DNA of 64,000 nucleotides from Peribacillus simplex NBRC 15720 = DSM 1321 (GTDB lineage Bacteria; Bacillota; Bacilli; Bacillales; DSM-1321). The notes beneath the pieces were generated by a model. It was not told the DNA's origin. It ran no database searches and saw only the letters and a program-made list of their open reading frames with translations. Positions 1 to 64,000 of the stretch are shown one piece after another; the stretch's first letter is position 1, and every line of letters starts with the position of its first letter. The stretch is taken from assembly GCF_002243645.1 (NCBI RefSeq), contig NZ_CP017704.1:310001-374000 (forward strand), given 5' to 3'. A program made the translations under genes and the position numbers.

Positions 1-41
1 TCAAATAAAACAAACGGTGTCCATTAAGTCTGCAATTTTAT

Positions 42-674
42 TCATTTTACTTCTTTAAACTTGGAGGTTTCATCCAAGACACCTTCCACAGCTGACTTTA
101 CGGCCTTCTGCTTCCTATCCAGCATTTTCTTTAAAAAGTATGAAAAAAGCAATGTAAACGCAATTCCCTTAACAATCGATGTATAACCATAAACAAGAAG
201 GCCCAATATCAGTACGATAAGATTAATAACCCTTATTGTCGCTGCAATATCTATTTTTTCATTTTTATGATGTAAAATTAAGGCGATCACGTCAAAGCCA
301 ACAGTGGAGGCATTTGCTGTTATACATAAATAATATCCTATCGCTATCAAAATCGACGAAATGATAATCACTAAAACGATATTTATATCAAAATTAATAT
401 TCAATGAATAAAAAAAATTAAAAAAAACCATATAGCTAAGAGAACTTACAATCGACTTAAAAAAGTACTCTTTCCCTAGAAATACTAAACAAATGATTAA
501 CAGTAATCCTGTAACGAAATTGGCTAGCATGGCAATGTTATAACCCGATAATGCATTCAATAATAACGCCGAGCTAGTTACCCCGCCATTAATAATTTCA
601 TTGGGAACGATTAAATAAGCATAGGCAAAGGTCATGGAAATGTTTCCTGCGATAATTTTCAATAAATCCTTCAT
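42..674 (-). CDS. YitT-family integral membrane protein
   Basis: A 210-residue protein with about five to six hydrophobic segments. The N-terminal stretch with 'VPNEIINGGVTSSALLL' matches the conserved opening of the YitT/YczE-like membrane family (the IPN..GGVTG signature). Most YitT proteins carry a C-terminal soluble DUF2179 domain. This one stops after the membrane region with a short charged tail, so it is a membrane-only member. The function of the family is not established; transport has been suggested. It is the last minus-strand gene at the left edge. The upstream Shine-Dalgarno sequence is weak and the gene appears monocistronic. Family assignment is fairly sure, role unknown. Confidence 0.7.
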   Translation of the reverse strand: MKDLLKIIAGNISMTFAYAYLIVPNEIINGGVTSSALLLNALSGYNIAMLANFVTGLLLIICLVFLGKEYFFKSIVSSLSYMVFFNFFYSLNINFDINIVLVIIISSILIAIGYYLCITANASTVGFDVIALILHHKNEKIDIAATIRVINLIVLILGLLVYGYTSIVKGIAFTLLFSYFLKKMLDRKQKAVKSAVEGVLDETSKFKEVK

Positions 675-1306
675 AAACTTCTCACCATCCCTCTCGATAT
701 TCTGATAATGCTTTCCCCCCTAAATATATATTTATACTTGAACCATAAGATACACATTCATCTTTTACTCAGATTCGAACCTTCACCTTTCGATATTTTT
801 GAATGATTTTACGTAGAATGCATTTTTTTGTTCAAGTGATTACAAAATATTCGCTAACCTGAATCCTCTCTCCTTCTAAATAAATAAAATAAAGCATCCC
901 CCTTAAAACTTGAGGATGTTCATGTTTACTATATAATCATTTAGGCATTGCAGATTTTTTGTACAACTTATGTAACTTATGATTTCCTAGAAACGCTGTT
1001 CAGAAGCCTTTTATTTACTTGAATGAATAGTACATCCCAATGAATGATTTAAATTTCCAAAGGTTTATACAAAGAGAAGGCTATTTATAATGCTCGCTTC
1101 AATAGACTTAGTCCGACATCAAAAAACCTGATAAAATAGATAAGAAAACTGTTTAGGTAAGCAGGGAAACGCAAGCGAACCCCTAATTATTTCCACCAAG
1201 TATTATTCCGCAATAAAAAAGTTGAGGGGTATGCCCCTCAACTTTTTAGTGTTCCATTAACTATTTCCCAAGAAATGTTTTTTCGATAAGTTTTCAGTTA
1301 ACCATT
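675..1306. other. intergenic region
   Basis: About 630 bases between yitT-like and tatC with no convincing reading frame on either strand. It is AT-rich. The only clear structure is the hairpin at 1216-1247, listed separately. A weak hairpin (GCATCC/GGATGT) near 896-921 has no T-run. Confidence 0.5.
1216..1247 (-). terminator. rho-independent terminator of phoD-tatA-tatC
   Basis: Stem GTTGAGGGG / CCCCTCAAC (1221-1229 and 1234-1242) with a TATG loop, extended by A5/T5. It lies about 60 bp past the tatC stop. The stem is flanked by A and T runs, so it could work in both directions. Confidence 0.8.
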
Positions 1307-2047
1307 TCATGTTACTGGTAATGTTGACTCATCTTTCATCAGCCTTTTTCGATAAACCATATTGGAAAGCTGTACACTCACTTCATATAGCACAAGCAGA
1401 GGGACGATAACCAAAATGTCCGAAATGATATCTGGAGGCGTAATCAGGATCGAGATGATGACCAGGACGAAATAAGAAATCTTACGAGACTTTTTCAACA
1501 CTGTTGGATTGATGATGCCTAATCTGGTCAGGAACATGACCACAAGCGGCATTTCGAATAAAATCCCGAAAGGTAAGATCAAATTAATCATGAACCGAAA
1601 ATACTTTTCCGCTGTGAACATCATCTCGAACTGCCCAGCCGATAGGGAAGTGAGGAAACCCAGCACTATTGGAAACAACACAAAATATCCAAATGAGATA
1701 CCTGTGATGAATAGAATGAACAGCCCTGGTATGAACCGAAATGTAACTTTTCTCTCTTCCGGTTTCAGCGCTGGAGCCACAAAGCGCCATAACTGATAGG
1801 CTGCCAGCGGAATCGTTGCAGCTATTGCGCAAACCGCAGCGATAATCATATATACCCACAGGATCTCACTCGGGCCGAGCACGGCAAGCTTTCCTTCCAA
1901 ATCCTTAATGAGCAGTTCATAAATATCCTGTACGAATATGAAACTCACTATGAAAAAAGCAAGAAAACCTATCAGTGTTTTAATGATTCTGCTTCGGAGT
2001 TCCTCCATATGCTCAATAACATGTAAATCCTTACTCTCCACTTTCAC
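1307..2047 (-). CDS. tatC: Sec-independent protein translocase TatC
   Basis: A 246-residue TatC, the multi-spanning receptor of the twin-arginine translocase that binds RR signal peptides. Six membrane segments are visible. The N-terminal 'HMEELRSRII' is the conserved TatC cytoplasmic motif, and the family residues around 'RFVAPALKPEERK' in the first cytoplasmic loop are present. It follows tatA and phoD on the same strand, as phoD-tatAd-tatCd does in B. subtilis, so this is the TatCd-type paralogue dedicated to PhoD. It probably forms a minimal TatAC translocase with the preceding gene. The SD (AAGGAGG-like) lies just before the ATG. Confidence 0.95.
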   Translation of the reverse strand: MKVESKDLHVIEHMEELRSRIIKTLIGFLAFFIVSFIFVQDIYELLIKDLEGKLAVLGPSEILWVYMIIAAVCAIAATIPLAAYQLWRFVAPALKPEERKVTFRFIPGLFILFITGISFGYFVLFPIVLGFLTSLSAGQFEMMFTAEKYFRFMINLILPFGILFEMPLVVMFLTRLGIINPTVLKKSRKISYFVLVIISILITPPDIISDILVIVPLLVLYEVSVQLSNMVYRKRLMKDESTLPVT

Positions 2048-2155
2048 TCCTCCTTTTTAGTTATTTTCTTGCTATATTGCAAATAGCACTTCCCCTCGAA
2101 CTCTTCTCATGAAAAGAAGCAGGCGAGTCTTTCCGCCCGCTATATCTCATTTAAT

Positions 2156-2368
2156 TCATCCCTCTTTTTTAACAGCTCTTAAAGCGGCTTTATTCTCGTT
2201 TTCATCCTCTTTTTCTGAATCATTCACCAATCCTTTGGTTGCACTTTTGAATTCGGATAATGTCCGGCCAAATGCACGGCCTATTTCCGGCAGCTTGGAC
2301 GGTCCAAAAATAATCAGTGCAATCACTAGGACGATTACCAGACCAGGTATTCCTATATTTGAAAGCAT
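2156..2368 (-). CDS. tatA: twin-arginine translocase subunit TatA
   Basis: A 70-residue protein with one N-terminal membrane helix followed by the '[21 protein letters not shown]' region (conserved FGP at the hinge) and a charged amphipathic tail, the complete TatA/E architecture. Gram-positive TatA of this kind does the job of both TatA and TatB. It sits between phoD and tatC, with 74 bp to phoD and 108 bp to tatC, so it is the TatAd-type subunit that makes the pore for PhoD export. Its length matches the family. Confidence 0.95.
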
Positions 2369-2442
2369 TCTTATTCACTCCTTTGATATTCTCATTTTTC
2401 TTCACAATGTCCTTGTCAAGCATCATAATCGTTCCCTATCAA

Positions 2443-4185
2443 TTAGTGAGTAACTTTCCCCTGCTTGTTCAATCTTTGTTTTTCATGTGCGCGATTATGG
2501 GCACGTGTCCGATCTTCCTCGACTTCGTTCGTTTTTTGTACACCTTCCGTAACCGCTGCTGATGCAACCTTTCTCAGCCCTGTTTGATCCTTATCAAAAA
2601 CAAAGGATGCTCTTGTCGATATATCCGCACCTGGTTCTGTCACGAATGGGACTACACGGTAGTCCGCCTTCCATTGTTCTGGTGTTACTTTGCATCGGAC
2701 ATATCCCCGGTAATCATTAAAGAACTTTATATGTGGATTCTGACTTAGTATTTTATCCGTATCCGCACGCTTATCCGCACCATTTCCACCAGAGGTGATG
2801 GAAGTGCCGACAAACTCCACACCGAAAATCTTGGAATTTGGATCATCGAAATCCGCCTTTAAATTGGCTGCCCAGCTTGCATGTACATCACCGGTCAACA
2901 CGACCAGATTTTCTAGGTTGTTTCTTTTGATTACATCAATCAAACGATCACGTGCAGCCGGGTAACCATCCCAGGAATCCATGCTGAATTTGGGTGCGGT
3001 TGGTGTTCCATAATTCCTTTGTGCAAAGAAAATTTGCTGAGGAAGTACATTCCACTTCGTTTCTGATTTTGATAGATTGTCAGTTAGCCACTGTTCCTGC
3101 TCTGGACCTAGTAATGTCCGCTTCGGATCAAGTGACTCAGGCGTTTGCGGTGTACTTCCATCTCCGTTTGCCTGATCATCGCGGTATTGACGTGAATCCA
3201 ATACAAAGAAAGAGGCCAGGTCGCCATACGTGAAATTTCGGTATAACCGCATATCCGCTCCCTTTGGCAAAGACGATTTACGAAGGGGCATATGCTCATA
3301 GTAAGCCTGATAGGCAGCGGCTCTTCTCTTGATGAATGCTTCTACCGATTGTCCTTTTTCCGGGATGACATTTGCATAATTGTTTTCAACTTCATGGTCA
3401 TCCCAAGTCACGACCCATGGGAAAGCTGCATGTGCCGCTTTTAAATGGGTATCCGAGCGGTATTGTGCGTATCTATTTCGATAATCCTCAAGCGTGATGA
3501 TCTCTGGACCACTATGTACACGGACATTACCTGTAGATGAAACATATTCATTTGGTCCATATTCATATATATAATCGCCAAGGTGAAAGACAATATCCAG
3601 ATCTTCTTTTGCCAAATGTTTATAGGCCGTATAATAACCATGCTCAAATTGCTGACATGAAACAAACGCGAATGACAAGCTCGAAACACTTGAACCTACT
3701 GGCGGAAGTGTTTTCGTTTTCCCAGTCTGACTTACTTCCCCACCACTTTTAAATCGGTAAAAATAGACCTTATCAGGTTTTAACCCGCTTACTTCCACAT
3801 GAACGGAGTGGCCAAGTTCCGGCCTGGCTATTTCCTTGCCTTGCTGGACAATCTTTCTGAAATTCTCATCCTTTGCCACTTCCCATTTAACGGAAATGGC
3901 TTCTTTTGGCATTCCTCCGCCATTCAAAGGATCAGGTGCCAACCTTGTCCATAAAACTACACTATCCGAGAGCGGATCACCTGAAGCTACACCGAGAGTA
4001 AATGGATAATCACTGAACTTCGGAGCAGCATTCACTTCAATCCCGCCCATTGATTGGGCAAGGGCAAGACCTAATGAAAGTCCGGCAAGCTTGCTTGCTC
4101 CCTGGATAAAGTTTCGGCGGTCCATATTATTACCTAATTCGCTCCAATTCTTAATTAAATCATCCATTGCTCTTTCATTATTCAT
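2443..4185 (-). CDS. phoD: alkaline phosphatase D / phosphodiesterase PhoD
   Basis: A 580-residue secreted phosphodiesterase of the PhoD family, which attacks phosphodiesters such as teichoic acids during phosphate starvation. Residues 22-26 give the Tat signal (DRRNF), followed by a hydrophobic stretch and a cleavage region near 'VNAAP'. Metal-site motifs are present: 'SCQQFEHGYYTAYK', 'HLGDYIYEYG', 'WDDHEVENNYAN' and 'LTGDVHASWAANL'. The sequence is very close to B. subtilis PhoD from end to end. It is the first gene of a phoD-tatA-tatC operon, so substrate and export machinery are co-expressed. A likely PhoP-type promoter lies just upstream. Confidence 0.97.
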   Translation of the reverse strand: MNNERAMDDLIKNWSELGNNMDRRNFIQGASKLAGLSLGLALAQSMGGIEVNAAPKFSDYPFTLGVASGDPLSDSVVLWTRLAPDPLNGGGMPKEAISVKWEVAKDENFRKIVQQGKEIARPELGHSVHVEVSGLKPDKVYFYRFKSGGEVSQTGKTKTLPPVGSSVSSLSFAFVSCQQFEHGYYTAYKHLAKEDLDIVFHLGDYIYEYGPNEYVSSTGNVRVHSGPEIITLEDYRNRYAQYRSDTHLKAAHAAFPWVVTWDDHEVENNYANVIPEKGQSVEAFIKRRAAAYQAYYEHMPLRKSSLPKGADMRLYRNFTYGDLASFFVLDSRQYRDDQANGDGSTPQTPESLDPKRTLLGPEQEQWLTDNLSKSETKWNVLPQQIFFAQRNYGTPTAPKFSMDSWDGYPAARDRLIDVIKRNNLENLVVLTGDVHASWAANLKADFDDPNSKIFGVEFVGTSITSGGNGADKRADTDKILSQNPHIKFFNDYRGYVRCKVTPEQWKADYRVVPFVTEPGADISTRASFVFDKDQTGLRKVASAAVTEGVQKTNEVEEDRTRAHNRAHEKQRLNKQGKVTH

Positions 4186-4219
4186 TGATCTTTCCCTCCT
4201 ATTATTTGAATCTGGTTCA

Positions 4220-4261
4220 AGTATAGAAGGGCATTTTTAAAGGTGTATGAAGAAGTGTAAA
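4220..4261 (-). promoter_or_regulatory. candidate PhoP-controlled promoter of phoD
   Basis: On the minus strand there is a -10-like TATACT (4220-4225). Upstream are two hexamers fitting the Bacillus PhoP repeat TT(A/C/T)A(C/T)A: TTCATA (4246-4251) and TTTACA (4256-4261), spaced 10 bp. A weaker TTAAAA sits at 4235-4240. The repeats fall about 33-48 bp upstream of the predicted start, where PhoP boxes of activated promoters lie. No good -35 box is seen, as expected for an activator-dependent promoter. Only two of the usual four repeats fit well. Confidence 0.4.
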
Positions 4262-4966
4262 TCAATAAATTTCCAATTAGGATTTTTCAGGCAGGACTAA
4301 TGGTCCCCATTGAACACAAAAAGAGATTTGATTCACTCATTCATTTACATAGACCTACAAACTTTTACATTTACCGACAGTCTTTCATCCTATTTCTCTT
4401 AATGAATCATTTATTTAATCGTTACAAATAACTGGGTTTAAACTCAAATAGGATGCAGCAATTAATGCTTCATATTATGTGATAATCGTATTTAAAAACC
4501 GAAGGATACGATTATCGTTTAAGTTTTACTCGCTTTGATCTGCGAATCATTTTCGTACCCTAAACAAGTTGGATAGTTTTCTGATTTTTAATTATTAGCA
4601 CTCTTTGCTGATACCGAGTATTTGTTTGTTTCGCTTGACATTAACTTTCTTCAGAGCTGCAATACTCAATTATCATTTTTGGTCAAATTTTGTAAAGAGT
4701 CTATCACCATATCAAATTCGAATTAAAATGGGGACATACAATTCACTCTACACATGAACCGCAAAATTTTTATTAATAATCAAACCAATATCCTCCTCTA
4801 TACGTTTATTTATATTGAAGGGAGTAAAATTCCGACTTGATTAAAAAAGTTCAAAGGAAGGTGGTTAAGAACCAGCATATTGACAGGTATTCGATTCTCC
4901 TGTTCATCTATCTTAATGGATCGTATTTTAACAATTATCAAGAAGAATATTTAACGAGGTGAAGAA

Positions 4967-6334
4967 ATGTTGAAAAAAATGAAGTTTAATATTGTATGGA
5001 TTATCGCCTTACTATTTATGGCTATTCTACCAAATGTAATTGGTGCTTCTTCTACTATAGGTAAAATCCCAGTGTCAGAGGTAGGCTTTGACAGCCACAT
5101 CACCAACAATTCCCTTGCCGTAAGTCCGGATGAGCAAATAGCGGTTGTCTCAGATAGCCGTGAACAATCCGTCCTAGTCTACGATCTTACCAAAGGCAAG
5201 TTGCGCAAAAAGATCGACGGCTTTGGTTCACCGAGAAATATTGTGTTTATTGATGGAGGCTCAGAGTTTGTCGTCTCAGACAGCACGCTCGGTATGCTTC
5301 GTTTTTACAGAACAAAAAACTTCACCTTGAAAGATGAAGTCGTCGTTGGTCCAGGTGCATTCGGGACTGCTGTCAGCCCTGATGGAAAGACATTATATGT
5401 GAACAATCAAGCACACAGTTCCGTCACTGTCGTGGATTTGGAAAAACGAAAACCGATGGCAGTCATTACCGGTTTCGCCCAACCAAGACAAGGCATTAAA
5501 GTCTCTCCAGATGGAAAATACATCTTTGTCACGAACTTTCAAGGAGATAAAGTAACTGTCGTTGAAGCCGCAACACAGAAAATTATTCGTGAAATATCAG
5601 GATTCTCTATGATTCGCGGAATCTCGATCACCGCTGATGGAAGTACATTGTATGCCGCGAACAGCGGACGTAACAGCATTTCTGCAGTTGATACCCTAGA
5701 CGGCAATATAAAGAGTGAAATCAAAGTGGGGCGTGAACCATATGGTGCTGCTCTTTCGCCTGATAACAAGCTCCTTTTTGCAAGCAATAAAACTGACAAT
5801 ACGATCGACGTAATCAATATAGCTGATCACCGTGTAGTTAAAACAATTGACGGTTTCAACGAACCAAGACAAGCAATTGTCTTTAGCCACGACGGGGAAC
5901 GGGCTTATGTATTAAATCGGGATCTCTCTATTGCGCGTGTGAATGTTAAAACCTTCTCCATCACGGATATAATTCAGGATGAGTCAAAAAAGTACAAACT
6001 TAAAACGCTAAGATCAAACAAAGTAGGGAAATATTTAGCAGACCAAGATGGAATGACACTTTATTATTTCACAAAAGATGAAACTAGCGTCAGTAATTGC
6101 AAACGTCAATGTAGTGAAATTTGGCCGACTTTCCATGCAGATAACATCATCACCACTAGAGGTTTCGATAAAAAAGAGTTTAAAACAATCATAAGAGATG
6201 ACGGACAAAAGCAAACAACGTATAAAGGGCATCCACTTTATTACTTTGTGAAAGATAAGCAGGCAGGTGATATAAATGGACAAGGCGTCAATAATGTCTG
6301 GTTTGTTTTAGACAAAAAGGTTTTTGAGGAATAA
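4967..6334 (+). CDS. secreted YVTN beta-propeller protein with C-terminal Lipoprotein_15 repeats
   Basis: A 455-residue protein. Residues 1-26 form a Sec signal peptide ending near 'IGAS'. Residues of about 40-340 contain at least six repeats of the YVTN/NHL-like type ('VSPDGKYIFVTNFQGDKVTVVE', 'LSPDNKLLFASNKTDNTIDVIN'), which fold as a beta-propeller. The last 100 residues match the secreted repeat PF03640/COG4315: 'DQDGMTLYYFTKDETSVSNC', 'QCSEIWPTFHADN' and 'KGHPLYYFVKD', with two cysteines that could pair. The role is unknown; such proteins are surface or extracellular. It is monocistronic, with SD GAGGTGAAGAA before the ATG and a strong terminator downstream. The fusion of propeller and COG4315 repeats is uncommon. 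Confidence 0.75.
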   Translation: MLKKMKFNIVWIIALLFMAILPNVIGASSTIGKIPVSEVGFDSHITNNSLAVSPDEQIAVVSDSREQSVLVYDLTKGKLRKKIDGFGSPRNIVFIDGGSEFVVSDSTLGMLRFYRTKNFTLKDEVVVGPGAFGTAVSPDGKTLYVNNQAHSSVTVVDLEKRKPMAVITGFAQPRQGIKVSPDGKYIFVTNFQGDKVTVVEAATQKIIREISGFSMIRGISITADGSTLYAANSGRNSISAVDTLDGNIKSEIKVGREPYGAALSPDNKLLFASNKTDNTIDVINIADHRVVKTIDGFNEPRQAIVFSHDGERAYVLNRDLSIARVNVKTFSITDIIQDESKKYKLKTLRSNKVGKYLADQDGMTLYYFTKDETSVSNCKRQCSEIWPTFHADNIITTRGFDKKEFKTIIRDDGQKQTTYKGHPLYYFVKDKQAGDINGQGVNNVWFVLDKKVFEE

Positions 6335-6792
6335 TTAAGTTTAGTTTTGCACAAAAAGAAAGAAAACTCTAAAAAAAACCATTCATATAAAGAACAGAAG
6401 AAAAATAGGTTTGTGTTTCACTAATAATGGTCCTAGGGTATAATAAATGTCACTTTTTTATTCTGGAATAAAAATCAAATAAATCAATGCCACCTTCTAG
6501 GTGGCATTGATTTATTTGAATAAGGTACAGGTTTATAATCTTCATAATATCCCTACTTGATGGTGATAGGTTCTGCCGACAAAACACAGATATTATTCGC
6601 TATCGCGTTTCTCACTATAGACCCCATTAAAGAATAAAACGGTTCTTAGTTTATTGATAATAGCCACGGAGAAGGGAATCCCATATAGATATCCCAGTAT
6701 AATAGATGGAATGGCTTTAAACCGGTGTTAAACCCCTGATTTTTCAGATATTTCATTACCAACCTAATTTCCACATCACAACCTATAACGTA
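6335..6792. other. intergenic region between convergent genes
   Basis: It separates the secreted propeller gene (+) from the ABC importer operon (-). Apart from the perfect hairpin at 6476-6518, nothing recognisable was seen. Confidence 0.5.
6476..6518. terminator. bidirectional terminator hairpin
   Basis: A perfect 19-bp stem (6476-6494 against 6500-6518) with a 5-base loop. The outer pairs are A/T-rich and the inner pairs are GCCACC/GGTGGC. It sits between convergent transcription units and could serve both. Confidence 0.8.
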
Positions 6793-7587
6793 TCACAATA
6801 TTCCCGGATATGTAGGCAACACAGAAGACAATAACTTTTTAGAAACAGGATGTTTTAATCTTTCAAGTTGTTCCATATCTTCCAACCATTCTATAACCTC
6901 ACCCTTGTACATTACCGCTAGACGGTCTGCGATGTAATTGACAGCCTGTAAATCATGAGAAATAAAGAGATATGAAAGTTGAAACTCTTTTTTTAATTGT
7001 GCCAAAAGGTTTAATATCTGTACTTGAACTAGAACATCTAGAGAACTTACAGCCTCATCAAGTATAATTAACTTTGGCTTTAAGGCAATCGCTCTTGCGA
7101 TATTGATTCTTTGTAACTGCCCTCCACTGAACTGATATGGGTATTTATGAATATCTTCCTGGCATAACCCAACAATCTCCAAAAGCTCTTGTACTTTCTT
7201 TTTCTCTTGAACAGACGTGAGCCTCTCGTAATTCCTTATCGGCTCAGCAATGATTTCCCCTATAGTTAGTCTAGGGTTAACAGCGCTATAACAATCTTGA
7301 AAAACAACTTGCAGATTTCGCCGTAACTCCTTTAATTCTTTTGCTTTTAAACAATAAAGACTCTTCCCCAGAAACCAAACCTCTCCCTGATCCGGCTTTT
7401 CCAGTCCCAGAATAATTTTGCCCAGGGTACTCTTTCCAGATCCACTTTCTCCAACGAGACCTAAACATACTCCTTCTTCCAAAGTTAGAGAGATGCCCTT
7501 ATTGGCTTCCACAGCTTTACGCTTCCCAAAAACAGAGTTCCCTAGCAAGTATGTTTTCTTTATACCTCTCAACTCAAGCAAGCTCAT
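6793..7587 (-). CDS. nikE: nickel/peptide-type ABC transporter ATP-binding protein (NikE/OppF type)
   Basis: A 264-residue ABC ATPase: Walker A 'GLVGESGSGKSTLGK', Q-loop 'VVFQDCYSAVNPR', signature 'FSGGQLQRINIARA', Walker B 'KLIILDEAVSSLD' and switch His in 'YLFISHDLQ'. The 'NPRLT' after the Q-loop is typical of the Opp/Dpp/Nik group. It is NikE-sized and lacks the long C-terminal extension of OppF. It is the last gene of the five-gene operon (19 bp after the partner ATPase) and should pair with it to energise import by the two permeases. The substrate call (Ni or Co) comes from the binding protein and riboswitch, not from this gene. Confidence 0.85.
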   Translation of the reverse strand: MSLLELRGIKKTYLLGNSVFGKRKAVEANKGISLTLEEGVCLGLVGESGSGKSTLGKIILGLEKPDQGEVWFLGKSLYCLKAKELKELRRNLQVVFQDCYSAVNPRLTIGEIIAEPIRNYERLTSVQEKKKVQELLEIVGLCQEDIHKYPYQFSGGQLQRINIARAIALKPKLIILDEAVSSLDVLVQVQILNLLAQLKKEFQLSYLFISHDLQAVNYIADRLAVMYKGEVIEWLEDMEQLERLKHPVSKKLLSSVLPTYPGIL

Positions 7588-7606
7588 TATTCATCCACCC
7601 AACTCT

Positions 7607-8578
7607 TTAACTTGATTTTACACATCGTACTAGATGGTCTTTTTCATACTCTTTAAATTCAAGATTATAACTTGAACATGTATGATCTGCGTCATCACAT
7701 CGTTCTAAAAAAGGGCATCTTTTTTCTCTATTCATTAGATTGGGACGCGAAACGCTAACATGTTTTTCAGTCTTTATCTTTCTTCTTGTTAATCCAAGCC
7801 TGGATTCTAACAAGACTCGGGTATACGGGTGCATTGGGCGATTGAACAACTTCAACACTGGTGCTTTCTCAACGATATAGCCGCCATACATCACAGCTAC
7901 TTCGTCAGCTAACTGAGCAATCACCCCTAGATCATGTGATACTAATAAAATGCATGTATTGTATTCTTTCCTTAACTTATCCAACTGTTTCAAAACCTGG
8001 AGTTGGTTTGTCGCATCAAGTGCAGTCGTCGGCTCATCAGCAATGATAATAGATGGACTTAAAGACATCGTAATCGCAATCATAACTCGTTGCAGCATCC
8101 CGCCGCTTAGCTGAAACGGATATTGCTTCAAGACATTCTCTGGATTAAGCAGGTCTGTTTTTTCCAAATACTCCACAGCCATTTTCCGCGCTTGCTGCTT
8201 AGTGATAGGCAAATGAGTTCTAAGTGTCTCAAAAAAATGCCGCCCTATCGTCCTCACAGGATTAAAGGCGATCATTGGGTTCTGCATAATCATTGCGATT
8301 TCACTGCCCCGTACTTTCCTTATGTCTTCTGTGGAAACATTTAAAAGGTCTATATTATTAAACTTGATGCTCCCTTGCACCACCTTTGCCTTGTCAGGTA
8401 AAAGATTTAGCAAAGACATGCATGTCATCGTTTTCCCTGATCCACTTTCTCCGACAATGCCCAACACTTTCCCAGCCTCGAGTTTAAAACTGACATCATT
8501 GACAGCCTGAGTCACTCCATACGGTGTCGATACAATAACCTTCAAATTTTCTACAGTTAGATTGGGGTGTTTTCCCAT
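7607..8578 (-). CDS. nikD: nickel/peptide-type ABC transporter ATP-binding protein (NikD/OppD type)
   Basis: A 323-residue ABC ATPase: Walker A 'GIVGESGSGKTMTCMS', signature 'LSGGMLQRVMIAI', Walker B 'IIIADEPTTALDA' and 'LLVSHDLGVIA'. The C-terminus carries the OppD-type cysteine-containing tail ('CPFLERCDDADHTC'). In OppD-group ATPases this tail can hold an iron-sulfur cluster; four cysteines can be seen here (CPFLERC...C...C). It is longer than E. coli NikD (about 254 residues), so by length it resembles OppD/DppD. The neighbours are the permease (20 bp upstream) and the second ATPase (19 bp downstream). Confidence 0.85.
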   Translation of the reverse strand: MGKHPNLTVENLKVIVSTPYGVTQAVNDVSFKLEAGKVLGIVGESGSGKTMTCMSLLNLLPDKAKVVQGSIKFNNIDLLNVSTEDIRKVRGSEIAMIMQNPMIAFNPVRTIGRHFFETLRTHLPITKQQARKMAVEYLEKTDLLNPENVLKQYPFQLSGGMLQRVMIAITMSLSPSIIIADEPTTALDATNQLQVLKQLDKLRKEYNTCILLVSHDLGVIAQLADEVAVMYGGYIVEKAPVLKLFNRPMHPYTRVLLESRLGLTRRKIKTEKHVSVSRPNLMNREKRCPFLERCDDADHTCSSYNLEFKEYEKDHLVRCVKSS

Positions 8579-8597
8579 CTTCCAACCATCCTCCCTT

Positions 8598-9428
8598 CTA
8601 TTCCTTTTTTAGGTCTAGAGCATCCCTCAAAGCTTCGCCAAACAAGTTAAAACCAAATACAACGATGAAGATCATCAACCCAGGGTAAAGCATCAATGAA
8701 GGGGTTTCTCTAAAAAATGGCTTACTATCATTGATCATCATTCCCCACTCTGCCTCTGGCGGCTGTATGCCAAGTCCAAGAAAAGAGAGTCCAGAAATTG
8801 CTAAAATAACTCCTCCGATGTCCATAAAGATTAATACAACAACTTGAGAAATGATGGCAGGTAAAATATGTTTGATGACAATGACTCTCATTGGTGTCCC
8901 GCATATTTTGGCTGCTAAGACAAAGTTTTGCTCCTTTACACTAAGAACCATTCCTCGAATGACGCGTGCATAAAAAACCCATTGGACAAGCACCATCGCC
9001 AAGATCAGATTGCCAAGACTCGGTCCTAAAGTTCCGATTAAAGCTAAGGACAGCAGAAAGCTTGGAAATGCCATGAGAATGTCACACATTCTCATGAAGA
9101 GATAATCAACTTTCCCCCCAATAAAGCCTGCATAAATACCAAGTGGGATACTAATAATCATCATTAATCCCATGACAAGGAAAGCTGTTCCCAACGAGGT
9201 TCGTGTTCCATAGATTAATCGGGACAATATACATCTCCCTAAATGATCAGTCCCCATTGGAAACTGAGAGGAGGGCCCTTGCAGCTTCTGAACGATATCA
9301 ATCAAGTTCGGATCATTAGGAGCCAAAAAAGGAGCAAAAAGAGCCAATACTGTCAGGAAGGAAATAATCATGATACTGATCATCATGAGCTTATGTGTCA
9401 TCAGCATTCTTTTCACGTTTTGCACCAT
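8598..9428 (-). CDS. nikC: nickel/peptide-type ABC transporter permease (NikC/DppC type)
   Basis: About 276 residues with six membrane segments and the BPD_transp_1 coupling loop 'AAKICGTPMRVIVIKHILPAI' (EAA-like motif). The frame stays open further upstream, but those codons overlap the preceding permease in another frame and read as non-membrane sequence. The ATG at 9428 starts 'MVQNVKRMLMTHK', has an AAGGAGAG Shine-Dalgarno, and gives an N-terminus like DppC/NikC. It forms the heterodimeric channel with the NikB-type permease, whose stop codon ends 2 bp upstream. Confidence 0.85.
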   Translation of the reverse strand: MVQNVKRMLMTHKLMMISIMIISFLTVLALFAPFLAPNDPNLIDIVQKLQGPSSQFPMGTDHLGRCILSRLIYGTRTSLGTAFLVMGLMMIISIPLGIYAGFIGGKVDYLFMRMCDILMAFPSFLLSLALIGTLGPSLGNLILAMVLVQWVFYARVIRGMVLSVKEQNFVLAAKICGTPMRVIVIKHILPAIISQVVVLIFMDIGGVILAISGLSFLGLGIQPPEAEWGMMINDSKPFFRETPSLMLYPGLMIFIVVFGFNLFGEALRDALDLKKE

Positions 9429-9430
9429 TC

Positions 9431-10369
9431 TTATTTCTCTCCTTCCCAGCGTATACGGGGATCCAGGAAAGAATATGTAAGATCCACAAGAAGATTGCAG
9501 ACCACAAAGATCACACCCATAAACAAAACACACCCCTGAATCATTGGATAATCTTGATTTAAAATAGATGTGACAAATAACTGTCCCATGCCGGGCCAAG
9601 AAAAAATTGTTTCAACAATAACCGCTCCGCTTAGCATGTTCCCGAAGCTCATCCCAAGTCCAGTTATCACAGGTAATAAGGACCTTTTTAAGACATGTCT
9701 GAAAACGATTAGTCTTTGGCGTAACCCTCTCGCTCTAGCATACACAACAAATGGCTCATTCAAATTTCCTAGCATACTAGCTCGAAGCAATCGCATATAC
9801 GTCCCTATATAAGCAAAAGCCAATGTCAAGGAAGGAAGCGCTAGATGCGCCAAGGTCCCCCTTCCCAATACAGGAAATAAATCTAACTTTACAGATAAAA
9901 AATAGATCAAGAGAAACCCAAGCCAAAAGGTTGGCATAGAGACACTTACAAAGGCTACTATTCTGCTAAACTGATCAACAAATTTCCCCTTGTAAATAGC
10001 CGAAATCATGCCTATAGGTAAACTAATAACAACAATTAAGATAAGCGAAGCAAATGTTAATTGAACTGTTGGGAAGAAATGTACCATAATTTCTTCCCAT
10101 ACGGAGTTATTGGACACGTAAGACATCCCTAAATCCAATTGCAACACTTTTCCCAGCCATACAAAATACTGGACATATAAAGGCTTGTTTAAACCAAGCT
10201 CAACTCGAAGGGCTGCCACTGTCTCATTCGTAGGAGGAATATGTGACGCCCTTAAGTAAGCTACTGCCGGATCTCCAGGAATTAAGTAAAGCAAGATAAA
10301 AGTAATGAGCGAAATTCCGAGTAATATTGGAATTAAACTTGTGAGACGTTTAAAAATAAACCAACTCAT
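9431..10369 (-). CDS. nikB: nickel/peptide-type ABC transporter permease (NikB/DppB type)
   Basis: A 312-residue permease. The N-terminal 'FIFKRLTSLIPILLGISLITF' and the 'LIPGDPAV' segment are standard for the NikB/DppB/OppB group. Residues from about 95 to 300 form the transport domain, with an EAA-like loop 'YARARGLRQRLIVFRHVLKRSLLPV'. It is the second gene after the binding protein (37 bp), in the usual A-B-C-D-E order of nik/dpp operons. The SD GGAGTGCT is close to the ATG. Confidence 0.87.
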   Translation of the reverse strand: MSWFIFKRLTSLIPILLGISLITFILLYLIPGDPAVAYLRASHIPPTNETVAALRVELGLNKPLYVQYFVWLGKVLQLDLGMSYVSNNSVWEEIMVHFFPTVQLTFASLILIVVISLPIGMISAIYKGKFVDQFSRIVAFVSVSMPTFWLGFLLIYFLSVKLDLFPVLGRGTLAHLALPSLTLAFAYIGTYMRLLRASMLGNLNEPFVVYARARGLRQRLIVFRHVLKRSLLPVITGLGMSFGNMLSGAVIVETIFSWPGMGQLFVTSILNQDYPMIQGCVLFMGVIFVVCNLLVDLTYSFLDPRIRWEGEK

Positions 10370-10406
10370 GTAGCACTCCTTAAGTTGTTTTTAAGTATCC
10401 CCTATT

Positions 10407-12038
10407 TCAATTAACATCAATTGAAGTTAAAGGGACCTCAGCTTCTTGAGGTAAAAAATCTACTCCACTAATGTTTTTTTGATACACCGCTATATTAGAC
10501 TGATAAGATATCGGTAAATAAATGGCTTGTTCGTGCAATGTCGTTAATATATCTGAATACAGTATTTTTCTATCTTCCTCGTCAGTAGTTAATAATACTT
10601 TCTTAATTTTCTGGTCTATTTCTTTTTTTACTGGCAACCCTAATTGAGCGTTATAATCTGGACTACCATTTTCCGAATTAGTCGTCATAGAAGCTAAATA
10701 GGAATGTGGATCAAACGGTACAGCCCATGTTGCTGTAAATAATAAATCAAACTTACCTTGAAATGCCGTTGTCCAAAAAGTATTAGTTTCCTGACTAGTC
10801 AACTTAACATCTATTCCCAGTTTTCTAAAGTCACCTTGTGTAAATTCTGCGATTGACTTTTGGATATTATCTGTACTATTAAACAGTAATTCCAATTGCA
10901 ATTCTTTTCCGTCTTTTTCTCTAAATAGTTTCCCCTTCACTTGTTTCCATCCAGCTTCATCCAATAACATTTTTGCTTTTTCTGCATCATACTCATACGG
11001 CTCTATATTAATTTTCGTGTAAGGCAAAATAGGTGGAAACAAAGTATCAGCCTTTTTTTCCATACCATAAAAGATCTTATCAATAACAGCTTGTTTATTA
11101 AAAGCATGTTGGAGAGCTAACCGAACTTTAAGATCTTTAGTTGCTTCTCTGTTTGAGTTAAGAAGCAGCGTTCTTGTAGCTGTAGGTTCTGACAATTTGG
11201 TTTCATATTGTCCTGAATTCTTCAAAAATTGGAATGAATCTTGGCTGATGACCCCGTTTCCAAATATAAAGTCGAGTTCCTTTTTCTCAAAAGCTAACAC
11301 TCTTGACTCTCCATCAGTAATGACTTTAACAACCACCTTATCTACTTTAGGCTTAAGGCCCCAATATTGTTCGTTCCTTTTGAAAACAGCAAACTCATTT
11401 TTCTTATACTCGCTCAATACCCACGGTCCTGTGCCAATCTGAGACTTGAGTCCGTCTTTAAATGTGTTTTGGCTGTCAGGAAAAGCAGCTTCTCCTACAA
11501 ATCTCAAAGGTCTGATGTAAGTTAGTTCTTGAAGAGTTGGATAATACACGTTGTTCAAAATAAGTTTAATAGTATATTCATCTATTATTTTTGTATCTTT
11601 GATTTGGTTAATTAATCCCACCCATTCATGTTGTTTGCGATTATCTAAAATGGTACCAAAGTTTTTCTTGACGATTGCAGCATTAAAAAGCGAACCATCG
11701 GAAAATTTAACATCTTTTCTTAGATGGAATACATATTCTTTTCCATCTTTCGATATATCCCAGCTCTCCGCAAGCCAAGGCTGAATTTCTCCACCTTTAC
11801 CGTAATAAACAAGGGATTCATATACCATAGCCTGGGAAAAAAACTCATTCGGAAAATATGTGTGTGGATTTAAGTCACCTATATCCCCAGGCCATGAAAA
11901 AGTAACAACTTTTTGCTTTTCATTATCTGATGTATTTTCTTGATCTATTGTTGTTTTGCTGCAACCTGTAACTAAGATTGTGAAAATTACTAGTAGTCCA
12001 ACAAAAGAATGGAATAAATTAGACCGTTTTATAAACAT
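10407..12038 (-). CDS. nikA: nickel/cobalt-type ABC transporter substrate-binding lipoprotein (NikA-like)
   Basis: A 543-residue SBP_bac_5 lipoprotein with signal and lipobox LVTGC (Cys26). The body resembles E. coli NikA more than peptide-binding proteins: 'YPTLQELTYIRPLRF' matches the NikA segment whose arginine (R137 in E. coli) binds the metal-ligand complex, and 'DLKVRLALQHAFNKQAVIDKI' plus 'KKADTLFPP' are shared. It is the first gene of a five-gene importer operon. A cobalamin riboswitch with terminator precedes it, so expression should fall when B12 is plentiful. That favours cobalt, or a cobalt/nickel complex, as cargo. Metal choice cannot be read from sequence; a peptide or a corrinoid-related ligand remains possible. 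Confidence 0.8.
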   Translation of the reverse strand: MFIKRSNLFHSFVGLLVIFTILVTGCSKTTIDQENTSDNEKQKVVTFSWPGDIGDLNPHTYFPNEFFSQAMVYESLVYYGKGGEIQPWLAESWDISKDGKEYVFHLRKDVKFSDGSLFNAAIVKKNFGTILDNRKQHEWVGLINQIKDTKIIDEYTIKLILNNVYYPTLQELTYIRPLRFVGEAAFPDSQNTFKDGLKSQIGTGPWVLSEYKKNEFAVFKRNEQYWGLKPKVDKVVVKVITDGESRVLAFEKKELDFIFGNGVISQDSFQFLKNSGQYETKLSEPTATRTLLLNSNREATKDLKVRLALQHAFNKQAVIDKIFYGMEKKADTLFPPILPYTKINIEPYEYDAEKAKMLLDEAGWKQVKGKLFREKDGKELQLELLFNSTDNIQKSIAEFTQGDFRKLGIDVKLTSQETNTFWTTAFQGKFDLLFTATWAVPFDPHSYLASMTTNSENGSPDYNAQLGLPVKKEIDQKIKKVLLTTDEEDRKILYSDILTTLHEQAIYLPISYQSNIAVYQKNISGVDFLPQEAEVPLTSIDVN

Positions 12039-12091
12039 GCTTTCTCACCTTCAATTATGGAATTTTAACTATTTGAAAAATTACGAAATAC

Positions 12092-12132
12092 AAAAAAGCA
12101 TTTCCAACCAGATTTAACGGTCAGAAATGCTT
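12092..12132 (-). terminator. riboswitch-controlled terminator before nikA
   Basis: Read on the minus strand: AAGCATTTCTGACC, a 9-base loop, then GGTTGGAAATGCTT and a T-run ending at 12092. It lies 54 bp before the nikA start. Its 5' arm (12123-12131) is complementary over 9 bases to AGAAATGCT at 12196-12204 just after the aptamer, which gives a mutually exclusive antiterminator. Confidence 0.88.
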
Positions 12133-12187
12133 ATATATTAAGAACAAATTCGTCTTCTAGCACTCTAACACCTCCCTATCTCCCGTA

Positions 12188-12345
12188 GGTTTAACAGCAT
12201 TTCTAGAACAGGCAGGTCTTCTGACTTAGGTTCATCATCACCATGCGTCTTCCCGGATATTATCCAGTGACTTTCTTGCATAGGACTCACCCTTACAGCG
12301 GCGGGACCGTGCCGGATTTTGCACCGGCTTCCCTTTTAAATATTC
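12188..12345 (-). ncRNA. cobalamin (B12) riboswitch
   Basis: On the minus strand the aptamer core reads GGGAAGCCGGTGCAAA (from about 12336), then TCCGGCACGGTCCCGCC, GCTGTAAGG, GAGTC, the B12-box variant AGTCACTG (12265-12272), GGGAAGACGCATGG, and the 3' block GTCAGAAGACCTGCCTG (12209-12225). This is the canonical order of conserved pieces. It is followed by an antiterminator strand and a terminator, so control is by transcription attenuation, off when adenosylcobalamin binds. The target is the NikA-type importer operon. Confidence 0.95.
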
Positions 12346-12945
12346 GCTATTAAACGAATATACCCATTCCAATAAAATATGAAATTTTTCCTCATCTTCA
12401 TAGTAAAATATAGAGCTTGTCCGTCTTAAAATTATTAAGTCGAAACCTTCTGATGCTTCTTACCAATTTAATAGTTTCATCTCTAATTAATTTTTGATAA
12501 ACTCAGCAACTAATCATATCCATCCTAGCAATAAACGAAAAACAGTTAGTAAAAAGGAGAATAAATATCTACTCTTAAGAATTTAACAAATATTAAAAAC
12601 TCTCCTATATTATACAGTTTTACGATTACAACTCTCTGAAAATAAAATCAAAAAGTTTACCTAATACAAATTATATTCGTTATCGCAAATTTATGCCATA
12701 TCAAATTAAGATCCTGATGTTTTTTAACGGTTCGTTTTGTACGGAGGCAATAAACTTATACAAACAGTTATTTGTAACGACATATATGAATGATAGTGTG
12801 TAGATTTTTCATTTTCAGATTTGTATTGCTCCCTCCCGAATATGCTATTTTTTATAAGTGAACACTCACTTTTCATTTGAAAGCAACCTAATTTATGTAA
12901 TAATAGATTCATAACAAAAAAAGAAAGTACTTGAGGGATTCTGCA
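12346..12945. other. intergenic region
   Basis: AT-rich. It should contain the promoter for the riboswitch leader (minus) and that of the Spo0E-like gene (plus). No further gene is supported: the short open frames here have no ribosome site and no recognisable sequence. Confidence 0.4.
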
Positions 12946-13122
12946 TTGGAGAGTATGGAAGAATTACATGAAAAAATTGAGATATTGAGGAAAGAATTAA
13001 TAACTACGGGATTGATATATGGATTTACTTCCCCAAAAACATTACATAAAAGCCAGGAACTAGATAAACTGTTGAATTTACTTGGGCATGAAAAAGAACC
13101 AAATGGTTTAGATTATGTCTAA
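12946..13122 (+). CDS. Spo0E-like aspartyl-phosphate phosphatase
   Basis: A small Spo0E-family protein. The family dephosphorylates the response regulator Spo0A and so delays sporulation. The signature 'SQELDKLLN' (family S-Q-x-L-D) follows a first helix 'MEELHEKIEILRKEL', which gives the two-helix hairpin of the family. The start is uncertain: a TTG at 12946 has GAGGG 8 bases upstream, the ATG at 12955 has only a very close GGAG, and the frame is open back to a TTG at 12931. The protein is 55-63 residues depending on start, which is normal. It stands alone on the plus strand. Confidence 0.8.
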   Translation: MESMEELHEKIEILRKELITTGLIYGFTSPKTLHKSQELDKLLNLLGHEKEPNGLDYV

Positions 13123-13605
13123 AATCAGGAATGAAACCTGATTTGATTTTTCTACTAATACTTCATGGGATCATTACAACTGCAGGAACTATCACCAGGA
13201 GTAATTTTGGAATTATTTTTAATAATCACTGTGTAGTTCATGCAGCATATTTCCTTTACTTAATCACCTCGTATTCTGGGACTAATTTTTCTGTAAAATT
13301 TATTGAAATAATCATCCCTTCTACCTAATGCTTCATAGTCTAGTTTTCTACGTTTTATTTTGTTTGTTGGAATTGTGCCGTAGAACAAATTGTTTAGGGT
13401 CATTTTGATCACATTCTTTCTCCCCATTAAAAAGCATCCAAAATGAATGGATGCCTTTTTTATCGAATTTTTCTTTTATGTCCTGCATTTAATAACAAAC
13501 AATCTATCTTATCTAAGTTTATGAATGGTGTGAGATTTCAAATATCAACGATTCATTTAATTGTCATGGACAACCAAATATTTCTGCTTTGTTAATGATT
13601 TTTTA
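13123..13605. other. intergenic region
   Basis: It lies between the Spo0E-like gene and the convergent hydroxyacid dehydrogenase. It contains the hairpin at 13429-13461. No gene is supported; a 65-codon open frame at 13131 has no SD and no family resemblance. Confidence 0.45.
13429..13461. terminator. bidirectional terminator
   Basis: A5-GCATCC (13434-13439), a 9-base loop, and GGATGC (13449-13454) followed by C and T6. A-run and T-run on the two sides fit termination in both directions between convergent genes. Confidence 0.7.
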
Positions 13606-14589
13606 CTATTTTAGTGACTGAAGTCCTTTCAATTCCGGGACAACATTCCTTATCTCCCTTCCAGTAACCGCTGCAACGAGGTTCTTCGCCGCAAGCATGG
13701 CCATATCAAATCGTGTTTGATGAGTAGCTGAACCTATATGCGGCAGGGTAACCACGTTCGGCATGGCTAAAAGCGGATTGTCAGGCGATACGGGTTCCTG
13801 TTCAAATACATCCAAACCAGCTGCAAGGATTTCCTTATTTCGCAGTGCTTCAATGAGGGCCTTTTCGTCCACCGTCTGACCGCGGGATGTATTGATAAAG
13901 ATCGCAGATTTTTTCATCAGCGCGAATTGCTCCCTTCCCATAAGATGCCTCGTCTCCGGAGTATAAGGGACCATTAAAAGAACGAAATCGGATTCCCGTA
14001 AAAGGTGCTCTAAAGAGGAATAGGTTGTACTTAGCGTTTCCTCCACTTCGAATTTTCTTCGGCGATTATGATACAAAACTTCCATGTTAAAACCGAATTT
14101 GCCTCGTCTTGCAATAGATTCCCCAATCCTCCCCATACCGATGATGCCCAATGTTTTTCCATGAACATCAACGCCAAAGAGGGGTTCATCGCCTTTATTT
14201 CCCCACTTGCCATCCTTTACAAGCTTGTCCAGTTCTGGTATACGGCGGGCTGCTGAGAGCATTAAGGCTAAAGCTAAATCGGCCACGGTTTCATCGAGAA
14301 CATCAGGTGTATTTGTACCGATTATGCTTCTCTTTTTCATTGCCTCTAGATCAAAGTTGTTGTAGCCTACCGAGATATTGCTGACAGCCTTTAGACATGG
14401 TGCATGGTCCAGAAGTTCATCATTTATTTTTTCTCCGGTGATGAGCAGTCCCTCCGCATCGGAAATTTGCTTAAACAGCTGGCTTCTGGTAATGGGTTCA
14501 GGGCCGTTCCATTTTTCATACTGGCAATACTTCGAAATAAATGCCTCTACCTCGGCCGGTACTGGTCTTGCAATATACACTTTTGGCAT
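13606..14589 (-). CDS. D-2-hydroxyacid dehydrogenase (glyoxylate/hydroxypyruvate/2-ketogluconate reductase type)
   Basis: A 327-residue NAD(P)-dependent D-isomer 2-hydroxyacid dehydrogenase. The Rossmann motif is 'GKTLGIIGMGRIGESIARR'. Catalytic Arg is in 'NTSRGQTVDEKAL', Glu in 'DVFEQEP' and His in 'LPHIGSATHQT'. The arginine pattern after the glycine motif ('HNRRRKFEVEE') suggests NADP(H). Closest familiar group: YvcT/GhrB-like reductases of glyoxylate, hydroxypyruvate or 2-ketogluconate. I chose the ATG at 14589 (GGAGG 10 bases upstream); a TTG lies one codon earlier. It follows the MFS carrier by 24 bp, so it likely reduces a sugar-acid product imported by that carrier. Confidence 0.85.
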   Translation of the reverse strand: MPKVYIARPVPAEVEAFISKYCQYEKWNGPEPITRSQLFKQISDAEGLLITGEKINDELLDHAPCLKAVSNISVGYNNFDLEAMKKRSIIGTNTPDVLDETVADLALALMLSAARRIPELDKLVKDGKWGNKGDEPLFGVDVHGKTLGIIGMGRIGESIARRGKFGFNMEVLYHNRRRKFEVEETLSTTYSSLEHLLRESDFVLLMVPYTPETRHLMGREQFALMKKSAIFINTSRGQTVDEKALIEALRNKEILAAGLDVFEQEPVSPDNPLLAMPNVVTLPHIGSATHQTRFDMAMLAAKNLVAAVTGREIRNVVPELKGLQSLK

Positions 14590-14613
14590 CAATTTATGTC
14601 CTCCTCGGTTACA

Positions 14614-15912
14614 CTATTCTTGAATAGGATGTTTTACAATAAACCAATAACAGATTGCCGCGCATCCGGCGATTAAACCGCCAGATATAAAGGCAAGAGA
14701 GTAAGAGCCAGTAGCATCCACTATCATGCCTGCCACAACAGGGGAAAAGGCTCCACCAAAATAACCGCCAAAATTCTGAATTGAACCTACGGAAGCAACC
14801 ATAGAAGGAGGGGCAATGTCACCGGCAAGTGCCCACGCGCTGCCTGTAATGGCAGAAATAAAACAAAGAGCAAGGGTCAGTAATGTTAAGGTAATAGCGA
14901 GCCCTTTGACAAATGGAACTGCACATACAACAATAGCGGCCGAGATGGCACATATACTAATTAAGGCACGCTTTGCTTTAATAGGTGTAGTTATTTCCTT
15001 GTCAACCAATTTTTTAGTAAGATATCCTCCGAAAATATTGCCAAAGATTCCGCCAAGCCAAGGAATACCTGCATATATACCCATTTCTTTAAGTGAAACA
15101 TGATGGACATCAAACAAATAAAGGGGAAGGAAGACAAGGAAAATATTCCAGATCCAAATGGTACAGAAGAAGCCCAGAATCATCCCCCACACGCTTCGAT
15201 ATTTAAATAACGAACCCCATTTTATTTTTGATGATTGAATGCCTTGCTCTACTCCACCACCTTCCGACTTAATGTATTCAAATTCCTCCTTGGAAAGTTT
15301 TTGGCTTTTTTCAGGATTTTTATAAAAAATAACAAAACCGATTGCGAAGATGATGCCGATCACACCCGTTATATAAAACAACGCTCTCCACCCAAAAGTC
15401 ACCATAATGAAAACGAGAAGTGGCGGTGCAATGGCTGGTCCCCATTTGGACGAAGAATCCCAAATTCCAGTTGCCAAGCCTCGTTCCTTTTTAGGGAACC
15501 AATACGATGTGATCTTAGCCATTGTAGGAAAACACGGTGCCTCTCCCACTCCAAGTAAGATCCGTGCAGCAATAAATGAACTCATTTTATGAACGGCTCC
15601 CGTTAAAATGGTCGCACCACTCCACCAAATAAGCGCGATTGTATACACCTTTTTGGTCCCGAACCGATCGATCAGCCATCCGGAAGGAAGCTGCATTAAT
15701 GCATAACTCCAAGAAAAAAAGGTTCCCAACAACCCGATTTCGGTCACGCTTAGTCCGAGTTCCTTCATCATTTCGGGAGCTGCAATGGAGAGGTTGGCCC
15801 GATCAAGATAGTTGATTATTCCCCCAATCAATAACCAGATGACGACGGTCCAGCGAAATTTCCGGCCAATATTTAATGGCTTTTCTTGCTTTGTTTCCAC
15901 TTTTGCTTCCAT
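14614..15912 (-). CDS. MFS transporter, anion:cation symporter (ACS) family
   Basis: A 432-residue, 12-segment MFS carrier. 'NYLDRANLSIAAPEMMKELGLS' and 'PSGWLIDRFGTKKVY' are the ACS-family signatures of hexuronate, glucarate and galactonate symporters. The middle cytoplasmic loop is long and charged, as usual. It is the first gene of a two-gene operon with the hydroxyacid dehydrogenase, so an organic or sugar acid is the likely cargo. A cre-like box lies about 36-49 bp upstream of the ATG, suggesting CcpA control. SD: a G-rich run ending 6 bases before the ATG. Confidence 0.85.
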   Translation of the reverse strand: MEAKVETKQEKPLNIGRKFRWTVVIWLLIGGIINYLDRANLSIAAPEMMKELGLSVTEIGLLGTFFSWSYALMQLPSGWLIDRFGTKKVYTIALIWWSGATILTGAVHKMSSFIAARILLGVGEAPCFPTMAKITSYWFPKKERGLATGIWDSSSKWGPAIAPPLLVFIMVTFGWRALFYITGVIGIIFAIGFVIFYKNPEKSQKLSKEEFEYIKSEGGGVEQGIQSSKIKWGSLFKYRSVWGMILGFFCTIWIWNIFLVFLPLYLFDVHHVSLKEMGIYAGIPWLGGIFGNIFGGYLTKKLVDKEITTPIKAKRALISICAISAAIVVCAVPFVKGLAITLTLLTLALCFISAITGSAWALAGDIAPPSMVASVGSIQNFGGYFGGAFSPVVAGMIVDATGSYSLAFISGGLIAGCAAICYWFIVKHPIQE

Positions 15913-15947
15913 ACCTTATCCCCCCTTGTTATATAAAACGCCATAAT

Positions 15948-15961
15948 TGGCAGCGCTTCCA
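15948..15961 (-). promoter_or_regulatory. candidate cre (CcpA) box
   Basis: TGGCAGCGCTTCCA fits the cre consensus TGNAANCGNWWNCA with one mismatch and is nearly palindromic. It is upstream of the ACS-family carrier, as expected for a catabolic gene. Confidence 0.5.
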
Positions 15962-16224
15962 AAATAAAAAAAGCCAGAGTTCACGCTTGGATAATATGTA
16001 TATACAAGGAGGTTTTTGTTTTATAATATAAAACTCAGTTTTTGTTTTGTGATAAAAAAAATAAAAAGATAATTCTGTTTATTCTGTAAAGTATCGTATT
16101 ATGAGGATTTGTGATTGTCAATCTTTATTCTTATTTTTAGGATTATATTCCTAGTTAACGTTTTATGCCAAATGGCGAAAATTGATAAACGGTTTTTGAA
16201 TAGTAAAATCATAACAAAATTTAG

Positions 16225-16328
16225 CCCACAATCCATTTCCATCTCCAGCTTTGCTACCGGAAGGGCTTAGAGACCATTCGTCTCTCAAAAATCTCAGGCA
16301 ACATTAACCGGCGGTTAAGTTTTTTTAT
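16225..16328 (+). ncRNA. possible degenerate glycine-riboswitch-like element with terminator
   Basis: ACCGGAAGGGC (16256-16266), a perfect AGAGAC/GTCTCT hairpin (16269-16285), and ATCTCAGGCAA (16291-16301) resemble the 3' half of a glycine aptamer (CCGAAGG...CTCTCAGGCAAA). TTAACC-GGC-GGTTAA and T7 then follow. The matching 5' GGAGAG strand is not seen, and no plus-strand gene follows. It may be a relic or a chance likeness. Confidence 0.25.
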
Positions 16329-16339
16329 TATTTTTCTAT

Positions 16340-16700
16340 AAGAAAAGCAAGCGCTCCTGATACATGTGGGACGGCTATAGGCGTACCTGATAAAGCAGCA
16401 TGTAGTTTACTAGATAAGTGGGACATTAATTGTTCGCTTGGCCCTACTGAATCTACTTTTCTATTGGTATTACAAAATCTTAATGGAAGCCGTGATGGTT
16501 AACGGAGCTTCCACTACTTCCTAATAAGCACCCGGAATATTGTTTTCATTTGTTGTGGAGATTCCATCCCTTCGCACATTTACTACAACTATATTTTTTA
16601 AAGAGGAATGAAGGGCTGGCTCATCGTCTGATCCTCACAGTGACATTGAGTTACTCCTACCTCTTCTCCTTGAGGATCTGTTCATTGAATTTCATAATTT
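16340..16700 (-). pseudogene. decayed intracellular subtilisin-type serine protease gene
   Basis: Translating the minus strand across frames gives fragments in the order of a Bacillus intracellular subtilisin: 'SMSL*GSDDEPALH', 'IVVVNVRRDGISTTNE', 'NNIPGAY*EVVEAPLT', then 'KVDSVGPSEQL', 'LSGTPIAVPHVSGALAF' and a stop near 16330. Family counterparts are 'SMSLGG', 'VVCAAGN', 'YPGSY.EVV', 'VD.VGPG' and 'SGTSMAAPHVSGA'. There are in-frame stops (Gly to stop in SLGG), at least one frameshift, and the nucleophile motif GTSMA reads GTPIA, so the catalytic Ser is lost. The N-terminal half is not recognised. Clearly non-functional. Confidence 0.75.
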
Positions 16701-17008
16701 ACATTTGTTCGATTGAATCCCCTCCTGAATCAGGTAAGGGAGTTCATGTATGGTATATTTTTTTCTTCCAACGTTGTTTTCTTCTTTTATTCTTTGATTT
16801 CCGTTTATACATTTAAAAATTCTAAAATAATATCTTATATTAATTTTTTATGATTCCGTAATTCCACTTATTGCTTTTAAGAAACTCAAGACAACAACTA
16901 TGCCTTATATTAAACTATTGATTCGTTAATTAAATAAGAAAAAGAGCCGTTGTAACAGCTCCTTGTCCCCCTCTTTCACCCTTTTGAAACGATAGCGTAA
17001 TGTTTCTC
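16701..17008. other. intergenic region
   Basis: AT-rich, upstream of the subtilisin remnant and downstream of the patatin gene. Part of it may be further decayed protease sequence. The 'AAAAGAGCCGTTGTAACAGCTC' stretch at about 16940 resembles a weak hairpin that could terminate the patatin gene. Confidence 0.35.
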
Positions 17009-17929
17009 CTACTTATTTTTTACTCTTTGCATGCGTTTGACCTTATATTGTTCAAAATCCCAATTCGACAAAAATTCTTTTGCAGAAGTATAGCCTGATT
17101 TATAGAGAAAGTAGATTTCCTCCTCATTCAGTTCAAAATCCGTGGCGTTGATGCCGCCAGTAGGAATTTGAATCGTGCGTTCAATCGTTTCTTCGTTCAT
17201 ATGTCGTAAATCATGGGCTTGAAGCATCGTTTTAAATATATTTTTGAAAAGGTGGATTGGCGTTGGTATAACCGGATCTATGTTAACTTCATCTTTCACA
17301 AAATGGAATCCGAATGTTGGAAAACGAGGGTTGTCTGTATCAAATATCCATATTGGGAAGTTACTAAGTAAACCACCATCTAAAATGTAGGATTTTTTCC
17401 GGTCTTTTGATTTCCAAATAACCGGACGGAAGAAAAATGGTAGAGAGGCACTCATCATTACGGCAGTTGAAACTTTTAAATCAGCAGGAGACATCCCATA
17501 GCGTTCCAAATCATCTGGCAAAATAAGCATCTGACCATTCGAAACATCAGACGCAATTATCTTCAATTTTCCATCTGGAAGATCCGCGAATGTCTTAATC
17601 CCTTTTTCTGAAAGAAGAGAATCCACCCATGATTCCAAATAATCGTTTTTGTAAATCCCAAGATGAACCATAAGTTCCAAAAAGAAGCCCAAAATGGGAA
17701 TTCGATTCAGAATTGTCCTGCCTCGAATCTTTGAGTAATTGATTTCACTAAACCGTTCTTTAATTTCATGGCTTTTATAGCCACTAGCCAAAAGAGCAGC
17801 TATTACTGCTCCTGCTGATGTCCCAGCAAGTCTTTCCCATTCGACTTTTTCCTCTTCCATTGCTTGAATCGCTCCAATAAAAGCAATTCCCCTGGCCCCC
17901 CCACCTTCAAAAACGGCATCTGCTTTCAT
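17009..17929 (-). CDS. patatin-like phospholipase
   Basis: About 306 residues in the patatin/RssA/YlbK group of Ser-Asp lipid hydrolases. The oxyanion motif GGGARG is at residues 9-14, the nucleophile elbow G-T-S-A-G has Ser38, and the catalytic Asp is in 'ILDGGLLSNFP'. I placed the start at the ATG at 17929 (MKADAVFEGGG), which has SD GAGGTGG; the longer open frame adds a hydrophobic run unlike the family. It stands alone. Substrate not deducible. Confidence 0.88.
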   Translation of the reverse strand: MKADAVFEGGGARGIAFIGAIQAMEEEKVEWERLAGTSAGAVIAALLASGYKSHEIKERFSEINYSKIRGRTILNRIPILGFFLELMVHLGIYKNDYLESWVDSLLSEKGIKTFADLPDGKLKIIASDVSNGQMLILPDDLERYGMSPADLKVSTAVMMSASLPFFFRPVIWKSKDRKKSYILDGGLLSNFPIWIFDTDNPRFPTFGFHFVKDEVNIDPVIPTPIHLFKNIFKTMLQAHDLRHMNEETIERTIQIPTGGINATDFELNEEEIYFLYKSGYTSAKEFLSNWDFEQYKVKRMQRVKNK

Positions 17930-18581
17930 TTTTTTCCACCTCTCGATAAGAGTTATTATTAATATTAACAACATTTTAAAATAAAGCGAATTTTCACACT
18001 ATTAGATACCAAAAATCAGCCCCGTCAGTTGAAGAATAAAACCGCTTGCCATCCATGATTGGAATTAATGACGGTTCTATTTTTCTAACAAATTAATTCA
18101 CTAACAGTAGCAAGAATCACATGAGTTTAAAAGGTTGTGTTTTTTAATCTGTAACACAAATTCTGTAATGTCATGTTCTTTGACCTTGCCAGCTTTTCAG
18201 GTTGTTCGCAGAATTAACCGTACTTCTAATCTCTGTTTATGCTTTCCATCCCCGATTGACAATTGGTTGCATATCTATCCATTTTTCCTTTTTTATTTTT
18301 TATCACCTTTATTATTACTTCATGTCTGTGGATTCCCTACTTGAGAAACCCTTAATCATTTACTCTGGCTCACTGCAATATTATTAAAAGGGGATAGACT
18401 ACCTTAACGCACCTTTGATGGTAATCAAACGTAATAACAGTAGTAGGATAGCATCTATTATCATGGTATGTATAAAACGAGGCATTTGCATGGACAAATT
18501 ATCAGATTAGGAATCAGCTTTGATAAAGGTATTCTTTAAATTATGTCGAAAGGATATGTAACAAATAGAAGGAGTGAAAAA
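17930..18581. other. intergenic region between divergent genes
   Basis: Holds the promoters of the patatin gene (minus) and the DinB gene (plus). No ORF, RNA or repeat was recognised in about 650 bases. Confidence 0.4.
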
Positions 18582-19085
18582 ATGGAAAATAACCGTGCCA
18601 AGAAAATGTATGATTACCACGTTTGGGCTAATCAGCAAGTGTTCCAAAACCTAAAACAATTACCGGACGGAATCTATGGCGACACGATAAAAAGTGTCTT
18701 TCCATCCATCAAGGAAGTCCTTGTTCACCTTTACGCAACAGATATTACGTGGTTGGAAATAATGAAAGGAAGTACAATTCAAGATACTTTTAAGAAAGTT
18801 GAACAGCGGCGGAAAGAAGTGGACGGAGTCACAATAGACAAACTTGAATTCTGCTATGAGAAACTTGCAAAGGAGTATGACAATTTTCTTACTTCACAGC
18901 CTGATCTTGAACGGACCATTGTAACCGAACATCCCAAAATGGGGATTTGTGAGTTTGTACTTGCCGACCTCATCCATCATGTAGTGAATCATGGAACTTA
19001 TCATCGCGGTAATGTATCAGCGATGCTCCATCAACAAGGCGAGCGTGGCGCACCAACAGATTATGTATTTTACTGTTTAAAATAA
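18582..19085 (+). CDS. DinB-family protein
   Basis: About 167 residues of the DinB/YfiT-like four-helix-bundle superfamily, which includes thiol transferases and uncharacterised stress proteins. The metal-binding histidines are visible: 'LVHLYATDITWLE' in helix 2 and 'HHVVNHGTYHRGNV' near the C-terminus. The N-terminal 'MYDYHVWANQQVFQNL' is a family hallmark. I chose the ATG at 18582 because AAGGAGTG precedes it; the frame is open 13 codons further. Monocistronic, with a terminator at 19167-19202. The specific reaction is unknown. Confidence 0.85.
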   Translation: MENNRAKKMYDYHVWANQQVFQNLKQLPDGIYGDTIKSVFPSIKEVLVHLYATDITWLEIMKGSTIQDTFKKVEQRRKEVDGVTIDKLEFCYEKLAKEYDNFLTSQPDLERTIVTEHPKMGICEFVLADLIHHVVNHGTYHRGNVSAMLHQQGERGAPTDYVFYCLK

Positions 19086-19166
19086 GCGGTTTGGCAACCA
19101 ATTTTATCAAGGAACATCATTTAGGAGTCGCTGTATACATACTAAAGCACCGCTCATTCCATATGA

Positions 19167-19202
19167 AAGCCGATGATCCTCTTGCCAAGGAATCATCGGC
19201 TT
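19167..19202 (+). terminator. terminator after the DinB gene
   Basis: Stem AAGCCGATGAT / ATCATCGGCTT with an inner CCT/AGG and a short loop, followed by a T-containing stretch. It also faces copA from downstream. Confidence 0.65.
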
Positions 19203-19279
19203 ATATTTGTTGAGAATGAATATCCAAACTCTCGTGGCATGGCTTTATTCAATCAGTACCAATATATGTTACATGATCT

Positions 19280-21694
19280 TTAAAGCTTTACACGTTGAAG
19301 GCGAAGTGCATTTATTACGACTGATACAGAACTGAAGGCCATGGCAGCACCCGCTAACCACGGGGCAAGCAGTCCGATTGCCGCAATTGGTATCCCGATT
19401 ACATTATAAGCAAAAGCCCAGAAAAGGTTTTGTTTGATATTCCTCATCGTTTTTCTGCTCATAAGGATTGCATCTGCAATACTGTTCAAATCCCCCCGGA
19501 TCAAAGTAATATCAGCAGCTTCCATGGCTACGTCCGTCCCGGTTCCTATCGCCATTCCTATATCGGCTAGTGCCAGCGCGGGTGCATCATTTATTCCATC
19601 TCCGACCATTGCCACTCTTTTACCAGCGGCCTGCAGTTTTTTCACTTCTTCCGCTTTCCCTTCAGGAAGGACTTCTGCAATCACTTGGTCAATGCCAACT
19701 TGATGGCCGATGGCATTTGCTGTCCTTTGATTATCCCCTGTTATCATGATGACCTGGATATCCATCGCTTTTAACCTTTTAATCGCCGTTAGCGAGGTAT
19801 CTTTTATTGTATCCGCAACCGCAATAAGTCCTGCATATTCCCCTTCAATGCTGGCGAGCATTGCGGTCTTCCCTTGCTCTTCAAGTTCTACCATAGCTGT
19901 TAGCGCCTTAGTAATATCCACGTTGTTTTGCTTCATCAATTTACGCGTTCCGACGAATAACACTTTTTGATCCACTACAGCTCTCACCCCGTATCCAGGA
20001 ATCGCTTCAAATTCCTCAACCGCAGCAAGTGCTATCCGCCTTTCCTGAATTCCTTGAACGATTGATTGGGCAAGAGGGTGTTCAGATTGTTTTTCAGCGG
20101 CACCGATAAGAGATAAAAACTTTTCTTCCTCCATACCATTCTCGATGAGGACATCGGTTAACACTGGTGTACCATTCGTTACCGTTCCAGTTTTATCCAA
20201 AATCACCGTGTCAATATGGTGAGTGGTTTCCAAGTGTTCCCCGCCTTTAAATAAAATACCGAATTCGGCGGCTCGCCCTGATCCTGCCATGATGGATGTG
20301 GGAGTGGCCAGACCTAAAGCACAAGGACAGGCTATGACTAGCACCGCTATCATCGCTTCAAAAGCTGGTGTGAATTCTCCTGGGTTAACCCAGATCATCC
20401 AAATCAGGAAAGTTAAAAGGGCGATTCCGACAACAATGGGAACGAAGACGCCGGAAATTTGGTCAGCAAGACGTTGAATCGGAGCTTTGGAACCTTGAGC
20501 ATCTTCGACTACTTTGATGATTTGAGAAAGAGCTGTATCCCTCCCGATCTTTGTCGCTTTCATTTTTAGAAAACCATTCTTATTCAATGTTGAACCGATT
20601 ACAGTATCCCCGATTGTTTTATCCACCGGAATGCTCTCACCCGTTAACATGGATTCATCGACTGCAGAGTTCCCTTCTACCACTTCTCCATCGACAGGGA
20701 TCTTTTCACCCGGCTTCACCACAATCGTATCTCCCACGATGACTTCTTCAAGTGGTATTTCACGTTCTTCACCATTTCTTAAAACCAATGCCGTTTTGGC
20801 CTGAAGCCCCATCAATTTTTTGATGGCCTCGGAAGAACGTCCTTTTGCTTTTGCTTCAAAAAGTTTCCCTAAAAGAATGAGGGTGATAAGAATCGAACTA
20901 GTTTCGAAATAAAGTTGTGCCGTATTGTGATGGGATCCCATCGAGATGATCGCCTGATAAACACTGTAAAAATAGGCAGCGGATGTTCCCATTGCGACTA
21001 ATACATCCATATTGGCACTTTTATTTTTCAAGGCTTTATAAGCCCCAACATAAAACTGCTTTCCAATCAGAAATTGCACAGGGGTGGCGAATGCCATTTG
21101 CACCCAAGGATTCATGAGGAAATCAGGCATATAGATAAACGAAGTAAAACTAAAATGGCTTACCATCGCCCATAACAATGGAAAAGATAATATGACCGAA
21201 AAGATGAATTTATTCTTTTGTTTTTGAATTTCTTTTTGACGGAAATCCACGGATTCCATATTATCTTCCTTGATGATCGCCCCATACCCCAGCTTCTCCA
21301 CCCGTTGAATGATGTCAACTGGTGAAGCTTCGGAAGGATCATATTCAACGGTCGCATTTTCAAGCGCAAGATTCACATTGGCCATGCTCACTCCATCCAG
21401 CTTATTTAACCCTTTTTCAATCCGGTTAGCACATGCGGCACAGGTCATGCCCGTAATCGTAAATTCCTTTTTCTCTTTTACTACATCATAGCCAAGTTCT
21501 TGAATTTTCGATTCAAAGTCCTTGTTGCTTAATTTTTCCGAATCATATTTAATGACCGATTTCTCAAGTGCCAAATTAACGGTGGCTTCCTCAACGCCTT
21601 CCATTCTGTTTAACCCTTTTTCAATTCGGTTAGCACAGGCAGCGCAAGTCATTCCTGTAATCTGCATACTTGTTTCTTTTATTTGGCTGCTCAC
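19280..21694 (-). CDS. copA: copper-exporting P1B-type ATPase CopA
   Basis: An 804-residue Cu(I) efflux ATPase. Two N-terminal heavy-metal domains carry GMTCAAC (first Cys17/Cys20, second about 70 residues on). Membrane CPC is in '[13 protein letters not shown]', phosphorylation Asp in '[11 protein letters not shown]', actuator 'TGESIPVDK', HP motif in '[12 protein letters not shown]', and hinge '[11 protein letters not shown]'. GTG start (21694) with a G-rich SD. Third gene of csoR-copZ-copA. A second CsoR-like palindrome at 21711-21729 sits directly upstream, so copA may have its own metal-controlled promoter. Complete and typical. Confidence 0.97.
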
Positions 21695-21710
21695 TTCATC
21701 CCCGCCTTCC

Positions 21711-21729
21711 TATACCGCTATGGGGTATA
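21711..21729 (-). promoter_or_regulatory. candidate CsoR operator between copZ and copA
   Basis: TATACC-GCTAT-GGGGTATA, an inverted repeat of the CsoR operator type (TACCC...GGGTA), 17 bp upstream of the copA start. Confidence 0.55.
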
Positions 21730-21770
21730 ATTCTTTGTAAAAAAGAAGTGCTTAACAGCACTCTTATGAC

Positions 21771-21977
21771 TTACTCGACATCATAGCCTTGATCATCGAT
21801 TGTTTCTTTTATTTTCTCAAGTGATACTTTTTCCTTATCAAACGCTACATCTACTTTTCCTGCATCCAAATGCACTTTTACGCTTTCAACACCTGCAAGT
21901 TTTCCTACATTCCCTTCAACTGCATTCACACAATGACCACAAGACATTCCACTTACATTCAATGATACGGTTTCCAC
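21771..21977 (-). CDS. copZ: copper chaperone CopZ
   Basis: A 68-residue single heavy-metal-associated domain with the Cu(I) site 'GMSCGHCVNAVEG'. It carries Cu(I) in the cytosol to the N-terminal domains of CopA. GTG start with GGAG about 11 bases upstream. It is 16 bp after csoR and 76 bp before copA, in the usual Bacillus copZA order. The tail 'IDDQGYDVE' is the family ending. Confidence 0.95.
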   Translation of the reverse strand: METVSLNVSGMSCGHCVNAVEGNVGKLAGVESVKVHLDAGKVDVAFDKEKVSLEKIKETIDDQGYDVE

Positions 21978-21993
21978 TTCAACATCTACTCCT

Positions 21994-22341
21994 TTATTTT
22001 TTCATTAATTTTTGTATCGTTACAAGCACTTCATCTATAACCTCTGTATCCCCATCATTCAGGCGTTCGACCACACAATTCCTTAGGTGACCTTCCAATA
22101 AAATCTTGGCCACACTATTCATTGCGCTTTGTGTAGCTGCTATTTGGGTAATCACATCATCACAGTACGTATCTTTTTCAATAAGACCCTTTATACCGCG
22201 AATTTGACCTTCGATTCGATTTAACCGGGTCGTTAAATTCTTTTTTACTGCTTCTGAGTGATGACTCTTTCGGCCGTGGGAAGATGTCGTACAGCATTCT
22301 TCTTCATTCATAGAATCTTGACTATTCATCATTTCATCCAT
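21994..22341 (-). CDS. csoR: copper-sensing repressor CsoR
   Basis: A CsoR/RcnR-family repressor, about 115 residues from the ATG at 22341 (SD GAGGAGGG). The frame is open 17 codons further, but that part is non-conserved. The Cu(I) ligands Cys-His-Cys are present: 'DTYCDDVITQ', 'LEGHLRNCV'. The N-terminus has an extra region with CC and several His ('EEECCTTSSHGRKSHH'), longer than in B. subtilis CsoR, and could add metal affinity. First gene of the copper operon; its promoter overlaps its own operator. Confidence 0.93.
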   Translation of the reverse strand: MDEMMNSQDSMNEEECCTTSSHGRKSHHSEAVKKNLTTRLNRIEGQIRGIKGLIEKDTYCDDVITQIAATQSAMNSVAKILLEGHLRNCVVERLNDGDTEVIDEVLVTIQKLMKK

Positions 22342-22363
22342 TACCCATCCCTCCTCGAAAATT

Positions 22364-22392
22364 AATATACCATACCCTCCTACCCTATGCAA
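22364..22392 (-). promoter_or_regulatory. csoR promoter with overlapping CsoR operator
   Basis: Minus strand: -35 TTGCAT (22387-22392), 17-bp spacer, -10 TATATT (22364-22369). The spacer holds ATAGGGTAGGAGGGTATGGT, close to the B. subtilis copZA operator (TACC...GGGTATGGTA). Binding there would block RNA polymerase until Cu(I) is sensed. Confidence 0.75.
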
Positions 22393-22565
22393 AGAAAAAG
22401 ATTTATGTTCATTATTTATTACTATTTGTTTTTTAACTTTTTCTATTTTTAGCTAAGAAACGCACATTTTGTAGTTGGACTACCCTGAACCTATACCGCC
22501 AAGAACCACTTGATTAGAATACGAGTAGTGAGTATGTTTTATTAAACCCAAATAACAAAAAAACA

Positions 22566-22640
22566 CTGAGGATACTAATGTATCCTCAGCCAGACTGTAG
22601 ACAAACTTGAAGAAAAGTCAGTTTGTCTTCAGTTTTTTAT
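22566..22640. terminator. two consecutive hairpins, second with T-run
   Basis: First stem CTGAGGATA / TATCCTCAG (22566-22589). Second stem ACTGTAGACAAACT / AGTTTGTCTTCAGT with one mismatch, followed by T6 (plus strand). They lie between csoR and the LysR gene, both on the minus strand, so the T-run points away from the LysR gene. Purpose unclear; possibly a relic terminator of a lost plus-strand gene. Confidence 0.5.
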
Positions 22641-22786
22641 TTTATAAAAGTTCCAACTTGATTTTCAGAAATCCGCTCCCTTTCTGCCAGTTCATTCGGC
22701 AGGAGTATCGAAAATTTCTTTAATCTCGTGAGGTTTCATACATATAAAAAATTTTGTTAATTTATAAAATAGAGTTATTGCAATAA

Positions 22787-23671
22787 TTAGTTCTTTAGAT
22801 ATTTTTCTATTAACTCAATAAATAAGTTCATAGATTTCGTATGCAATTCCACAGATTCCGTTATAACTGAAAAATTTCTTTTTATCGGTGTCCCTTTAAC
22901 ATTTAATACTTGAATGGTACCAAGCATTCTTTCTTTTTTTACAGTAAGTTCAGATAAGTAACTAATGCCCAGCCCTGCTTCAACTGCTTCTTTTATAAGT
23001 TGTGTGCTGCCGAACTCCATTAACTTGGAAGGACGTATTTGTAAAGATTGAAATAATGCTTCTGTTGCCTCTCTTGTACCAGAACCTTCTTCACGGACAA
23101 TCCAATTCTCTTGTTCCACCTGTCTCCGTGTAACTTCCTTATTGAAATAAATTGGATATTTCCCCCCTGCCACGATATACATTTGGTCGGTGGAAACGGA
23201 TTTTATATATATATTTCGAAGAGAAATTTCCCCCTCTACAATTCCTACATCGATCTCATGACTTGTGATTGCTTTGGCAATATCCCTTGTGTTGCCAATC
23301 TGTACCGAAGGGAAGATATTAGGAAATAGGTTTTTCATTCTTGCAAGTATATGTGGTAATACATACTCTCCAAAGGTATAGCTGGCACCAATTTTTAATG
23401 GTCCTGTTGGCTCGTTATTTAATTCATTCACTAACATTGACATTCGTTTATATAAACCTGTTATTTCTTTAGCATGTAAATAGACTATTTCTCCTGCTTT
23501 AGTTAGCTGGACAGATTTGTTTGTTCGCAGAAGTAATTTTGCACCTACATGTTTTTCCAATTGTTGAATTTGCTGGCTGACTGCAGGCTGAGTCATATGA
23601 AGCTCTTCCGCTGCTCTGGAAAAGTTTCTTTTATCAGCTACAGATATAAATACAGATAATAGTTGATCCAT
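22787..23671 (-). CDS. LysR-family transcriptional regulator (CysL/YeiE-like)
   Basis: A 294-residue LTTR. The winged helix-turn-helix spans residues 1-60 ('VADKRNFSRAAEELHMTQPAVSQQIQQLEKHVG'), and the substrate-binding region runs from about 90. It is divergent from a YeiH-family exporter gene. In many bacteria a YeiE/CysL-type LysR regulator sits next to yeiH, so it most likely controls that gene in response to a sulfur compound. The 119-bp shared intergenic region is AT-rich and suits T-N11-A operators. Confidence 0.85.
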   Translation of the reverse strand: MDQLLSVFISVADKRNFSRAAEELHMTQPAVSQQIQQLEKHVGAKLLLRTNKSVQLTKAGEIVYLHAKEITGLYKRMSMLVNELNNEPTGPLKIGASYTFGEYVLPHILARMKNLFPNIFPSVQIGNTRDIAKAITSHEIDVGIVEGEISLRNIYIKSVSTDQMYIVAGGKYPIYFNKEVTRRQVEQENWIVREEGSGTREATEALFQSLQIRPSKLMEFGSTQLIKEAVEAGLGISYLSELTVKKERMLGTIQVLNVKGTPIKRNFSVITESVELHTKSMNLFIELIEKYLKN

Positions 23672-23790
23672 ATGTTCCCCTTCTCACTATCGTATTTACT
23701 TATTATAACTATAATAATCATTTATTTTCCTTATTGTAAAACATTAGTTACGATAAATTATAAATAATCCAAATAAGGGGTTGAAAAACA

Positions 23791-24831
23791 TTGGAACAAA
23801 AAGCGTTAATAACTCCCAGTCCAAATAAGCAAAAAAAAGCGGAAAAAAAACTAAATGTTTCTTTGATTTCTGGAATTGGTTTTACATTGATCATAGCCGT
23901 GTTAGGTTTTATTTTGGCAGCGTTGCCTGGTCTAAATCATATTGGACCTCTTGCGTGTGCCATTTTACTAGCTGTGGTTTATAGACAGGTTTTTGGATAT
24001 CCAAAAAAATTACGTACTGGTATTCAATTTTCATCAAAAAAACTATTGAGGTTTGCCATCATACTTTATGGATTAAAGCTTAACATGATTGTGATATTTC
24101 ATCAGGGTTTCCCTCTATTGCTAAGAGGGACAATAACGATCATTTTTTCAATTGTTGTTCTTATGATCATTGCAAAATGGCTGAAGGCAGATTTTAATCT
24201 TTCTTTATTATTAAGTGTCGGCACAGGCATTTGTGGTGCGGCTGCCATCGCGGCCGTATCGCCAATTATAAAAGCAAAAGATGAAGATACGGCTATGGGA
24301 GTAGGCATCATCGCATTAGTCGGCACAGTGTTTTCAATAATCTATACGTTAATATATCCTTTTTTATCAATTGGTCCTATGAACTACGGAAATTGGGTTG
24401 GAATCAGCCTACATGAGATAGGACATGTTGCATTAGCTGCTGCCCCGGCAGGCCAGGACGCTCTTGCTCACGCATTACTTGCCAAGCTTACACGAGTATT
24501 CCTATTAATTCCGGTTTGCTTTATCCTCATGCTTTGGGTGAAAAAGAAAGGAAAAGTAGAAGGGGAGGCAAGATTCGAGTTTCCATGGTTTTTAATTGGC
24601 TTTATCGTTATGAGTTTTGTGGGAAGCTATATCATTGGTAATAAAGTATTGGTATCACAAAAAGTGATGTCTTATATTGCAGACTTCACATCATTTATGT
24701 TAACAATGTCAATGACCGGATTAGGATTAAATATTAGCTTGAAAGAATTACGTACCAAAGCAATACGTCCACTTATTGCCATTATTATTACATCAGTTCT
24801 TTTATCATCGCTAACGTATATTAGTCTTTAA
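23791..24831 (+). CDS. YeiH-family putative sulfate/sulfite exporter
   Basis: A 346-residue membrane protein with about ten segments, in family PF03601 (UPF0324/YeiH). The conserved 'GTGICGAAAIAAVSPIIKAKDEDTA' and 'HEIGHVALAAAPAG' motifs are clear. TTG start (23791) with AAGGGG 10 bases upstream. It is divergent from the LysR gene. The family has been linked to sulfur-compound export, without detailed biochemistry known to me. Single gene. Confidence 0.82.
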   Translation: MEQKALITPSPNKQKKAEKKLNVSLISGIGFTLIIAVLGFILAALPGLNHIGPLACAILLAVVYRQVFGYPKKLRTGIQFSSKKLLRFAIILYGLKLNMIVIFHQGFPLLLRGTITIIFSIVVLMIIAKWLKADFNLSLLLSVGTGICGAAAIAAVSPIIKAKDEDTAMGVGIIALVGTVFSIIYTLIYPFLSIGPMNYGNWVGISLHEIGHVALAAAPAGQDALAHALLAKLTRVFLLIPVCFILMLWVKKKGKVEGEARFEFPWFLIGFIVMSFVGSYIIGNKVLVSQKVMSYIADFTSFMLTMSMTGLGLNISLKELRTKAIRPLIAIIITSVLLSSLTYISL

Positions 24832-25350
24832 CTAAGAATAAAAAGGTGAATTTTTACCCACTGCAATTATATATGACCGTCATGAATATGTTCAAACCGA
24901 ATATTTTTTTCTTTTTTCGACTCATTATAGATGCATGGATCATAGCAAAATCGTAATTTCCCTTGTTGAAATTCTGAATAATAACTGTAAGGTTTTGCTC
25001 AATTAACTCAAATTCAAATGTTATTTCACTATTTTTTGAATTAAACTTTACCATGATTTCTTGAAGTATAAAAGAAAAAGCAGGCGCAGTAATTAAATAA
25101 GTTTATTGATATTTTTATAATCATAAATTTCTTTGTTTAGTTCTTTATTAGCGTTTAGTAAAGTAATTGCTTTCGATATAACTACCTTCGAAAGTGGGAG
25201 TAACTCCTTGTTTTGAACGGATTACCTCACCATTGCTTACAAGGTCTAAACAGGTCATTTCAACGCATTCCAGTCATCATATTTTTTAGCATAAAATTAA
25301 AATATTTAGGGTATTAATAATTACGTTAATCTGATAAAAAGGAGATGATT
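24832..25350. other. intergenic region
   Basis: AT-rich stretch between the YeiH gene and the small acidic protein gene. A 66-codon minus-strand frame (24854-25054) has only a weak SD and no recognisable family, so I do not call it. No structured RNA was seen. Confidence 0.4.
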
Positions 25351-25527
25351 ATGAATATGATTGATAACTCATTGAATAAAGAGAATAACGAAACCTCTGT
25401 AGAGTCAGTTGAAGGTGAAGCTGCTATCAACTCTCCTAATGGGCAATCCGATGCCCCTCCAATAACTCAGTCAAAAGATCCTGAATTCGATCTTTTCGGC
25501 ACAGGATTAAATGGGTATCCGTTTTAA
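25351..25527 (+). CDS. small acidic protein of unknown function
   Basis: A 58-residue product with an ideal ribosome site (AAAAAGGAG, 6 bases before the ATG at 25351). It is rich in Glu, Asn and Ser, has no membrane segment, Cys or signal peptide, and ends in an aromatic/glycine tail 'EFDLFGTGLNGYPF'. I do not recognise a family. The polar leader plus distinct C-terminal tail resembles a precursor peptide in outline, but no modification enzyme gene is nearby. A perfect 20-bp inverted repeat follows 26 bp after the stop. Real gene likely, role unknown. Confidence 0.6.
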   Translation: MNMIDNSLNKENNETSVESVEGEAAINSPNGQSDAPPITQSKDPEFDLFGTGLNGYPF

Positions 25528-25553
25528 TGCAGTAAAAAAACATGACTAAATTA

Positions 25554-25601
25554 AAACCCATTATTAGTAAGACGAGATTCAGTCTTACTAATAATGGGTT
25601 T
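25554..25601. repeat. perfect 20-bp inverted repeat
   Basis: 25554-25573 and 25582-25601 are exact reverse complements around an 8-base loop. There is no T-run on the plus side (TCTAAG), so it is a poor intrinsic terminator. It could stabilise the mRNA 3' end of the small upstream gene. Confidence 0.8.
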
Positions 25602-25603
25602 CT

Positions 25604-26128
25604 AAGTATACAGATATAAGTAAGGCTACTCAGGACGAGTCGTTTTTTTTCGAACGTTTCCAAAAAATCAGTTAAATATGTTATTTATATATCTGATGTG
25701 TTTTTTATATGATCTTAAAGAATCTTATCCATACTTGTATGATACCCTTTCAGTTGCACGACAAAAGCGCTATAAAAACTTACAAATTTGCTGGTGGTAT
25801 ATTTTTTACCATTATTTTACAACCTCTTTGCAGTTCAAACAAATGTAATAAATGCGGAATGAAATAGCTTAAATCTATTTGTAAAACTAATGTGAGTCTA
25901 AATCATGAACTTTGATTATTAAAGTTTAAAGGACCATCTGAGATGGTCCTTTAAGCATGTAGGCCTACCATTATCCAAAGGAATCCTGGTGCAAATAAGA
26001 CCTGTTAGAAGCATAGAATCTCAATATCCTTTCATCTATGTATTATGAGGCTACTCCAAATAATTCATGTATGAATTGTAGCTGTAAACTCTTCATAACC
26101 AACACCTCGTTTTATTTTATTCACATGT
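25604..26128. other. intergenic region
   Basis: AT-rich with no gene recognised. It contains the hairpin at 25926-25954, which may end the thiolase transcript coming from the right. Confidence 0.45.
25926..25954 (-). terminator. hairpin downstream of thiolase
   Basis: A 12-bp stem TTAAAGGACCAT / ATGGTCCTTTAA with loop CTGAG, about 175 bp beyond the thiolase stop. The flanking T-run on the minus strand is short. Confidence 0.5.
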
Positions 26129-27313
26129 TCATAGAGCCTCAATGATTACTGAGATTCCTTGTCCTCCTCCGATACAGAGGGAGGCTAGTCCATACTTCTT
26201 TCCTCGATTCCTTAACTCTAGGGCCAATGAATATATAATTCTAGCTCCACTAGCCCCAACTGGATGACCTAATGCGATTGCTCCACCATTGACGTTAACT
26301 TTTTCCCGTTTCAATCCAAGCTCTCTCTCTACTGCAAGATACTGGGCAGAGAATGCTTCATTGATTTCGAACAAATCGATATCTTCAATATTGAGTCCTA
26401 CTTTCTGTAAAGCTAATTGACTAGCAGGAACTGGTCCAATGCCCATAATATTTGGGTCTACCCCTGCAATCCCCCAGGATATGATTCTTGCCAATGGCTT
26501 CACATTGTGATTGTTTTGAAGGAAGGATTCACTTCCAAGTATTAAGGCAGCTGCCCCATCATTAATACCACTGGCATTACCTGCCGTTACGGTCCCATCC
26601 TTTTTAAAGGCGGGTTTCAGTTTCGCTAATCCTTCAATTGAAGCATTATGGCGAATATGTTCATCTTCTAAAATGGTTATTTCCTTTCCTTTTTTGGTGA
26701 ATATCGTGACAGGGGAAATCTCTTGTTGAAATCGTCCCGTCAGTTGGGCCATTGCTGATTTTTGGTGTGATTGGACAGCCAAACTATCTTGATCGTCTCG
26801 GGTTAGTTCATATTTTTCAGCAAGAGTTTCCGCTGTAACTCCCATCCCACACCCTATATATTCATCGCTTAAAGTCGCCCAAAGCATGTCGTCCAATTGT
26901 GGAGACTGTAAACCCGTACCAAAGCGGACATCTCGTAATACGTGAGGAGATTGGCTCATATTTTCGGTTCCCAAGGCTAGGGCGACTTCAGCATCCTTTA
27001 AAATAATCGATTGAGCTGCCGATACCACCGCTTGCAATCCAGAACCGCATAAACGATTGAGAGTTAAAGCGGGGCTCTCGATTGGAATCCCAGCTTTCAA
27101 AGCAATATGCCTGGAAAGGTAGGAGGCATTTTTCGAAGTATGTATCACATTCCCTGCAAAAATATGCTCAACCTCTTCAACTGAAATATTACTTTTTTCA
27201 ATGGCTCCTTTACTTGCGATGACTCCAAGATCAATGGCAGACACATCCTTTAATACCCCTCCAAAACTCCCGAATGGTGTCCTAGCTCCACCTAAAATAT
27301 AAACATGACTCAT
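26129..27313 (-). CDS. acetyl-CoA C-acyltransferase (thiolase)
   Basis: A 394-residue type-II thiolase that condenses or cleaves acyl-CoA at the beta-keto position. Acyl-Cys89 is in 'LNRLCGSGLQAV', the 'NEAFSAQYLAVE' loop is present, His350 is in 'LGHPVGASGARI', and Cys380 is in 'CIGGGQG', giving the full catalytic set. It is transcribed toward the left, with a chimeric pseudogene and an acyl-CoA dehydrogenase upstream, so it fits a short-chain acyl-CoA degradation locus. Whether it is biosynthetic or degradative cannot be told from motifs. Confidence 0.92.
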   Translation of the reverse strand: MSHVYILGGARTPFGSFGGVLKDVSAIDLGVIASKGAIEKSNISVEEVEHIFAGNVIHTSKNASYLSRHIALKAGIPIESPALTLNRLCGSGLQAVVSAAQSIILKDAEVALALGTENMSQSPHVLRDVRFGTGLQSPQLDDMLWATLSDEYIGCGMGVTAETLAEKYELTRDDQDSLAVQSHQKSAMAQLTGRFQQEISPVTIFTKKGKEITILEDEHIRHNASIEGLAKLKPAFKKDGTVTAGNASGINDGAAALILGSESFLQNNHNVKPLARIISWGIAGVDPNIMGIGPVPASQLALQKVGLNIEDIDLFEINEAFSAQYLAVERELGLKREKVNVNGGAIALGHPVGASGARIIYSLALELRNRGKKYGLASLCIGGGQGISVIIEAL

Positions 27314-27422
27314 AATTCATTCTCCTTTATTGAAGGTTGTTTGATTCGATTTGATGGACGGAAAACATCTTTTCCATTTCTTTATTTTACCTTCTGATTT
27401 TATACCGTTATTAGGGACATGA

Positions 27423-27472
27423 TTAATTAACGGTATATTGTTAATGTATATTTTAAAGGTTCCGTTAATTAA
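27423..27472. promoter_or_regulatory. inverted repeat upstream of thiolase
   Basis: TTAATTAACGG (27423-27433) and CCGTTAATTAA (27462-27472) are an exact 11-bp inverted pair 28 bases apart, about 110-160 bp upstream of the thiolase ATG. Each arm includes the palindrome TTAATTAA. It could be a pair of regulator half-sites; no regulator is identified. Confidence 0.35.
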
Positions 27473-27544
27473 CCTTTGTAAATAAACGTCAAAATAAATG
27501 AGGCAGGAGTACAATTGATTGCGTACCCATTCCTTCTTTTCCCT

Positions 27545-27968
27545 ATCCATTTTCATCATAAATGTTGAATAATTGTTGGACTGCGAGTGTGGGAGAAGTA
27601 TGGCCGTTAAGAAGTAATCCTTCCATTTTCGTAATGTTTTTTTTCATCGATGGTTACCATAAAATCTCGCCTTTAATTGGTCCTCTATCATAGAGTGAAC
27701 CCAGTCAATCATTTGTTCTTTTTCTCCTTTTTCCAAAGAATCCATTCCTACTGGTAACTTGTTTATATTTCTGAATGACCTTCCAAATGTGAGATACGCC
27801 TTCACCGGTTAAGGCAGACACAGTAAATGCTTTTGTTTCCCAACCCTCGGTGATTGGGTTATCATCCCCTATTGCAATCGCCAATTCTTTTATTTTCTCT
27901 TTTTCCACTGCCATGCTGTAAGGCTCTAACTCGTGCCCAAGTAAATCTTTCACGTTTGACAAGCCCAT
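27545..27968 (-). pseudogene. chimeric remnant: FAS1/MaoC-type dehydratase N-terminus joined to MeaB GTPase C-terminus
   Basis: From the ATG at 27968, about 40 codons read as the start of a FAS1-like/MaoC dehydratase ('GHELEPYSMAVEKEKIKELAIAIGDDNPI'). The same frame then continues as the C-terminal part of the methylmalonyl-CoA-mutase GTPase MeaB ('KAFTVSALTGEGVSHIWKVI', 'GFFGKRRK'). MeaB sequence then carries on in other frames: 'EQMIDWVHSMIEDQLKARFYG', then 'TKMEGLLLNGHTSPTLAVQQL' and 'FNIYDENG' to a stop near 27545. So an internal deletion fused two genes, and at least two frameshifts followed. The start is 54 bp before the acyl-CoA dehydrogenase end, so this was once part of that acyl-CoA operon. 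Confidence 0.75.
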
Positions 27969-28021
27969 TCGCCTCTTTTTAATTGATTACCATTCCTGTT
28001 TTCGTTAATTTTGAGTTTTTT

Positions 28022-29167
28022 CTATGCTTTAAGCAGATTTCCGGCAATAACAAGACGCTGAATCTCTTGCGTCCCTTCATAGATTTGGGTGATTTTAGCA
28101 TCTCTCATATATCGTTCTACCGGGTATTCCCTTGTGTATCCATATCCGCCGAATACTTGAACAGCCTCCACCGCTACTTCCATGGCGGTGTCTCCAGCAA
28201 AAAGTTTGGACATTGCAGATTGAAGTCCGTAAGGAATTCCTTGATCCTCACGCCATGCTGCCTGATACGTCAATAAACGGGCAGCTTCGATTTTTGTGGC
28301 CATATCGGCTAATTTGAATTGAATAGCTTGAAGTGAGCTAATCGGTTTTCCAAATTGGACGCGATCCTTTGCAAATGCGACAGCATTATCAAATGCTCCT
28401 TGAGCGATTCCAACAGCTTGGGAAGCGATTCCGTTCCGACCGCCGTCGAGAGTCATCATGGCAATCTGGAACCCTTCACCCACTTGGCCCAAAAGATTGT
28501 CCTTTGGAACGCGGCAGTCCTCAAAAATGACCTCTGTCGTGGCGGAAGAGCGAATGCCTAGCTTTTTTTCCTTCTTTCCTACCGAAAAACCTGGGAAGCC
28601 CTTTTCCACAATAAACGCAGAAATGCCTTTATGCTTTAGTGCCGAGTTGGTCTGTGCGAAAACGATATAAGTGTCGGCATAGCCTCCGTTGGTGATAAAA
28701 ATCTTCGATCCGTTCAAGACCCATTCATCTCCGTCTAGAACGGCTGTTGTTCTCATTCCACTGGCATCAGATCCGGATCCAGATTCCGTCAAGCAATACG
28801 CACCCATGTTTTTTCCTTCCGCCATGGCCCGCAAATATTTTTGCTTTTGATGTTCCGTTCCAAACTTGTAAACCGGCCATCCGGCTAACGATGTATGTGC
28901 GGAAAGTGCGGTCCCAATTGAAGCGTCCACCCGAGACAATTCCTCCACCGCGATCACATAACTCAAGTAATCGGCACCTGCACCTCCGTACTCTTCTGGC
29001 CAAGGAATGCCGCATAAACCAAGTTCCGCCATCTTGTGCCAAATCTTGATATCAAAGTATTCCTCTTCATCACGTTGAGCAGCAGTAGGTTCACATTCGT
29101 TTAGAGCAAACTCTCGCACCATTTTTTGCATCATTTGATGTTCCTTAGATAATAAAAAATTCATCAT
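28022..29167 (-). CDS. acyl-CoA dehydrogenase
   Basis: A 381-residue FAD-dependent acyl-CoA dehydrogenase that introduces the alpha-beta double bond. The signature '[21 protein letters not shown]' (PS00072 region), '[20 protein letters not shown]' (PS00073 region) and catalytic Glu364 in '[11 protein letters not shown]' are all present, as in short-chain/butyryl-CoA dehydrogenases. The next genes downstream are the dehydratase/MeaB remnant and thiolase. An MMGC- or BCD-like role in fatty or branched-chain acid breakdown is likely. Start MMNFLL; either Met is possible. Confidence 0.92.
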
Positions 29168-29302
29168 TAGTCTCCTTTTTTGATTTTGTTATTCCAAACA
29201 TGATATCTTCTGAAAAACTATTAAGCTATTTGCCATAGTAATTCTATAAAGATAATACTTTTAAAAACTCCACCCCTTTCAAGGATAGGACTTTAATGCT
29301 AC

Positions 29303-30085
29303 TTACACTTTTTGTTCGATAAGCTTTCGGGTATAGATGGTTACCCATTTCCTTGGCAGCAATCCCACAGATTTAGCCATGAGTTTATTTTTAAAGCCTG
29401 GAATGATCACAGTTTTATTCTTCATTAACCCTTCAAATCCGCACTTGGCAACAGCTTGCGGTTCTATTAAGTTCTTAATGAAAATTTTTGTTCTTGTTGA
29501 AGCCAACCCTTGCGTGAGCGGCGTTTTGGTAGAAGGGGGACATAATACAGAAGCTTGAACTCCGGTTCCTTTAAGTTCTTCCGCAATTGCTTCCGTAAAG
29601 AATAAGACGTAAGATTTGCTGGCCCCATACATCGACATCCGTGGAGTTGGCTGAAAGGCTGCTGTTGAAGCCACATTTAAAATTTTACCTTGCTTACGTT
29701 TCACCATGTCATCCGCAATAAGTCTAGTTAAATACGTGAGCGAGATCATGTTAAGCTGCAGGTATTCCATTTCTTTTTGAATATCCAATTCCGTCATCAA
29801 CCCTAATCCGCCAGCTCCAGCATTATTAATCAAAATATCGATGTCAATTCCTTCGCTTTTCAAGTATCGATGCAAGCTCTCTACCGTTGTATGACTGCTC
29901 AAATCGCCGGCAAAAGTATTCACTTGCACGCCATATTCCTTTTTTAAACTCTCGGCTTGTTGTTCCAACAACACCGAATCTCTGGCGACTATTACCAAGT
30001 TATAACAATGCTCTGCAAAAACTTTTGTGAATTCATATCCAATCCCTTTTGTAGCCCCAGTAATCAAAACCGTCTCTGCTGTCAT
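29303..30085 (-). CDS. short-chain dehydrogenase/reductase (DltE/YqjQ-like)
   Basis: A 260-residue classical SDR: cofactor motif 'LITGATKGIGYEF', 'NNAGAGGLG', catalytic Ser in 'NVASTAAFQP' and Y-G-A-S-K. The Arg after beta-2 ('IVARDSVLLEQ') favours NADP(H). The C-terminal third resembles DltE-type oxidoreductases with 'VTIYTRKLIEQKV'. First of the genes whose promoter (30155-30226) carries the conserved LysR-type element, so it belongs to the catabolic regulon in 30-44.6 kb. Substrate unknown. Confidence 0.87.
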   Translation of the reverse strand: MTAETVLITGATKGIGYEFTKVFAEHCYNLVIVARDSVLLEQQAESLKKEYGVQVNTFAGDLSSHTTVESLHRYLKSEGIDIDILINNAGAGGLGLMTELDIQKEMEYLQLNMISLTYLTRLIADDMVKRKQGKILNVASTAAFQPTPRMSMYGASKSYVLFFTEAIAEELKGTGVQASVLCPPSTKTPLTQGLASTRTKIFIKNLIEPQAVAKCGFEGLMKNKTVIIPGFKNKLMAKSVGLLPRKWVTIYTRKLIEQKV

Positions 30086-30160
30086 TTATCATTATTCCTC
30101 CTAACACCATTATCTATTAAATTAGAATATTAAAAATATTAAAAATATTATCATGTTAAT

Positions 30161-30226
30161 GATTATACTTATAAGTTTTAATTAAATAAAATTAAAAATA
30201 TTAATATATAAATCATTATTACTAAC
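30161..30226 (-). promoter_or_regulatory. regulon element copy 1 (promoter of SDR 29303-30085)
   Basis: -10 TATAAT on the minus strand (30162-30167). The AT-rich block with TTAATTAAATAAAATTAAAA is at 30179-30198, and the distal near-dyad ATTATTACTAAC at about 30215-30226 is centred near -64 of the predicted start. Same layout as the other copies. Confidence 0.75.
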
Positions 30227-30244
30227 AATGAAAGAAAAAGCCCA

Positions 30245-30296
30245 GAAAAAAGAGAAGCCTCTTCGTCATTTGGACGCCGTGCTTCTCCTTTTTTTA
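30245..30296. terminator. terminator after cupin gene
   Basis: GAGAAGC (30252-30258) and GCTTCTC (30281-30287), with A-run and T-run on the outer sides and an inner CTTCGTC-containing loop. A similar hairpin follows the LysR gene at 32822-32866. Confidence 0.7.
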
Positions 30297-30305
30297 TAAA
30301 TCTAA

Positions 30306-30782
30306 CTAAAATTTAGTCACATCAATAGGTTCAATTCCTTCAGCCGCGCAATGTTCATAGTATCTTTTCAGGAATGTTTCCCAATTGTCTCTGGCAACAA
30401 TTTCTCCTTCTTCACCCAAATAGTCTAATGTTCCTTCTACAATATTGAAGGTGATAACATCTTCATCCCCTACAGCTATCGGCGTATGTTTGGAGCCTGC
30501 AGGCTCATAAACCATGTCACCAGGTTTGGAGATCCAAGGCTCCTCGAGGTATCTCCAAGTCCCTTGGACGGTATACACAATGACTGTTCCAGGATGGAAA
30601 TGGGCCGGAAGCTGCATTTTCGCAGGAACACATAATAACGTAACCGTCTGTCCTGTCACAGGGTTGGCTTTAAGCAATTTAAATTTCGCATCTCCAAAAT
30701 ATGGAATCCAAGGCAATTCATCTACACTAACATTACCTGCATGAAATACTTCTACTTCTTTTACGTCTTTTAAATTACTCAC
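30306..30782 (-). CDS. cupin, 2,4'-dihydroxyacetophenone dioxygenase-like
   Basis: A 158-residue single-domain cupin of the DAD family, which contains the iron enzyme that splits the C-C bond between the carbonyl and hydroxymethyl carbon of 2,4'-dihydroxyacetophenone. His61 and His63 in 'LPAHFHPGTVIVYTVQG' plus His99 in 'EPAGSKHTP' give a three-His site; 'GTWRYLEEPWISKPGDMVYEP' follows the family pattern. Its promoter carries the regulon element. The true substrate is not known: DAD-like cupins in catabolic clusters may act on other hydroxyketones or diketones. Confidence 0.8.
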   Translation of the reverse strand: MSNLKDVKEVEVFHAGNVSVDELPWIPYFGDAKFKLLKANPVTGQTVTLLCVPAKMQLPAHFHPGTVIVYTVQGTWRYLEEPWISKPGDMVYEPAGSKHTPIAVGDEDVITFNIVEGTLDYLGEEGEIVARDNWETFLKRYYEHCAAEGIEPIDVTKF

Positions 30783-30876
30783 TTAAAATCCCCTCTTTCA
30801 ATAAATATTTATTAAATCCGCTTATTGTTTTCGCTTTCATCAACAAGCAAATTAAATAGTTCGAATTTATTAATTT

Positions 30877-30942
30877 CAGTATATTCGTAATTATTAATTA
30901 AGTAAAATTGATATTTTTTAATTGCAATTAAGTATGATTAAT
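30877..30942 (-). promoter_or_regulatory. regulon element copy 2 (promoter of cupin)
   Basis: -10 TATACT on the minus strand (30878-30883). The AT-rich block TTAATTAAGTAAAATTGATA is at about 30894-30913, and the distal TTAAGTATGATTAA dyad at 30928-30941 is centred near -64. Confidence 0.7.
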
Positions 30943-30970
30943 TTATGCAACCACGTTATTTGGATGAAAT

Positions 30971-31759
30971 TTACTTAGCCCCAAGTCCACCATCAATAGT
31001 CAAAATATGTCCAGTACAATAATCAGATGCTGCTGAAGCTAAGTAAAGGAGTGCACCTACCAAATCATTGTCACTGCCTAATCTTCTAACTGGAACTTGT
31101 GAGGCAATGAAAGGGCCTGCTTTGTGTACAAGTGTTCCCGGTATTTCTGGGTTATTCATTCCTGTAGTGAAAACTCCAGGAGCAATTGAATTTACATACA
31201 CTCCATGTCGGCCCCACTTAACTGCTAAATCCTTCGTTAAAGTCATCACTGCACCCTTACTAGTTGTATATCCGACAGAATCTACTGCTTCCGGGTCAAC
31301 ACCTTTAAAGCCGATACTAGAAGAAATATTAATGATTTTACCGTATTCGTTATTAATCATATGTTTTCCAACTGCCTGACACATCAAGAATGTTCCTGTC
31401 ACATTTGTATCCAACATAGCTTGCCATTGTTCTAAAGGCATATCCGTAGCAGGAGACTCAAAAACTGTTCCGCTGCTGTTGACTAAAATTTCGATTTCCC
31501 CAAAATGAGAAACCGCTTTCTCCACACCTTGAACGACAGATTCCCGATCTGTGACATCCAATGATAGAGCAAGTGCCTGTCTTCCTAACGCCTCGATTTC
31601 TTTTACAACTGCTTCGCAAACCTCTAAACGCCGTGAACATACTACAACGTTTGCTCCGGCTTCTGCCAACGCCAGTGCCATTACACGCCCTAACCCGCTG
31701 CCGCCTCCGGTAACGATTGCTGTCTTACCATTTAAATCAAACAATTGGTTTAATGACAT
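30971..31759 (-). CDS. short-chain dehydrogenase/reductase (FabG/gluconate-5-dehydrogenase-like)
   Basis: A 262-residue SDR: 'IVTGGGSGLGRVMALA', 'NSSGTVFESP', catalytic Ser in 'NISSSIGFKG', Y-T-T-S-K, and C-terminal 'TGHILTIDGGLGAK'. The 'VVCSRRLEVCE' after beta-2 suggests NADP(H). Divergent from the LysR gene, with a shared 146-bp intergenic region that contains regulon element copy 3. Likely oxidises or reduces a hydroxy/keto intermediate of the regulon's pathway. Confidence 0.87.
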   Translation of the reverse strand: MSLNQLFDLNGKTAIVTGGGSGLGRVMALALAEAGANVVVCSRRLEVCEAVVKEIEALGRQALALSLDVTDRESVVQGVEKAVSHFGEIEILVNSSGTVFESPATDMPLEQWQAMLDTNVTGTFLMCQAVGKHMINNEYGKIINISSSIGFKGVDPEAVDSVGYTTSKGAVMTLTKDLAVKWGRHGVYVNSIAPGVFTTGMNNPEIPGTLVHKAGPFIASQVPVRRLGSDNDLVGALLYLASAASDYCTGHILTIDGGLGAK

Positions 31760-31817
31760 TCTAGTTCTCCTCCTGTTTTTTCGGAATATTCAAAGATTTT
31801 TAAATATTATTGATATT

Positions 31818-31884
31818 GATTATACTAATAAATTATAATTAAATAAAATTAAAGATTTTAATGTGGTAAGTAAGTATTACTAAT
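31818..31884 (-). promoter_or_regulatory. regulon element copy 3 (SDR/lysR intergenic)
   Basis: -10 TATAAT on the minus strand (31819-31824). TATAATTAAATAAAATTAAA is at 31834-31853, followed by GATTTTAAT. The near-dyad TAAGTATTACTAA (31871-31883) is centred about 65 bp upstream of the predicted start; its reverse complement TTAGTAATACTTA has the T-N11-A form of LysR sites. It lies 22 bp before the lysR ATG, so it would also serve autoregulation. Confidence 0.8.
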
Positions 31885-31905
31885 ATTTAAAAAAGGAGAA
31901 CAGTC

Positions 31906-32811
31906 ATGAATATTGAACAATTACTATATATCGTGGAAGTCGCAAAATACAGTTCTTTGTCTATCGCAGCACAGAATCTACATGTGACTCAATCCAACAT
32001 CAGCCAGTCCATAACCAACTTGGAAAAGGAGTTGGGGATTAAAGTTCTTAAGCGGTCACGGGGACACGGCGCTGTCCCAACCGATGAAGGAAGAATCATT
32101 CTGAAACTCGCCTATGAAGTACAAAAAAAACTTGAGGAAATAAAAGAGACTGCTAACTTATTGAATTCCACGGAAGTGGGGGAACTGAAAATATCGTCAT
32201 TACCCGGATTGATGACGTTCCTGGTAAAAGCGATAGCATCGTTTAGACATGATTATCCGCACGTAAATTTGGAGGTTGCCGATAAAAGTGGATCTGCTGT
32301 AATTGAAGATGTTCGACAGCATAAGACTGACATTGGACTGATTACGTATTCAAGTGATTTGAACATAAACATGGAAGGAATAGCTTTTGAAGCATTAATC
32401 GAAGGGAAGCAGAAAGTATATGTTTCTAAGCATTCTCCCTTAGCCATCCTTGGTACTATAACTCCGCATGATATACTTGATCAAACTCTCGTGACATACA
32501 AGGGTGAATTTATGCAGTATTTTGTACAAGAATTCTTTCATAAATATAAGCCCTTGAAAATCTTATTTACTTCAAATAATATGGATGGAGTTCTCCAAGC
32601 CGTCAATGAAAATTTGGCAATTACATTTGCTCCTGATTTCGTAATGAAAAACTATCCCCTTATCATTAATGGCGATATTGTTCCAATTGATTTGGGGTAT
32701 CATCCGACTGTAAATATTTCTTTAGGATTAGTTCGATCAGAGAATAAACATTTGTCCACTTTTGCCAACAAATATATTCATTATTTAAAATCAGAAATTA
32801 TTAAGAATTAA
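31906..32811 (+). CDS. LysR-family transcriptional regulator, likely master of the 30-44.6 kb regulon
   Basis: A 301-residue LTTR with HTH at residues 1-60 ('LYIVEVAKYSSLSIAAQNLHVTQSNISQSITNLEKELG') and effector domain from about 90. Excellent SD (AAAAAGGAG). It is the only regulator gene in the cluster and sits beside one of seven copies of a conserved promoter element with LysR-type geometry, including its own intergenic region. I infer that it activates the SDR, cupin, TauD, SDR and acyl-CoA-ligase promoters in response to a pathway intermediate. The effector is unknown. Confidence 0.88.
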   Translation: MNIEQLLYIVEVAKYSSLSIAAQNLHVTQSNISQSITNLEKELGIKVLKRSRGHGAVPTDEGRIILKLAYEVQKKLEEIKETANLLNSTEVGELKISSLPGLMTFLVKAIASFRHDYPHVNLEVADKSGSAVIEDVRQHKTDIGLITYSSDLNINMEGIAFEALIEGKQKVYVSKHSPLAILGTITPHDILDQTLVTYKGEFMQYFVQEFFHKYKPLKILFTSNNMDGVLQAVNENLAITFAPDFVMKNYPLIINGDIVPIDLGYHPTVNISLGLVRSENKHLSTFANKYIHYLKSEIIKN

Positions 32812-32821
32812 AACAGAAAAA

Positions 32822-32866
32822 AAGAGAAGGCTCTTCGTCTCAATGTGGGCGAAAAAGCTTCTCTTA
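32822..32866 (+). terminator. terminator after lysR
   Basis: AAGAGAAGGCT paired with AGCTTCTCTT, with an inner CTTCG/CGAA pairing, then TATTA. It is similar in sequence to the hairpin at 30252-30287. Confidence 0.65.
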
Positions 32867-32949
32867 TTACAAATCTTCTCTACCTTCACGATCATAACAT
32901 TTTGAATCTCTTGAACCGCACGCTTAATGATTTTTGTCCTGGTACCCAT
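32867..32949 (-). pseudogene. 5' remnant of 3-oxoacid CoA-transferase subunit B (scoB)
   Basis: From the ATG at 32949 (SD GGAGGG) the minus strand reads 'MGTRTKIIKRAVQEIQN', the conserved start of ScoB ('M...REKIIKRAAQEIQDGMYVNLG'). Similarity then stops and the frame ends within about 14 codons. It lies directly downstream of the scoA remnant, in normal scoA-scoB order. Confidence 0.65.
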
Positions 32950-33036
32950 ACTGTTAACCCTCCTAAAATTTGCATTGTAAATTTTGCGGTAAGTTACCCT
33001 TTAAAGGTGAGTTAAGTAGGTATGTCGGTACGGTGT

Positions 33037-33565
33037 TCAATTTTTTTTCACATAATTTTTTCCTTCCAATATCCTTTGGATATAGATCCCTGGTGTATGA
33101 ATCTCATCCGGATCAAGAGCAACCACTTCAACCATTTGCTCCACTTCGGCAATCGTAATCCTGCCTGCCGTTGCTGCGAGTGGATTAAAATTCCGCGCTG
33201 TCTTCCGGTAAACAAGATTTCCTAACGGTTCACCTTGCCATGCCTTACGAAGGCAAAGTCCCCAACAATTCCTTCTTCAAGAATATGCGTTCTGCCATTA
33301 AATAATCGGTGCTCTTTGCCCTCTTCAATCCATGTACCCACGCCAGTCGGCGTATGGAATCCCTGGATGCCAGCTCCTGTCCGAATTCTTTCCGCCAGCG
33401 TACCCTGGGGAACAAGCTCTACTTCCAATTCTCCACTTAAAAATTGCTTTTCAAAGATCTTGTTCTCACCTACCATAGCTTGCAACCATTTTCTTAATCT
33501 TTTTATTTGTAAGCAGTAAACCCATTCCCAATCTTCCACCCCACAATTGTTACTGCCCGCCTTTC
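33037..33565 (-). pseudogene. 3-oxoacid CoA-transferase subunit A (scoA) remnant, N-terminus lost
   Basis: Minus-strand translation gives 'SNNCGVEDW', then 'MVGENKIFEKQFLSGELEVE', 'LVPQGTLAERIRTGAGIQGF', 'TPTGVGT' and 'LEEGIVGDFAF'. In a second frame, 'LGNLVYRKTARNFNPLAATA' and 'AEVEQMVEVVALDPDEIHTP' follow, ending 'GIYIQRILEGKNYVKKN' and stop. These are the middle and C-terminal parts of ScoA with at least two frameshifts. The first roughly 90 residues are missing; sequence there switches to IS3 remnant at about 33557. The enzyme would have moved CoA from succinyl-CoA to a 3-ketoacid. Inactive. Confidence 0.85.
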
Positions 33566-34060
33566 GAGCTCTTCCAGCTTTTTTAGAAACTCATTTTCTG
33601 CTTCAAGGAATTTGATTCTCGCTTCGGCCTTCCTAAGTTGATCCTCTTACTGTGGCTTGGAAGAAGGGCATCCTGTACTTCCTTTTCCACGGCATTCCGT
33701 ATTAAGGAGGCCTTCCTCACCAAACCTTTCAAAGGTATCACGCCAGCGCTGTAGACAACGCTTAGGCTGTTCCTTACCAATTATTTCGAGATTAAATCCA
33801 TGTTCTATGAAAATTCAAGAGGGGGATTTCCCCTTTTTATATTTCTTATCAGCTTTTGTTTTAAATTCAGGATTATAGGAGATAGAACGCTCTGAAGGAC
33901 TTATGATAGTTGGATTCTTTTCAAGTTCTTTAATCTGAAATTCAGCATATATATTCTTACTCATAGAAACCCTCCGTCCATACTCATTACACCTATTGAA
34001 ACAAAAAAAACCGGATAAGGGACACTTTTTATGTGTGTCCGTTATCCGGGGGATAGTTCA
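33557..34060 (-). mobile_element. IS3-family remnant A (5' part only)
   Basis: Nearly identical in long stretches to 45327-45820. It holds the orfA start region (ATG at 33964, then 'EFQIKELEKNPTIIS', 'FNLEIIG' and '[11 protein letters not shown]' in broken frames) and the leucine-zipper part of orfA. The end reads TGAACTATCCCCCGG inward on the minus strand (34060 to 34046). The rest of the element, including the DDE domain, is missing where it meets the scoA remnant. Many frameshifts and stops; inactive. Confidence 0.75.
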
Positions 34061-34112
34061 AATAAAGAAGGCCCTCTACAGTTCAAATCATGTTACGAAA
34101 CTACTAAATTAC

Positions 34113-34268
34113 TTAATCCTCCACTTCAATATTATCATCAGCGTAAGTCTCGGATATCTTATCCTGACAACTCCAGCACTTACTGCGATTTCGCTCCATA
34201 ATAGCTAAATCTTCATGACACAATACACAACAGCCCATCTCGGAAACAGCCTTTTCATTTTTACACAT
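34113..34268 (-). CDS. small CxxC zinc-ribbon-like protein
   Basis: A 51-residue product starting at the ATG at 34268 with a strong SD (AAGGAGGG). It contains two cysteine pairs, 'GCCVLCHED' and 'KCWSCQDK', spaced 16-17 residues apart, the layout of a treble-clef or zinc-ribbon. The tail is acidic ('YADDNIEVED'). It begins 37 bp after the MFS stop on the same strand, so it is likely co-transcribed with TauD1 and MFS1. No family recognised; it might bind zinc or modulate a partner enzyme. Confidence 0.6.
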   Translation of the reverse strand: MCKNEKAVSEMGCCVLCHEDLAIMERNRSKCWSCQDKISETYADDNIEVED

Positions 34269-34305
34269 AGTTTATTTCCCTCCTTGATTCACCTATTAAT
34301 GATTT

Positions 34306-35595
34306 TTATACAATAACTTGTTCCTCAGTTTTTTTCGTTGTTTGACTTTGGTTCGCGGGACGGACAATGGTCCAAAACAATAATCCGATTACGAACATAA
34401 CCAAAGAAGTTACTTGGAAGCCATAACCATATCCAATTGCCTCTGTTCCTGCATACTGGATAAGATACCCGAATATGAGTGGAGCAATAATGCTTGCTGA
34501 ACTTGATAGAGCCACATAGGTCCCTTGAGCCTTTCCAATGTTTTTGGGAGAAAAGAATTCCATTAATATGGCGGGTGCGAGTGAAAGAATAACAATCGCA
34601 AAACCCGGAGCAAGGATAAAGAATAGAATGGAAATAGCACTAGAATTAAAGGCATTTGCAAGAAATAAACAAATAGCGGATAGCACCATCGTAATCCCTG
34701 CAACATTTATTCGTGCTTTACGAATATCTCCTGTTTTGCGATAAAGCCGATCCGATAACAAGGCAAATATAATTTGGCAAATGGCAGCAAAAAGAAAAGG
34801 TAAAGACACTGCAAGTTTCAACATTTTCCCATCAAAATGTTGAATTTCGGTGAAATATGCAGGAAACCATACCGCTTGAACGGACAATAACCAATAGGCA
34901 CATCCTGCACACAAAACGATAAAAATAAAATTTTTAGATAAAAGATACGGAAGAAACTGACGCCAAGAAACATTAGAAGAAATTATTGAGTGCTTATCTT
35001 CTTGATCAAAAGTATACGAACCGATTTCTTTTGGGCTTTCTTTTCCAAGAATCAACCATAAAACTAGCACCATTAGTCCAACAATCCCCATTGCTATAAA
35101 AGCAGATCTCCATCCATATCCATTGATCAAGGAGATTAATAATGGCGAAGCAACCGCTGGCCCGATTGTTGCTCCAAAGAGAACAGCGCCAAAGCCTATA
35201 CCATGTCTATGTTTAGGGAACCATTTTCCTATTATTGAAGTTGATATAGCAACTGCAGGACCTTCTCCTGCTCCCAAGACCATTCTTGTAATTACTAGCA
35301 GAGACAGACTGGAAACAAAAGGTGTGGTGAATTGAACAACCAACCAGACAAACGATATCCAAGTAAACATTTTTTTCGTATTTCTTGTATCGGCCATTCC
35401 CCCTAGAATGAAAGAGGAAAAGGTAAAGAACCAAAAAAACGAACTGCCGACAATTCCCCATTGTGAAGGACTTAAATGTAACTCTTTCATTAAAGGAACA
35501 GAAACCAAACCAATGATAATTTTATCAACCTGGTTGATCATACCTGAAGCTACAAGAATTAATAATATGATCCAAGAATATTTAGGTGTTTTCAA
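34306..35595 (-). CDS. MFS transporter (ACS-like), copy 1
   Basis: About 430 residues, 12 segments, with 'QVDKIIIGLVSVPLMKELHLS', 'GAGEGPAVA' and 'WFPKHRHGIGFGAV'. It is a close paralogue of the MFS protein at 40413-41714. I prefer the TTG at 35595 as start: AAGGGGAG is 9 bases upstream and the first residues (KTPKYSWIILL) then align with the ATG start of the paralogue. It follows TauD1 by about 115 bp. Probably imports the substrate of the regulon. The family favours organic anions. Confidence 0.87.
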   Translation of the reverse strand: MKTPKYSWIILLILVASGMINQVDKIIIGLVSVPLMKELHLSPSQWGIVGSSFFWFFTFSSFILGGMADTRNTKKMFTWISFVWLVVQFTTPFVSSLSLLVITRMVLGAGEGPAVAISTSIIGKWFPKHRHGIGFGAVLFGATIGPAVASPLLISLINGYGWRSAFIAMGIVGLMVLVLWLILGKESPKEIGSYTFDQEDKHSIISSNVSWRQFLPYLLSKNFIFIVLCAGCAYWLLSVQAVWFPAYFTEIQHFDGKMLKLAVSLPFLFAAICQIIFALLSDRLYRKTGDIRKARINVAGITMVLSAICLFLANAFNSSAISILFFILAPGFAIVILSLAPAILMEFFSPKNIGKAQGTYVALSSSASIIAPLIFGYLIQYAGTEAIGYGYGFQVTSLVMFVIGLLFWTIVRPANQSQTTKKTEEQVIV

Positions 35596-35709
35596 ATTAA
35601 TAATCTCCCCTTCTATTCCGTTAACATGAATCAATTAGTGTTTTAAAAGTTTTTAAAGGTAAACCTTCCGTGTTTAACCTCGTCTAAACTCTTATATTTA
35701 TTAATCCCA

Positions 35710-36765
35710 TTACCTCATTTTATCTGTAATACCTCCAGCTGTTTTTTCACGTACCGGAATACCGCCGCGACCCGCTTTACCTGTTTTCTCATCAATGAAC
35801 ATCGCGAAGTCTGGCGCAATTTCTCGCCCATTTGGCATCGTGAGCCACAATCTTAATAAATGACGTTTTCGTTCAGGTTCTTCATAGTCTTCGTATACAG
35901 TACGTGAATGAAGAACAGTATAATTATTAACAAATTGCATATCACCCGGTTCCATCATCATATCAATATGCATGTTTTCATCATATAGGAGGGAATCTAT
36001 TAAGTCATATGCTTCAGTTTCAACTTTTGACAAATATCTCCCTGTTTTTGTTTGTGCCGATTCGACATATCCGCGGTTATATCTGCAGCTTAATTTTCCT
36101 TTGTAATAACTAAAGACTGGTGATGAATAAACAGGAGATTCACCTGGTGTTTCCTCACCACGACGATCCAAGAAATATGGAAGATAGAGAACTCCAAGAT
36201 ACTCTGGGTACCTATCCAGAATTTCATTGTAAACCGCGATGGAACTTACGATACTACTGTAACCGCCAGCTTTAGCTTTTCGAAGACTTAATAATCCGAC
36301 TACGTCAGATCCATCTGGGTGAAAGGGAAGATGAGCATTCGTTTGGTAACCACGTACATTTGAATCATTAATGTCGAGACCTTGGTCAACAACATGCCCT
36401 AATAAATCACCTTTTGCGTTTTGCGTTACCGGGATGCCTAGGTGGACTCCGAGACCCCAGTAAATGATGCTTGCTTCTTCATCTGTATACTTTTCAATTG
36501 GTAAGCCACGAATTAATAGAAAACCTCTCCCATTTTCCAACTCGTTTATAAAGTATGCTATTTTGTCAGAAAGATCCGGAATTGGAAAGTCCTCCTTGTT
36601 AAAATCAGGTGCCTTTAACCCTTTTTGTTTTACATAAAATAAAGCGCTTTCAAGATTTGCAATCGCTTTCTCTGACAAATAATAAATCCATGAATCATCT
36701 TTTTCTAAATCAATACCTTTCCAAGCCACTGGTCCTTGAATTTTTTTCTTTAAAATAGACGGCAC
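35710..36765 (-). CDS. TauD/TfdA-family Fe(II)/2-oxoglutarate dioxygenase, copy 1
   Basis: A 351-residue member of the TauD/TfdA/clavaminate-synthase-like superfamily. The facial triad is visible: His149 and Asp151 in 'LPFHPDGSDVVGLLSL', distal His286 in 'NNYTVLHSRTVYED', and the 2-oxoglutarate-binding Arg in 'KRHLLRLWLTMPNG' (Arg301 or Arg305). GTG start with AGGAGG 7 bases upstream. Its promoter has regulon element copy 4 and a cre-like box. Paralogues lie at 39270 and 41809. It probably hydroxylates a carboxylate substrate or removes a side group; exact substrate unknown. Confidence 0.87.
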   Translation of the reverse strand: MPSILKKKIQGPVAWKGIDLEKDDSWIYYLSEKAIANLESALFYVKQKGLKAPDFNKEDFPIPDLSDKIAYFINELENGRGFLLIRGLPIEKYTDEEASIIYWGLGVHLGIPVTQNAKGDLLGHVVDQGLDINDSNVRGYQTNAHLPFHPDGSDVVGLLSLRKAKAGGYSSIVSSIAVYNEILDRYPEYLGVLYLPYFLDRRGEETPGESPVYSSPVFSYYKGKLSCRYNRGYVESAQTKTGRYLSKVETEAYDLIDSLLYDENMHIDMMMEPGDMQFVNNYTVLHSRTVYEDYEEPERKRHLLRLWLTMPNGREIAPDFAMFIDEKTGKAGRGGIPVREKTAGGITDKMR

Positions 36766-36921
36766 CGAGAATCCTCCTTCGTATTCTATTGCAATTTTAA
36801 CTATAGTACCTAATGAGTTTGGGCTGTTTTCCTACTTAAAAGCGACTGCCACTATCTTTCAAGCCCTTATACAACAATTATTGCTTAATAAATGTTGTTC
36901 CTTGTTCCCCCCTCACTTCCA

Positions 36922-36935
36922 TGGAAGCGCTTCAA
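36922..36935 (-). promoter_or_regulatory. candidate cre (CcpA) box before TauD1
   Basis: TGGAAGCGCTTCAA fits TGNAANCGNWWNCA with one mismatch. It lies about 30-40 bp downstream of the predicted transcription start, a roadblock position. Confidence 0.5.
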
Positions 36936-36969
36936 ATAACTTCTGACTGTTATAATTGTTATTCCATTA

Positions 36970-37034
36970 ATTATATTCATAATTTTCAGTTAAATAAAAT
37001 TAAAATTTTTAATCTGCAAATAACCTTTACTAAT
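36970..37034 (-). promoter_or_regulatory. regulon element copy 4 (promoter of TauD1)
   Basis: -10 TATAAT on the minus strand (36970-36975). Block GTTAAATAAAATTAAAATTT is at about 36989-37008, followed by TTTAAT. Distal TAACCTTTACTAA (37021-37033) is centred near -64. Confidence 0.75.
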
Positions 37035-37085
37035 AAATGGAAAATATAACACCCTTGTACATGGCAATCTTACAACACATATCTT

Positions 37086-37154
37086 TATATTAATAAAACT
37101 TAAGTGCAATTTAATATTTTTAATTTTATATAATTATAATTTATAGGTAGAATC
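37086..37154 (+). promoter_or_regulatory. regulon element copy 5, inverted (promoter of SDR 37238-38011)
   Basis: On the plus strand: distal near-dyad TTAATAAAACTTA (37090-37102, centre -64), block AATATTTTTAATTTTATATA (37113-37132) followed by ATTATAATTTAT, and -10 TAGAAT (37148-37153). It is the reverse orientation of the other copies and belongs to the only plus-strand enzyme gene of the regulon. Confidence 0.7.
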
Positions 37155-37237
37155 AAAGATAGAAATGATTAAATATTCTAATAAATAACTTTCAAGCAGA
37201 GTCTAATACAAGTTAATTCGAAACAGGAGGTTGAACT

Positions 37238-38011
37238 ATGGACTTAAAATTATCTGGAAAAAAAGCACTTATCGTTGGAGGAAGCAGGGGGATTGGCAAA
37301 GCTATTGCCCGTCAGTTGGCTTTGGAAGGTGTAGATTGTACGATTTGTTCAAGAAACGAATCTTCACTAAAGAATGCAGCAGACGAATTGGCCAAAGAAA
37401 CCAACAGAAGTATTTATCCAATCGTGGCAGATACTAATGATCCTGACTCTATCCTAAATTTAGTTGAAAAATCAGCAGCAGAAATGGGAAGCATTGATAT
37501 TTTAATCAACAGTGGAGCCCGTGTTGGTGGCCATGAACCAGAGGAATTTAACAGCATTAAAGATGAACTTATCTTGAAAGATTTTGAAGAAAAGTATTTG
37601 GGCTATTTTCGTTGTATCCGGGCTGTTGCTCCTTATATGATCCAAAATAATTGGGGACGTATTATCAATATAAGTGGTCTGGCAGCTAGAATTGGCGGCA
37701 ATTATTTTAGTTCCGGACCTCGTAATGCATCTGTTGTCCATATGACAAAATCCGCATCATTAGAATTAGGAAAGCACGAAATTACTGTCAATGCTGTTTA
37801 TCCAGGGATTGTCGATACGGAAACGTTTAGAGGCCGTGTCACTAATGAGGAAGCTATACGCCAGGCAGCATCAATGAATGCCCTTGGCCGCTTGATTACA
37901 CCAGAGGAAATTGCTTATGCCGTTACCTTCCTTGCCTCACCTTTGGCGGCATCGATAACTGGCGATGTCATTTCGGTAACCGGTGGAATTGGAAATACCG
38001 TTTATTACTAA
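37238..38011 (+). CDS. SDR-family oxidoreductase with atypical active site
   Basis: A 257-residue SDR with normal cofactor motif 'IVGGSRGIGKAIA', Ser in 'NISGLAARIGG' and ending 'TGDVISVTGGIG'. The usual Tyr-x-x-x-Lys is absent: the region reads 'NYFSSGPRNASVVHMTKSAS' (Tyr156, Arg162, Asn163), so Lys is replaced by Asn and the Tyr is displaced. Some divergent SDR groups show this R-N pattern. Good SD (CAGGAGG). Divergent from TauD1, with its own inverted regulon element. May be catalytically altered; substrate unknown. Confidence 0.82.
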   Translation: MDLKLSGKKALIVGGSRGIGKAIARQLALEGVDCTICSRNESSLKNAADELAKETNRSIYPIVADTNDPDSILNLVEKSAAEMGSIDILINSGARVGGHEPEEFNSIKDELILKDFEEKYLGYFRCIRAVAPYMIQNNWGRIINISGLAARIGGNYFSSGPRNASVVHMTKSASLELGKHEITVNAVYPGIVDTETFRGRVTNEEAIRQAASMNALGRLITPEEIAYAVTFLASPLAASITGDVISVTGGIGNTVYY

Positions 38012-38090
38012 ATGCCTAGGGTTGCTATTGTTACAGTTTCGTTGATTATCAATAATTTCTATTTTAAAAATTAAATAGGTTATTTTAAAA

Positions 38091-38120
38091 AGCGAGCCTC
38101 ACTAAAATCTGAGGCTCGCT
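38091..38120. terminator. bidirectional terminator
   Basis: An 11-bp stem AGCGAGCCTCA / TGAGGCTCGCT with an 8-base loop and flanking A/T tracts. It lies between the convergent SDR and esterase genes. Confidence 0.8.
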
Positions 38121-38139
38121 TCATTTAGAACATTTTCTT

Positions 38140-39102
38140 TCAATCTATCCCTATTGTATATTTCAAGGAACTCAAGAACTTCTCGATCCTAGAAACAGTC
38201 AATTCTATGTTCTTTGAGAAAATGGCCATTTGTACAAAAAATCCGTGGACCATCCCGGGTTCACATTCATATTCAACTTGTACACCAAAATCTTTCAGAC
38301 GTTCAGCATAGGCCATTCCTTCATCCCGAAGCACATCATTTTCCGCTGTAATAACAATTGCTGGCGGGAGATCACTTAAATCTTGAGCTACCAAGGGGGA
38401 AGCATACTCATTACACCTGTCCTCAATATTCCTTAAATAATGATTACGGAACCAAATCAACTGTTCTCGATCAAGACCAAATCCTTTTGCAAAGGTTCGA
38501 TGGGATTCCGTATTGAACTCAAGATTTGTCGCAGGATAGATTAAGACCTGTGCAGTGATGTTTGGACCTTTTTTGTTTCTCGCCATCATCGTAACTACAG
38601 TCGCTAGATTTCCACCTACGCTATCCCCTCCAACTACCAATCGAGAAACATCTCCGTTAAATGAAGTCCCTTTTTCAAAAACCCATTGCAATGCGGAATA
38701 GGCGTCTTCTACTGGAGTCGGAAACTTATACTCTGGAGAAAGACGATAGTTTACGGATACAACGATACTTTCCGTTCGATTCGCTATCATTCGGCAGCTA
38801 GCATCCGTTGAATCAATGTCTCCTAGAACCCATCCTCCACCATGGTAGTAAATAAATAGAGGGAAAGGACCTTGCCCCTCCGGTATATATACCCTGCATT
38901 TGATTGTTTCATCCTGGCTTACCGGAATCATGAAATCCTCAACTTTTGAAAGCGGTTCTAGTTTTACAGCAGGACGTGGAGCTTTAGAAAGCATCTCTCT
39001 TACTGACTTATGATCCATCGTATGAATAGATGGCAGCTGATTAAATGCTTGTAAATATTTTTCTGCTAGCGGATCTAAATTTGCCAAAAAACTCATCCTC
39101 AC
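38140..39102 (-). CDS. alpha/beta hydrolase, HSL (family IV) esterase
   Basis: A 320-residue lipase/esterase of the hormone-sensitive-lipase family. Oxyanion motif HGGGW is in 'FIYYHGGGWVLGD', nucleophile Ser in G-D-S-V-G-G (normally GDSAGG), Asp in 'ITAENDVLRDEG' and His in 'EPGMVHGFF'. The start is uncertain: GTG at 39102 or ATG two codons on; neither has a strong SD. It lies downstream of TauD2 (167 bp away, with a hairpin between), so it may be only partly co-transcribed. Probably hydrolyses an ester or lactone of the same pathway. Confidence 0.87.
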   Translation of the reverse strand: MRMSFLANLDPLAEKYLQAFNQLPSIHTMDHKSVREMLSKAPRPAVKLEPLSKVEDFMIPVSQDETIKCRVYIPEGQGPFPLFIYYHGGGWVLGDIDSTDASCRMIANRTESIVVSVNYRLSPEYKFPTPVEDAYSALQWVFEKGTSFNGDVSRLVVGGDSVGGNLATVVTMMARNKKGPNITAQVLIYPATNLEFNTESHRTFAKGFGLDREQLIWFRNHYLRNIEDRCNEYASPLVAQDLSDLPPAIVITAENDVLRDEGMAYAERLKDFGVQVEYECEPGMVHGFFVQMAIFSKNIELTVSRIEKFLSSLKYTIGID

Positions 39103-39193
39103 TTCAGGTTATTTTTAACTTACCCAGTCTATATTCGAAACCATTATTCCTGTCACGAAACTCTCAGATTAACTTCAAAATAAAAATATAAAA

Positions 39194-39233
39194 TGGTGAT
39201 TTTATTCATCATTTTCGTTGAATAAAATCACCA
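39194..39233 (-). terminator. hairpin after TauD2
   Basis: A 15-bp perfect stem TGGTGATTTTATTCA / TGAATAAAATCACCA (39194-39208, 39219-39233). A second, smaller hairpin GGTGAT/ATCACC lies at 39246-39263. They sit between TauD2 and the esterase gene. Confidence 0.65.
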
Positions 39234-39269
39234 TACAAAAATAGTGGTGATTATTGTTATCACCGGTTT

Positions 39270-40268
39270 TTATCTAATTACAGGTGCTCCCCCTATATAA
39301 AACTCGAAACCTGGAGCAATTTTTCGGCCATTTGGCATCATGAGCCACAATCTTAATAAATGACGTTTGCGGTCTTCTTCTTCATAATCTACAAATAGTG
39401 TACGTGAATGAAAAACGGTATAATTATTAACGAATTGCATATCACCCGGTTCCATCATCATATCAATATGAAAGTTTTTATCAGCAGTAAGGGAATCTAT
39501 AAAATTAAATGCTTCGATTTCCTCTTTCGACAAAGAGATACCTGTTTTCGTTTGTGCTGATTCGACATATTGACGTATATATCTGCAGCTTAATTTACCA
39601 TCGTAATAGCTAAAGACCGGTGATGGAACTACAGGAGATTGACCTGGTGCTTCTTCCCCACGAAGATCATGGGCAAATGGACGATAGAGAATTTCAAGGT
39701 ACTCTGGGTGATTATCCAGAATTTCATTATAGATAGACATCGCACTAGCGATACTGCTTAAACCGCCAGATTTCGCTTTACGAAGACATAGTAATCCGAC
39801 AACATCAGCGAGATCTGTGTGATAGTCAAGACGTACATTCGTTTGGTAACCTCTTACTGTTGTATTATCATTAAAGTCTTTACCCATATTTTTGATATGC
39901 CCTAAGAGGTCACCCTTTTTTTCTTGAATGATCGGTAGGCCTAAGTGAAGTCCAAGACCCCAGTAAATGATACTAGCTTCATCGTCGGTATATTGATCCA
40001 TTGGTAATCCACGAATCAATAGAAATCCTCTCCCATTCTCCAGCTCGTCTACAAAATAAGCAATTTCATCAGCGAGATCAGGAATCGGGAAATCCTCCTT
40101 GTTAAAATTGGGAGCCCTTAACCGTTTTTGCTGAACATGTAATACAGCCTTTTCAAGAGCTGCGAGGGTTTTCTCTGACAAATAATAAATCCATGAATCA
40201 TCTTTTGCTAGTTCGATACCTTTCCACGCTGAACGCCCTTGAATTTTTTCCTTTAAAATAACTGACAT
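39270..40268 (-). CDS. TauD/TfdA-family dioxygenase, copy 2
   Basis: A 332-residue paralogue of the proteins at 35710 and 41809. His-Thr-Asp triad is in 'RLDYHTDLADVVGLLCL', distal His in 'YTVFHSRTLFVDY', and Arg in 'KRHLLRLWLMMPNG'. It is shorter at the C-terminus, lacking the 'DEKTGK.GRGG' tail of the other two, and differs in the pocket region (DLADVV for DGSDVV), so it may prefer another substrate. SD GGAGG before the ATG. It has its own, diverged copy of the regulon element upstream, although it follows MFS2 in the same direction. Confidence 0.85.
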   Translation of the reverse strand: MSVILKEKIQGRSAWKGIELAKDDSWIYYLSEKTLAALEKAVLHVQQKRLRAPNFNKEDFPIPDLADEIAYFVDELENGRGFLLIRGLPMDQYTDDEASIIYWGLGLHLGLPIIQEKKGDLLGHIKNMGKDFNDNTTVRGYQTNVRLDYHTDLADVVGLLCLRKAKSGGLSSIASAMSIYNEILDNHPEYLEILYRPFAHDLRGEEAPGQSPVVPSPVFSYYDGKLSCRYIRQYVESAQTKTGISLSKEEIEAFNFIDSLTADKNFHIDMMMEPGDMQFVNNYTVFHSRTLFVDYEEEDRKRHLLRLWLMMPNGRKIAPGFEFYIGGAPVIR

Positions 40269-40333
40269 ACATATTCCTCCTTTATATTTGTTATACCACT
40301 TTAATAAACGGAATATTTTGAATTTATTATTTA

Positions 40334-40405
40334 TGGTACACTTATTAATTAAATGAAATTATCTTTGTAACTTATAATTAAGTTAGATCAATATAATCTT
40401 ACTAA
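40334..40405 (-). promoter_or_regulatory. diverged regulon element copy 6 (before TauD2)
   Basis: Contains TTAATTAAATGAAATTAT and a distal TAATCTTACTAAG, but the spacing to the best -10 candidate (TGTACC) is about 7 bp longer than in the other copies. A weakened or altered version. Confidence 0.4.
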
Positions 40406-40412
40406 GAATCTT

Positions 40413-41714
40413 TCAATCTACGTTTATACTCACTTGCTCATCTTTTTCAATTATTGTGTAGCTTTCCTTTGCGGGACGTACACCGATCCAAAACAATAAT
40501 CCGACTATGAGCATCCCTAAAGAAGAGGCTTGAAATGCGTATCCGTATCCGATAGCTTCAGTCGCTGCATTTTGAATAAGATAGCCAAATACGAGTGGAG
40601 CAATAATACTTGTAGTACTTGCAAGTGCAATGAACGTCCCTTGTGCCTTTCCAATATTCTTGGGAGAAAAAAACTCCATCAATATTGCAGGTGCGAGTGA
40701 AAGAATGACATACGCAAAACCCGGAGCAAGGGTGAAGAACAATATGGATATCGCCGTGGAATTCGCGGCATTTGCTAGGTATAAGCATAGAGCTGATAAC
40801 ATCATCGTTATACCGGCAAGATTTATTCGTGCTTTACGAATATCTCTTGTTTTACGATAGAGCCGATCTGATAGAATGGCAAATCCTAATTGGAAAAAGG
40901 CTGCAAAAAGAAAAGGTAAAGACACGGCTAATTTTAATGTTTGACCATTAAAATGTTGAATTTTGGTAAAATAGGCTGGAAGCCATACCGCTTGTACGGA
41001 CAATAACCAATAGGCACCCCCCCCGCACAAAACGATCAGAATAAAATTTTTAGATAATAGATGCGGAAGAAACTGACTCCAAGAAACTTTAGAGAGGCTG
41101 GATGATTGCTGCTCCTTTTGCTGTATCGACGGGCAGCCGATTTCTTGAGGACTTTCTTTTCCGAAAATCATCCATAAAACCAGCACAATCAGTCCCAGAA
41201 TACCCATCGCTATAAATGCAGATCTCCATCCATAATGATCAATCAAGGAGATCAATAATGGTGAAGCGATCGCAGATCCCCCTGTCGTTCCTAACAGAAC
41301 CGCACCAAAGCCGATGCCGTGCCTATGTTTCGGGAACCATTTTCCCATGATTGCCGTGGATAGAGCTGGGGCAGGACCTTCACCAGCTCCCAAAATCATT
41401 CTGGTTAACAAAAGCATAGACAAACTGTTAACGAAAGGGGTGAAAAATTGAACTATCAACCAAATCAACGACATCCAAGTTAACATTTTTTTCGTGTTTT
41501 TTGAATCGGCCATGCCGCCAAGAATAATAGAGGAGAAAGTAAAGAACCAAAAGAAAGAACTTCCTACAACTCCCCATTGAGATGGACTTAAATGTAACTC
41601 TTTCATTAAAGGAACGGAAACCAAACCAATAATTATTTTATCCACTTGGTTGATCATCCCGCTAAGAACTAGAAATAATAAGATAATCCAAGAATATTTT
41701 GGAGTGCTTGTCAT
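40413..41714 (-). CDS. MFS transporter (ACS-like), copy 2
   Basis: About 433 residues from the ATG at 41714 (MTSTPKYSW), chosen because GGGGAGA is 5 bases upstream and the further upstream codons are unlike the family. Close paralogue of 34306-35595 along the full length, sharing 'WFPKHRHGIGFGAV', 'FSPKNIGKAQGT' and 'RKARIN'. It follows TauD3 by about 95 bp, repeating the TauD-MFS order of the other module. Likely transports the same or a related compound. Confidence 0.87.
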   Translation of the reverse strand: MTSTPKYSWIILLFLVLSGMINQVDKIIIGLVSVPLMKELHLSPSQWGVVGSSFFWFFTFSSIILGGMADSKNTKKMLTWMSLIWLIVQFFTPFVNSLSMLLLTRMILGAGEGPAPALSTAIMGKWFPKHRHGIGFGAVLLGTTGGSAIASPLLISLIDHYGWRSAFIAMGILGLIVLVLWMIFGKESPQEIGCPSIQQKEQQSSSLSKVSWSQFLPHLLSKNFILIVLCGGGAYWLLSVQAVWLPAYFTKIQHFNGQTLKLAVSLPFLFAAFFQLGFAILSDRLYRKTRDIRKARINLAGITMMLSALCLYLANAANSTAISILFFTLAPGFAYVILSLAPAILMEFFSPKNIGKAQGTFIALASTTSIIAPLVFGYLIQNAATEAIGYGYAFQASSLGMLIVGLLFWIGVRPAKESYTIIEKDEQVSINVD

Positions 41715-41808
41715 GTAAATCTCCCCACATTTTCCTATATAAGGAACACCTTTTTCTGTGCTCTGAAAAGGTGTTCCCACTCGTCCTTACTAAACGTTTT
41801 ATAAAAAA

Positions 41809-42864
41809 TCACTTCAGGGTTTCTACAATACCGCCAGATGTTGTTTTACGTTGTGGTACGCCGCCGCGACCTGATTTACCCGTATTCTCATCAATAAACA
41901 TCGCGAATTCCGGGGAAATTTCCCGACCATTTGGCATTGTGAGCCACAATCTTAAAAGATGTCGTTTGCGTTCCGGCTCTTCATAGTCTTCGTATTGAGT
42001 ACGTGAGTGCAGAATCGTATAATTATTGACGAACTGCATATCCCCTGGCTCCAGCATCATGTTATAATGTAAATTCTCATCATGAAGGAGGGAATCCAGT
42101 AAGTCTAATGCTTCAATTTCCACTTTTGATAATTGGATGCCTGTTTTTGCTTGTGCTGATTCGATAAATAAACGGACATATCTACAGCTCAGTTTACCTT
42201 CATAATAATTAAAGATTGATGATGTAAATACTGGAGGTTCTCCCGGCGCTTCCTCTCCACGACGATCAAAGGAAAATGGACGACAGAGAACTCCTAAATA
42301 TTCCGGGTTCTTCTCCAGAATTTCATTGTAAACAGTCATCGAACTGATGATACTGCTGTGACCTCCAGATTTCCCTTTTCGCAGGCTTAATAATCCAACA
42401 ACATCAGATCCATCAGCATGAAATGGAAGATGCAGTTTCGTTTGGTAACCACGTACATTAGAATTTTCTAAGCTAAAACCTTGATCTTTGACGTGCCCTA
42501 AGAGGTCACCATTTGCGTTTTGCGATACCGGAATGCCCATGTGAAGTCCGAGACCCCAGTAAATGATGCTTGCTTCTTCATCTGTATACCTATCAATAGG
42601 TAATCCACGAATTAATAGGAACCCTCTCCCATTCTCCAGCTCTTCAACAAAGTAAACGATTTCTTCATATATATCAGGAATCGGAAAATCCTCTTTGTTA
42701 AAATCAGGTGCTTTTAAACCCTTTTGTTTAACATGAACTAAAGCGTTCTCAAGAGAGGCAATCGTTTTTTCAGACAAATAATAAACCCATGAATCATCTT
42801 TAGCCAGGTCAGTGCCTTTCCACGCTACTTGCCCTTTAACTTTTTTCTTTAAAATGGTTGACAT
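41809..42864 (-). CDS. TauD/TfdA-family dioxygenase, copy 3
   Basis: A 351-residue paralogue very close to copy 1 (same length, same C-terminal 'DENTGKSGRGGVPQR' region). His-Ala-Asp is in 'LPFHADGSDVVGLLSL', distal His in 'YTILHSRTQYEDY', and Arg in 'KRHLLRLWLTMPNG'. It lies 34 bp after the acyl-CoA ligase stop, so it is co-transcribed with it from the element at 44500. Fe(II)/2-oxoglutarate-dependent oxidation of an unknown substrate is inferred from family membership. Confidence 0.87.
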   Translation of the reverse strand: MSTILKKKVKGQVAWKGTDLAKDDSWVYYLSEKTIASLENALVHVKQKGLKAPDFNKEDFPIPDIYEEIVYFVEELENGRGFLLIRGLPIDRYTDEEASIIYWGLGLHMGIPVSQNANGDLLGHVKDQGFSLENSNVRGYQTKLHLPFHADGSDVVGLLSLRKGKSGGHSSIISSMTVYNEILEKNPEYLGVLCRPFSFDRRGEEAPGEPPVFTSSIFNYYEGKLSCRYVRLFIESAQAKTGIQLSKVEIEALDLLDSLLHDENLHYNMMLEPGDMQFVNNYTILHSRTQYEDYEEPERKRHLLRLWLTMPNGREISPEFAMFIDENTGKSGRGGVPQRKTTSGGIVETLK

Positions 42865-42898
42865 AATTAATCCCCCTTTTAGTAAGTTGGTTCATTTC

Positions 42899-44419
42899 TT
42901 ACTTCACTTCAGTCAATTCTCTTAACTCTCTGCGCAAAATCTTCCCTGTTGAGCTCTTAGGCAGCTCTTTAAAAAATTCTACTCGTTTAGGAAGTTTGTA
43001 CTTCACCAGCTTATCCTGACAGAATTGGATAATGTCATTCATGGTGATCTGATCATCCTTAACTACGACAAAAGCTTTAACACTTTCTCCGTATTCCGCA
43101 TCTGGAACTCCGATTACGGCTGCCTCTACCACAGCAGTATGTTGATACAGGACTTCCTCCACTTCACGAGGATATACATTGTAGCCTCCAACAATAATAA
43201 TGTCCTTCTTGCGGTCAACAATGTAGATGTATCCTTCTTCATCCATTGTTGCGAGATCACCAGTGTAAAACCATCCCTCATTAAAAGCAGCTGAAGTAGT
43301 TTCCGGCATCCCCAAATATCCCTTCATTACATTTGGCCCTTGAACAACTAATTCTCCGACTTCTCCTCGCGGCAATTCTTTTCCGAACTCATCTACAACT
43401 TTGCTTTGGACAGCTGGAATATTCAAGCCGATAGAACCTGGCTTGCGAGTTCCTTTTAAAGGATTAATAGCGACGAGAGGAGCAGTTTCCGAAAGCCCAT
43501 ATCCTTCCAAGATAGAAACATTAAACTTGTTTTCAAATTTATGCAGCAGCTCTGCCGAAATCGAGGCACCTCCAGAGATACACATGCGAATAGATTGGCA
43601 ATCCTCCGCAATCGCTTCAGGCAATTGATAGATAAAACTGTACATCGTAGGTACTCCAGCAAACACGGTTGCCTTTTTTTCTCGAATGGTGCTGACCACG
43701 TCATGAGGGCTGAATTTAGGCTGGATCAGGACTGTAGCCCCACAAGCAATTGGCGCATTCAGACAAACAGTCATACAGAATACATGGAACATTGGCAGAA
43801 CTGCTATGACACGATCTTTAATATCGAATTCTAATAATTTTGAAATGGAGTCCGCATTTGAAACCAAGTTCCGATGCGTTAACATTGCACCCTTTGGTTT
43901 CCCGGTTGTTCCTGATGTGTATAGAATGACTGCAAGATCTTCATCATCAATGTAAGGGCTTCCATAAGTATTAAAGCTTGTGCTTGTTTCCATGAGATGC
44001 TCCCATGTCGTTTCCTGATTCTCAGCTTCGGTATAAACCACAAGCTTCAGATTTTCCAATTGCTTTTTTACTTCTGATAACTTCGATTCTAAAGATACAT
44101 GAGTAATGACCGCTTTGGCTTGACAATTGTCTAATAAGTAATTGATTTCCCCTTGGGTATAAAAAGGATTGATCGGAACAACAAATGCACCAAGCCGTAA
44201 AATACCGTAGTACGCAATGAGAAATTCAGGGCTATTTCCTAAAATAAGAGCCACTCCATCTCCCTTCCTGATTCCTTGTACATACAGACCAGCAGCCAAT
44301 TGATCCACCTTCTGATTAAGTTCTTGATAAGTAACACTTTTATCTCCATAGATATAAGCGATACTTTCTGGGAAATTACTTGCGCTTCTTTTTAGATTTT
44401 CGTTTAAGTTATAACTCAT
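42899..44419 (-). CDS. acyl-CoA ligase (AMP-binding)
   Basis: A 506-residue ANL-superfamily ligase. P-loop 'LYTSGTTGKPKGAMLTH' (A3), 'GYGLSETAPL' (A5), 'FYTGDLATMDEEGYIYIVDR' (A7/A8) and catalytic Lys in 'PKSSTGKILRREL' (A10) are all intact. It activates a carboxylic acid to acyl-CoA via acyl-AMP; substrate length cannot be read. First gene of the run ligase-TauD3-MFS2(-TauD2-esterase). Its promoter has the best-conserved copy of the LysR-type element. It probably feeds the regulon product into beta-oxidation. Confidence 0.9.
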   Translation of the reverse strand: MSYNLNENLKRSASNFPESIAYIYGDKSVTYQELNQKVDQLAAGLYVQGIRKGDGVALILGNSPEFLIAYYGILRLGAFVVPINPFYTQGEINYLLDNCQAKAVITHVSLESKLSEVKKQLENLKLVVYTEAENQETTWEHLMETSTSFNTYGSPYIDDEDLAVILYTSGTTGKPKGAMLTHRNLVSNADSISKLLEFDIKDRVIAVLPMFHVFCMTVCLNAPIACGATVLIQPKFSPHDVVSTIREKKATVFAGVPTMYSFIYQLPEAIAEDCQSIRMCISGGASISAELLHKFENKFNVSILEGYGLSETAPLVAINPLKGTRKPGSIGLNIPAVQSKVVDEFGKELPRGEVGELVVQGPNVMKGYLGMPETTSAAFNEGWFYTGDLATMDEEGYIYIVDRKKDIIIVGGYNVYPREVEEVLYQHTAVVEAAVIGVPDAEYGESVKAFVVVKDDQITMNDIIQFCQDKLVKYKLPKRVEFFKELPKSSTGKILRRELRELTEVK

Positions 44420-44499
44420 TAAATGAATTCCACCCCTTTTCTCACATAGAAGGCTTTGAATGCCAACTTTTTTGAATATTTAAACTATTATTACATTTT

Positions 44500-44565
44500 A
44501 AGTATACTCATAAATTATAATTAAATAAAATTAAAGATTTTAATTTGTATGTAAGTATTAATAAT
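44500..44565 (-). promoter_or_regulatory. regulon element copy 7 (promoter of acyl-CoA ligase)
   Basis: -10 TATACT on the minus strand (44501-44506). Block TATAATTAAATAAAATTAAA (44516-44535) followed by GATTTTAAT is identical to copy 3. Distal TAAGTATTAATAA (44552-44564) is centred near -64. Confidence 0.8.
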
Positions 44566-44597
44566 ATTAAAAAGGAATTTCAGGATAACAGAAGGGC

Positions 44598-45720
44598 TAC
44601 TTCATGATCTCTCCATCTAAAAAACTTTCCATCGGCACATTATCCCAACAGTTTCCCTTGCAGGACATGAATTGGGTTAGCCCAAGTTCCTTCACTTTGT
44701 TTTGAAATAGCGGATGGGTGTAATGGAATCCTTGGTCAGAATGCACGGATTGCACTCGGATGGAACTCGTGATTCACAGCCTGCCTTAGCTTGTTTAACT
44801 TTTCATAAACGATATTCATTTCTAATGACGTGGGTAAATGGTACGTGACTATTTCTTTTGTAGCCGCATCTTTTACGTATGACTACTACGCTTTTTGACC
44901 CTTTCCATAATAAAGATAGGCAATGTCAGTAAGCAGAATTTCCCCTGGCTCCTTCTGTTTGAATTCACGATTTAGAATGTTGGACAAGTATGGTGCTCCT
45001 TGGTTGCCTTAGCCATCAACCGTCTGATTTTCTTATGATTCATGACGGCCGAATAATCATTTTCCATAACCATTTTGATTTGGTTGGCTCCTACTTTTTC
45101 CTTTTTACTGAGGAATATATTTTTAATTAATTCTATGTCCAAATCATCCTGTTTCTGGCATAGCTCACGGGTTGAAGCTGCCTTTAACCAATCGTAGTAG
45201 CTACTTCGACTTACACCAGCCAATTTGCATAGATAGGAAACAGCCTTCTTTAACTGGTTTATCCTGATCGTTCTTTCAATCAGATAGAACTTCTCAGTTG
45301 CAATTAGAATTATTTCATTTTCAACGCCCGCCTTTCTAACTTGCTTTTTTAGAAAGTCATTTTCTGCTTCAAGGAATTTGATTCTCGCTTCGGCCTTCCT
45401 AAGTTGATCCTCTACAGACTGTGGCTTGGAAGAAAGGGCGTCCTGTACTTCCTTTTCCACGGTGTTCCGTAAGGACCGTCCTCACCAAACCTTTCAAAGG
45501 TATCACGCCAGCACTGTAGACAACGCTGTTCATTACCAATTATTTCGAGATTAAAGCCATGTTCCATGAAAATTTGAGAGGGGGATTTCCCTTTTTATAT
45601 TCCTTAACAGCTTTTGTTTTAAATTCAGGATTATAGGAAATAGAACGCTCTGAAGCACTAATGATAGTTGGATTCTTTTCAAGTTCTTTAATCTGAAATT
45701 CAATATATATTCTTACTCAT
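44598..45720 (-). pseudogene. IS3-family transposase (orfAB) pseudogene
   Basis: orfA starts at the ATG at 45720 ('MSKNIY', stop, then 'NPTIISASERSISYNPEFK', 'FNLEIIGNEQRC') and is frameshifted. The longest intact part, 44972-45460, covers the orfA coiled coil ('DQLRKAEARIKFLEAENDFL') and the orfB N-terminus ('AGVSRSSYYDWLK', 'KEKVGANQIKMVMEND'). The DDE core follows in broken frames to about 44598. Several frameshifts; not functional. Confidence 0.8.
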
Positions 45721-45820
45721 AGAAACCCTCCGTCCATACTCATTACACCTATTGAAGCATAAAAAAACCCCGGATAAGGGACACTTTTTTATGTGTGTCC
45801 GTTATTCGGGGGATAGTTCA
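44598..45820 (-). mobile_element. IS3-family remnant B
   Basis: The left part (minus strand) ends the orfB-like DDE region: 'VQSVHSDQGFHYTHPLF', 'ELGLTQFMSCKGNCWDNVPM' and 'ESF', then truncated by about 40 residues. The right end is the inverted repeat TGAACTATCCCCCG (inward from 45820). Inside are the orfA/orfB frames. The 3' terminal repeat is missing, so it cannot move. The right half duplicates remnant A at 33557-34060 in the same orientation. Confidence 0.8.
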
Positions 45821-45872
45821 TGTTTCCTCAGCGTTTTTATTTCATTTATATTAAGATTCCAAAAAGCGATAA

Positions 45873-46175
45873 TCACTGTTCTTTAGAAATATTATTATTC
45901 CTTTTCTTTTTCACTAAAAGAATGATGGCAATGATAAAGGCAACTGCGCTATATATCCAGGTATACATAAAGGCAAGACCCAATCCTATATTTGCATCCA
46001 TATAATCGTTTTTTACATGATCTATGGCTAAATATAAAAGCGGTGCGGCTCCAATGATGAATAGGATGACAATGAGTACATTCTTTTTCGGATTCCTGGT
46101 TGATAAAATAATAATGATGAAGGATAGCAAGAGAAACGCTTCTGAAGCTATCGTCAACGTTACCAGATTGCTCAT
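45873..46175 (-). CDS. small four-segment membrane protein
   Basis: A 100-residue protein of about three to four hydrophobic segments with a basic C-terminal tail ('LLVKKKRNNNISKEQ'), so the C-terminus is probably cytoplasmic. SD AGGAGTG is about 10 bases before the ATG. No family recognised. It stands between an IS remnant and the YhaP-like gene; 169 bp and a terminator separate it from the latter, so it is an independent unit. Confidence 0.55.
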   Translation of the reverse strand: MSNLVTLTIASEAFLLLSFIIIILSTRNPKKNVLIVILFIIGAAPLLYLAIDHVKNDYMDANIGLGLAFMYTWIYSAVAFIIAIILLVKKKRNNNISKEQ

Positions 46176-46296
46176 TATAGTTCACTCCTAATCGTGGTTG
46201 CATAAATGGAATATATTTATGTTCCCTTATATCTATGTTACTTTTCGTTCCTTTTTCATAACTCTCATAATATTTTTTATTTGAATGTTATCTTAT

Positions 46297-46339
46297 TAAA
46301 AAACCTGAATACCTTCATCAGGAATGAAGGATCCAGGTT
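46297..46339 (-). terminator. terminator of the ABC exporter operon
   Basis: Minus strand: AACCTGGATCCTTCATTCC paired with ATGAAGGTATTCAGGTT and followed by a T-run (46297-46301). It overlaps the last bases before the permease stop. Confidence 0.75.
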
Positions 46340-46344
46340 TCATG

Positions 46345-47595
46345 TTAATTTTTCTTTGATAATTGTAATGCATTCTTGATGCTTTTCAATGATTTTGAGC
46401 TTCCGTACATCAAGACTCCACCACGATAGATTTTTGCTCCGATTATTCCTAGTAAAACAATGGTTAAGATTAACACAGCAATGCTGATAGCGATTTCCCA
46501 GAACTGAACTTCAAGCATCCCTACGCGCAAGAACATGATCATAGGCGTGAAAAATGGAATGAATGATGTAATCGTAATATAACTCGCTGACGGATTCCCT
46601 AGTCCAAACATCGCAATCATGAAGGCAATGACGACTAACATGGTCATCGGTGAAATCATTTGCTGGACATCTTCAATTTTGCTGACAACGGACCCAAGGC
46701 ATGCCGCAAGAGTCGCGTACAGAAAATAACCAAGCAAAGCGAAAATGATTGCATATATGATCGTTGAGATATCGGTGCTGCCGAAACCGAAAAATGAAAA
46801 GAATCCTTCATCCATACCTGTCAAGTTTTGTTTAATCGAGAAATAGCCCACTCCAAAAAATAAAATCATTTGCGTAAGACTAAGTAAAGCAACACCCATT
46901 ATTTTGGCAAACATCTGTGTGACTGGCGGAACACTTGAAATCAGGATTTCCATGACTCGGGATGTTTTCTCAGTAGCCACTTCCATTGCAATCATTGTTG
47001 CATACATCAACACACCGAAGTAGATGACAAATAGGAGCACATACACGAGACCTCGTGCTTGATTAAGATCCTCTTCCGTTTTTGCATTTTTCTGAAGCGC
47101 AATGGTATCAAATGCTGGCGGCGTATTCAATTGAGCGATTTGCTGCCCTGTCAAATTCAATTCCTTCGCAGTTATTTGACCCTTCAATTGGGTAAGCGCT
47201 AAAAGCAAATCGTTACTTACTGCAGAATCTGAAATTTGATTCGCTTTATACGTTCCCTTGAAACCTAGGCTGTCATCCTTTTCGATTAACAGATACCCAA
47301 CGATTTCTTCTGCGCTGACCATTTTCTCCGCTTCCTTTTCATCCTGGGCGGAAATGATCGATAGGTCATCGTTCACACCTGTAACCGCATTTTTATAAGA
47401 ATCAAATAAGCTATCTTCAGTCTGATCGATGACGGCAACCTTTTCCTGATCATCACTGTCAAATTTATCAATAAGATTCGAAATATTCGTAAGGACTAGA
47501 ATTAGGGCCATCATAATGATTGTAGAAATGATAAAGGATTTCGTTTTTAATTTTGATAGATATGTATGGGAAAGGACAATCCAAAAGTTATTCAT
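46345..47595 (-). CDS. yhaP: ABC-2 type permease, YhaP/NatB-like
   Basis: About 416 residues. One N-terminal membrane segment, then an extracytoplasmic domain of about 150 residues ('KVAVIDQTEDSLFDSYK'), then five or six segments including 'ATEKTSRVMEILISSVPP', the NatB/YhaP-type hallmark. Start at the ATG at 47595 (AGGTG 6 bases upstream), which overlaps the ATPase stop by 8 bp; a GTG three codons earlier is possible. Size and order match B. subtilis yhaQ-yhaP. Likely exports Na+ or another small solute or drug; cargo not shown. Confidence 0.82.
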   Translation of the reverse strand: MNNFWIVLSHTYLSKLKTKSFIISTIIMMALILVLTNISNLIDKFDSDDQEKVAVIDQTEDSLFDSYKNAVTGVNDDLSIISAQDEKEAEKMVSAEEIVGYLLIEKDDSLGFKGTYKANQISDSAVSNDLLLALTQLKGQITAKELNLTGQQIAQLNTPPAFDTIALQKNAKTEEDLNQARGLVYVLLFVIYFGVLMYATMIAMEVATEKTSRVMEILISSVPPVTQMFAKIMGVALLSLTQMILFFGVGYFSIKQNLTGMDEGFFSFFGFGSTDISTIIYAIIFALLGYFLYATLAACLGSVVSKIEDVQQMISPMTMLVVIAFMIAMFGLGNPSASYITITSFIPFFTPMIMFLRVGMLEVQFWEIAISIAVLILTIVLLGIIGAKIYRGGVLMYGSSKSLKSIKNALQLSKKN

Positions 47596-48487
47596 AGACG
47601 GCACCTACTTTTTCAATGAAAATATCCGTCAGCGATGGTTCTTCCAATTCGAACTTCCGGACGAAACCTCTTGGAACAAGATCACGAATCATATTCTCAG
47701 CAACATCTTCACCTGTGACTTGAAGAATTTTCCCTTCCATCGTGTTCTTAACTTTTGTTACACCTGAATAAGTATCCAAGAAAGATAAGTCAAAATCAGC
47801 TTTAATTGATACATTCTTTTTACCAAAAGAACGCTTAATTTCTTTTAATTTTCCTGCCACAACAGGGGAACCTTTATGCATGATGCAAAGATGCTCACAC
47901 ATCTCCTCAACATGCTCCATGCGATGACTCGAGAAAACGATCGTCGTGCCGCTGTCCCTTAAGTCGATGACAGCTTTCTTCAGTATTTCCACATTCACCG
48001 GATCCAGTCCGCTGAAGGGTTCGTCAAGGATAAGTAATTCAGGTTTATGGATCATGGAGGCGATCAGCTGGATTTTTTGCTGATTTCCCTTTGAAAGCTC
48101 TTCAACTCGCTTATCGATATACTCGGGTACCATAAAGCGGTCTAGCCAATACTCCAACTCTTTCAAAGCATCCTTTTTGTTCATCCCTCTTAATCTTGCC
48201 AAATACACAATTTGATCGCGGACCTTCAGTTTTGGATATAGTCCGCGTTCCTCAGGAAGATAGCCAATCAATGAACTGGTCGTATAATCGATTTTCTTAC
48301 CATCCCATATAACTTCCCCTTCAGTAGGGTCAAGCAGTCCGAGTATCATCCTGAACGTGGTCGTTTTACCCGCTCCGTTTCCCCCTAAAAAACCGAACAT
48401 TTCTTTTTCGGGGATAGTTAAATCAAGCTGGTTGACAGCAGTGAAATCCCCGAATTTTTTCGTAACTTCTTTGATTTGTAAAGACAA
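47588..48487 (-). CDS. yhaQ: ABC transporter ATP-binding protein, YhaQ/NatA-like
   Basis: A 299-residue ABC ATPase: Walker A 'GFLGGNGAGKTTTFR', 'GYLPEERGLYPKLKVRDQIVYLARLRG' (typical of NatA/YhaQ), signature 'LSKGNQQKIQLIASM' (S-K-G-N variant), Walker B 'LLILDEPFSGLDP', and 'FSSHRMEHVEE' with the H-switch. The C-terminal 80 residues are a regulatory domain. Translationally coupled to the downstream permease. Promoter region upstream (48488-48560) is unremarkable. Confidence 0.87.
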   Translation of the reverse strand: MSLQIKEVTKKFGDFTAVNQLDLTIPEKEMFGFLGGNGAGKTTTFRMILGLLDPTEGEVIWDGKKIDYTTSSLIGYLPEERGLYPKLKVRDQIVYLARLRGMNKKDALKELEYWLDRFMVPEYIDKRVEELSKGNQQKIQLIASMIHKPELLILDEPFSGLDPVNVEILKKAVIDLRDSGTTIVFSSHRMEHVEEMCEHLCIMHKGSPVVAGKLKEIKRSFGKKNVSIKADFDLSFLDTYSGVTKVKNTMEGKILQVTGEDVAENMIRDLVPRGFVRKFELEEPSLTDIFIEKVGAVYE

Positions 48488-49059
48488 TGCACAACCTCCT
48501 AATATATGATTCTAAGTATATGTTAACGGAAAGGTTTTCCAATTTCAACTATCGAGAAGACTTTAAGAACTCTTCCCTTCACCATAATTGACATATCCAA
48601 GAAACAAATTTCCACTATCCACCCTTTGAAAAGAAATGCAAAGTTTGCAATAAGATTTTTCTGCGAATCGAAGGAATATTCCACCTTTCCTCTTCTTATT
48701 GCGTGACATGGAGCTATTCACATCACGTAACGTCTCCATCCTACACCTAACAGCCATTATGTCACGAATCTGAATAGCCTTATGTACTCTTTCACTTCCG
48801 GTTAACTCATTTCCAAAGTATACGATTGCAAAGCAAGGTATATGTCAGCTATGCTATTCATCACGTCGACAAAATGTTGTCGATGAAATATAAATGGTGG
48901 TCACCTGTTTCTTCAAATTTTTTTATCTTTCGATTCACTCTGAATAAACAAATATACAGTGTTCCAACGTAACAAAAAATAGGTTGGGTGCCCAACCTAT
49001 TTACATATTCGTCTAATCGCTTTAAAGCGATAAATTTCAACTGATGCAAGTCTGTTTTC
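48488..49059. other. intergenic region
   Basis: About 570 bases between the DeoR gene and the ABC ATPase. Short open frames at 48563 and 48861 show no family and no good SD. Only the hairpin at 48977-49002 is clear. Confidence 0.45.
48977..49002 (-). terminator. terminator after the DeoR gene
   Basis: A perfect 12-bp stem AAATAGGTTGGG / CCCAACCTATTT with a 2-base TG centre (effective 4-base loop), and T6 on the minus-strand side. Confidence 0.8.
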
Positions 49060-49821
49060 TTATTTTACAATCGTTACTTTTACCTTTCTTTTTTCTAGAA
49101 ATTGTCTTGATGCTTCATCGATTTCTACATCCGTAATGACCTCATCCACTTCACTAGGCGGTACGATTAATGAAAACGCCTTTTTTCCAAACTTTGAGGA
49201 ATCCACCATCAGGATCACTGCATCCGACCTTTCGATCATTTTCTTTTTTAATAGAGCCTGCCCTTCATTAGAATCACTGAGTCCTTCTTCTAAGTGAATC
49301 CCCTTGCAAGACAAAAACGTTTTGTTGACATGATACATCGTTAATGATTTCTCTGCTATCGGACCAACAAATGATAAAGACTTTGACAGCAATCTTCCCC
49401 CGGTTGAAATAACCTCTATTTTTTCTTTTTTACTCAATTCCATAACCACTTTGGTGGAATTGGTAATTACCGTTAGCGGTATGTTTGGTAAGGCTTTTGA
49501 CATATACCAGGCAGTTGTACTTGCATCTAAAATAATCCTGTCACCTTCCACTACCCGCTTTGCCGCTTCATATGCTATCACTTTTTTTTCGTTGACATTT
49601 GTTATCACTCTTTCGGAAAAATGGATTTCCGAATCATCTTCTTGCAGACTAACGGCACCGCCGTGGCTGCGTATTAGTTTTGTTTCTTTCTCAAGCTTTT
49701 CGAGATCACGTCGGATTGTTTCCTCTGTAACTGAAAAGATTTCACTTAATTCTGTAACACGAATACTCGAACGTTCATTTACGAGTTCGACAATTTTTTG
49801 GTGTCTTTGAGCTACAAGCAT
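49060..49821 (-). CDS. DeoR-family transcriptional repressor
   Basis: A 253-residue DeoR/GlpR-family regulator. HTH with the family signature is at residues 6-55 ('RVTELSEIFSVTEETIRRDLEKLE', 'RSHGGAV'), followed by the ISOCOT-type sugar-phosphate domain with 'DASTTAWYMSKALP' and 'STGGRLLSKSLSFVGP'. It lies after the sugar operon but has a separate terminator upstream (49888-49913), so it is its own unit. It likely represses the 49.9-60.8 kb operon until a sugar phosphate binds. Confidence 0.9.
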   Translation of the reverse strand: MLVAQRHQKIVELVNERSSIRVTELSEIFSVTEETIRRDLEKLEKETKLIRSHGGAVSLQEDDSEIHFSERVITNVNEKKVIAYEAAKRVVEGDRIILDASTTAWYMSKALPNIPLTVITNSTKVVMELSKKEKIEVISTGGRLLSKSLSFVGPIAEKSLTMYHVNKTFLSCKGIHLEEGLSDSNEGQALLKKKMIERSDAVILMVDSSKFGKKAFSLIVPPSEVDEVITDVEIDEASRQFLEKRKVKVTIVK

Positions 49822-49887
49822 ACCAACTTTCTCCTATCTATATAATCTTTGTTTACTTTTGTTTGTTTTTGTATTGTAACATATATA

Positions 49888-49913
49888 AAGCCCTCTATAT
49901 AAATAGAGAGCTT
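49888..49913 (-). terminator. terminator of the sugar operon
   Basis: An imperfect stem AAGCTCTCTAT / ATAGAGGGCTT with a TTAT loop. It lies 28 bp past the aldolase stop. The downstream T-content is modest. Confidence 0.6.
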
Positions 49914-49940
49914 AGGAACTGCTTTTTTTCATTGATATCG

Positions 49941-51236
49941 TTATTTGGCAATTAGCTTAAAACCTTCAATAATTTCTTCAATATCTTCATCACTAATATC
50001 GATTACTTCACCAATACTTTTAGCGTACACCAATGCTTTTGCACTATATTCAGCTACTTCTAGCCTATCAAATACACTCAGTAAACTTTTTCCTGAGACA
50101 ACTGCATACCCATTCTCAATTAATAGGACAGGATTATCCTCTGCTAGTTTATCTGCAATCATTCTATTATGATCTTCTCCCATTCCAAAAGGCACTTTAT
50201 CTATATCCCGAAGAACAATGTAGGCCTCTGGAATTATGTGTGTATTATATTTAACATCTGTCACTGCATAGGCCATTAAAAATCTTGGGTTGGCAATGAT
50301 GACAGATGTAAGCTCCGGGTTTAACTCATATATTTTTTGATGAAGCTCATAAAACTCACATGGTTCCTTGCCAGCTTCACTAAATTCATGATGAACCAGA
50401 ACCAATTCATCTTCCTTAATATATTTACGGTCCTGTTGAGAAGGCGTGATTAAAATAGATCCATCTTTAAGGCGTGTTGAAAAGCTGCCTGAGATACTTG
50501 TAAAAAGCTGACGATCATATAACCTTTCCAATAACCTAATCATTTCTTGACGGCAAGAAACCTCTTCGACAGAATGGTGCTTCATTTCTATCTGTGTTAA
50601 TTTATCAACTTTATATAAATCTATTTCTTTTAAATTTTGTTCGGTCAGTTCAACTGGCTTCCCTATATTTCTCGCATTTATTTCCATACAAGCAGTATCT
50701 TCAAGGGTTTCAAACAACATAAAGGCATCAAATATAGTGGGTTTCCCTACCACAATACCATGATTCTCCAATATGACTGCATCCCCTCCTTTTGCAAATT
50801 CAGCCGAAATATTTTCTTTTAATTTGTCGCTTCCAGGGATCGCATAGGGTGCAACCTGAAGGGAATCTGCTACACTCTTATATGCATGTAAAAGCAATTT
50901 TGGGTTTGGTCCTTTACGAGCCATACTAAAGGAAACCAATGCCGGGGGATGTGCATGTACGACAGCTTTAATATCGGGCCTTGCTTCATAAATTCCCTGA
51001 TGAAAAGGAAGCTCTACCGATGGTTTATGTTTCCCTATGACTGTACCGTCCTTTTTGACGCACATGATATCATCCATGGTTAATGTTCCTTTATCAATGC
51101 CCGATGGAGTAATCCAAAGGTCACCATTTTCATCTAGAATAGAAAGGTTTCCTCCTGAAATTGTTGTCATACCATATTTATAGACACGTTCCATGATCAT
51201 AACAATTTGTTCGGCTGGATGCAGGTTTTCATTCAT
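49941..51236 (-). CDS. tandem-domain class II aldolase/adducin protein
   Basis: 431 residues made of two class II aldolase domains. Domain 1 (about 1-200) has all active-site marks of FucA/RhaD/AraD enzymes: 'SGGNLS', 'TPSGIDKG', Glu75, zinc ligands His94 and His96 ('VVHAHPP') and His159 ('LENHGIVVG'). Domain 2 (about 225-431) keeps 'SISGSFS', 'ITPSQQD' and Glu294, but the zinc ligands are lost ('IIANP' and 'LIENGYAVV'). So one half is catalytic and one probably structural. It is the last gene of the sugar operon, after a RhaB-like kinase. It should split a ketose-1-phosphate to DHAP and an aldehyde, or epimerise a ketose-5-phosphate. Confidence 0.85.
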   Translation of the reverse strand: MNENLHPAEQIVMIMERVYKYGMTTISGGNLSILDENGDLWITPSGIDKGTLTMDDIMCVKKDGTVIGKHKPSVELPFHQGIYEARPDIKAVVHAHPPALVSFSMARKGPNPKLLLHAYKSVADSLQVAPYAIPGSDKLKENISAEFAKGGDAVILENHGIVVGKPTIFDAFMLFETLEDTACMEINARNIGKPVELTEQNLKEIDLYKVDKLTQIEMKHHSVEEVSCRQEMIRLLERLYDRQLFTSISGSFSTRLKDGSILITPSQQDRKYIKEDELVLVHHEFSEAGKEPCEFYELHQKIYELNPELTSVIIANPRFLMAYAVTDVKYNTHIIPEAYIVLRDIDKVPFGMGEDHNRMIADKLAEDNPVLLIENGYAVVSGKSLLSVFDRLEVAEYSAKALVYAKSIGEVIDISDEDIEEIIEGFKLIAK

Positions 51237-51251
51237 ACTTTATCACTCCTA

Positions 51252-52712
51252 TTATTTACACTCTTCTTTCATGGAAATTGCTTGTTTAAATTTTTCAATC
51301 AGGGATGATTCAATTTTTCCTTTTGGCTCATATTTTTTTATAAGAAACGAGTGTTGTATTAACTTACGTGCCGTTTGTAAATCGCTTAATTCATTGTCTG
51401 AAATCATTTGAACTAGTATATTCCCAATCGCCGTAGCCTCTGTTGGTCCAGCGTATATGGTTTTCCCGCTTAGGTTTGCCGTAAGTTGATTAACGAATTC
51501 ATTTTTCGCTCCTCCACCGACAATATGAAGTTGCTCGATTCTTTTCCCCGTTATCTCTTCTATTTGCCGAATGGACATCGCATAAATAATAGACATATTT
51601 GTAAATATACAGTTCGCTAATTCGCCCACTGTATGTGGAATCTCCTGATTCGTCTCCCGACAATACTGCTGAATTTCTTGAATCATATTTTCTGGATTTA
51701 AAAATCGTTTATCATTAAAGTTGATAAACTGCCTGCACTCATTTATTTTCTCTGCCTCATATACAAACTGCTCGAAGTTATAGTCTTCCTTCAAATGTCT
51801 TCTGACTTCTTGAATAACCCACATGCCAATGATATTTTTCAGGAAGCGGAAGGTTCCGTATGCACCCCATTCATTTGTATAATTGTTTTTAAGGGCTAAC
51901 TCATTCACGATCGGTTTATCGCTTTCAATCCCAAGCAACGACCACGTTCCGCTACTAATATAGGCCCATTTCTCTCCATTACCAGGTGAACCGACTATGG
52001 CGGAAGCAGTATCATGTGAAGCAACGATAATCACTTCTGTATCGGGAAGATCAAAAGTAGAAAAACGTTCTTTCATCAGTTTCCCTAATCGTTCTCCTGG
52101 ATTAGCAAAAGGCGGGAATTGATCTTTTGATAATGCAATCAGATTAAGTAACTCTTCATCAAACTTCTTCGTGTTTAAATTCAATAATTGCATCGAAGAA
52201 GCACTTGTAACTTCTGTGACCTTTTTTCCCGTTAGGCAGTAACCTAAATAATCAGGCACAGTCATGACATTCCTGGTGACTTTCAGGTTCTTTATATCTT
52301 CTTCGTACAATTGGTATAACGTGTTAAATGATAAGAATTGAATCCCCGTTTTTTGATAAATGATTTCTTTAGGTAGTGTTCTTGTGACCTTTTCGATTGT
52401 ATTTTCGGTGCGCTTATCACGATAAGAGATAACTTCTTGCACTCTTTGTCCATCATCATCCAACAATACGTAATCCGTTCCCCACGTATCAATGCCAAGT
52501 GTACAGTGGTCGTATCCAAGCTTTTTTGCTGATTCTAACCCCTTTAAGATTTCATTCAATAAATGATCAATATCCCAAAAACATGTTTCATTTTGGGTGG
52601 TGAAACCATTCGCAAATCTATGGATTTCTTCAATTACTAATTTCCCGTTCTCAATTTTCCCTAAGACCAGCCGGCCACTTGAAGCACCAATATCCACCGC
52701 AATATGTATCAT
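51252..52712 (-). CDS. rhaB: rhamnulokinase-type FGGY kinase
   Basis: A 486-residue FGGY sugar kinase. 'AVDIGASSGRLVLGKI' at the N-terminus is the RhaB signature (A-S-S-G-R). The ADP site 'YISSGTWSLLGIE' and 'QLHIVGGGAKNEFVNQLTA' are also RhaB-typical. It would phosphorylate L-rhamnulose or a related ketose at O1, the substrate for the class II aldolase 15 bp downstream. The upstream AraB-like kinase ends exactly at its start (overlap of one base). No rhamnose isomerase gene is in the window. Confidence 0.85.
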   Translation of the reverse strand: MIHIAVDIGASSGRLVLGKIENGKLVIEEIHRFANGFTTQNETCFWDIDHLLNEILKGLESAKKLGYDHCTLGIDTWGTDYVLLDDDGQRVQEVISYRDKRTENTIEKVTRTLPKEIIYQKTGIQFLSFNTLYQLYEEDIKNLKVTRNVMTVPDYLGYCLTGKKVTEVTSASSMQLLNLNTKKFDEELLNLIALSKDQFPPFANPGERLGKLMKERFSTFDLPDTEVIIVASHDTASAIVGSPGNGEKWAYISSGTWSLLGIESDKPIVNELALKNNYTNEWGAYGTFRFLKNIIGMWVIQEVRRHLKEDYNFEQFVYEAEKINECRQFINFNDKRFLNPENMIQEIQQYCRETNQEIPHTVGELANCIFTNMSIIYAMSIRQIEEITGKRIEQLHIVGGGAKNEFVNQLTANLSGKTIYAGPTEATAIGNILVQMISDNELSDLQTARKLIQHSFLIKKYEPKGKIESSLIEKFKQAISMKEECK

Positions 52713-54376
52713 TAATCCACACTCCTCAATTTCTTTAAACCATGCATTATGGAAATGTGATCTCGGCCAAAGAAGTCATGCAGTTCTAAATAATAAGCAT
52801 AGAGTTGTTTATAAATCCTTACATTTTCTTTAACCGGTATAAAAGTCTTTTCTTTTACTTTTGCCATTTTAGAGGCTGCCTCCTCTATGGAATCATACCC
52901 ACCATTTATACGGCCGGCAGCCGTGGCAGCGTATATGGCTGCTCCTAATGCAACCACTTGTTCCCCATCCGCGGTTTTAATTTCGCGATTTAAAATATCG
53001 GCATATATCTGCATTAATAGTTTATTTTTTTGAGGTAATCCGCCACAGGCAAACAAATCGTTTATCTCTATACCGTCATTCTCAAATGTTTCAAGGATCT
53101 TCCTTGTTCCAAAAGCCGTTGATTCTAAAAGTGCACGGTATATTTCTTCCGGCTTCGTAGAAAGAGTAATCCCTGCAATCACACCTGACAAGTTCGCATC
53201 TACAAGGACTGTTCGGTTGCCATTCCACCAATCTAAAGCCACTAACCCTGATTGACCAGGCATTAAGCAGGAAGCCTTTTTTTCCATTAAGCCATGTAGA
53301 TTGACACCTTCTTGCTCAGCTTCTTTCTTTACATACTCCGGAACAGCTTGCTCAATATACCATGCAAACGAATCGCCAACAGCCACCTGTCCCGTTTCAT
53401 AACTGAATGATCCGGGAATTATTCCATCCTCAACTACACCACAAATACCCTCTACTTTTTGTTTTTTCTCAGAAATTAACATGTGGCATGTAGACGTTCC
53501 CATCGTCATCACAAATTGGCCTGGATGGACAGCTCCTACAGCTGGAACACCTGCATGGGCATCGATTATGGATACAGAAACAGCCGTACCGGGTTTCAAC
53601 CCCATCTCCTTAGCCATCCCTTCTGTTAAACCACCCGACCGCCCAGCGATGGGTAACACTTCACCACGCATTTTTGTATCCAGTATATCCAGAAGACGTT
53701 CATCAATAGCCGCTAAAAAAGCAGGGTCCGGATATCCATCTTTTTTATCCCAAAGTGCTTTATAACCGCTCATATTACTGCTGCGTACCAGCTCATTCGT
53801 CAGTCGGAAGGTAATCCAATCCCCGGCTTCCATAAATAGATCCGTTTCTTCATAGATATCAGGTGATTCACGCAACACTTGTAATATCTTAGGGAACATC
53901 CATTCAGAAGAAATTTTCCCGCCATATCGTTGCAGGAATGGCTGATTCGTTGCCTGTGCAATGCGTGTAATATCATCTGCTTCTTTTTGTGCGGCATGAT
54001 GTTTCCATAATTTCACCCAACTGTGAGGGTCCCTTTTCCATTTCTCATCAAAACAAAGGGGATCTCCCTTCTTATCAATTGGTAAAATGGTACATGAGGT
54101 AAAATCGATTCCAATGCCAATCACATCATTTGCATCTACCCCACTTAACCGAATCACTTCAGGAACAGAAGTGTATAAAACGTCCAAATAATCACTTGGA
54201 TGCTGGAGAGCCCAATCTTTTTCAAGTTTACGTCCGTCTGGAAGCCTATTAGACATTACTCCATGACGATAAGGTGTAACATGTGTAGCCATTTCATTGC
54301 CGTTCGCTATATTTACTAACAGCACTCTGCCTGATTCAGTACCATAATCAATTCCAATTGTATATCTGTCATTCAT
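52712..54376 (-). CDS. ribulokinase-type FGGY kinase (AraB-like)
   Basis: About 554 residues. '[18 protein letters not shown]' and '[15 protein letters not shown]' are AraB-type FGGY motifs; '[10 protein letters not shown]' and '[22 protein letters not shown]' form the nucleotide site. I use the ATG at 54376, where the family N-terminus ([10 protein letters not shown]) begins; the frame is open 10 codons further. It phosphorylates a ketopentose such as ribulose. Translationally coupled to the RhaB-like kinase. A hairpin with T-run separates it from the upstream binding-protein gene and may lower its expression. Confidence 0.85.
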
Positions 54377-54418
54377 CCCTTCACCATCTCCTAACATACA
54401 AGTCACTCATGATTTTTA

Positions 54419-54450
54419 ATAAAAAGCCCCCTCTAGATAGTTGAGAGGGG
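54419..54450 (-). terminator. internal attenuator/terminator between lipoprotein and kinase genes
   Basis: Minus strand: CCCCTCT, a 9-base loop, AGAGGGG, then GCTTTTTATT. It lies within the operon, so partial termination here would give more transporter than kinase mRNA. Confidence 0.7.
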
Positions 54451-54470
54451 ACATTTATGTCTATCTGACA

Positions 54471-55508
54471 TTAAAAATTAAAATCAGCTGCATTGTCTTT
54501 AGTAAAATCTGTCGGTGGTCCCATGATGATTGTTTTTCCATCTTCCCACACGTCAATTTCACCTACATTTTCAACTTTCAAACCATCTTCTGGTTTCTCC
54601 CCTTCAGCTAGACGTTTGGCAAGGGCAACGGTTAAATAACCTAGTTTGTCTGGCTCCCAAAGAATGGCTACATCTAGAGATCCATCATTTAAATATGGTG
54701 AAGAGTCTTTCGGCAGGGCAGTTCCAACAACTGTAATATCATCTTGCAGTCCTTTTTCCTGAACAGCTTGGGCTGCCCCAAGAGGTGCTGGAGTAGAAAA
54801 AGCCATGATTCCTTTTAATTCAGGATTTGATTTTATTAAATCCAGTGTTTTTTGGTATGCCACCTGTTGTTTTTCATCTGTCGCGATTTTATCCGATACT
54901 AATTCAATACCAGGATAATTCTCTTCCAGTTCTTTTTTTGCTGCATCAATCCAAGTGTTTAAGTTTGCAGCTGAAAGCCCTCCTGTTAATATAGCGATTT
55001 GCCCTTTTTCAACACCCATTTGTTTTACGAGGGATTTAGCGATATGGCGACCGTATGCTTCATCGTCTATTTGGTGGACGGATAATTCTACAAGGGATTG
55101 ATCAGCTGGTGTATCCCAGTCCATGACAATTATTCCTTCATCCTTCGCCTTTTGAAGGACTGGTGAGAGTGATGCAGCGTCATTTGGCGCTACCGCGATT
55201 ACATCCACATCTTGACTAATTAAATCTTCAATGACTTTTACTTGCTGTGCAGCATCCGGTTCCGTAGGTCCTGTGTAAATGGTTTCCACACCAAGGTCTT
55301 TACCTGCTTGAATCGCTCCTTTTTCAGAAGCATTGAAATATGGTATCCCCATTAACTTTGGTACTACGGCAATTTTCAACTTCTCATTACCACCTCCGCC
55401 ACTAGTTCCTTTTTCACTGTTTCCCGTTGCTCCTTCTTGTGATACACAGCCTGCTAACAGTCCCCCAGCTAAAATAGCTGTTGCTAAGATCCCCGTCATT
55501 TTCTTCAT
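54471..55508 (-). CDS. sugar ABC transporter substrate-binding lipoprotein
   Basis: A 345-residue Peripla_BP_4 protein with lipobox LLAGC (Cys21) after a short signal, then a glycine-rich linker. The body resembles the LsrB/RhaS branch: 'VVPKLMGIPYFNASEKGA', 'DVIAVAPNDAASLSPVLQKA', 'IMDWDTPADQSL'. That branch binds rhamnose, autoinducer-2 and related small sugars. It follows the two permeases in a ribose-type order with ATPase first. The rhaS-like features together with the RhaB-like kinase favour a deoxyhexose or pentose ligand. Confidence 0.85.
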   Translation of the reverse strand: MKKMTGILATAILAGGLLAGCVSQEGATGNSEKGTSGGGGNEKLKIAVVPKLMGIPYFNASEKGAIQAGKDLGVETIYTGPTEPDAAQQVKVIEDLISQDVDVIAVAPNDAASLSPVLQKAKDEGIIVMDWDTPADQSLVELSVHQIDDEAYGRHIAKSLVKQMGVEKGQIAILTGGLSAANLNTWIDAAKKELEENYPGIELVSDKIATDEKQQVAYQKTLDLIKSNPELKGIMAFSTPAPLGAAQAVQEKGLQDDITVVGTALPKDSSPYLNDGSLDVAILWEPDKLGYLTVALAKRLAEGEKPEDGLKVENVGEIDVWEDGKTIIMGPPTDFTKDNAADFNF

Positions 55509-55574
55509 AATGATCCCCCTTGAATTTTTCTTATTTTTTCTAAAGTATTTTCAAAGATTACATGGTCCTGTATA

Positions 55575-56549
55575 TTACGCTACAGAGTTTGAAGGTAAAT
55601 TCTTTTGACTTTTTTCATCTAATTTCGTTTTCACGAAGTTTATGACCAATACCGTGATTAAAATAACCCCCATCATTACAGTCACGATCGAACGTGGTAC
55701 ACCCATTAAGTTCAATCCGCTTGATAACATTTGGAAAATGATCACTGCGTAAACTGTGCCGATAACTTTGCCATATCCACCTTGAATTTCCGTTCCGCCA
55801 AGCACGGCTGCCGCTACACTTTGTAATAAATAAGAAGATCCCAGATCCACTTTTGCTGTATTATAACGGGATGTCATAATAATAGAAGCAATTGTGGCAA
55901 GAAGTGCTGCATATAAGTAAACCCTCATTAATACCGTACTATTATTTACCCCTGAAAATAATGTGGCGATCGGATTGCTTCCCACCATATAAACGCTTCT
56001 GCCCCATTTGGTTTTTGACAGCAATATAGCTGTTAATATGGCAAATAGTACAAAAATAATGATAGAAAGAGGAACGATCCCCATATAGTAACCGTTTCCA
56101 ATTAAGCTATAACCCTCACTGAATCCTGAAATCGAATTTCCTTTCGTAATGCTTAGGATCACACCTTCAAAAAGGACCATCGTTCCGAGGGTCACCAGTA
56201 TTGGCGAAACACCGATTTTTGAGATGAGTACGCCGTTAATCAATCCGCAGCTCAGTCCGACTAAAACACCGATTAAGATTGCGGCGAGCATTGGGTATCC
56301 GCTGCTTGCCATAAGTGCGATCGTCACGCCAGACAAGGCAGCCGTATACGTAATCGAAAGGTCAATCCCTCCAGTTACAATCACCACCATCATAGCTAAA
56401 GCGATTAAACCAAACTCCGGAAGCTGGAACATCATATTGGTTAAATTATTTGAAGAAAAGAATCCAGGTATCGAAAAACTCATTAACACAAACAAGCCTG
56501 CTGTAATTACACCTAAAGTATTTTCTTTTGATATTGAAAGCCGTTTCAT
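55575..56549 (-). CDS. sugar ABC transporter permease (second)
   Basis: A 324-residue RbsC/LsrD-type permease with about ten segments; 'MMVVIVTGGIDLSITYTAAL', 'LVTLGTMVLFEGVIL' and 'AAVLGGTEIQGGYGKVIGT' are family motifs. It starts 8 bp after the first permease stop and forms the heterodimeric channel with it. The transporter as a whole is of the CUT2 class, which takes up monosaccharides. Confidence 0.87.
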   Translation of the reverse strand: MKRLSISKENTLGVITAGLFVLMSFSIPGFFSSNNLTNMMFQLPEFGLIALAMMVVIVTGGIDLSITYTAALSGVTIALMASSGYPMLAAILIGVLVGLSCGLINGVLISKIGVSPILVTLGTMVLFEGVILSITKGNSISGFSEGYSLIGNGYYMGIVPLSIIIFVLFAILTAILLSKTKWGRSVYMVGSNPIATLFSGVNNSTVLMRVYLYAALLATIASIIMTSRYNTAKVDLGSSYLLQSVAAAVLGGTEIQGGYGKVIGTVYAVIIFQMLSSGLNLMGVPRSIVTVMMGVILITVLVINFVKTKLDEKSQKNLPSNSVA

Positions 56550-56557
56550 TTTTTCAC

Positions 56558-57541
56558 CTACGCTTCCACTTCAATTTTTGCTAACTTATCTTTTGAGCGC
56601 TTATATTGAATGTGGTCGTATGACACCGCCAGTAATATAATCAATCCAGTGAATACTTTTTGCCAAAAGGTATCAATTTTTGCCAAGATAAGACCATTTT
56701 GTACAATGCCTAGCAGAAGAACTCCCAAAACCGTTCCCAAAATGGTACCGCGCCCCCCCATGATGTTCGCACCGCCCAAAACAACGGCTGCTATGACCAT
56801 CAGCTCAAGACCAAGCATTCCATTTGGATCCACAGCCTTTGTATAAGCTGTTTGAGCTATGGCTGCTATTCCTGCGAGAAAGCCCATATAGGAGAAGACA
56901 AAGATTTGAACTTTGTCAAAATTTATCCCAACCCGAATGGCTGAATCTTTATTACCGCCAATCGCCAATACTTCGCGACCGATTAATGTGTATTTCAAAA
57001 TATACCAAGTAAACAGGGCAACGGCGATAAAAATAAGAATGATGATAGATACACCAAACACCTCAAAACTAGCAAACTTGATGAATACGGGTGGAAAACT
57101 GCTGCTGTTCAAATACTGTCCATTCGTAATGTACAACACGAGCCCATTAATGATACTCATCATTCCAAGTGTCACGACAATAGCTGGAATTTGAACCTTT
57201 GCAACAAGCAGTCCATTCAGTGCACCTAAACAAACCCCAAGAAATGGCCCAATCAAAAAGAGTAATAGGATAGAGATGGGATGGTCTGGCATGAGCATCA
57301 TTACCTTCCCAACGATGACACAGACAGCGCTTGTAACAGCGGCGACCGATACGTCAATCCCGCCAGTGATGATGACAAGTGTCATACCCACCGCCAGAAT
57401 TCCAAGGACAGCATTCCCTTTTAGTACATCCAGCAAATTGTCTACAGTTAAAAAATACGGGCTTAAGAATGTCAATGTAATACATAGAAGCAATACAATC
57501 ATAGCGATGCTGATTTCCTTCGACTTCAAAACGGCGTTCAT
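56558..57541 (-). CDS. sugar ABC transporter permease (first)
   Basis: A 327-residue CUT2 permease: 'GMTLVIITGGIDVSVAAVTS', 'IVVTLGMMSIINGLVLYI' and 'AAVVLGGANIMGGRGTILGT'. It overlaps the ATPase stop by 4 bp (ATG at 57541, ATPase ending 57538), so translation is coupled. Two different permeases in a row are typical of Lsr- and Rha-type systems, whereas ribose systems have one. Confidence 0.87.
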   Translation of the reverse strand: MNAVLKSKEISIAMIVLLLCITLTFLSPYFLTVDNLLDVLKGNAVLGILAVGMTLVIITGGIDVSVAAVTSAVCVIVGKVMMLMPDHPISILLLFLIGPFLGVCLGALNGLLVAKVQIPAIVVTLGMMSIINGLVLYITNGQYLNSSSFPPVFIKFASFEVFGVSIIILIFIAVALFTWYILKYTLIGREVLAIGGNKDSAIRVGINFDKVQIFVFSYMGFLAGIAAIAQTAYTKAVDPNGMLGLELMVIAAVVLGGANIMGGRGTILGTVLGVLLLGIVQNGLILAKIDTFWQKVFTGLIILLAVSYDHIQYKRSKDKLAKIEVEA

Positions 57542-59085
57542 GCACGTACCTCCTCTTTTAGCGGAAGCCCTTTTTTGGAAGGCGATTGGGAACCAAGCAG
57601 AGCATAATTCATGATATTTTCCTGTGTCGCTTCTTCTATACCAAGTTCTCCGGCTATTCTTCCATGTCTCATGACCAAAATTCGATCACTGACAGCAAGT
57701 ACTTCTGGAAGCTCTGAAGAAATCACAATAATGCCCATTCCTTCAGCAGCCAGTTCCCTCATTAACTTATGAATTTCTGACTTCGCCCCAATGTCAATCC
57801 CATTCGTCGGTTCGTCAATAATTAGGATTTGTGGTTTGGTAGAAAGCCACTTGCCGATCACGACTTTCTGCTGATTTCCGCCTGACAGGTCACCAGCTGC
57901 TCTTTTAGGCAAAGCAGGTCTAACATCTAGCGTTTTCATATAGTGATCAGCCAGCTTAACTTCTTCCTTTCGCTTAATTAATTTGAATTTATTTCTCAAT
58001 TGTTTCAAAACAGGTAATGAAATATTATTGATTATGGACTGGCGAAGGATGAGTCCTTGCGTTTTTCTGCTTTCTGGAATATATGCAATCCCTTGTTTTA
58101 CAGCATGTTCAGAAGACTTGATTTTAGTAGAAACCCCATTTATTTTCATACTTCCATCGTAGGGCCTGTTGACCCCGAATATCGCCTGTGCAAGCTCTGT
58201 TCTTCCAGATCCGACAAGTCCTGTAATCCCAAGGACTTCTCCAGCTTTCAATTCAAAGGAAATATCTTTAAAGTTACCTTCTTTTGATAAACCATTCAGT
58301 TCCAAAAGAGTTTTTCCCGTTTTTCCTTTTACCATATTCTTTTTATATAAAATCTGACGTCCCACCATTAGTGTGATTAATTTATCTTCATCAAGTTCTT
58401 CAGTTTCGTAAGTGCCTACATAATTCCCATCGCGCAATATTGTAAATCGATCGGAAACAGTAAATAACTCTTTTAACTTGTGGCTGACAAAGATTATGGA
58501 AATTCCGCGATCCTTTAATTTTTGTATAACTTTATAAAGCTTTTCAACTTCCCCGGCGGATAGGGATGAAGTCGGTTCGTCCATTACAATCAACTTGGAA
58601 TCAAAAGCGAGGGCTCTGGCGATTTCAATCAGCTGCTGTTGAGCGATGCTTAATTTTTCAACGGGTGTATGAACATCAATCTCAAATTCTAGTTCTTTAA
58701 GTGCCCGTTTTGCTGTGTCCTCCATCTCCTTCCATCTAATCTTTTTCCATGGTTTTTTGTCACTATCCCGGCCAATATAGATATTTTCTGCTACAGATAG
58801 GTTTGAAAATAAACTTAAATCTTGATAAATGATTGAAATACCTTTTAGCGTAGCATCAATCGGTTTTTGAATTTCGGCTTCTTTTCCTTCAAAGTAAAAC
58901 TTGGCGCCTGGGTCCGGTCGATAAATGCCAGCTAATATTTTAATGAGCGTTGATTTCCCGGCACCATTCTCACCTATTAACGCATGAACTTCTCCTTTTT
59001 TCACTTCAAGCTGAACGCTATTCAGTGCTTTTACACCAGGGAAGGTTTTACTGACATTCGTCATTTGCAATAAGAAATCAGACAT
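57538..59085 (-). CDS. sugar ABC transporter ATP-binding protein (two-domain, CUT2)
   Basis: A 515-residue ATPase with two ABC cassettes, as in RbsA/LsrA/RhaT-type systems. First: Walker A 'ALIGENGAGKSTLIKIL', signature 'LSIAQQQLIEIARA', Walker B 'LIVMDEPTSSL'. Second: degenerate P-loop 'GITGLVGSGRTELAQAI', signature 'LSGGNQQKVVIGKWL', 'ILIIDEPTNGIDIGAK'. The order ATPase-permease-permease-binding protein follows a PfkB kinase 23 bp upstream. Energises monosaccharide import. Confidence 0.9.
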   Translation of the reverse strand: MSDFLLQMTNVSKTFPGVKALNSVQLEVKKGEVHALIGENGAGKSTLIKILAGIYRPDPGAKFYFEGKEAEIQKPIDATLKGISIIYQDLSLFSNLSVAENIYIGRDSDKKPWKKIRWKEMEDTAKRALKELEFEIDVHTPVEKLSIAQQQLIEIARALAFDSKLIVMDEPTSSLSAGEVEKLYKVIQKLKDRGISIIFVSHKLKELFTVSDRFTILRDGNYVGTYETEELDEDKLITLMVGRQILYKKNMVKGKTGKTLLELNGLSKEGNFKDISFELKAGEVLGITGLVGSGRTELAQAIFGVNRPYDGSMKINGVSTKIKSSEHAVKQGIAYIPESRKTQGLILRQSIINNISLPVLKQLRNKFKLIKRKEEVKLADHYMKTLDVRPALPKRAAGDLSGGNQQKVVIGKWLSTKPQILIIDEPTNGIDIGAKSEIHKLMRELAAEGMGIIVISSELPEVLAVSDRILVMRHGRIAGELGIEEATQENIMNYALLGSQSPSKKGLPLKEEVRA

Positions 59086-59108
59086 GTTTCTCTCCTTTCC
59101 AACCTTAA

Positions 59109-60077
59109 TCAGTCATAAATTTGATTCAGCTTTTGTTTTTTTCCATAGTAATTAAAGTTATTGGTTTCACAAAAATGTTCCACTTCTGCTAGCGTGGGCA
59201 CACCATCTTGGGCCCCCATTTTCGTTACCTTCATCGCCGCTACAATTGAAGCAAATTCGGCTGCAGATTCGATCGTCTCCCCATCTGCAATGGCACAGGC
59301 AAGGGCGCCTGCGAATGAGTCTCCTGCCCCCACTGTATCTACAGCTTTTACAGCAATGGGCTCGATAAAGGATGTTTCACCGTTTTGATACACCAATGCT
59401 CCTTTGTGGCCCAACTTAATAATGCTGTCCACGCCAAAATGATTCTTAAAGAAAACACCCGCTTTGCATGCACTTTCCTTCGAGTTGACGTCGATCCCAG
59501 TCAACACTTTTGTTTCCTGCCAATTCGGCGTAATCAAATTGGCATACGTCAGTGCTTCAGTCGTTACCCCTTCTGCAGGAGCAGGGTCCAGGATAATAAA
59601 CATATTTTTTTCTTTAGCCCTTTTCATGGCTTGCAGAACAGCCTCATCAGGAATTTCCATCTGTACAAGTAAAACAGCATAGTCATCACTGATGGTAGAA
59701 AAACAATGGTCAATATCACTTCTTTTCAAATCGTCATTGGCGCCTTTAATGACAAGCATGGTGTTTTCTGCTGTAGCATCTACTGTAATGACTGCGCAAC
59801 CGGTTGGATGTTCTGCAACATGTTTCAGGGAGGATATGTTCACGTTATTTTGAAGAAGAGAACGTTCTATTTCATGCCCGAATGCGTCCTCGCCAACCGC
59901 ACCGATCAGCTTTACTGGTTTTCCAAGTTTAGCGCACGTCGTTGCTTGATTTGCGCCTTTTCCACCACTTAATAGTTTCATATTTTCCCCGAAGAGCGTT
60001 TCCCCATGGGCTGGATACTGATTAGTGACTGCGACAATATCCATATTAATACTCCCAACCACTACAATCCCTTTCAT
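59109..60077 (-). CDS. ribokinase-type PfkB sugar kinase
   Basis: About 322 residues of the PfkB/ribokinase family: N-terminal 'VVVGSINMDIVAVTNQYP' and 'LSGGKGANQATTCAKLG' (substrate loop), and C-terminal 'AVDTVGAGDSFAGALACAI' with the catalytic Asp. ATG at 60077 with SD GAGGG; a CTG/GTG-like start two codons earlier is less likely. The start overlaps the end of the epimerase gene (ATGA type). It would phosphorylate a free sugar, ribose-like or other, giving the locus three sugar kinases. Confidence 0.88.
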   Translation of the reverse strand: MKGIVVVGSINMDIVAVTNQYPAHGETLFGENMKLLSGGKGANQATTCAKLGKPVKLIGAVGEDAFGHEIERSLLQNNVNISSLKHVAEHPTGCAVITVDATAENTMLVIKGANDDLKRSDIDHCFSTISDDYAVLLVQMEIPDEAVLQAMKRAKEKNMFIILDPAPAEGVTTEALTYANLITPNWQETKVLTGIDVNSKESACKAGVFFKNHFGVDSIIKLGHKGALVYQNGETSFIEPIAVKAVDTVGAGDSFAGALACAIADGETIESAAEFASIVAAMKVTKMGAQDGVPTLAEVEHFCETNNFNYYGKKQKLNQIYD

Positions 60078-60763
60078 GCACAACCCTCGTTTTTCATTTT
60101 CATTTGCTCTAAGAATGCCCGGAGTTGGCCAACGGCATCTTCCAGTAATACATCTTTATTAAATAAACAGGACGTACCGCAAACCAACATGTCGGCTCCA
60201 TTTTGCAATACACCCGGAATGGTTTCGAACCCAATATTTCCATCTACCTGAATATCAATTTGGTAGCCTTCCGATTGAATTAATTCTTTTATCTTTTTTA
60301 TTTTCTTATACATAAGCGGTACAAAAGACTGCCCGGCAAAACCAGGATTCACCGTCATCACCGTTACATAATCGACTACATCCAATACATGTTCAAGCTC
60401 TGTGATGGGGGTTGATGGATTTAAGGCTACCCCTGCCTTAATCCCATCATTCTTCAGTTTTTGTAATGATCTCTGTAAATGGGCAGTTGCCTCTGCATGA
60501 ATGGAAATCATATCTGCCCCCGACTGAATGAAAAGATCTAAATGGTCTTCCGGTCTTTCAACCATTAAGTGAACATCAAATGGTTTATCCGAGAATTGCC
60601 TAATGCGTTTAATTAGATCCGGGCCCATTGTAAAATTAGGAACAAACGATCCATCCATTATATCTAGATGAAAGAAATCAACACCTGCACGGTCTAATCT
60701 CATTACTGATTCTTGTAAATTCCCCATATCTGCACACATAAGTGAGGGTCCAATTAAGGTCAT
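60074..60763 (-). CDS. ribulose-phosphate 3-epimerase family protein (Rpe/AlsE type)
   Basis: A 229-residue TIM barrel: 'GPSLMCADMGNL', catalytic Asp in 'FFHLDIMDGSFVPNF', metal His in 'DVHLMVERPEDHL', 'MTVNPGFAGQSFVP', and second Asp in 'QVDGNIG'. It interconverts ketose-5- or -6-phosphates at C3. A 'C-G-T' phosphate loop ('LVCGTSCLF') and the operon context are more like allulose-6-phosphate epimerase (AlsE) than the housekeeping Rpe. First gene of the sugar operon, with promoter and cre box in front. Confidence 0.85.
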   Translation of the reverse strand: MTLIGPSLMCADMGNLQESVMRLDRAGVDFFHLDIMDGSFVPNFTMGPDLIKRIRQFSDKPFDVHLMVERPEDHLDLFIQSGADMISIHAEATAHLQRSLQKLKNDGIKAGVALNPSTPITELEHVLDVVDYVTVMTVNPGFAGQSFVPLMYKKIKKIKELIQSEGYQIDIQVDGNIGFETIPGVLQNGADMLVCGTSCLFNKDVLLEDAVGQLRAFLEQMKMKNEGCA

Positions 60764-60795
60764 ATAAACACTCCCGTTCCATTTCGTCTTTTATT

Positions 60796-60830
60796 AAGAA
60801 AGCGCTTTCTTCGTTGATACTTTCACTATA
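60796..60830 (-). promoter_or_regulatory. sugar-operon promoter with cre box
   Basis: A perfect palindrome AAGAAAGCGCTTTCTT (60796-60811) matches the cre core. A -10-like TATAGT on the minus strand lies at 60825-60830, with no good -35, as expected for an activator-dependent start. The cre box falls at about +8 to +23 of the predicted start, so CcpA would block elongation or initiation. Confidence 0.6.
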
Positions 60831-60906
60831 AAGGGAATTGGCATAAGCTGGTAGGTGATAAAGTTCGGATAGGGGGGATTTTCTTCGGGACATTTAATGT
60901 AGGCAT

Positions 60907-60932
60907 AAAAAAAAGCCCCAGAATGGAAGCTT
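60907..60932 (-). terminator. terminator after the response-regulator gene
   Basis: AAGCTTCC / GGGGCTT stem (with G-T pairs) and T8 on the minus strand, immediately after the stop codon. It separates the two-component genes from the sugar operon promoter. Confidence 0.7.
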
Positions 60933-62546
60933 CTACTTTTTCACAAAAAACTCATGAGTATCTCGATATTGAGACGGCAGTTTTCCTGTCCATTGCTTAA
61001 ATAGCCGACTAAAATATTTGGTATCTTGATAGCCTACTTTTGAAGCAATATCGTAAATCTTTAAATCTGTATGACTTAATAATTCCTTCGCCACTTTTAA
61101 CCGTTCATTGGTAACATAATCAAGCACGGTTTCACCTGTCTGATTTTTAAAATACTCACAAAAATAGGTTGAATTTAAATGGACATGATTGGCGATTTTT
61201 TTTATTGTGATGTTATCGCCTATATGTTTTAGAATCCATCCTTTTGCCTGGCGTATGGGATCTGTTTGGTCATTTTGAAATGCTGCTTGCTTTTTTAACA
61301 TATTCATGACCCAGCGCTCCGTCTCCTTTTTTAAATGATTAAAATGAGAAGAATCCTCAGCGATGCTAAATGCTTCCTCAAGTAATAGAGGAAGCTCTTT
61401 AAAACCATCACTTTTAATCCATCTATTAATAATTCTAATAGACAAATAACGAACCGATTCTTGTATTACGAAAGGGGACGTGACATCTTTCAATTCGTTA
61501 AAAAATTGCATGAGAGAACGAATGGCAGCTTCTTCCCCATACTCCATCGCCTCCACTGTCTCTTCTGCCCATTTATAGATGGTTGGCGGCACTTCGATCA
61601 CTTTATTATAGGATACATGTTTAAGCATTTCAGTTCTGAAAATTTTATTGCCTCCTTGTATCATTCGATATTGCAAGGTGGATCGTAATTCATCTTTAAT
61701 ATTTATTAAAAGGGTAAGGTCATTAAACTCATTCCCCAGGGCAATAGAAACTGTAAAAGGGGTTTGCCGTTGGACAGTTGTTTTTAATGTTATACACAAT
61801 TGCTCCAAAGCTGTAGGGGTAGTATCCTTAATCAATAACCAACTGGCATGTAGGCTATCTTTCCACATCCAATGCGTTGAATGATCATCTAGTAAATCTT
61901 TTATCAGCTTTTTTATAACATCATTCCATCTCCCCCAATCTTCTGGTGAAAAACTTTGGGTTTTGGCAGATGTTTGATCGATTCCAATATGGATCAGGGA
62001 ATAGGTTCCTTCTGGAAATTGGCGTGTCCATTCTAGTAATGATAAGTCCAATGCATCTTTCCACGTTATTTCCATCAGCAATTGAAGCTGTTTTTCATGG
62101 GTTAATATCAAGGCTCTTTCTTCTATTTCTCCTATCTTCTCCCTTTCCTTTCGAGCCTCAATTACTTTTTCCTGCACATTCTTCAATTGCAGTTTAAACT
62201 TTTCTCGATCAATCGGTTTCAATATATAATCAACAGCACCTTCCCTTAGAGCAGTCTGTACATAGAGAAAATCATCATATCCGCTTATAATGAATGGAAA
62301 TAGCGTTGGTTTAGTTTTTTTCAACTGTTGAATTAACGTTAACCCGTCCATGACTGGCATTTGTACATCTGTTATTAATACATCAACTGCTTCTACATGA
62401 TTGATAATTGCATCGTAGGCCTCTTGGCCATCGGAGTATACACCTACAACCTGCCACTCATCCCCACAAGATTGTACTAGTCTTTCAATTCCTCTTCTTA
62501 TCCTTGGTTCATCATCTACAATGACCGTCTTGACCCTTTGTATCAT
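60933..62546 (-). CDS. AraC-type response regulator (YesN-like)
   Basis: 537 residues. Receiver domain 1-125 has the acidic pair in 'TVIVDDEPRIRRGI', phospho-Asp in 'VDVLITDVQMPVMDGL' and Lys in 'YILKPIDREKF'. A long middle region follows, and a C-terminal AraC/XylS double HTH (about 435-537: 'IKKIANHVHLNSTYFCEYFKNQTGETVLDYV', 'YDIASKVGYQDTKYFSRLFKQWTGKLPSQYR'). Pairs with the kinase gene, which it overlaps by 35 bp. It is probably the activator of the sugar operon 170 bp downstream. Confidence 0.92.
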   Translation of the reverse strand: MIQRVKTVIVDDEPRIRRGIERLVQSCGDEWQVVGVYSDGQEAYDAIINHVEAVDVLITDVQMPVMDGLTLIQQLKKTKPTLFPFIISGYDDFLYVQTALREGAVDYILKPIDREKFKLQLKNVQEKVIEARKEREKIGEIEERALILTHEKQLQLLMEITWKDALDLSLLEWTRQFPEGTYSLIHIGIDQTSAKTQSFSPEDWGRWNDVIKKLIKDLLDDHSTHWMWKDSLHASWLLIKDTTPTALEQLCITLKTTVQRQTPFTVSIALGNEFNDLTLLINIKDELRSTLQYRMIQGGNKIFRTEMLKHVSYNKVIEVPPTIYKWAEETVEAMEYGEEAAIRSLMQFFNELKDVTSPFVIQESVRYLSIRIINRWIKSDGFKELPLLLEEAFSIAEDSSHFNHLKKETERWVMNMLKKQAAFQNDQTDPIRQAKGWILKHIGDNITIKKIANHVHLNSTYFCEYFKNQTGETVLDYVTNERLKVAKELLSHTDLKIYDIASKVGYQDTKYFSRLFKQWTGKLPSQYRDTHEFFVKK

Positions 62547-64000
62547 CTCTGTTCTTCTCCTCTCCTTGAACGTACATGCTTACTTGTTGGGCATTTATTT
62601 TGGGAAGTCGTATAACCACAGTCGTTCCCTTTCCGTATTCGCTATTAATTTGAAGGTTATATTGTTCTCCGAACATCATGCCAATTCTTGCATTTACATT
62701 GATAATCCCAAAGCCAGAGTCTCGTTTCATCATTGGATCCAAACGTAACTTTTCATTTAATTCAATTAATTTATTTTCTGTTATCCCTGGTCCGTTATCG
62801 CTGACTATCAGCAAAAGATCTTCCTCACCTGTCTGAGTTTCCTCTTCAGAAATATGTATTTGAATGTCTATTTCCTTTCTTTTTTCCAGTCCATATTTAA
62901 TGGAATTTTCAACGATTGGCTGTAAAACAAACTTGGGTATATAATAATTAACCGTATCTGTCCCTTTTTCTATCATAAAAAGCAAACGATCTTCAAAACG
63001 GAATTGTTGGATGTTTAAATAATCTTCTATGTGCTGAACTTCACTGTTTATAGGAACCAAGCTTTCTTTATTACTGATTGAAAAGCGCATCATTCTGCCA
63101 AGCAGAGTCACCATCTTCACGACTTCCTCGCTCTCTCCTTCTTCCACAGCCATGCCTATGGTTTCCAGCGTATTATACATAAAGTGAGGATTTATTTGAG
63201 ATTGAAGGGCGTATAATTCAGCTGTTTTTTTGCGCAGTTCAATGTGGTAGTTTTTTTGAATCAGCTCTCTTATCTCTGCAAGCATTGATCGAAAACTGTT
63301 CGCGAGCATCCCGACTTCATCCTTGGAATGTATGGGTATATCTACTAATAAATCACCTTTTTCCACCCGCTTCATGATATCTCCTAATTCGTTTAGTGGA
63401 CGTGTAACAGTCCAGGCAAAAAAGATAGAGATCAATGTAGTAATGAGTGTGAAAAGGATAAAAAAGAAAATTGTCACACTTCTGATAACATCCGTTTTTT
63501 CCGTCATGTTTTTGATTGGCATGCTATGAACGAGTACCCATGGCAGCTCATTTGATTCACTTATACTGATTAAATTCCGTTTTCCATCGATTTCTGTACG
63601 AAAACTACCATTCAGTAATGGGTAATCATGTATCCCTTTTTCCACTGTACCAATTTTTGAATGATCCTTATGATAAATTATCTTCCCCTGCTTATTCATG
63701 ATCCACATCGTAACATTCTTTTCCTTCTGCAAATCCTGAAGTGATTGCTCAAAAAAGGCTACATCGATGGCTATATAGAGCGTTCCTAGATTTTTTCTAT
63801 TATCGAAATCAGTAATTGGTTTGACCAGCATAAAATAGGATGGATTCCCTTCAAACGTTAAATTTGTCTGATTAGGAAGGAGCAACTGCATCCCGCCTAA
63901 CAATCCAAGGTCATCTGCATATGGCAAGGAACCATCTTCAAACCCAAAGCTGTCATAATGCAGACTTGTACTTGCAAATATACGATTCTTGGAAACAAGA
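62512..64000 (-). CDS. sensor histidine kinase, YesM-like (N-terminus beyond window)
   Basis: At least 495 residues, open to the window edge: the frame continues past the TTG at 63927 up to base 64000, so the first part (membrane segment and start of the sensor domain) is missing. Seen parts: extracytoplasmic Cache-like domain, membrane segment 'SVTIFFFILFTLITTLISIFF', HAMP ('TRPLNELGDIMKRVEKGDL'), His_kinase with His in 'QSQINPHFMYNTLETIG', and ATPase 'LLIVSDNGPGITENKL' plus 'DSGFGIINVNARI'. It would sense an extracellular sugar, perhaps with the binding protein, and phosphorylate the adjacent regulator. Confidence 0.9.
   Translation of the reverse strand, partial: LVSKNRIFASTSLHYDSFGFEDGSLPYADDLGLLGGMQLLLPNQTNLTFEGNPSYFMLVKPITDFDNRKNLGTLYIAIDVAFFEQSLQDLQKEKNVTMWIMNKQGKIIYHKDHSKIGTVEKGIHDYPLLNGSFRTEIDGKRNLISISESNELPWVLVHSMPIKNMTEKTDVIRSVTIFFFILFTLITTLISIFFAWTVTRPLNELGDIMKRVEKGDLLVDIPIHSKDEVGMLANSFRSMLAEIRELIQKNYHIELRKKTAELYALQSQINPHFMYNTLETIGMAVEEGESEEVVKMVTLLGRMMRFSISNKESLVPINSEVQHIEDYLNIQQFRFEDRLLFMIEKGTDTVNYYIPKFVLQPIVENSIKYGLEKRKEIDIQIHISEEETQTGEEDLLLIVSDNGPGITENKLIELNEKLRLDPMMKRDSGFGIINVNARIGMMFGEQYNLQINSEYGKGTTVVIRLPKINAQQVSMYVQGEEKNRDDTKGQDGHCR

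Follow-up and report, generated by a model that had tools for sequence, protein, structure and literature searches.

According to PMC4730206, no other family of transcription factors in prokaryotes is as large as that of the LysR-type proteins. This source and PMC5603801 describe LysR-type promoters as carrying a T-N11-A recognition site near -65 and an activation site near -35, with no agreed motif for the activation site reported in the latter. The closest known systems are the promoters of PnpR (pnpA, pnpB and pnpC), BenM and NahR/DntR, in which a T-N11-A site and an activation site likewise serve several operons of one pathway. A related layout precedes oxyS, where OxyR sites IR1, IR2 and IR3 are placed at -66, -44 and -35 (PMC5002191), and in that paper six LysR members from gammaproteobacteria are given a second and a third dyad. 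Among the papers listed in our searches, none joined Peribacillus, LysR and TauD, and none described the present system.

Here we describe a gene cluster within a 64,000-nucleotide stretch of the Peribacillus simplex genome (the window), in which a promoter element of about 70 bp recurs before short-chain dehydrogenase (SDR), cupin, TauD dioxygenase and acyl-CoA ligase genes (Table 1). Judged from sequence, the best interpretation, to which we give a probability of roughly 0.85, is that copies of a classical LysR-type activator promoter stand in front of most transcription units of a single putative catabolic pathway. Unlike the promoters of PnpR, BenM and NahR/DntR, the element is present in six almost whole-length copies within 15 kb of an AT-rich Gram-positive host, and conservation at the level of single bases runs throughout its activation half. 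The regulated genes, in contrast to those of OxyR, look catabolic.

Table 1. Genes and promoter elements of the cluster, numbered by position in the window; element scores are given for models R1 and R2.
Feature	Position	Strand	Evidence
SDR1, short-chain dehydrogenase	29303..30085	-	Pfam
Element before SDR1	30159..30229	-	T-N11-A dyad 30213-30225(-); 46 bits R1, 36.5 R2
Cupin related to 2,4'-dihydroxyacetophenone dioxygenase	30306..30782	-	Cupin_7; PDB 3ebr E 9.2e-43, 5bpx E 1.5e-15
Element before cupin	30874..30945	-	dyad 30929-30941(-); 48.1 bits R1, 39.6 R2
SDR2, short-chain dehydrogenase	30971..31759	-	Pfam, NCBIfam
Probable lysR promoter, TTGATA-18-TATAAT	31810..31839	+	overlaps SDR2 element; 11/12, best of 16.5-kb scan
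Element before SDR2, in lysR-SDR2 intergenic region	31816..31888	-	dyad 31871-31883(-); 53.7 bits R1, 49.7 R2
lysR, 301 aa, proposed regulator	31906..32811	+	Pfam HTH_1 5.8e-16, LysR_substrate 7.8e-25
Remnant of 3-oxoacid CoA-transferase subunit A	33222..33539	-	full-length frame in some relatives
TauD1 dioxygenase	35710..36765	-	Pfam TauD
Element before TauD1 and MFS1	36967..37037	-	dyad 37021-37033(-); 51.5 bits R1, 45.4 R2
Element before SDR3	37085..37156	+	dyad 37090-37102(+); 51 bits R1, 42 R2
SDR3, short-chain dehydrogenase	37238..38011	+	Pfam
Diverged, doubtful seventh copy before TauD2 (39270-40268)	40339..40404	-	weak score
Acyl-CoA ligase, first gene of probable ligase-TauD3-MFS2 unit	42899..44419	-	Pfam
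Element before acyl-CoA ligase, TauD3 and MFS2	44498..44569	-	dyad 44552-44564(-); 53 bits R1, 51.6 R2

A 48-nt ungapped core scanned over the window scored 42-54 bits at the six sites, followed by 4.8 at a diverged seventh copy (see below), -0.7 on the reverse strand of one of the six and -0.9 at the first unrelated place. When each copy was held out in turn, all six (18.9-48.3) ranked above every non-site (at most 8.2). Model R2, built solely from copies of other genomes, ranked the same six elements first, at 36.5-51.6 bits in the window and at 36.4-50.4 bits genome-wide (next 13.5), and within the 5.65-Mb genome the elements are restricted to the cluster (46-54 bits, against 13 for the next best). 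The six repeated intergenic elements that the sequence-only reading had proposed are thus where it placed them, far above chance. The T-N11-A form is found in all six 13-mers, and the distance from dyad to -10 is fixed except in the SDR2 copy, which has one additional base; the bare 13-mer is uninformative, with 214 genome matches at two or fewer mismatches compared with 719 for the reversed pattern. The plus-strand SDR3 element lies back to back with that of TauD1. An RNA element was ruled out, as no Rfam family reached its gathering score in 29000-45500.

An alignment of 130 unique copies, with +1 placed from the -10 box, revealed a sharp block of conservation from about -73 to -4. Each base between -71 and -4 carries 0.7-1.1 bits of information, compared with 0.15-0.18 in both flanks. 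T-N11-A dyads are centred at -64, -43 and -23, and at the recognition dyad, whose position at -64 had been anticipated, the product of the T and A frequencies is 0.92. The spacing between the first two dyads resembles the 21-22 bp or so that separates the recognition and second dyads at oxyS; in the OxyR layout the successive dyads are separated by about 22 and 9 bp, whereas here the third is weak at -33 (mean pairing 0.50) and stronger at -23. The second dyad is the least conserved one in PMC5002191, but its counterpart here, at -43, is the best. The spacing of the three dyads was matched by 0 of 5000 column shuffles, but by 3.3% of Markov strings, a stricter control under which it is not significant. 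Conservation in the activation half (0.95-1.07 bits) is at least equal to that in the recognition half (0.85), and the AT-rich block is the most conserved part of the element apart from the -10. The consensus -35 hexamer is poor (TTTATT, 17-bp spacing), and the -10 is good. Such strong conservation of the activation half is unusual and departs from the usual LysR picture.

A diverged seventh copy had also been claimed at 40334-40405, before TauD2. A weak match is present there, at 4.8 bits with the core model (40357-40404) and 13.4 bits with R2 (40339-40394, model positions 2-58, E 0.006 in the window), where the best unrelated place scores 11.2 bits, but with such scores it is not countable as a functional site. 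By eye, it is diverged but kept upstream of TauD2 in eight Peribacillus loci, of which the window is one, as well as in L071 and L072; upstream of TauD2 in L070, L074-L077, L080, L081 and L059 no such copy can be made out. On these scores and this comparison we rejected it as an ordinary site.

The protein proposed as regulator is of LysR type, with about 300 aa, an N-terminal HTH_1 and a C-terminal LysR substrate domain, and its gene is divergent from SDR2 with an element in between, an arrangement typical of LysR-type targets. The dyad of this element ends 22 nt upstream of the lysR start codon. The copy had been assigned to SDR2 and lysR together (31818-31884); it points at SDR2, and for lysR would be at most an autoregulatory site. 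The scan that yielded the probable lysR promoter is uninformative as a whole, with 61 promoter-like sequences in 16.5 kb and 50.3 expected. Among the proteins scanned in 29-45 kb (ORFs of at least 100 aa) LysR is the sole regulator. An HTH_21 fragment at 44972-45460 appears transposon-derived, and a second LysR gene lies outside the cluster at 22787-23671. The cluster LysR shares family and domain order with CidR, GltC and AlsR of Bacillus and Staphylococcus, but was ruled out as any of these, since its NCBIfam scores of 124, 101.6 and 87.4 bits fall far below the curated cut-offs of 415, 350 and 430.

In relatives from several Bacillales genera, up to seven copies precede orthologous genes, including in rearranged clusters. 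One such cluster (G010) has copies before SDR2, SDR3, the ligase and, weakly, the cupin, and another before a thiolase near lysR. The 3-oxoacid CoA-transferase, broken in the window and missing from the gene set of the sequence-only reading, is represented in some relatives by a full-length reading frame for subunit A, preceded by an element of its own, and in L070 by subunit B as well. Two loci in which lysR and cupin are the only local members, on a neighbourhood map spanning about 20 kb around each locus, keep one clear copy each, before the cupin (L125 and L082); with a matrix trained without L125 its copy scores 29.8 bits, and the next best place in that locus -8.3. Among 43 genomes of the family, matches of at least 20 bits occur only in the nine with a LysR of at least 79% identity, the other 34 reaching at most 18.7 bits. 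In a set of 397 genomes of the order, the element and a LysR of at least 72% identity occur in the same 11 and in no others, although the cupin gene is distributed identically and this co-occurrence therefore cannot single out LysR; five further genomes with a LysR at E 1e-70 (40-46%) gave no element match at E 0.001. TauD proteins on plasmid records are all less than 60% identical (22 of 22, the best listed at 49%), with surroundings unlike the cluster in the two annotated stretches, and the comparison yielded no firm name for the pathway. TauD3 was not found in G422 and G424, in a search run without a positive control.

We also examined 23 loci of far LysR relatives (38-46% identity), each oriented by lysR. 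In 20 of them a diverged copy adjoins lysR, and the enzyme genes that these copies face are varied, ligases, aldehyde dehydrogenases and acyl-CoA dehydrogenases among them. In six, the best place is in the lysR-divergent region (scores 0.6-20.9, equalled by 0-1 of 500 shuffles), and in 14 it lies just past the lysR 3' end on the same strand (2.7-13.6); L020, L094 and L095 have no convincing element. Background scores do not exceed -6.4 over the rest of the window beyond the cluster (93,524 positions), or 0.1 in 21 chance loci, and together with the hold-out result and the genome-wide gap they rule out chance similarity in AT-rich DNA. In the group with the element after lysR (42% relatives; L011, L021 and orthologs), the element stands between lysR and the next gene rather than between divergent genes, and the lysR-divergent region scores no better than shuffles. 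Because 13 of these 14 loci are orthologs of one locus, the independent far cases number about five. The T at -70 is absent in three of eight far elements. On these comparisons the element tracks LysR, not any one enzyme. The proposal that the cluster LysR is the regulator thus gains support from the T-N11-A form at -64, the confinement to the cluster, the shared distribution in both genome sets, the lysR-cupin loci and the far loci.

Another regulator could act on the AT-rich block from -49 to -17, with LysR a passenger or bound only at the -64 dyad. The prominence of that block, the description of LysR activation sites without a conserved motif (PMC5603801 and PMC4730206) and the equal distribution of cupin and LysR would suit this reading, but we consider it quite improbable, given that lysR is the only regulator among the proteins scanned, that the whole element is kept at locally minimal lysR-cupin loci, and that whole diverged elements accompany lysR in far relatives where other genes are faced. 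It is unlikely, too, that LysR represses these promoters until a metabolite lifts the repression: the -43 and -23 sites do overlap the region bound by polymerase, yet a poor -35 with a good -10 is expected of activator-dependent promoters, and activators usually sit at -64 (PMC5603801).

The copies might instead be recent duplications of one promoter, alike by origin and not by use. Within one genome, the elements of different genes share 70% identity, and several of them are followed downstream by AATATTC; even so, among representative loci chosen for the comparison, identity is higher for the same gene across genera (0.79) than for different genes within one genome (0.70), with flanks at 0.43 and 0.34, respectively, and conservation ends abruptly near -73 and -4, leaving this account very improbable. 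Old copying followed by selection is possible. Homogenising gene conversion was rejected.

Under the activator reading, each repeat would be a whole LysR control region, with a recognition dyad near -64, an activation-site dyad near -43, less certain ones near -33 and -23, and a good -10 behind a poor -35. A tetramer of the cluster LysR would stay bound to the -64 site throughout; once it bound a pathway metabolite, its second dimer would move on the activation site, whereupon RNA polymerase would start at the -10. The units so controlled would be the three SDRs, the cupin, TauD1 with its transporter and the ligase-TauD3-transporter unit, and in relatives also the 3-oxoacid CoA-transferase, a transporter or a thiolase. 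With one copy before most transcription units, scattered and partly inverted units would therefore be induced together, and through the copy beside its gene LysR may repress itself.

The element and LysR together would provide a computational handle by which the genes of one catabolic pathway can be collected. A single regulator clade now supplies 130 distinct promoters whose spacing hardly varies, drawn from five or more named genera, and recognition and activation positions can therefore be separated by alignment. More tentatively, and in our view rather doubtfully, a Bacillales LysR sub-family may use a portable promoter cassette of about 70 bp, with each base of its activation half (-49 to -17) being read and this half more deeply conserved than the recognition site. 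Such cassettes would have been copied entire from one gene to another, so that the regulon grew by promoter replication and not by operon building. If so, the 130 natural variants would define an activation-site code for one LysR clade.

Six copies of the promoter element, lying before SDR1, cupin, SDR2, TauD1, SDR3 and the acyl-CoA ligase, can be aligned over ~70 nt with a mean column identity of 79%, and their -10 boxes read TATAAT, TATACT or TAGAAT, as the sequence-only reading had proposed. A matrix of the 48-nt ungapped core sets these six apart from the rest of the window, even with each copy left out in turn, and the profile model R2, trained on 86 matches from other genomes' loci, recovers the same six. 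Elsewhere in the 5.65-Mb genome R2 gives nothing above 13.5 bits. A seventh copy, before TauD2, had likewise been claimed; it is indeed the best-scoring place after the six, but is weak. The recognition dyad has T-N11-A form in all six, and in the back-to-back TauD1 and SDR3 copies 69 bp separate the two dyad centres.

Setting +1 at 7 nt after the -10 box, mean information per base is 0.18 upstream (-113 to -76) and 0.15 in the downstream flank, compared with 0.85 in the recognition 14-mer, 0.95 from -49 to -37, 1.07 from -36 to -30, 0.77 from -29 to -17 and 1.12 in the -10 box. Where T-N11-A is almost invariant, the most symmetric centres are -64, -43 and -23 (mean pairing 0.62, 0.78 and 0.66); at -33 and -27 T-N11-A is present but weakly symmetric, and the centres -40 and -39 reach equal symmetry without T-N11-A. 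None of 5000 column shuffles produced three such dyads at 20-22 bp spacing, but a looser consensus test found them in 3.3% of Markov strings; the testing followed sight of the pattern.

The mapped cluster genes consist only of lysR and cupin in two loci, L125 of genome G422, which additionally has a generic SDR (33%), and L082 of Lysinibacillus xylanilyticus (G424). Each genome has one clear R2 match, located ahead of cupin (33.3 bits in G422, runner-up 16.6; 29.0 bits in G424, runner-up 16.1), both copies being among the R2 training rows. The preceding model R1, not trained on them, gives 23.6 and 12.3 bits, respectively, and a later matrix trained without the G422 copy scores that copy at 29.8, with the runner-up in the locus at -8.3.

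Across 43 family genomes, a search to which the stricter filters for more than 40 genomes apply, R1 reaches at least 20 bits in nine, exactly those with a LysR ortholog at least 79% identical to that of the window; the maximum in the remaining 34 is 18.7 bits. Among 397 genomes of the order, a set that overlaps the first in three positives and several negatives, the element is found in 11 (E 0.001) and LysR in 16 (E 1e-70), and the 11 are those with LysR at 72% identity or more. The cupin is found in the same 11 genomes, and therefore co-occurrence alone cannot single out LysR among the cluster genes.

Twenty-three loci of far LysR relatives (38-46%) were scanned in the orientation set by lysR, and 20 have an element beside the gene. 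The lysR-divergent region is the best place of the locus in six (L010 20.9, L091 19.9, L092 16.6, L019 9.7, L023 5.8 and L013 0.6), with 0-1 of 500 Markov shuffles scoring as well. These regions face acyl-CoA ligases (L010, L092, L013), aldehyde dehydrogenases (L091, L023) and, in L019, a metallo-beta-lactamase-fold protein starting ~600 nt away. In 13 mutual orthologs (40-42%; L011, L012, L014-L018, L021, L022, L024-L027) the best place lies 60-70 nt 3' of lysR on the same strand (scores 2.7-13.6), and the divergent regions score no better than shuffles. Six of these after-lysR regions were shuffled as stretches, with 0 of 1000 shuffles as good in L015, L016, L024 and L026 and 1 of 1000 in L011 and L021; the latter two, those of the 13 examined for the gene faced, face acyl-CoA dehydrogenases. 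The best place in L093 (4.3) is also just 3' of lysR, whereas L020 (-11.4) and L094 (-4.9) have theirs in the divergent region, but weak, and the locus scan of L095 gave no element near lysR. Outside the cluster, real background peaks at -6.4 over 93,524 window positions, and 21 loci picked by R1 from genomes without this LysR clade give 0.1 at best. The far elements represent about five independent lineages. In eight of them, the columns at which seven or more agree with the consensus include T-49, A-37, TTTA at -35 to -32, T-18, A-17 and the greater part of the -10 box, while T-70 agrees in five; such counts favour well-conserved columns because places were chosen by score. The lysR of L021 (G000:C1:204203-205081) is a second, 42% identical LysR in the genome of the window; on its strand, a weak element (5.7) and a gene for an acyl-CoA dehydrogenase come after it.

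Scans of cluster loci gave 145 matches (59 + 86), whose nearest mapped downstream gene is cupin (28), SDR2 (27), SDR3 (22), SDR1 (19), ligase (17), TauD1 (14), MFS1 (7), CoA-transferase (5), TauD2 (2), MFS2 (1), thiolase (1) or other (2); some genomes were retrieved twice and supply several of the loci, so the tallies count matches and not genomes. Four matches below 10 bits by core matrix were dropped, leaving 141 (130 unique; the L066 match, at 10.3, probably reflects a site read on its opposite strand), and 125 gap-free rows correspond to ~22 effectively independent copies. In the rearranged cluster of G010 (LysR 79%), a 56-bit copy with a 308-nt leader precedes a thiolase near lysR. Sporosarcina globispora has a 55-bit copy near lysR without a mapped target, the next sizeable frame, a solute-binding protein, being 473 nt off. 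In genome G120 (L126, L096) lysR is present twice, at 77% and 76% identity to that of the window, with a 54-bit element beside each.

The leaders themselves show two further features. Sixty of the 130 unique leaders contain AATATTC, versus 2.7 expected from Markov shuffles, orthologs not being independent; it starts mostly ~19-31 nt past the -10 box. It is found in leaders of ligase (13/16), SDR1 (12/19), SDR2 (22/23), SDR3 (12/22) and TauD2 (1/1), in the window before SDR1, SDR2, SDR3 and ligase. Leaders of cupin, TauD1, MFS1, CoA-transferase and thiolase among the 130 all lack it. The cupin leader also contains a sequence that fits the cre pattern of CcpA (catabolite repression), as do MFS1 leaders of relatives. 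The 15-mer is exact in 12 of 27 cupin leaders and the 14-mer has at least three mismatches in 13 of 27; places with up to two mismatches number 29 across the whole window.

Within the cluster, the three TauD dioxygenases share 67-75% identity and the two MFS transporters 77%. Relatives of the cupin include the uncharacterised cupin 3ebr and 2,4'-dihydroxyacetophenone dioxygenase, and those of TauD2 include FrbJ and a predicted hydroxylase. In L070, genes for 3-oxoacid CoA-transferase A and B are placed behind their own element. Plausibly, the genes serve a peripheral pathway with a 3-oxoacid and thiolytic cleavage at its end. Of the CoA-transferase in the window only a fragment of subunit A is left, adjoined by a short stretch resembling the transposase-associated ORF at 44972-45460; a subunit A frame of 237-246 aa lies behind an element in L060 (G028), L062 (G027; element weak), L070, L073 and L074.

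Features of the window considered here
Feature	Position	Strand	Remark
Thiolase and acyl-CoA dehydrogenase genes	26-29 kb		
Cluster genes	29-44.5 kb		three short-chain dehydrogenases, cupin, three TauD dioxygenases, two MFS transporters, hormone-sensitive-lipase-like esterase, acyl-CoA ligase, one lysR
Place fitting the cre pattern	30826-30839	-	cupin leader
Best promoter-like match of region	31810-31839	lysR strand	TTGATA-18-TATAAT, overlaps SDR2 element
SDR2-side dyad	31871-31883		downstream of predicted lysR start
3-oxoacid CoA-transferase fragment and adjoining transposase-like stretch	33222-33664		
Transposase-associated ORF	44972-45460		
Another LysR gene and its neighbour	22787-24831		outside cluster, divergent from conserved-hypothetical-698 protein

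According to PMC4730206 and PMC5603801, the recognition site of LysR systems is near -65 and their activation sites are closer to the promoter, with a shift of the dimer upon induction; PMC5002191 places OxyR dyads before oxyS at -66, -44 and -35. The latter also cautions that neighbouring sites may fuse with a promoter into one long motif, a description that fits the element well: the -10 box would be joined in one unit with a recognition dyad and at least one activation dyad. Given that the best promoter-like match on the lysR strand overlaps the SDR2 element, and that the SDR2-side dyad would lie downstream of the lysR start predicted from it, autorepression is likely, LysR presumably acting on its own gene through this dyad.

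The proposal of a LysR-linked promoter regulon was right in substance, and the regulon is well supported as real and conserved. Unusual, and deserving of a test, are the conservation of the activation half down to single bases and the way in which a complete promoter unit is reused in front of most genes.
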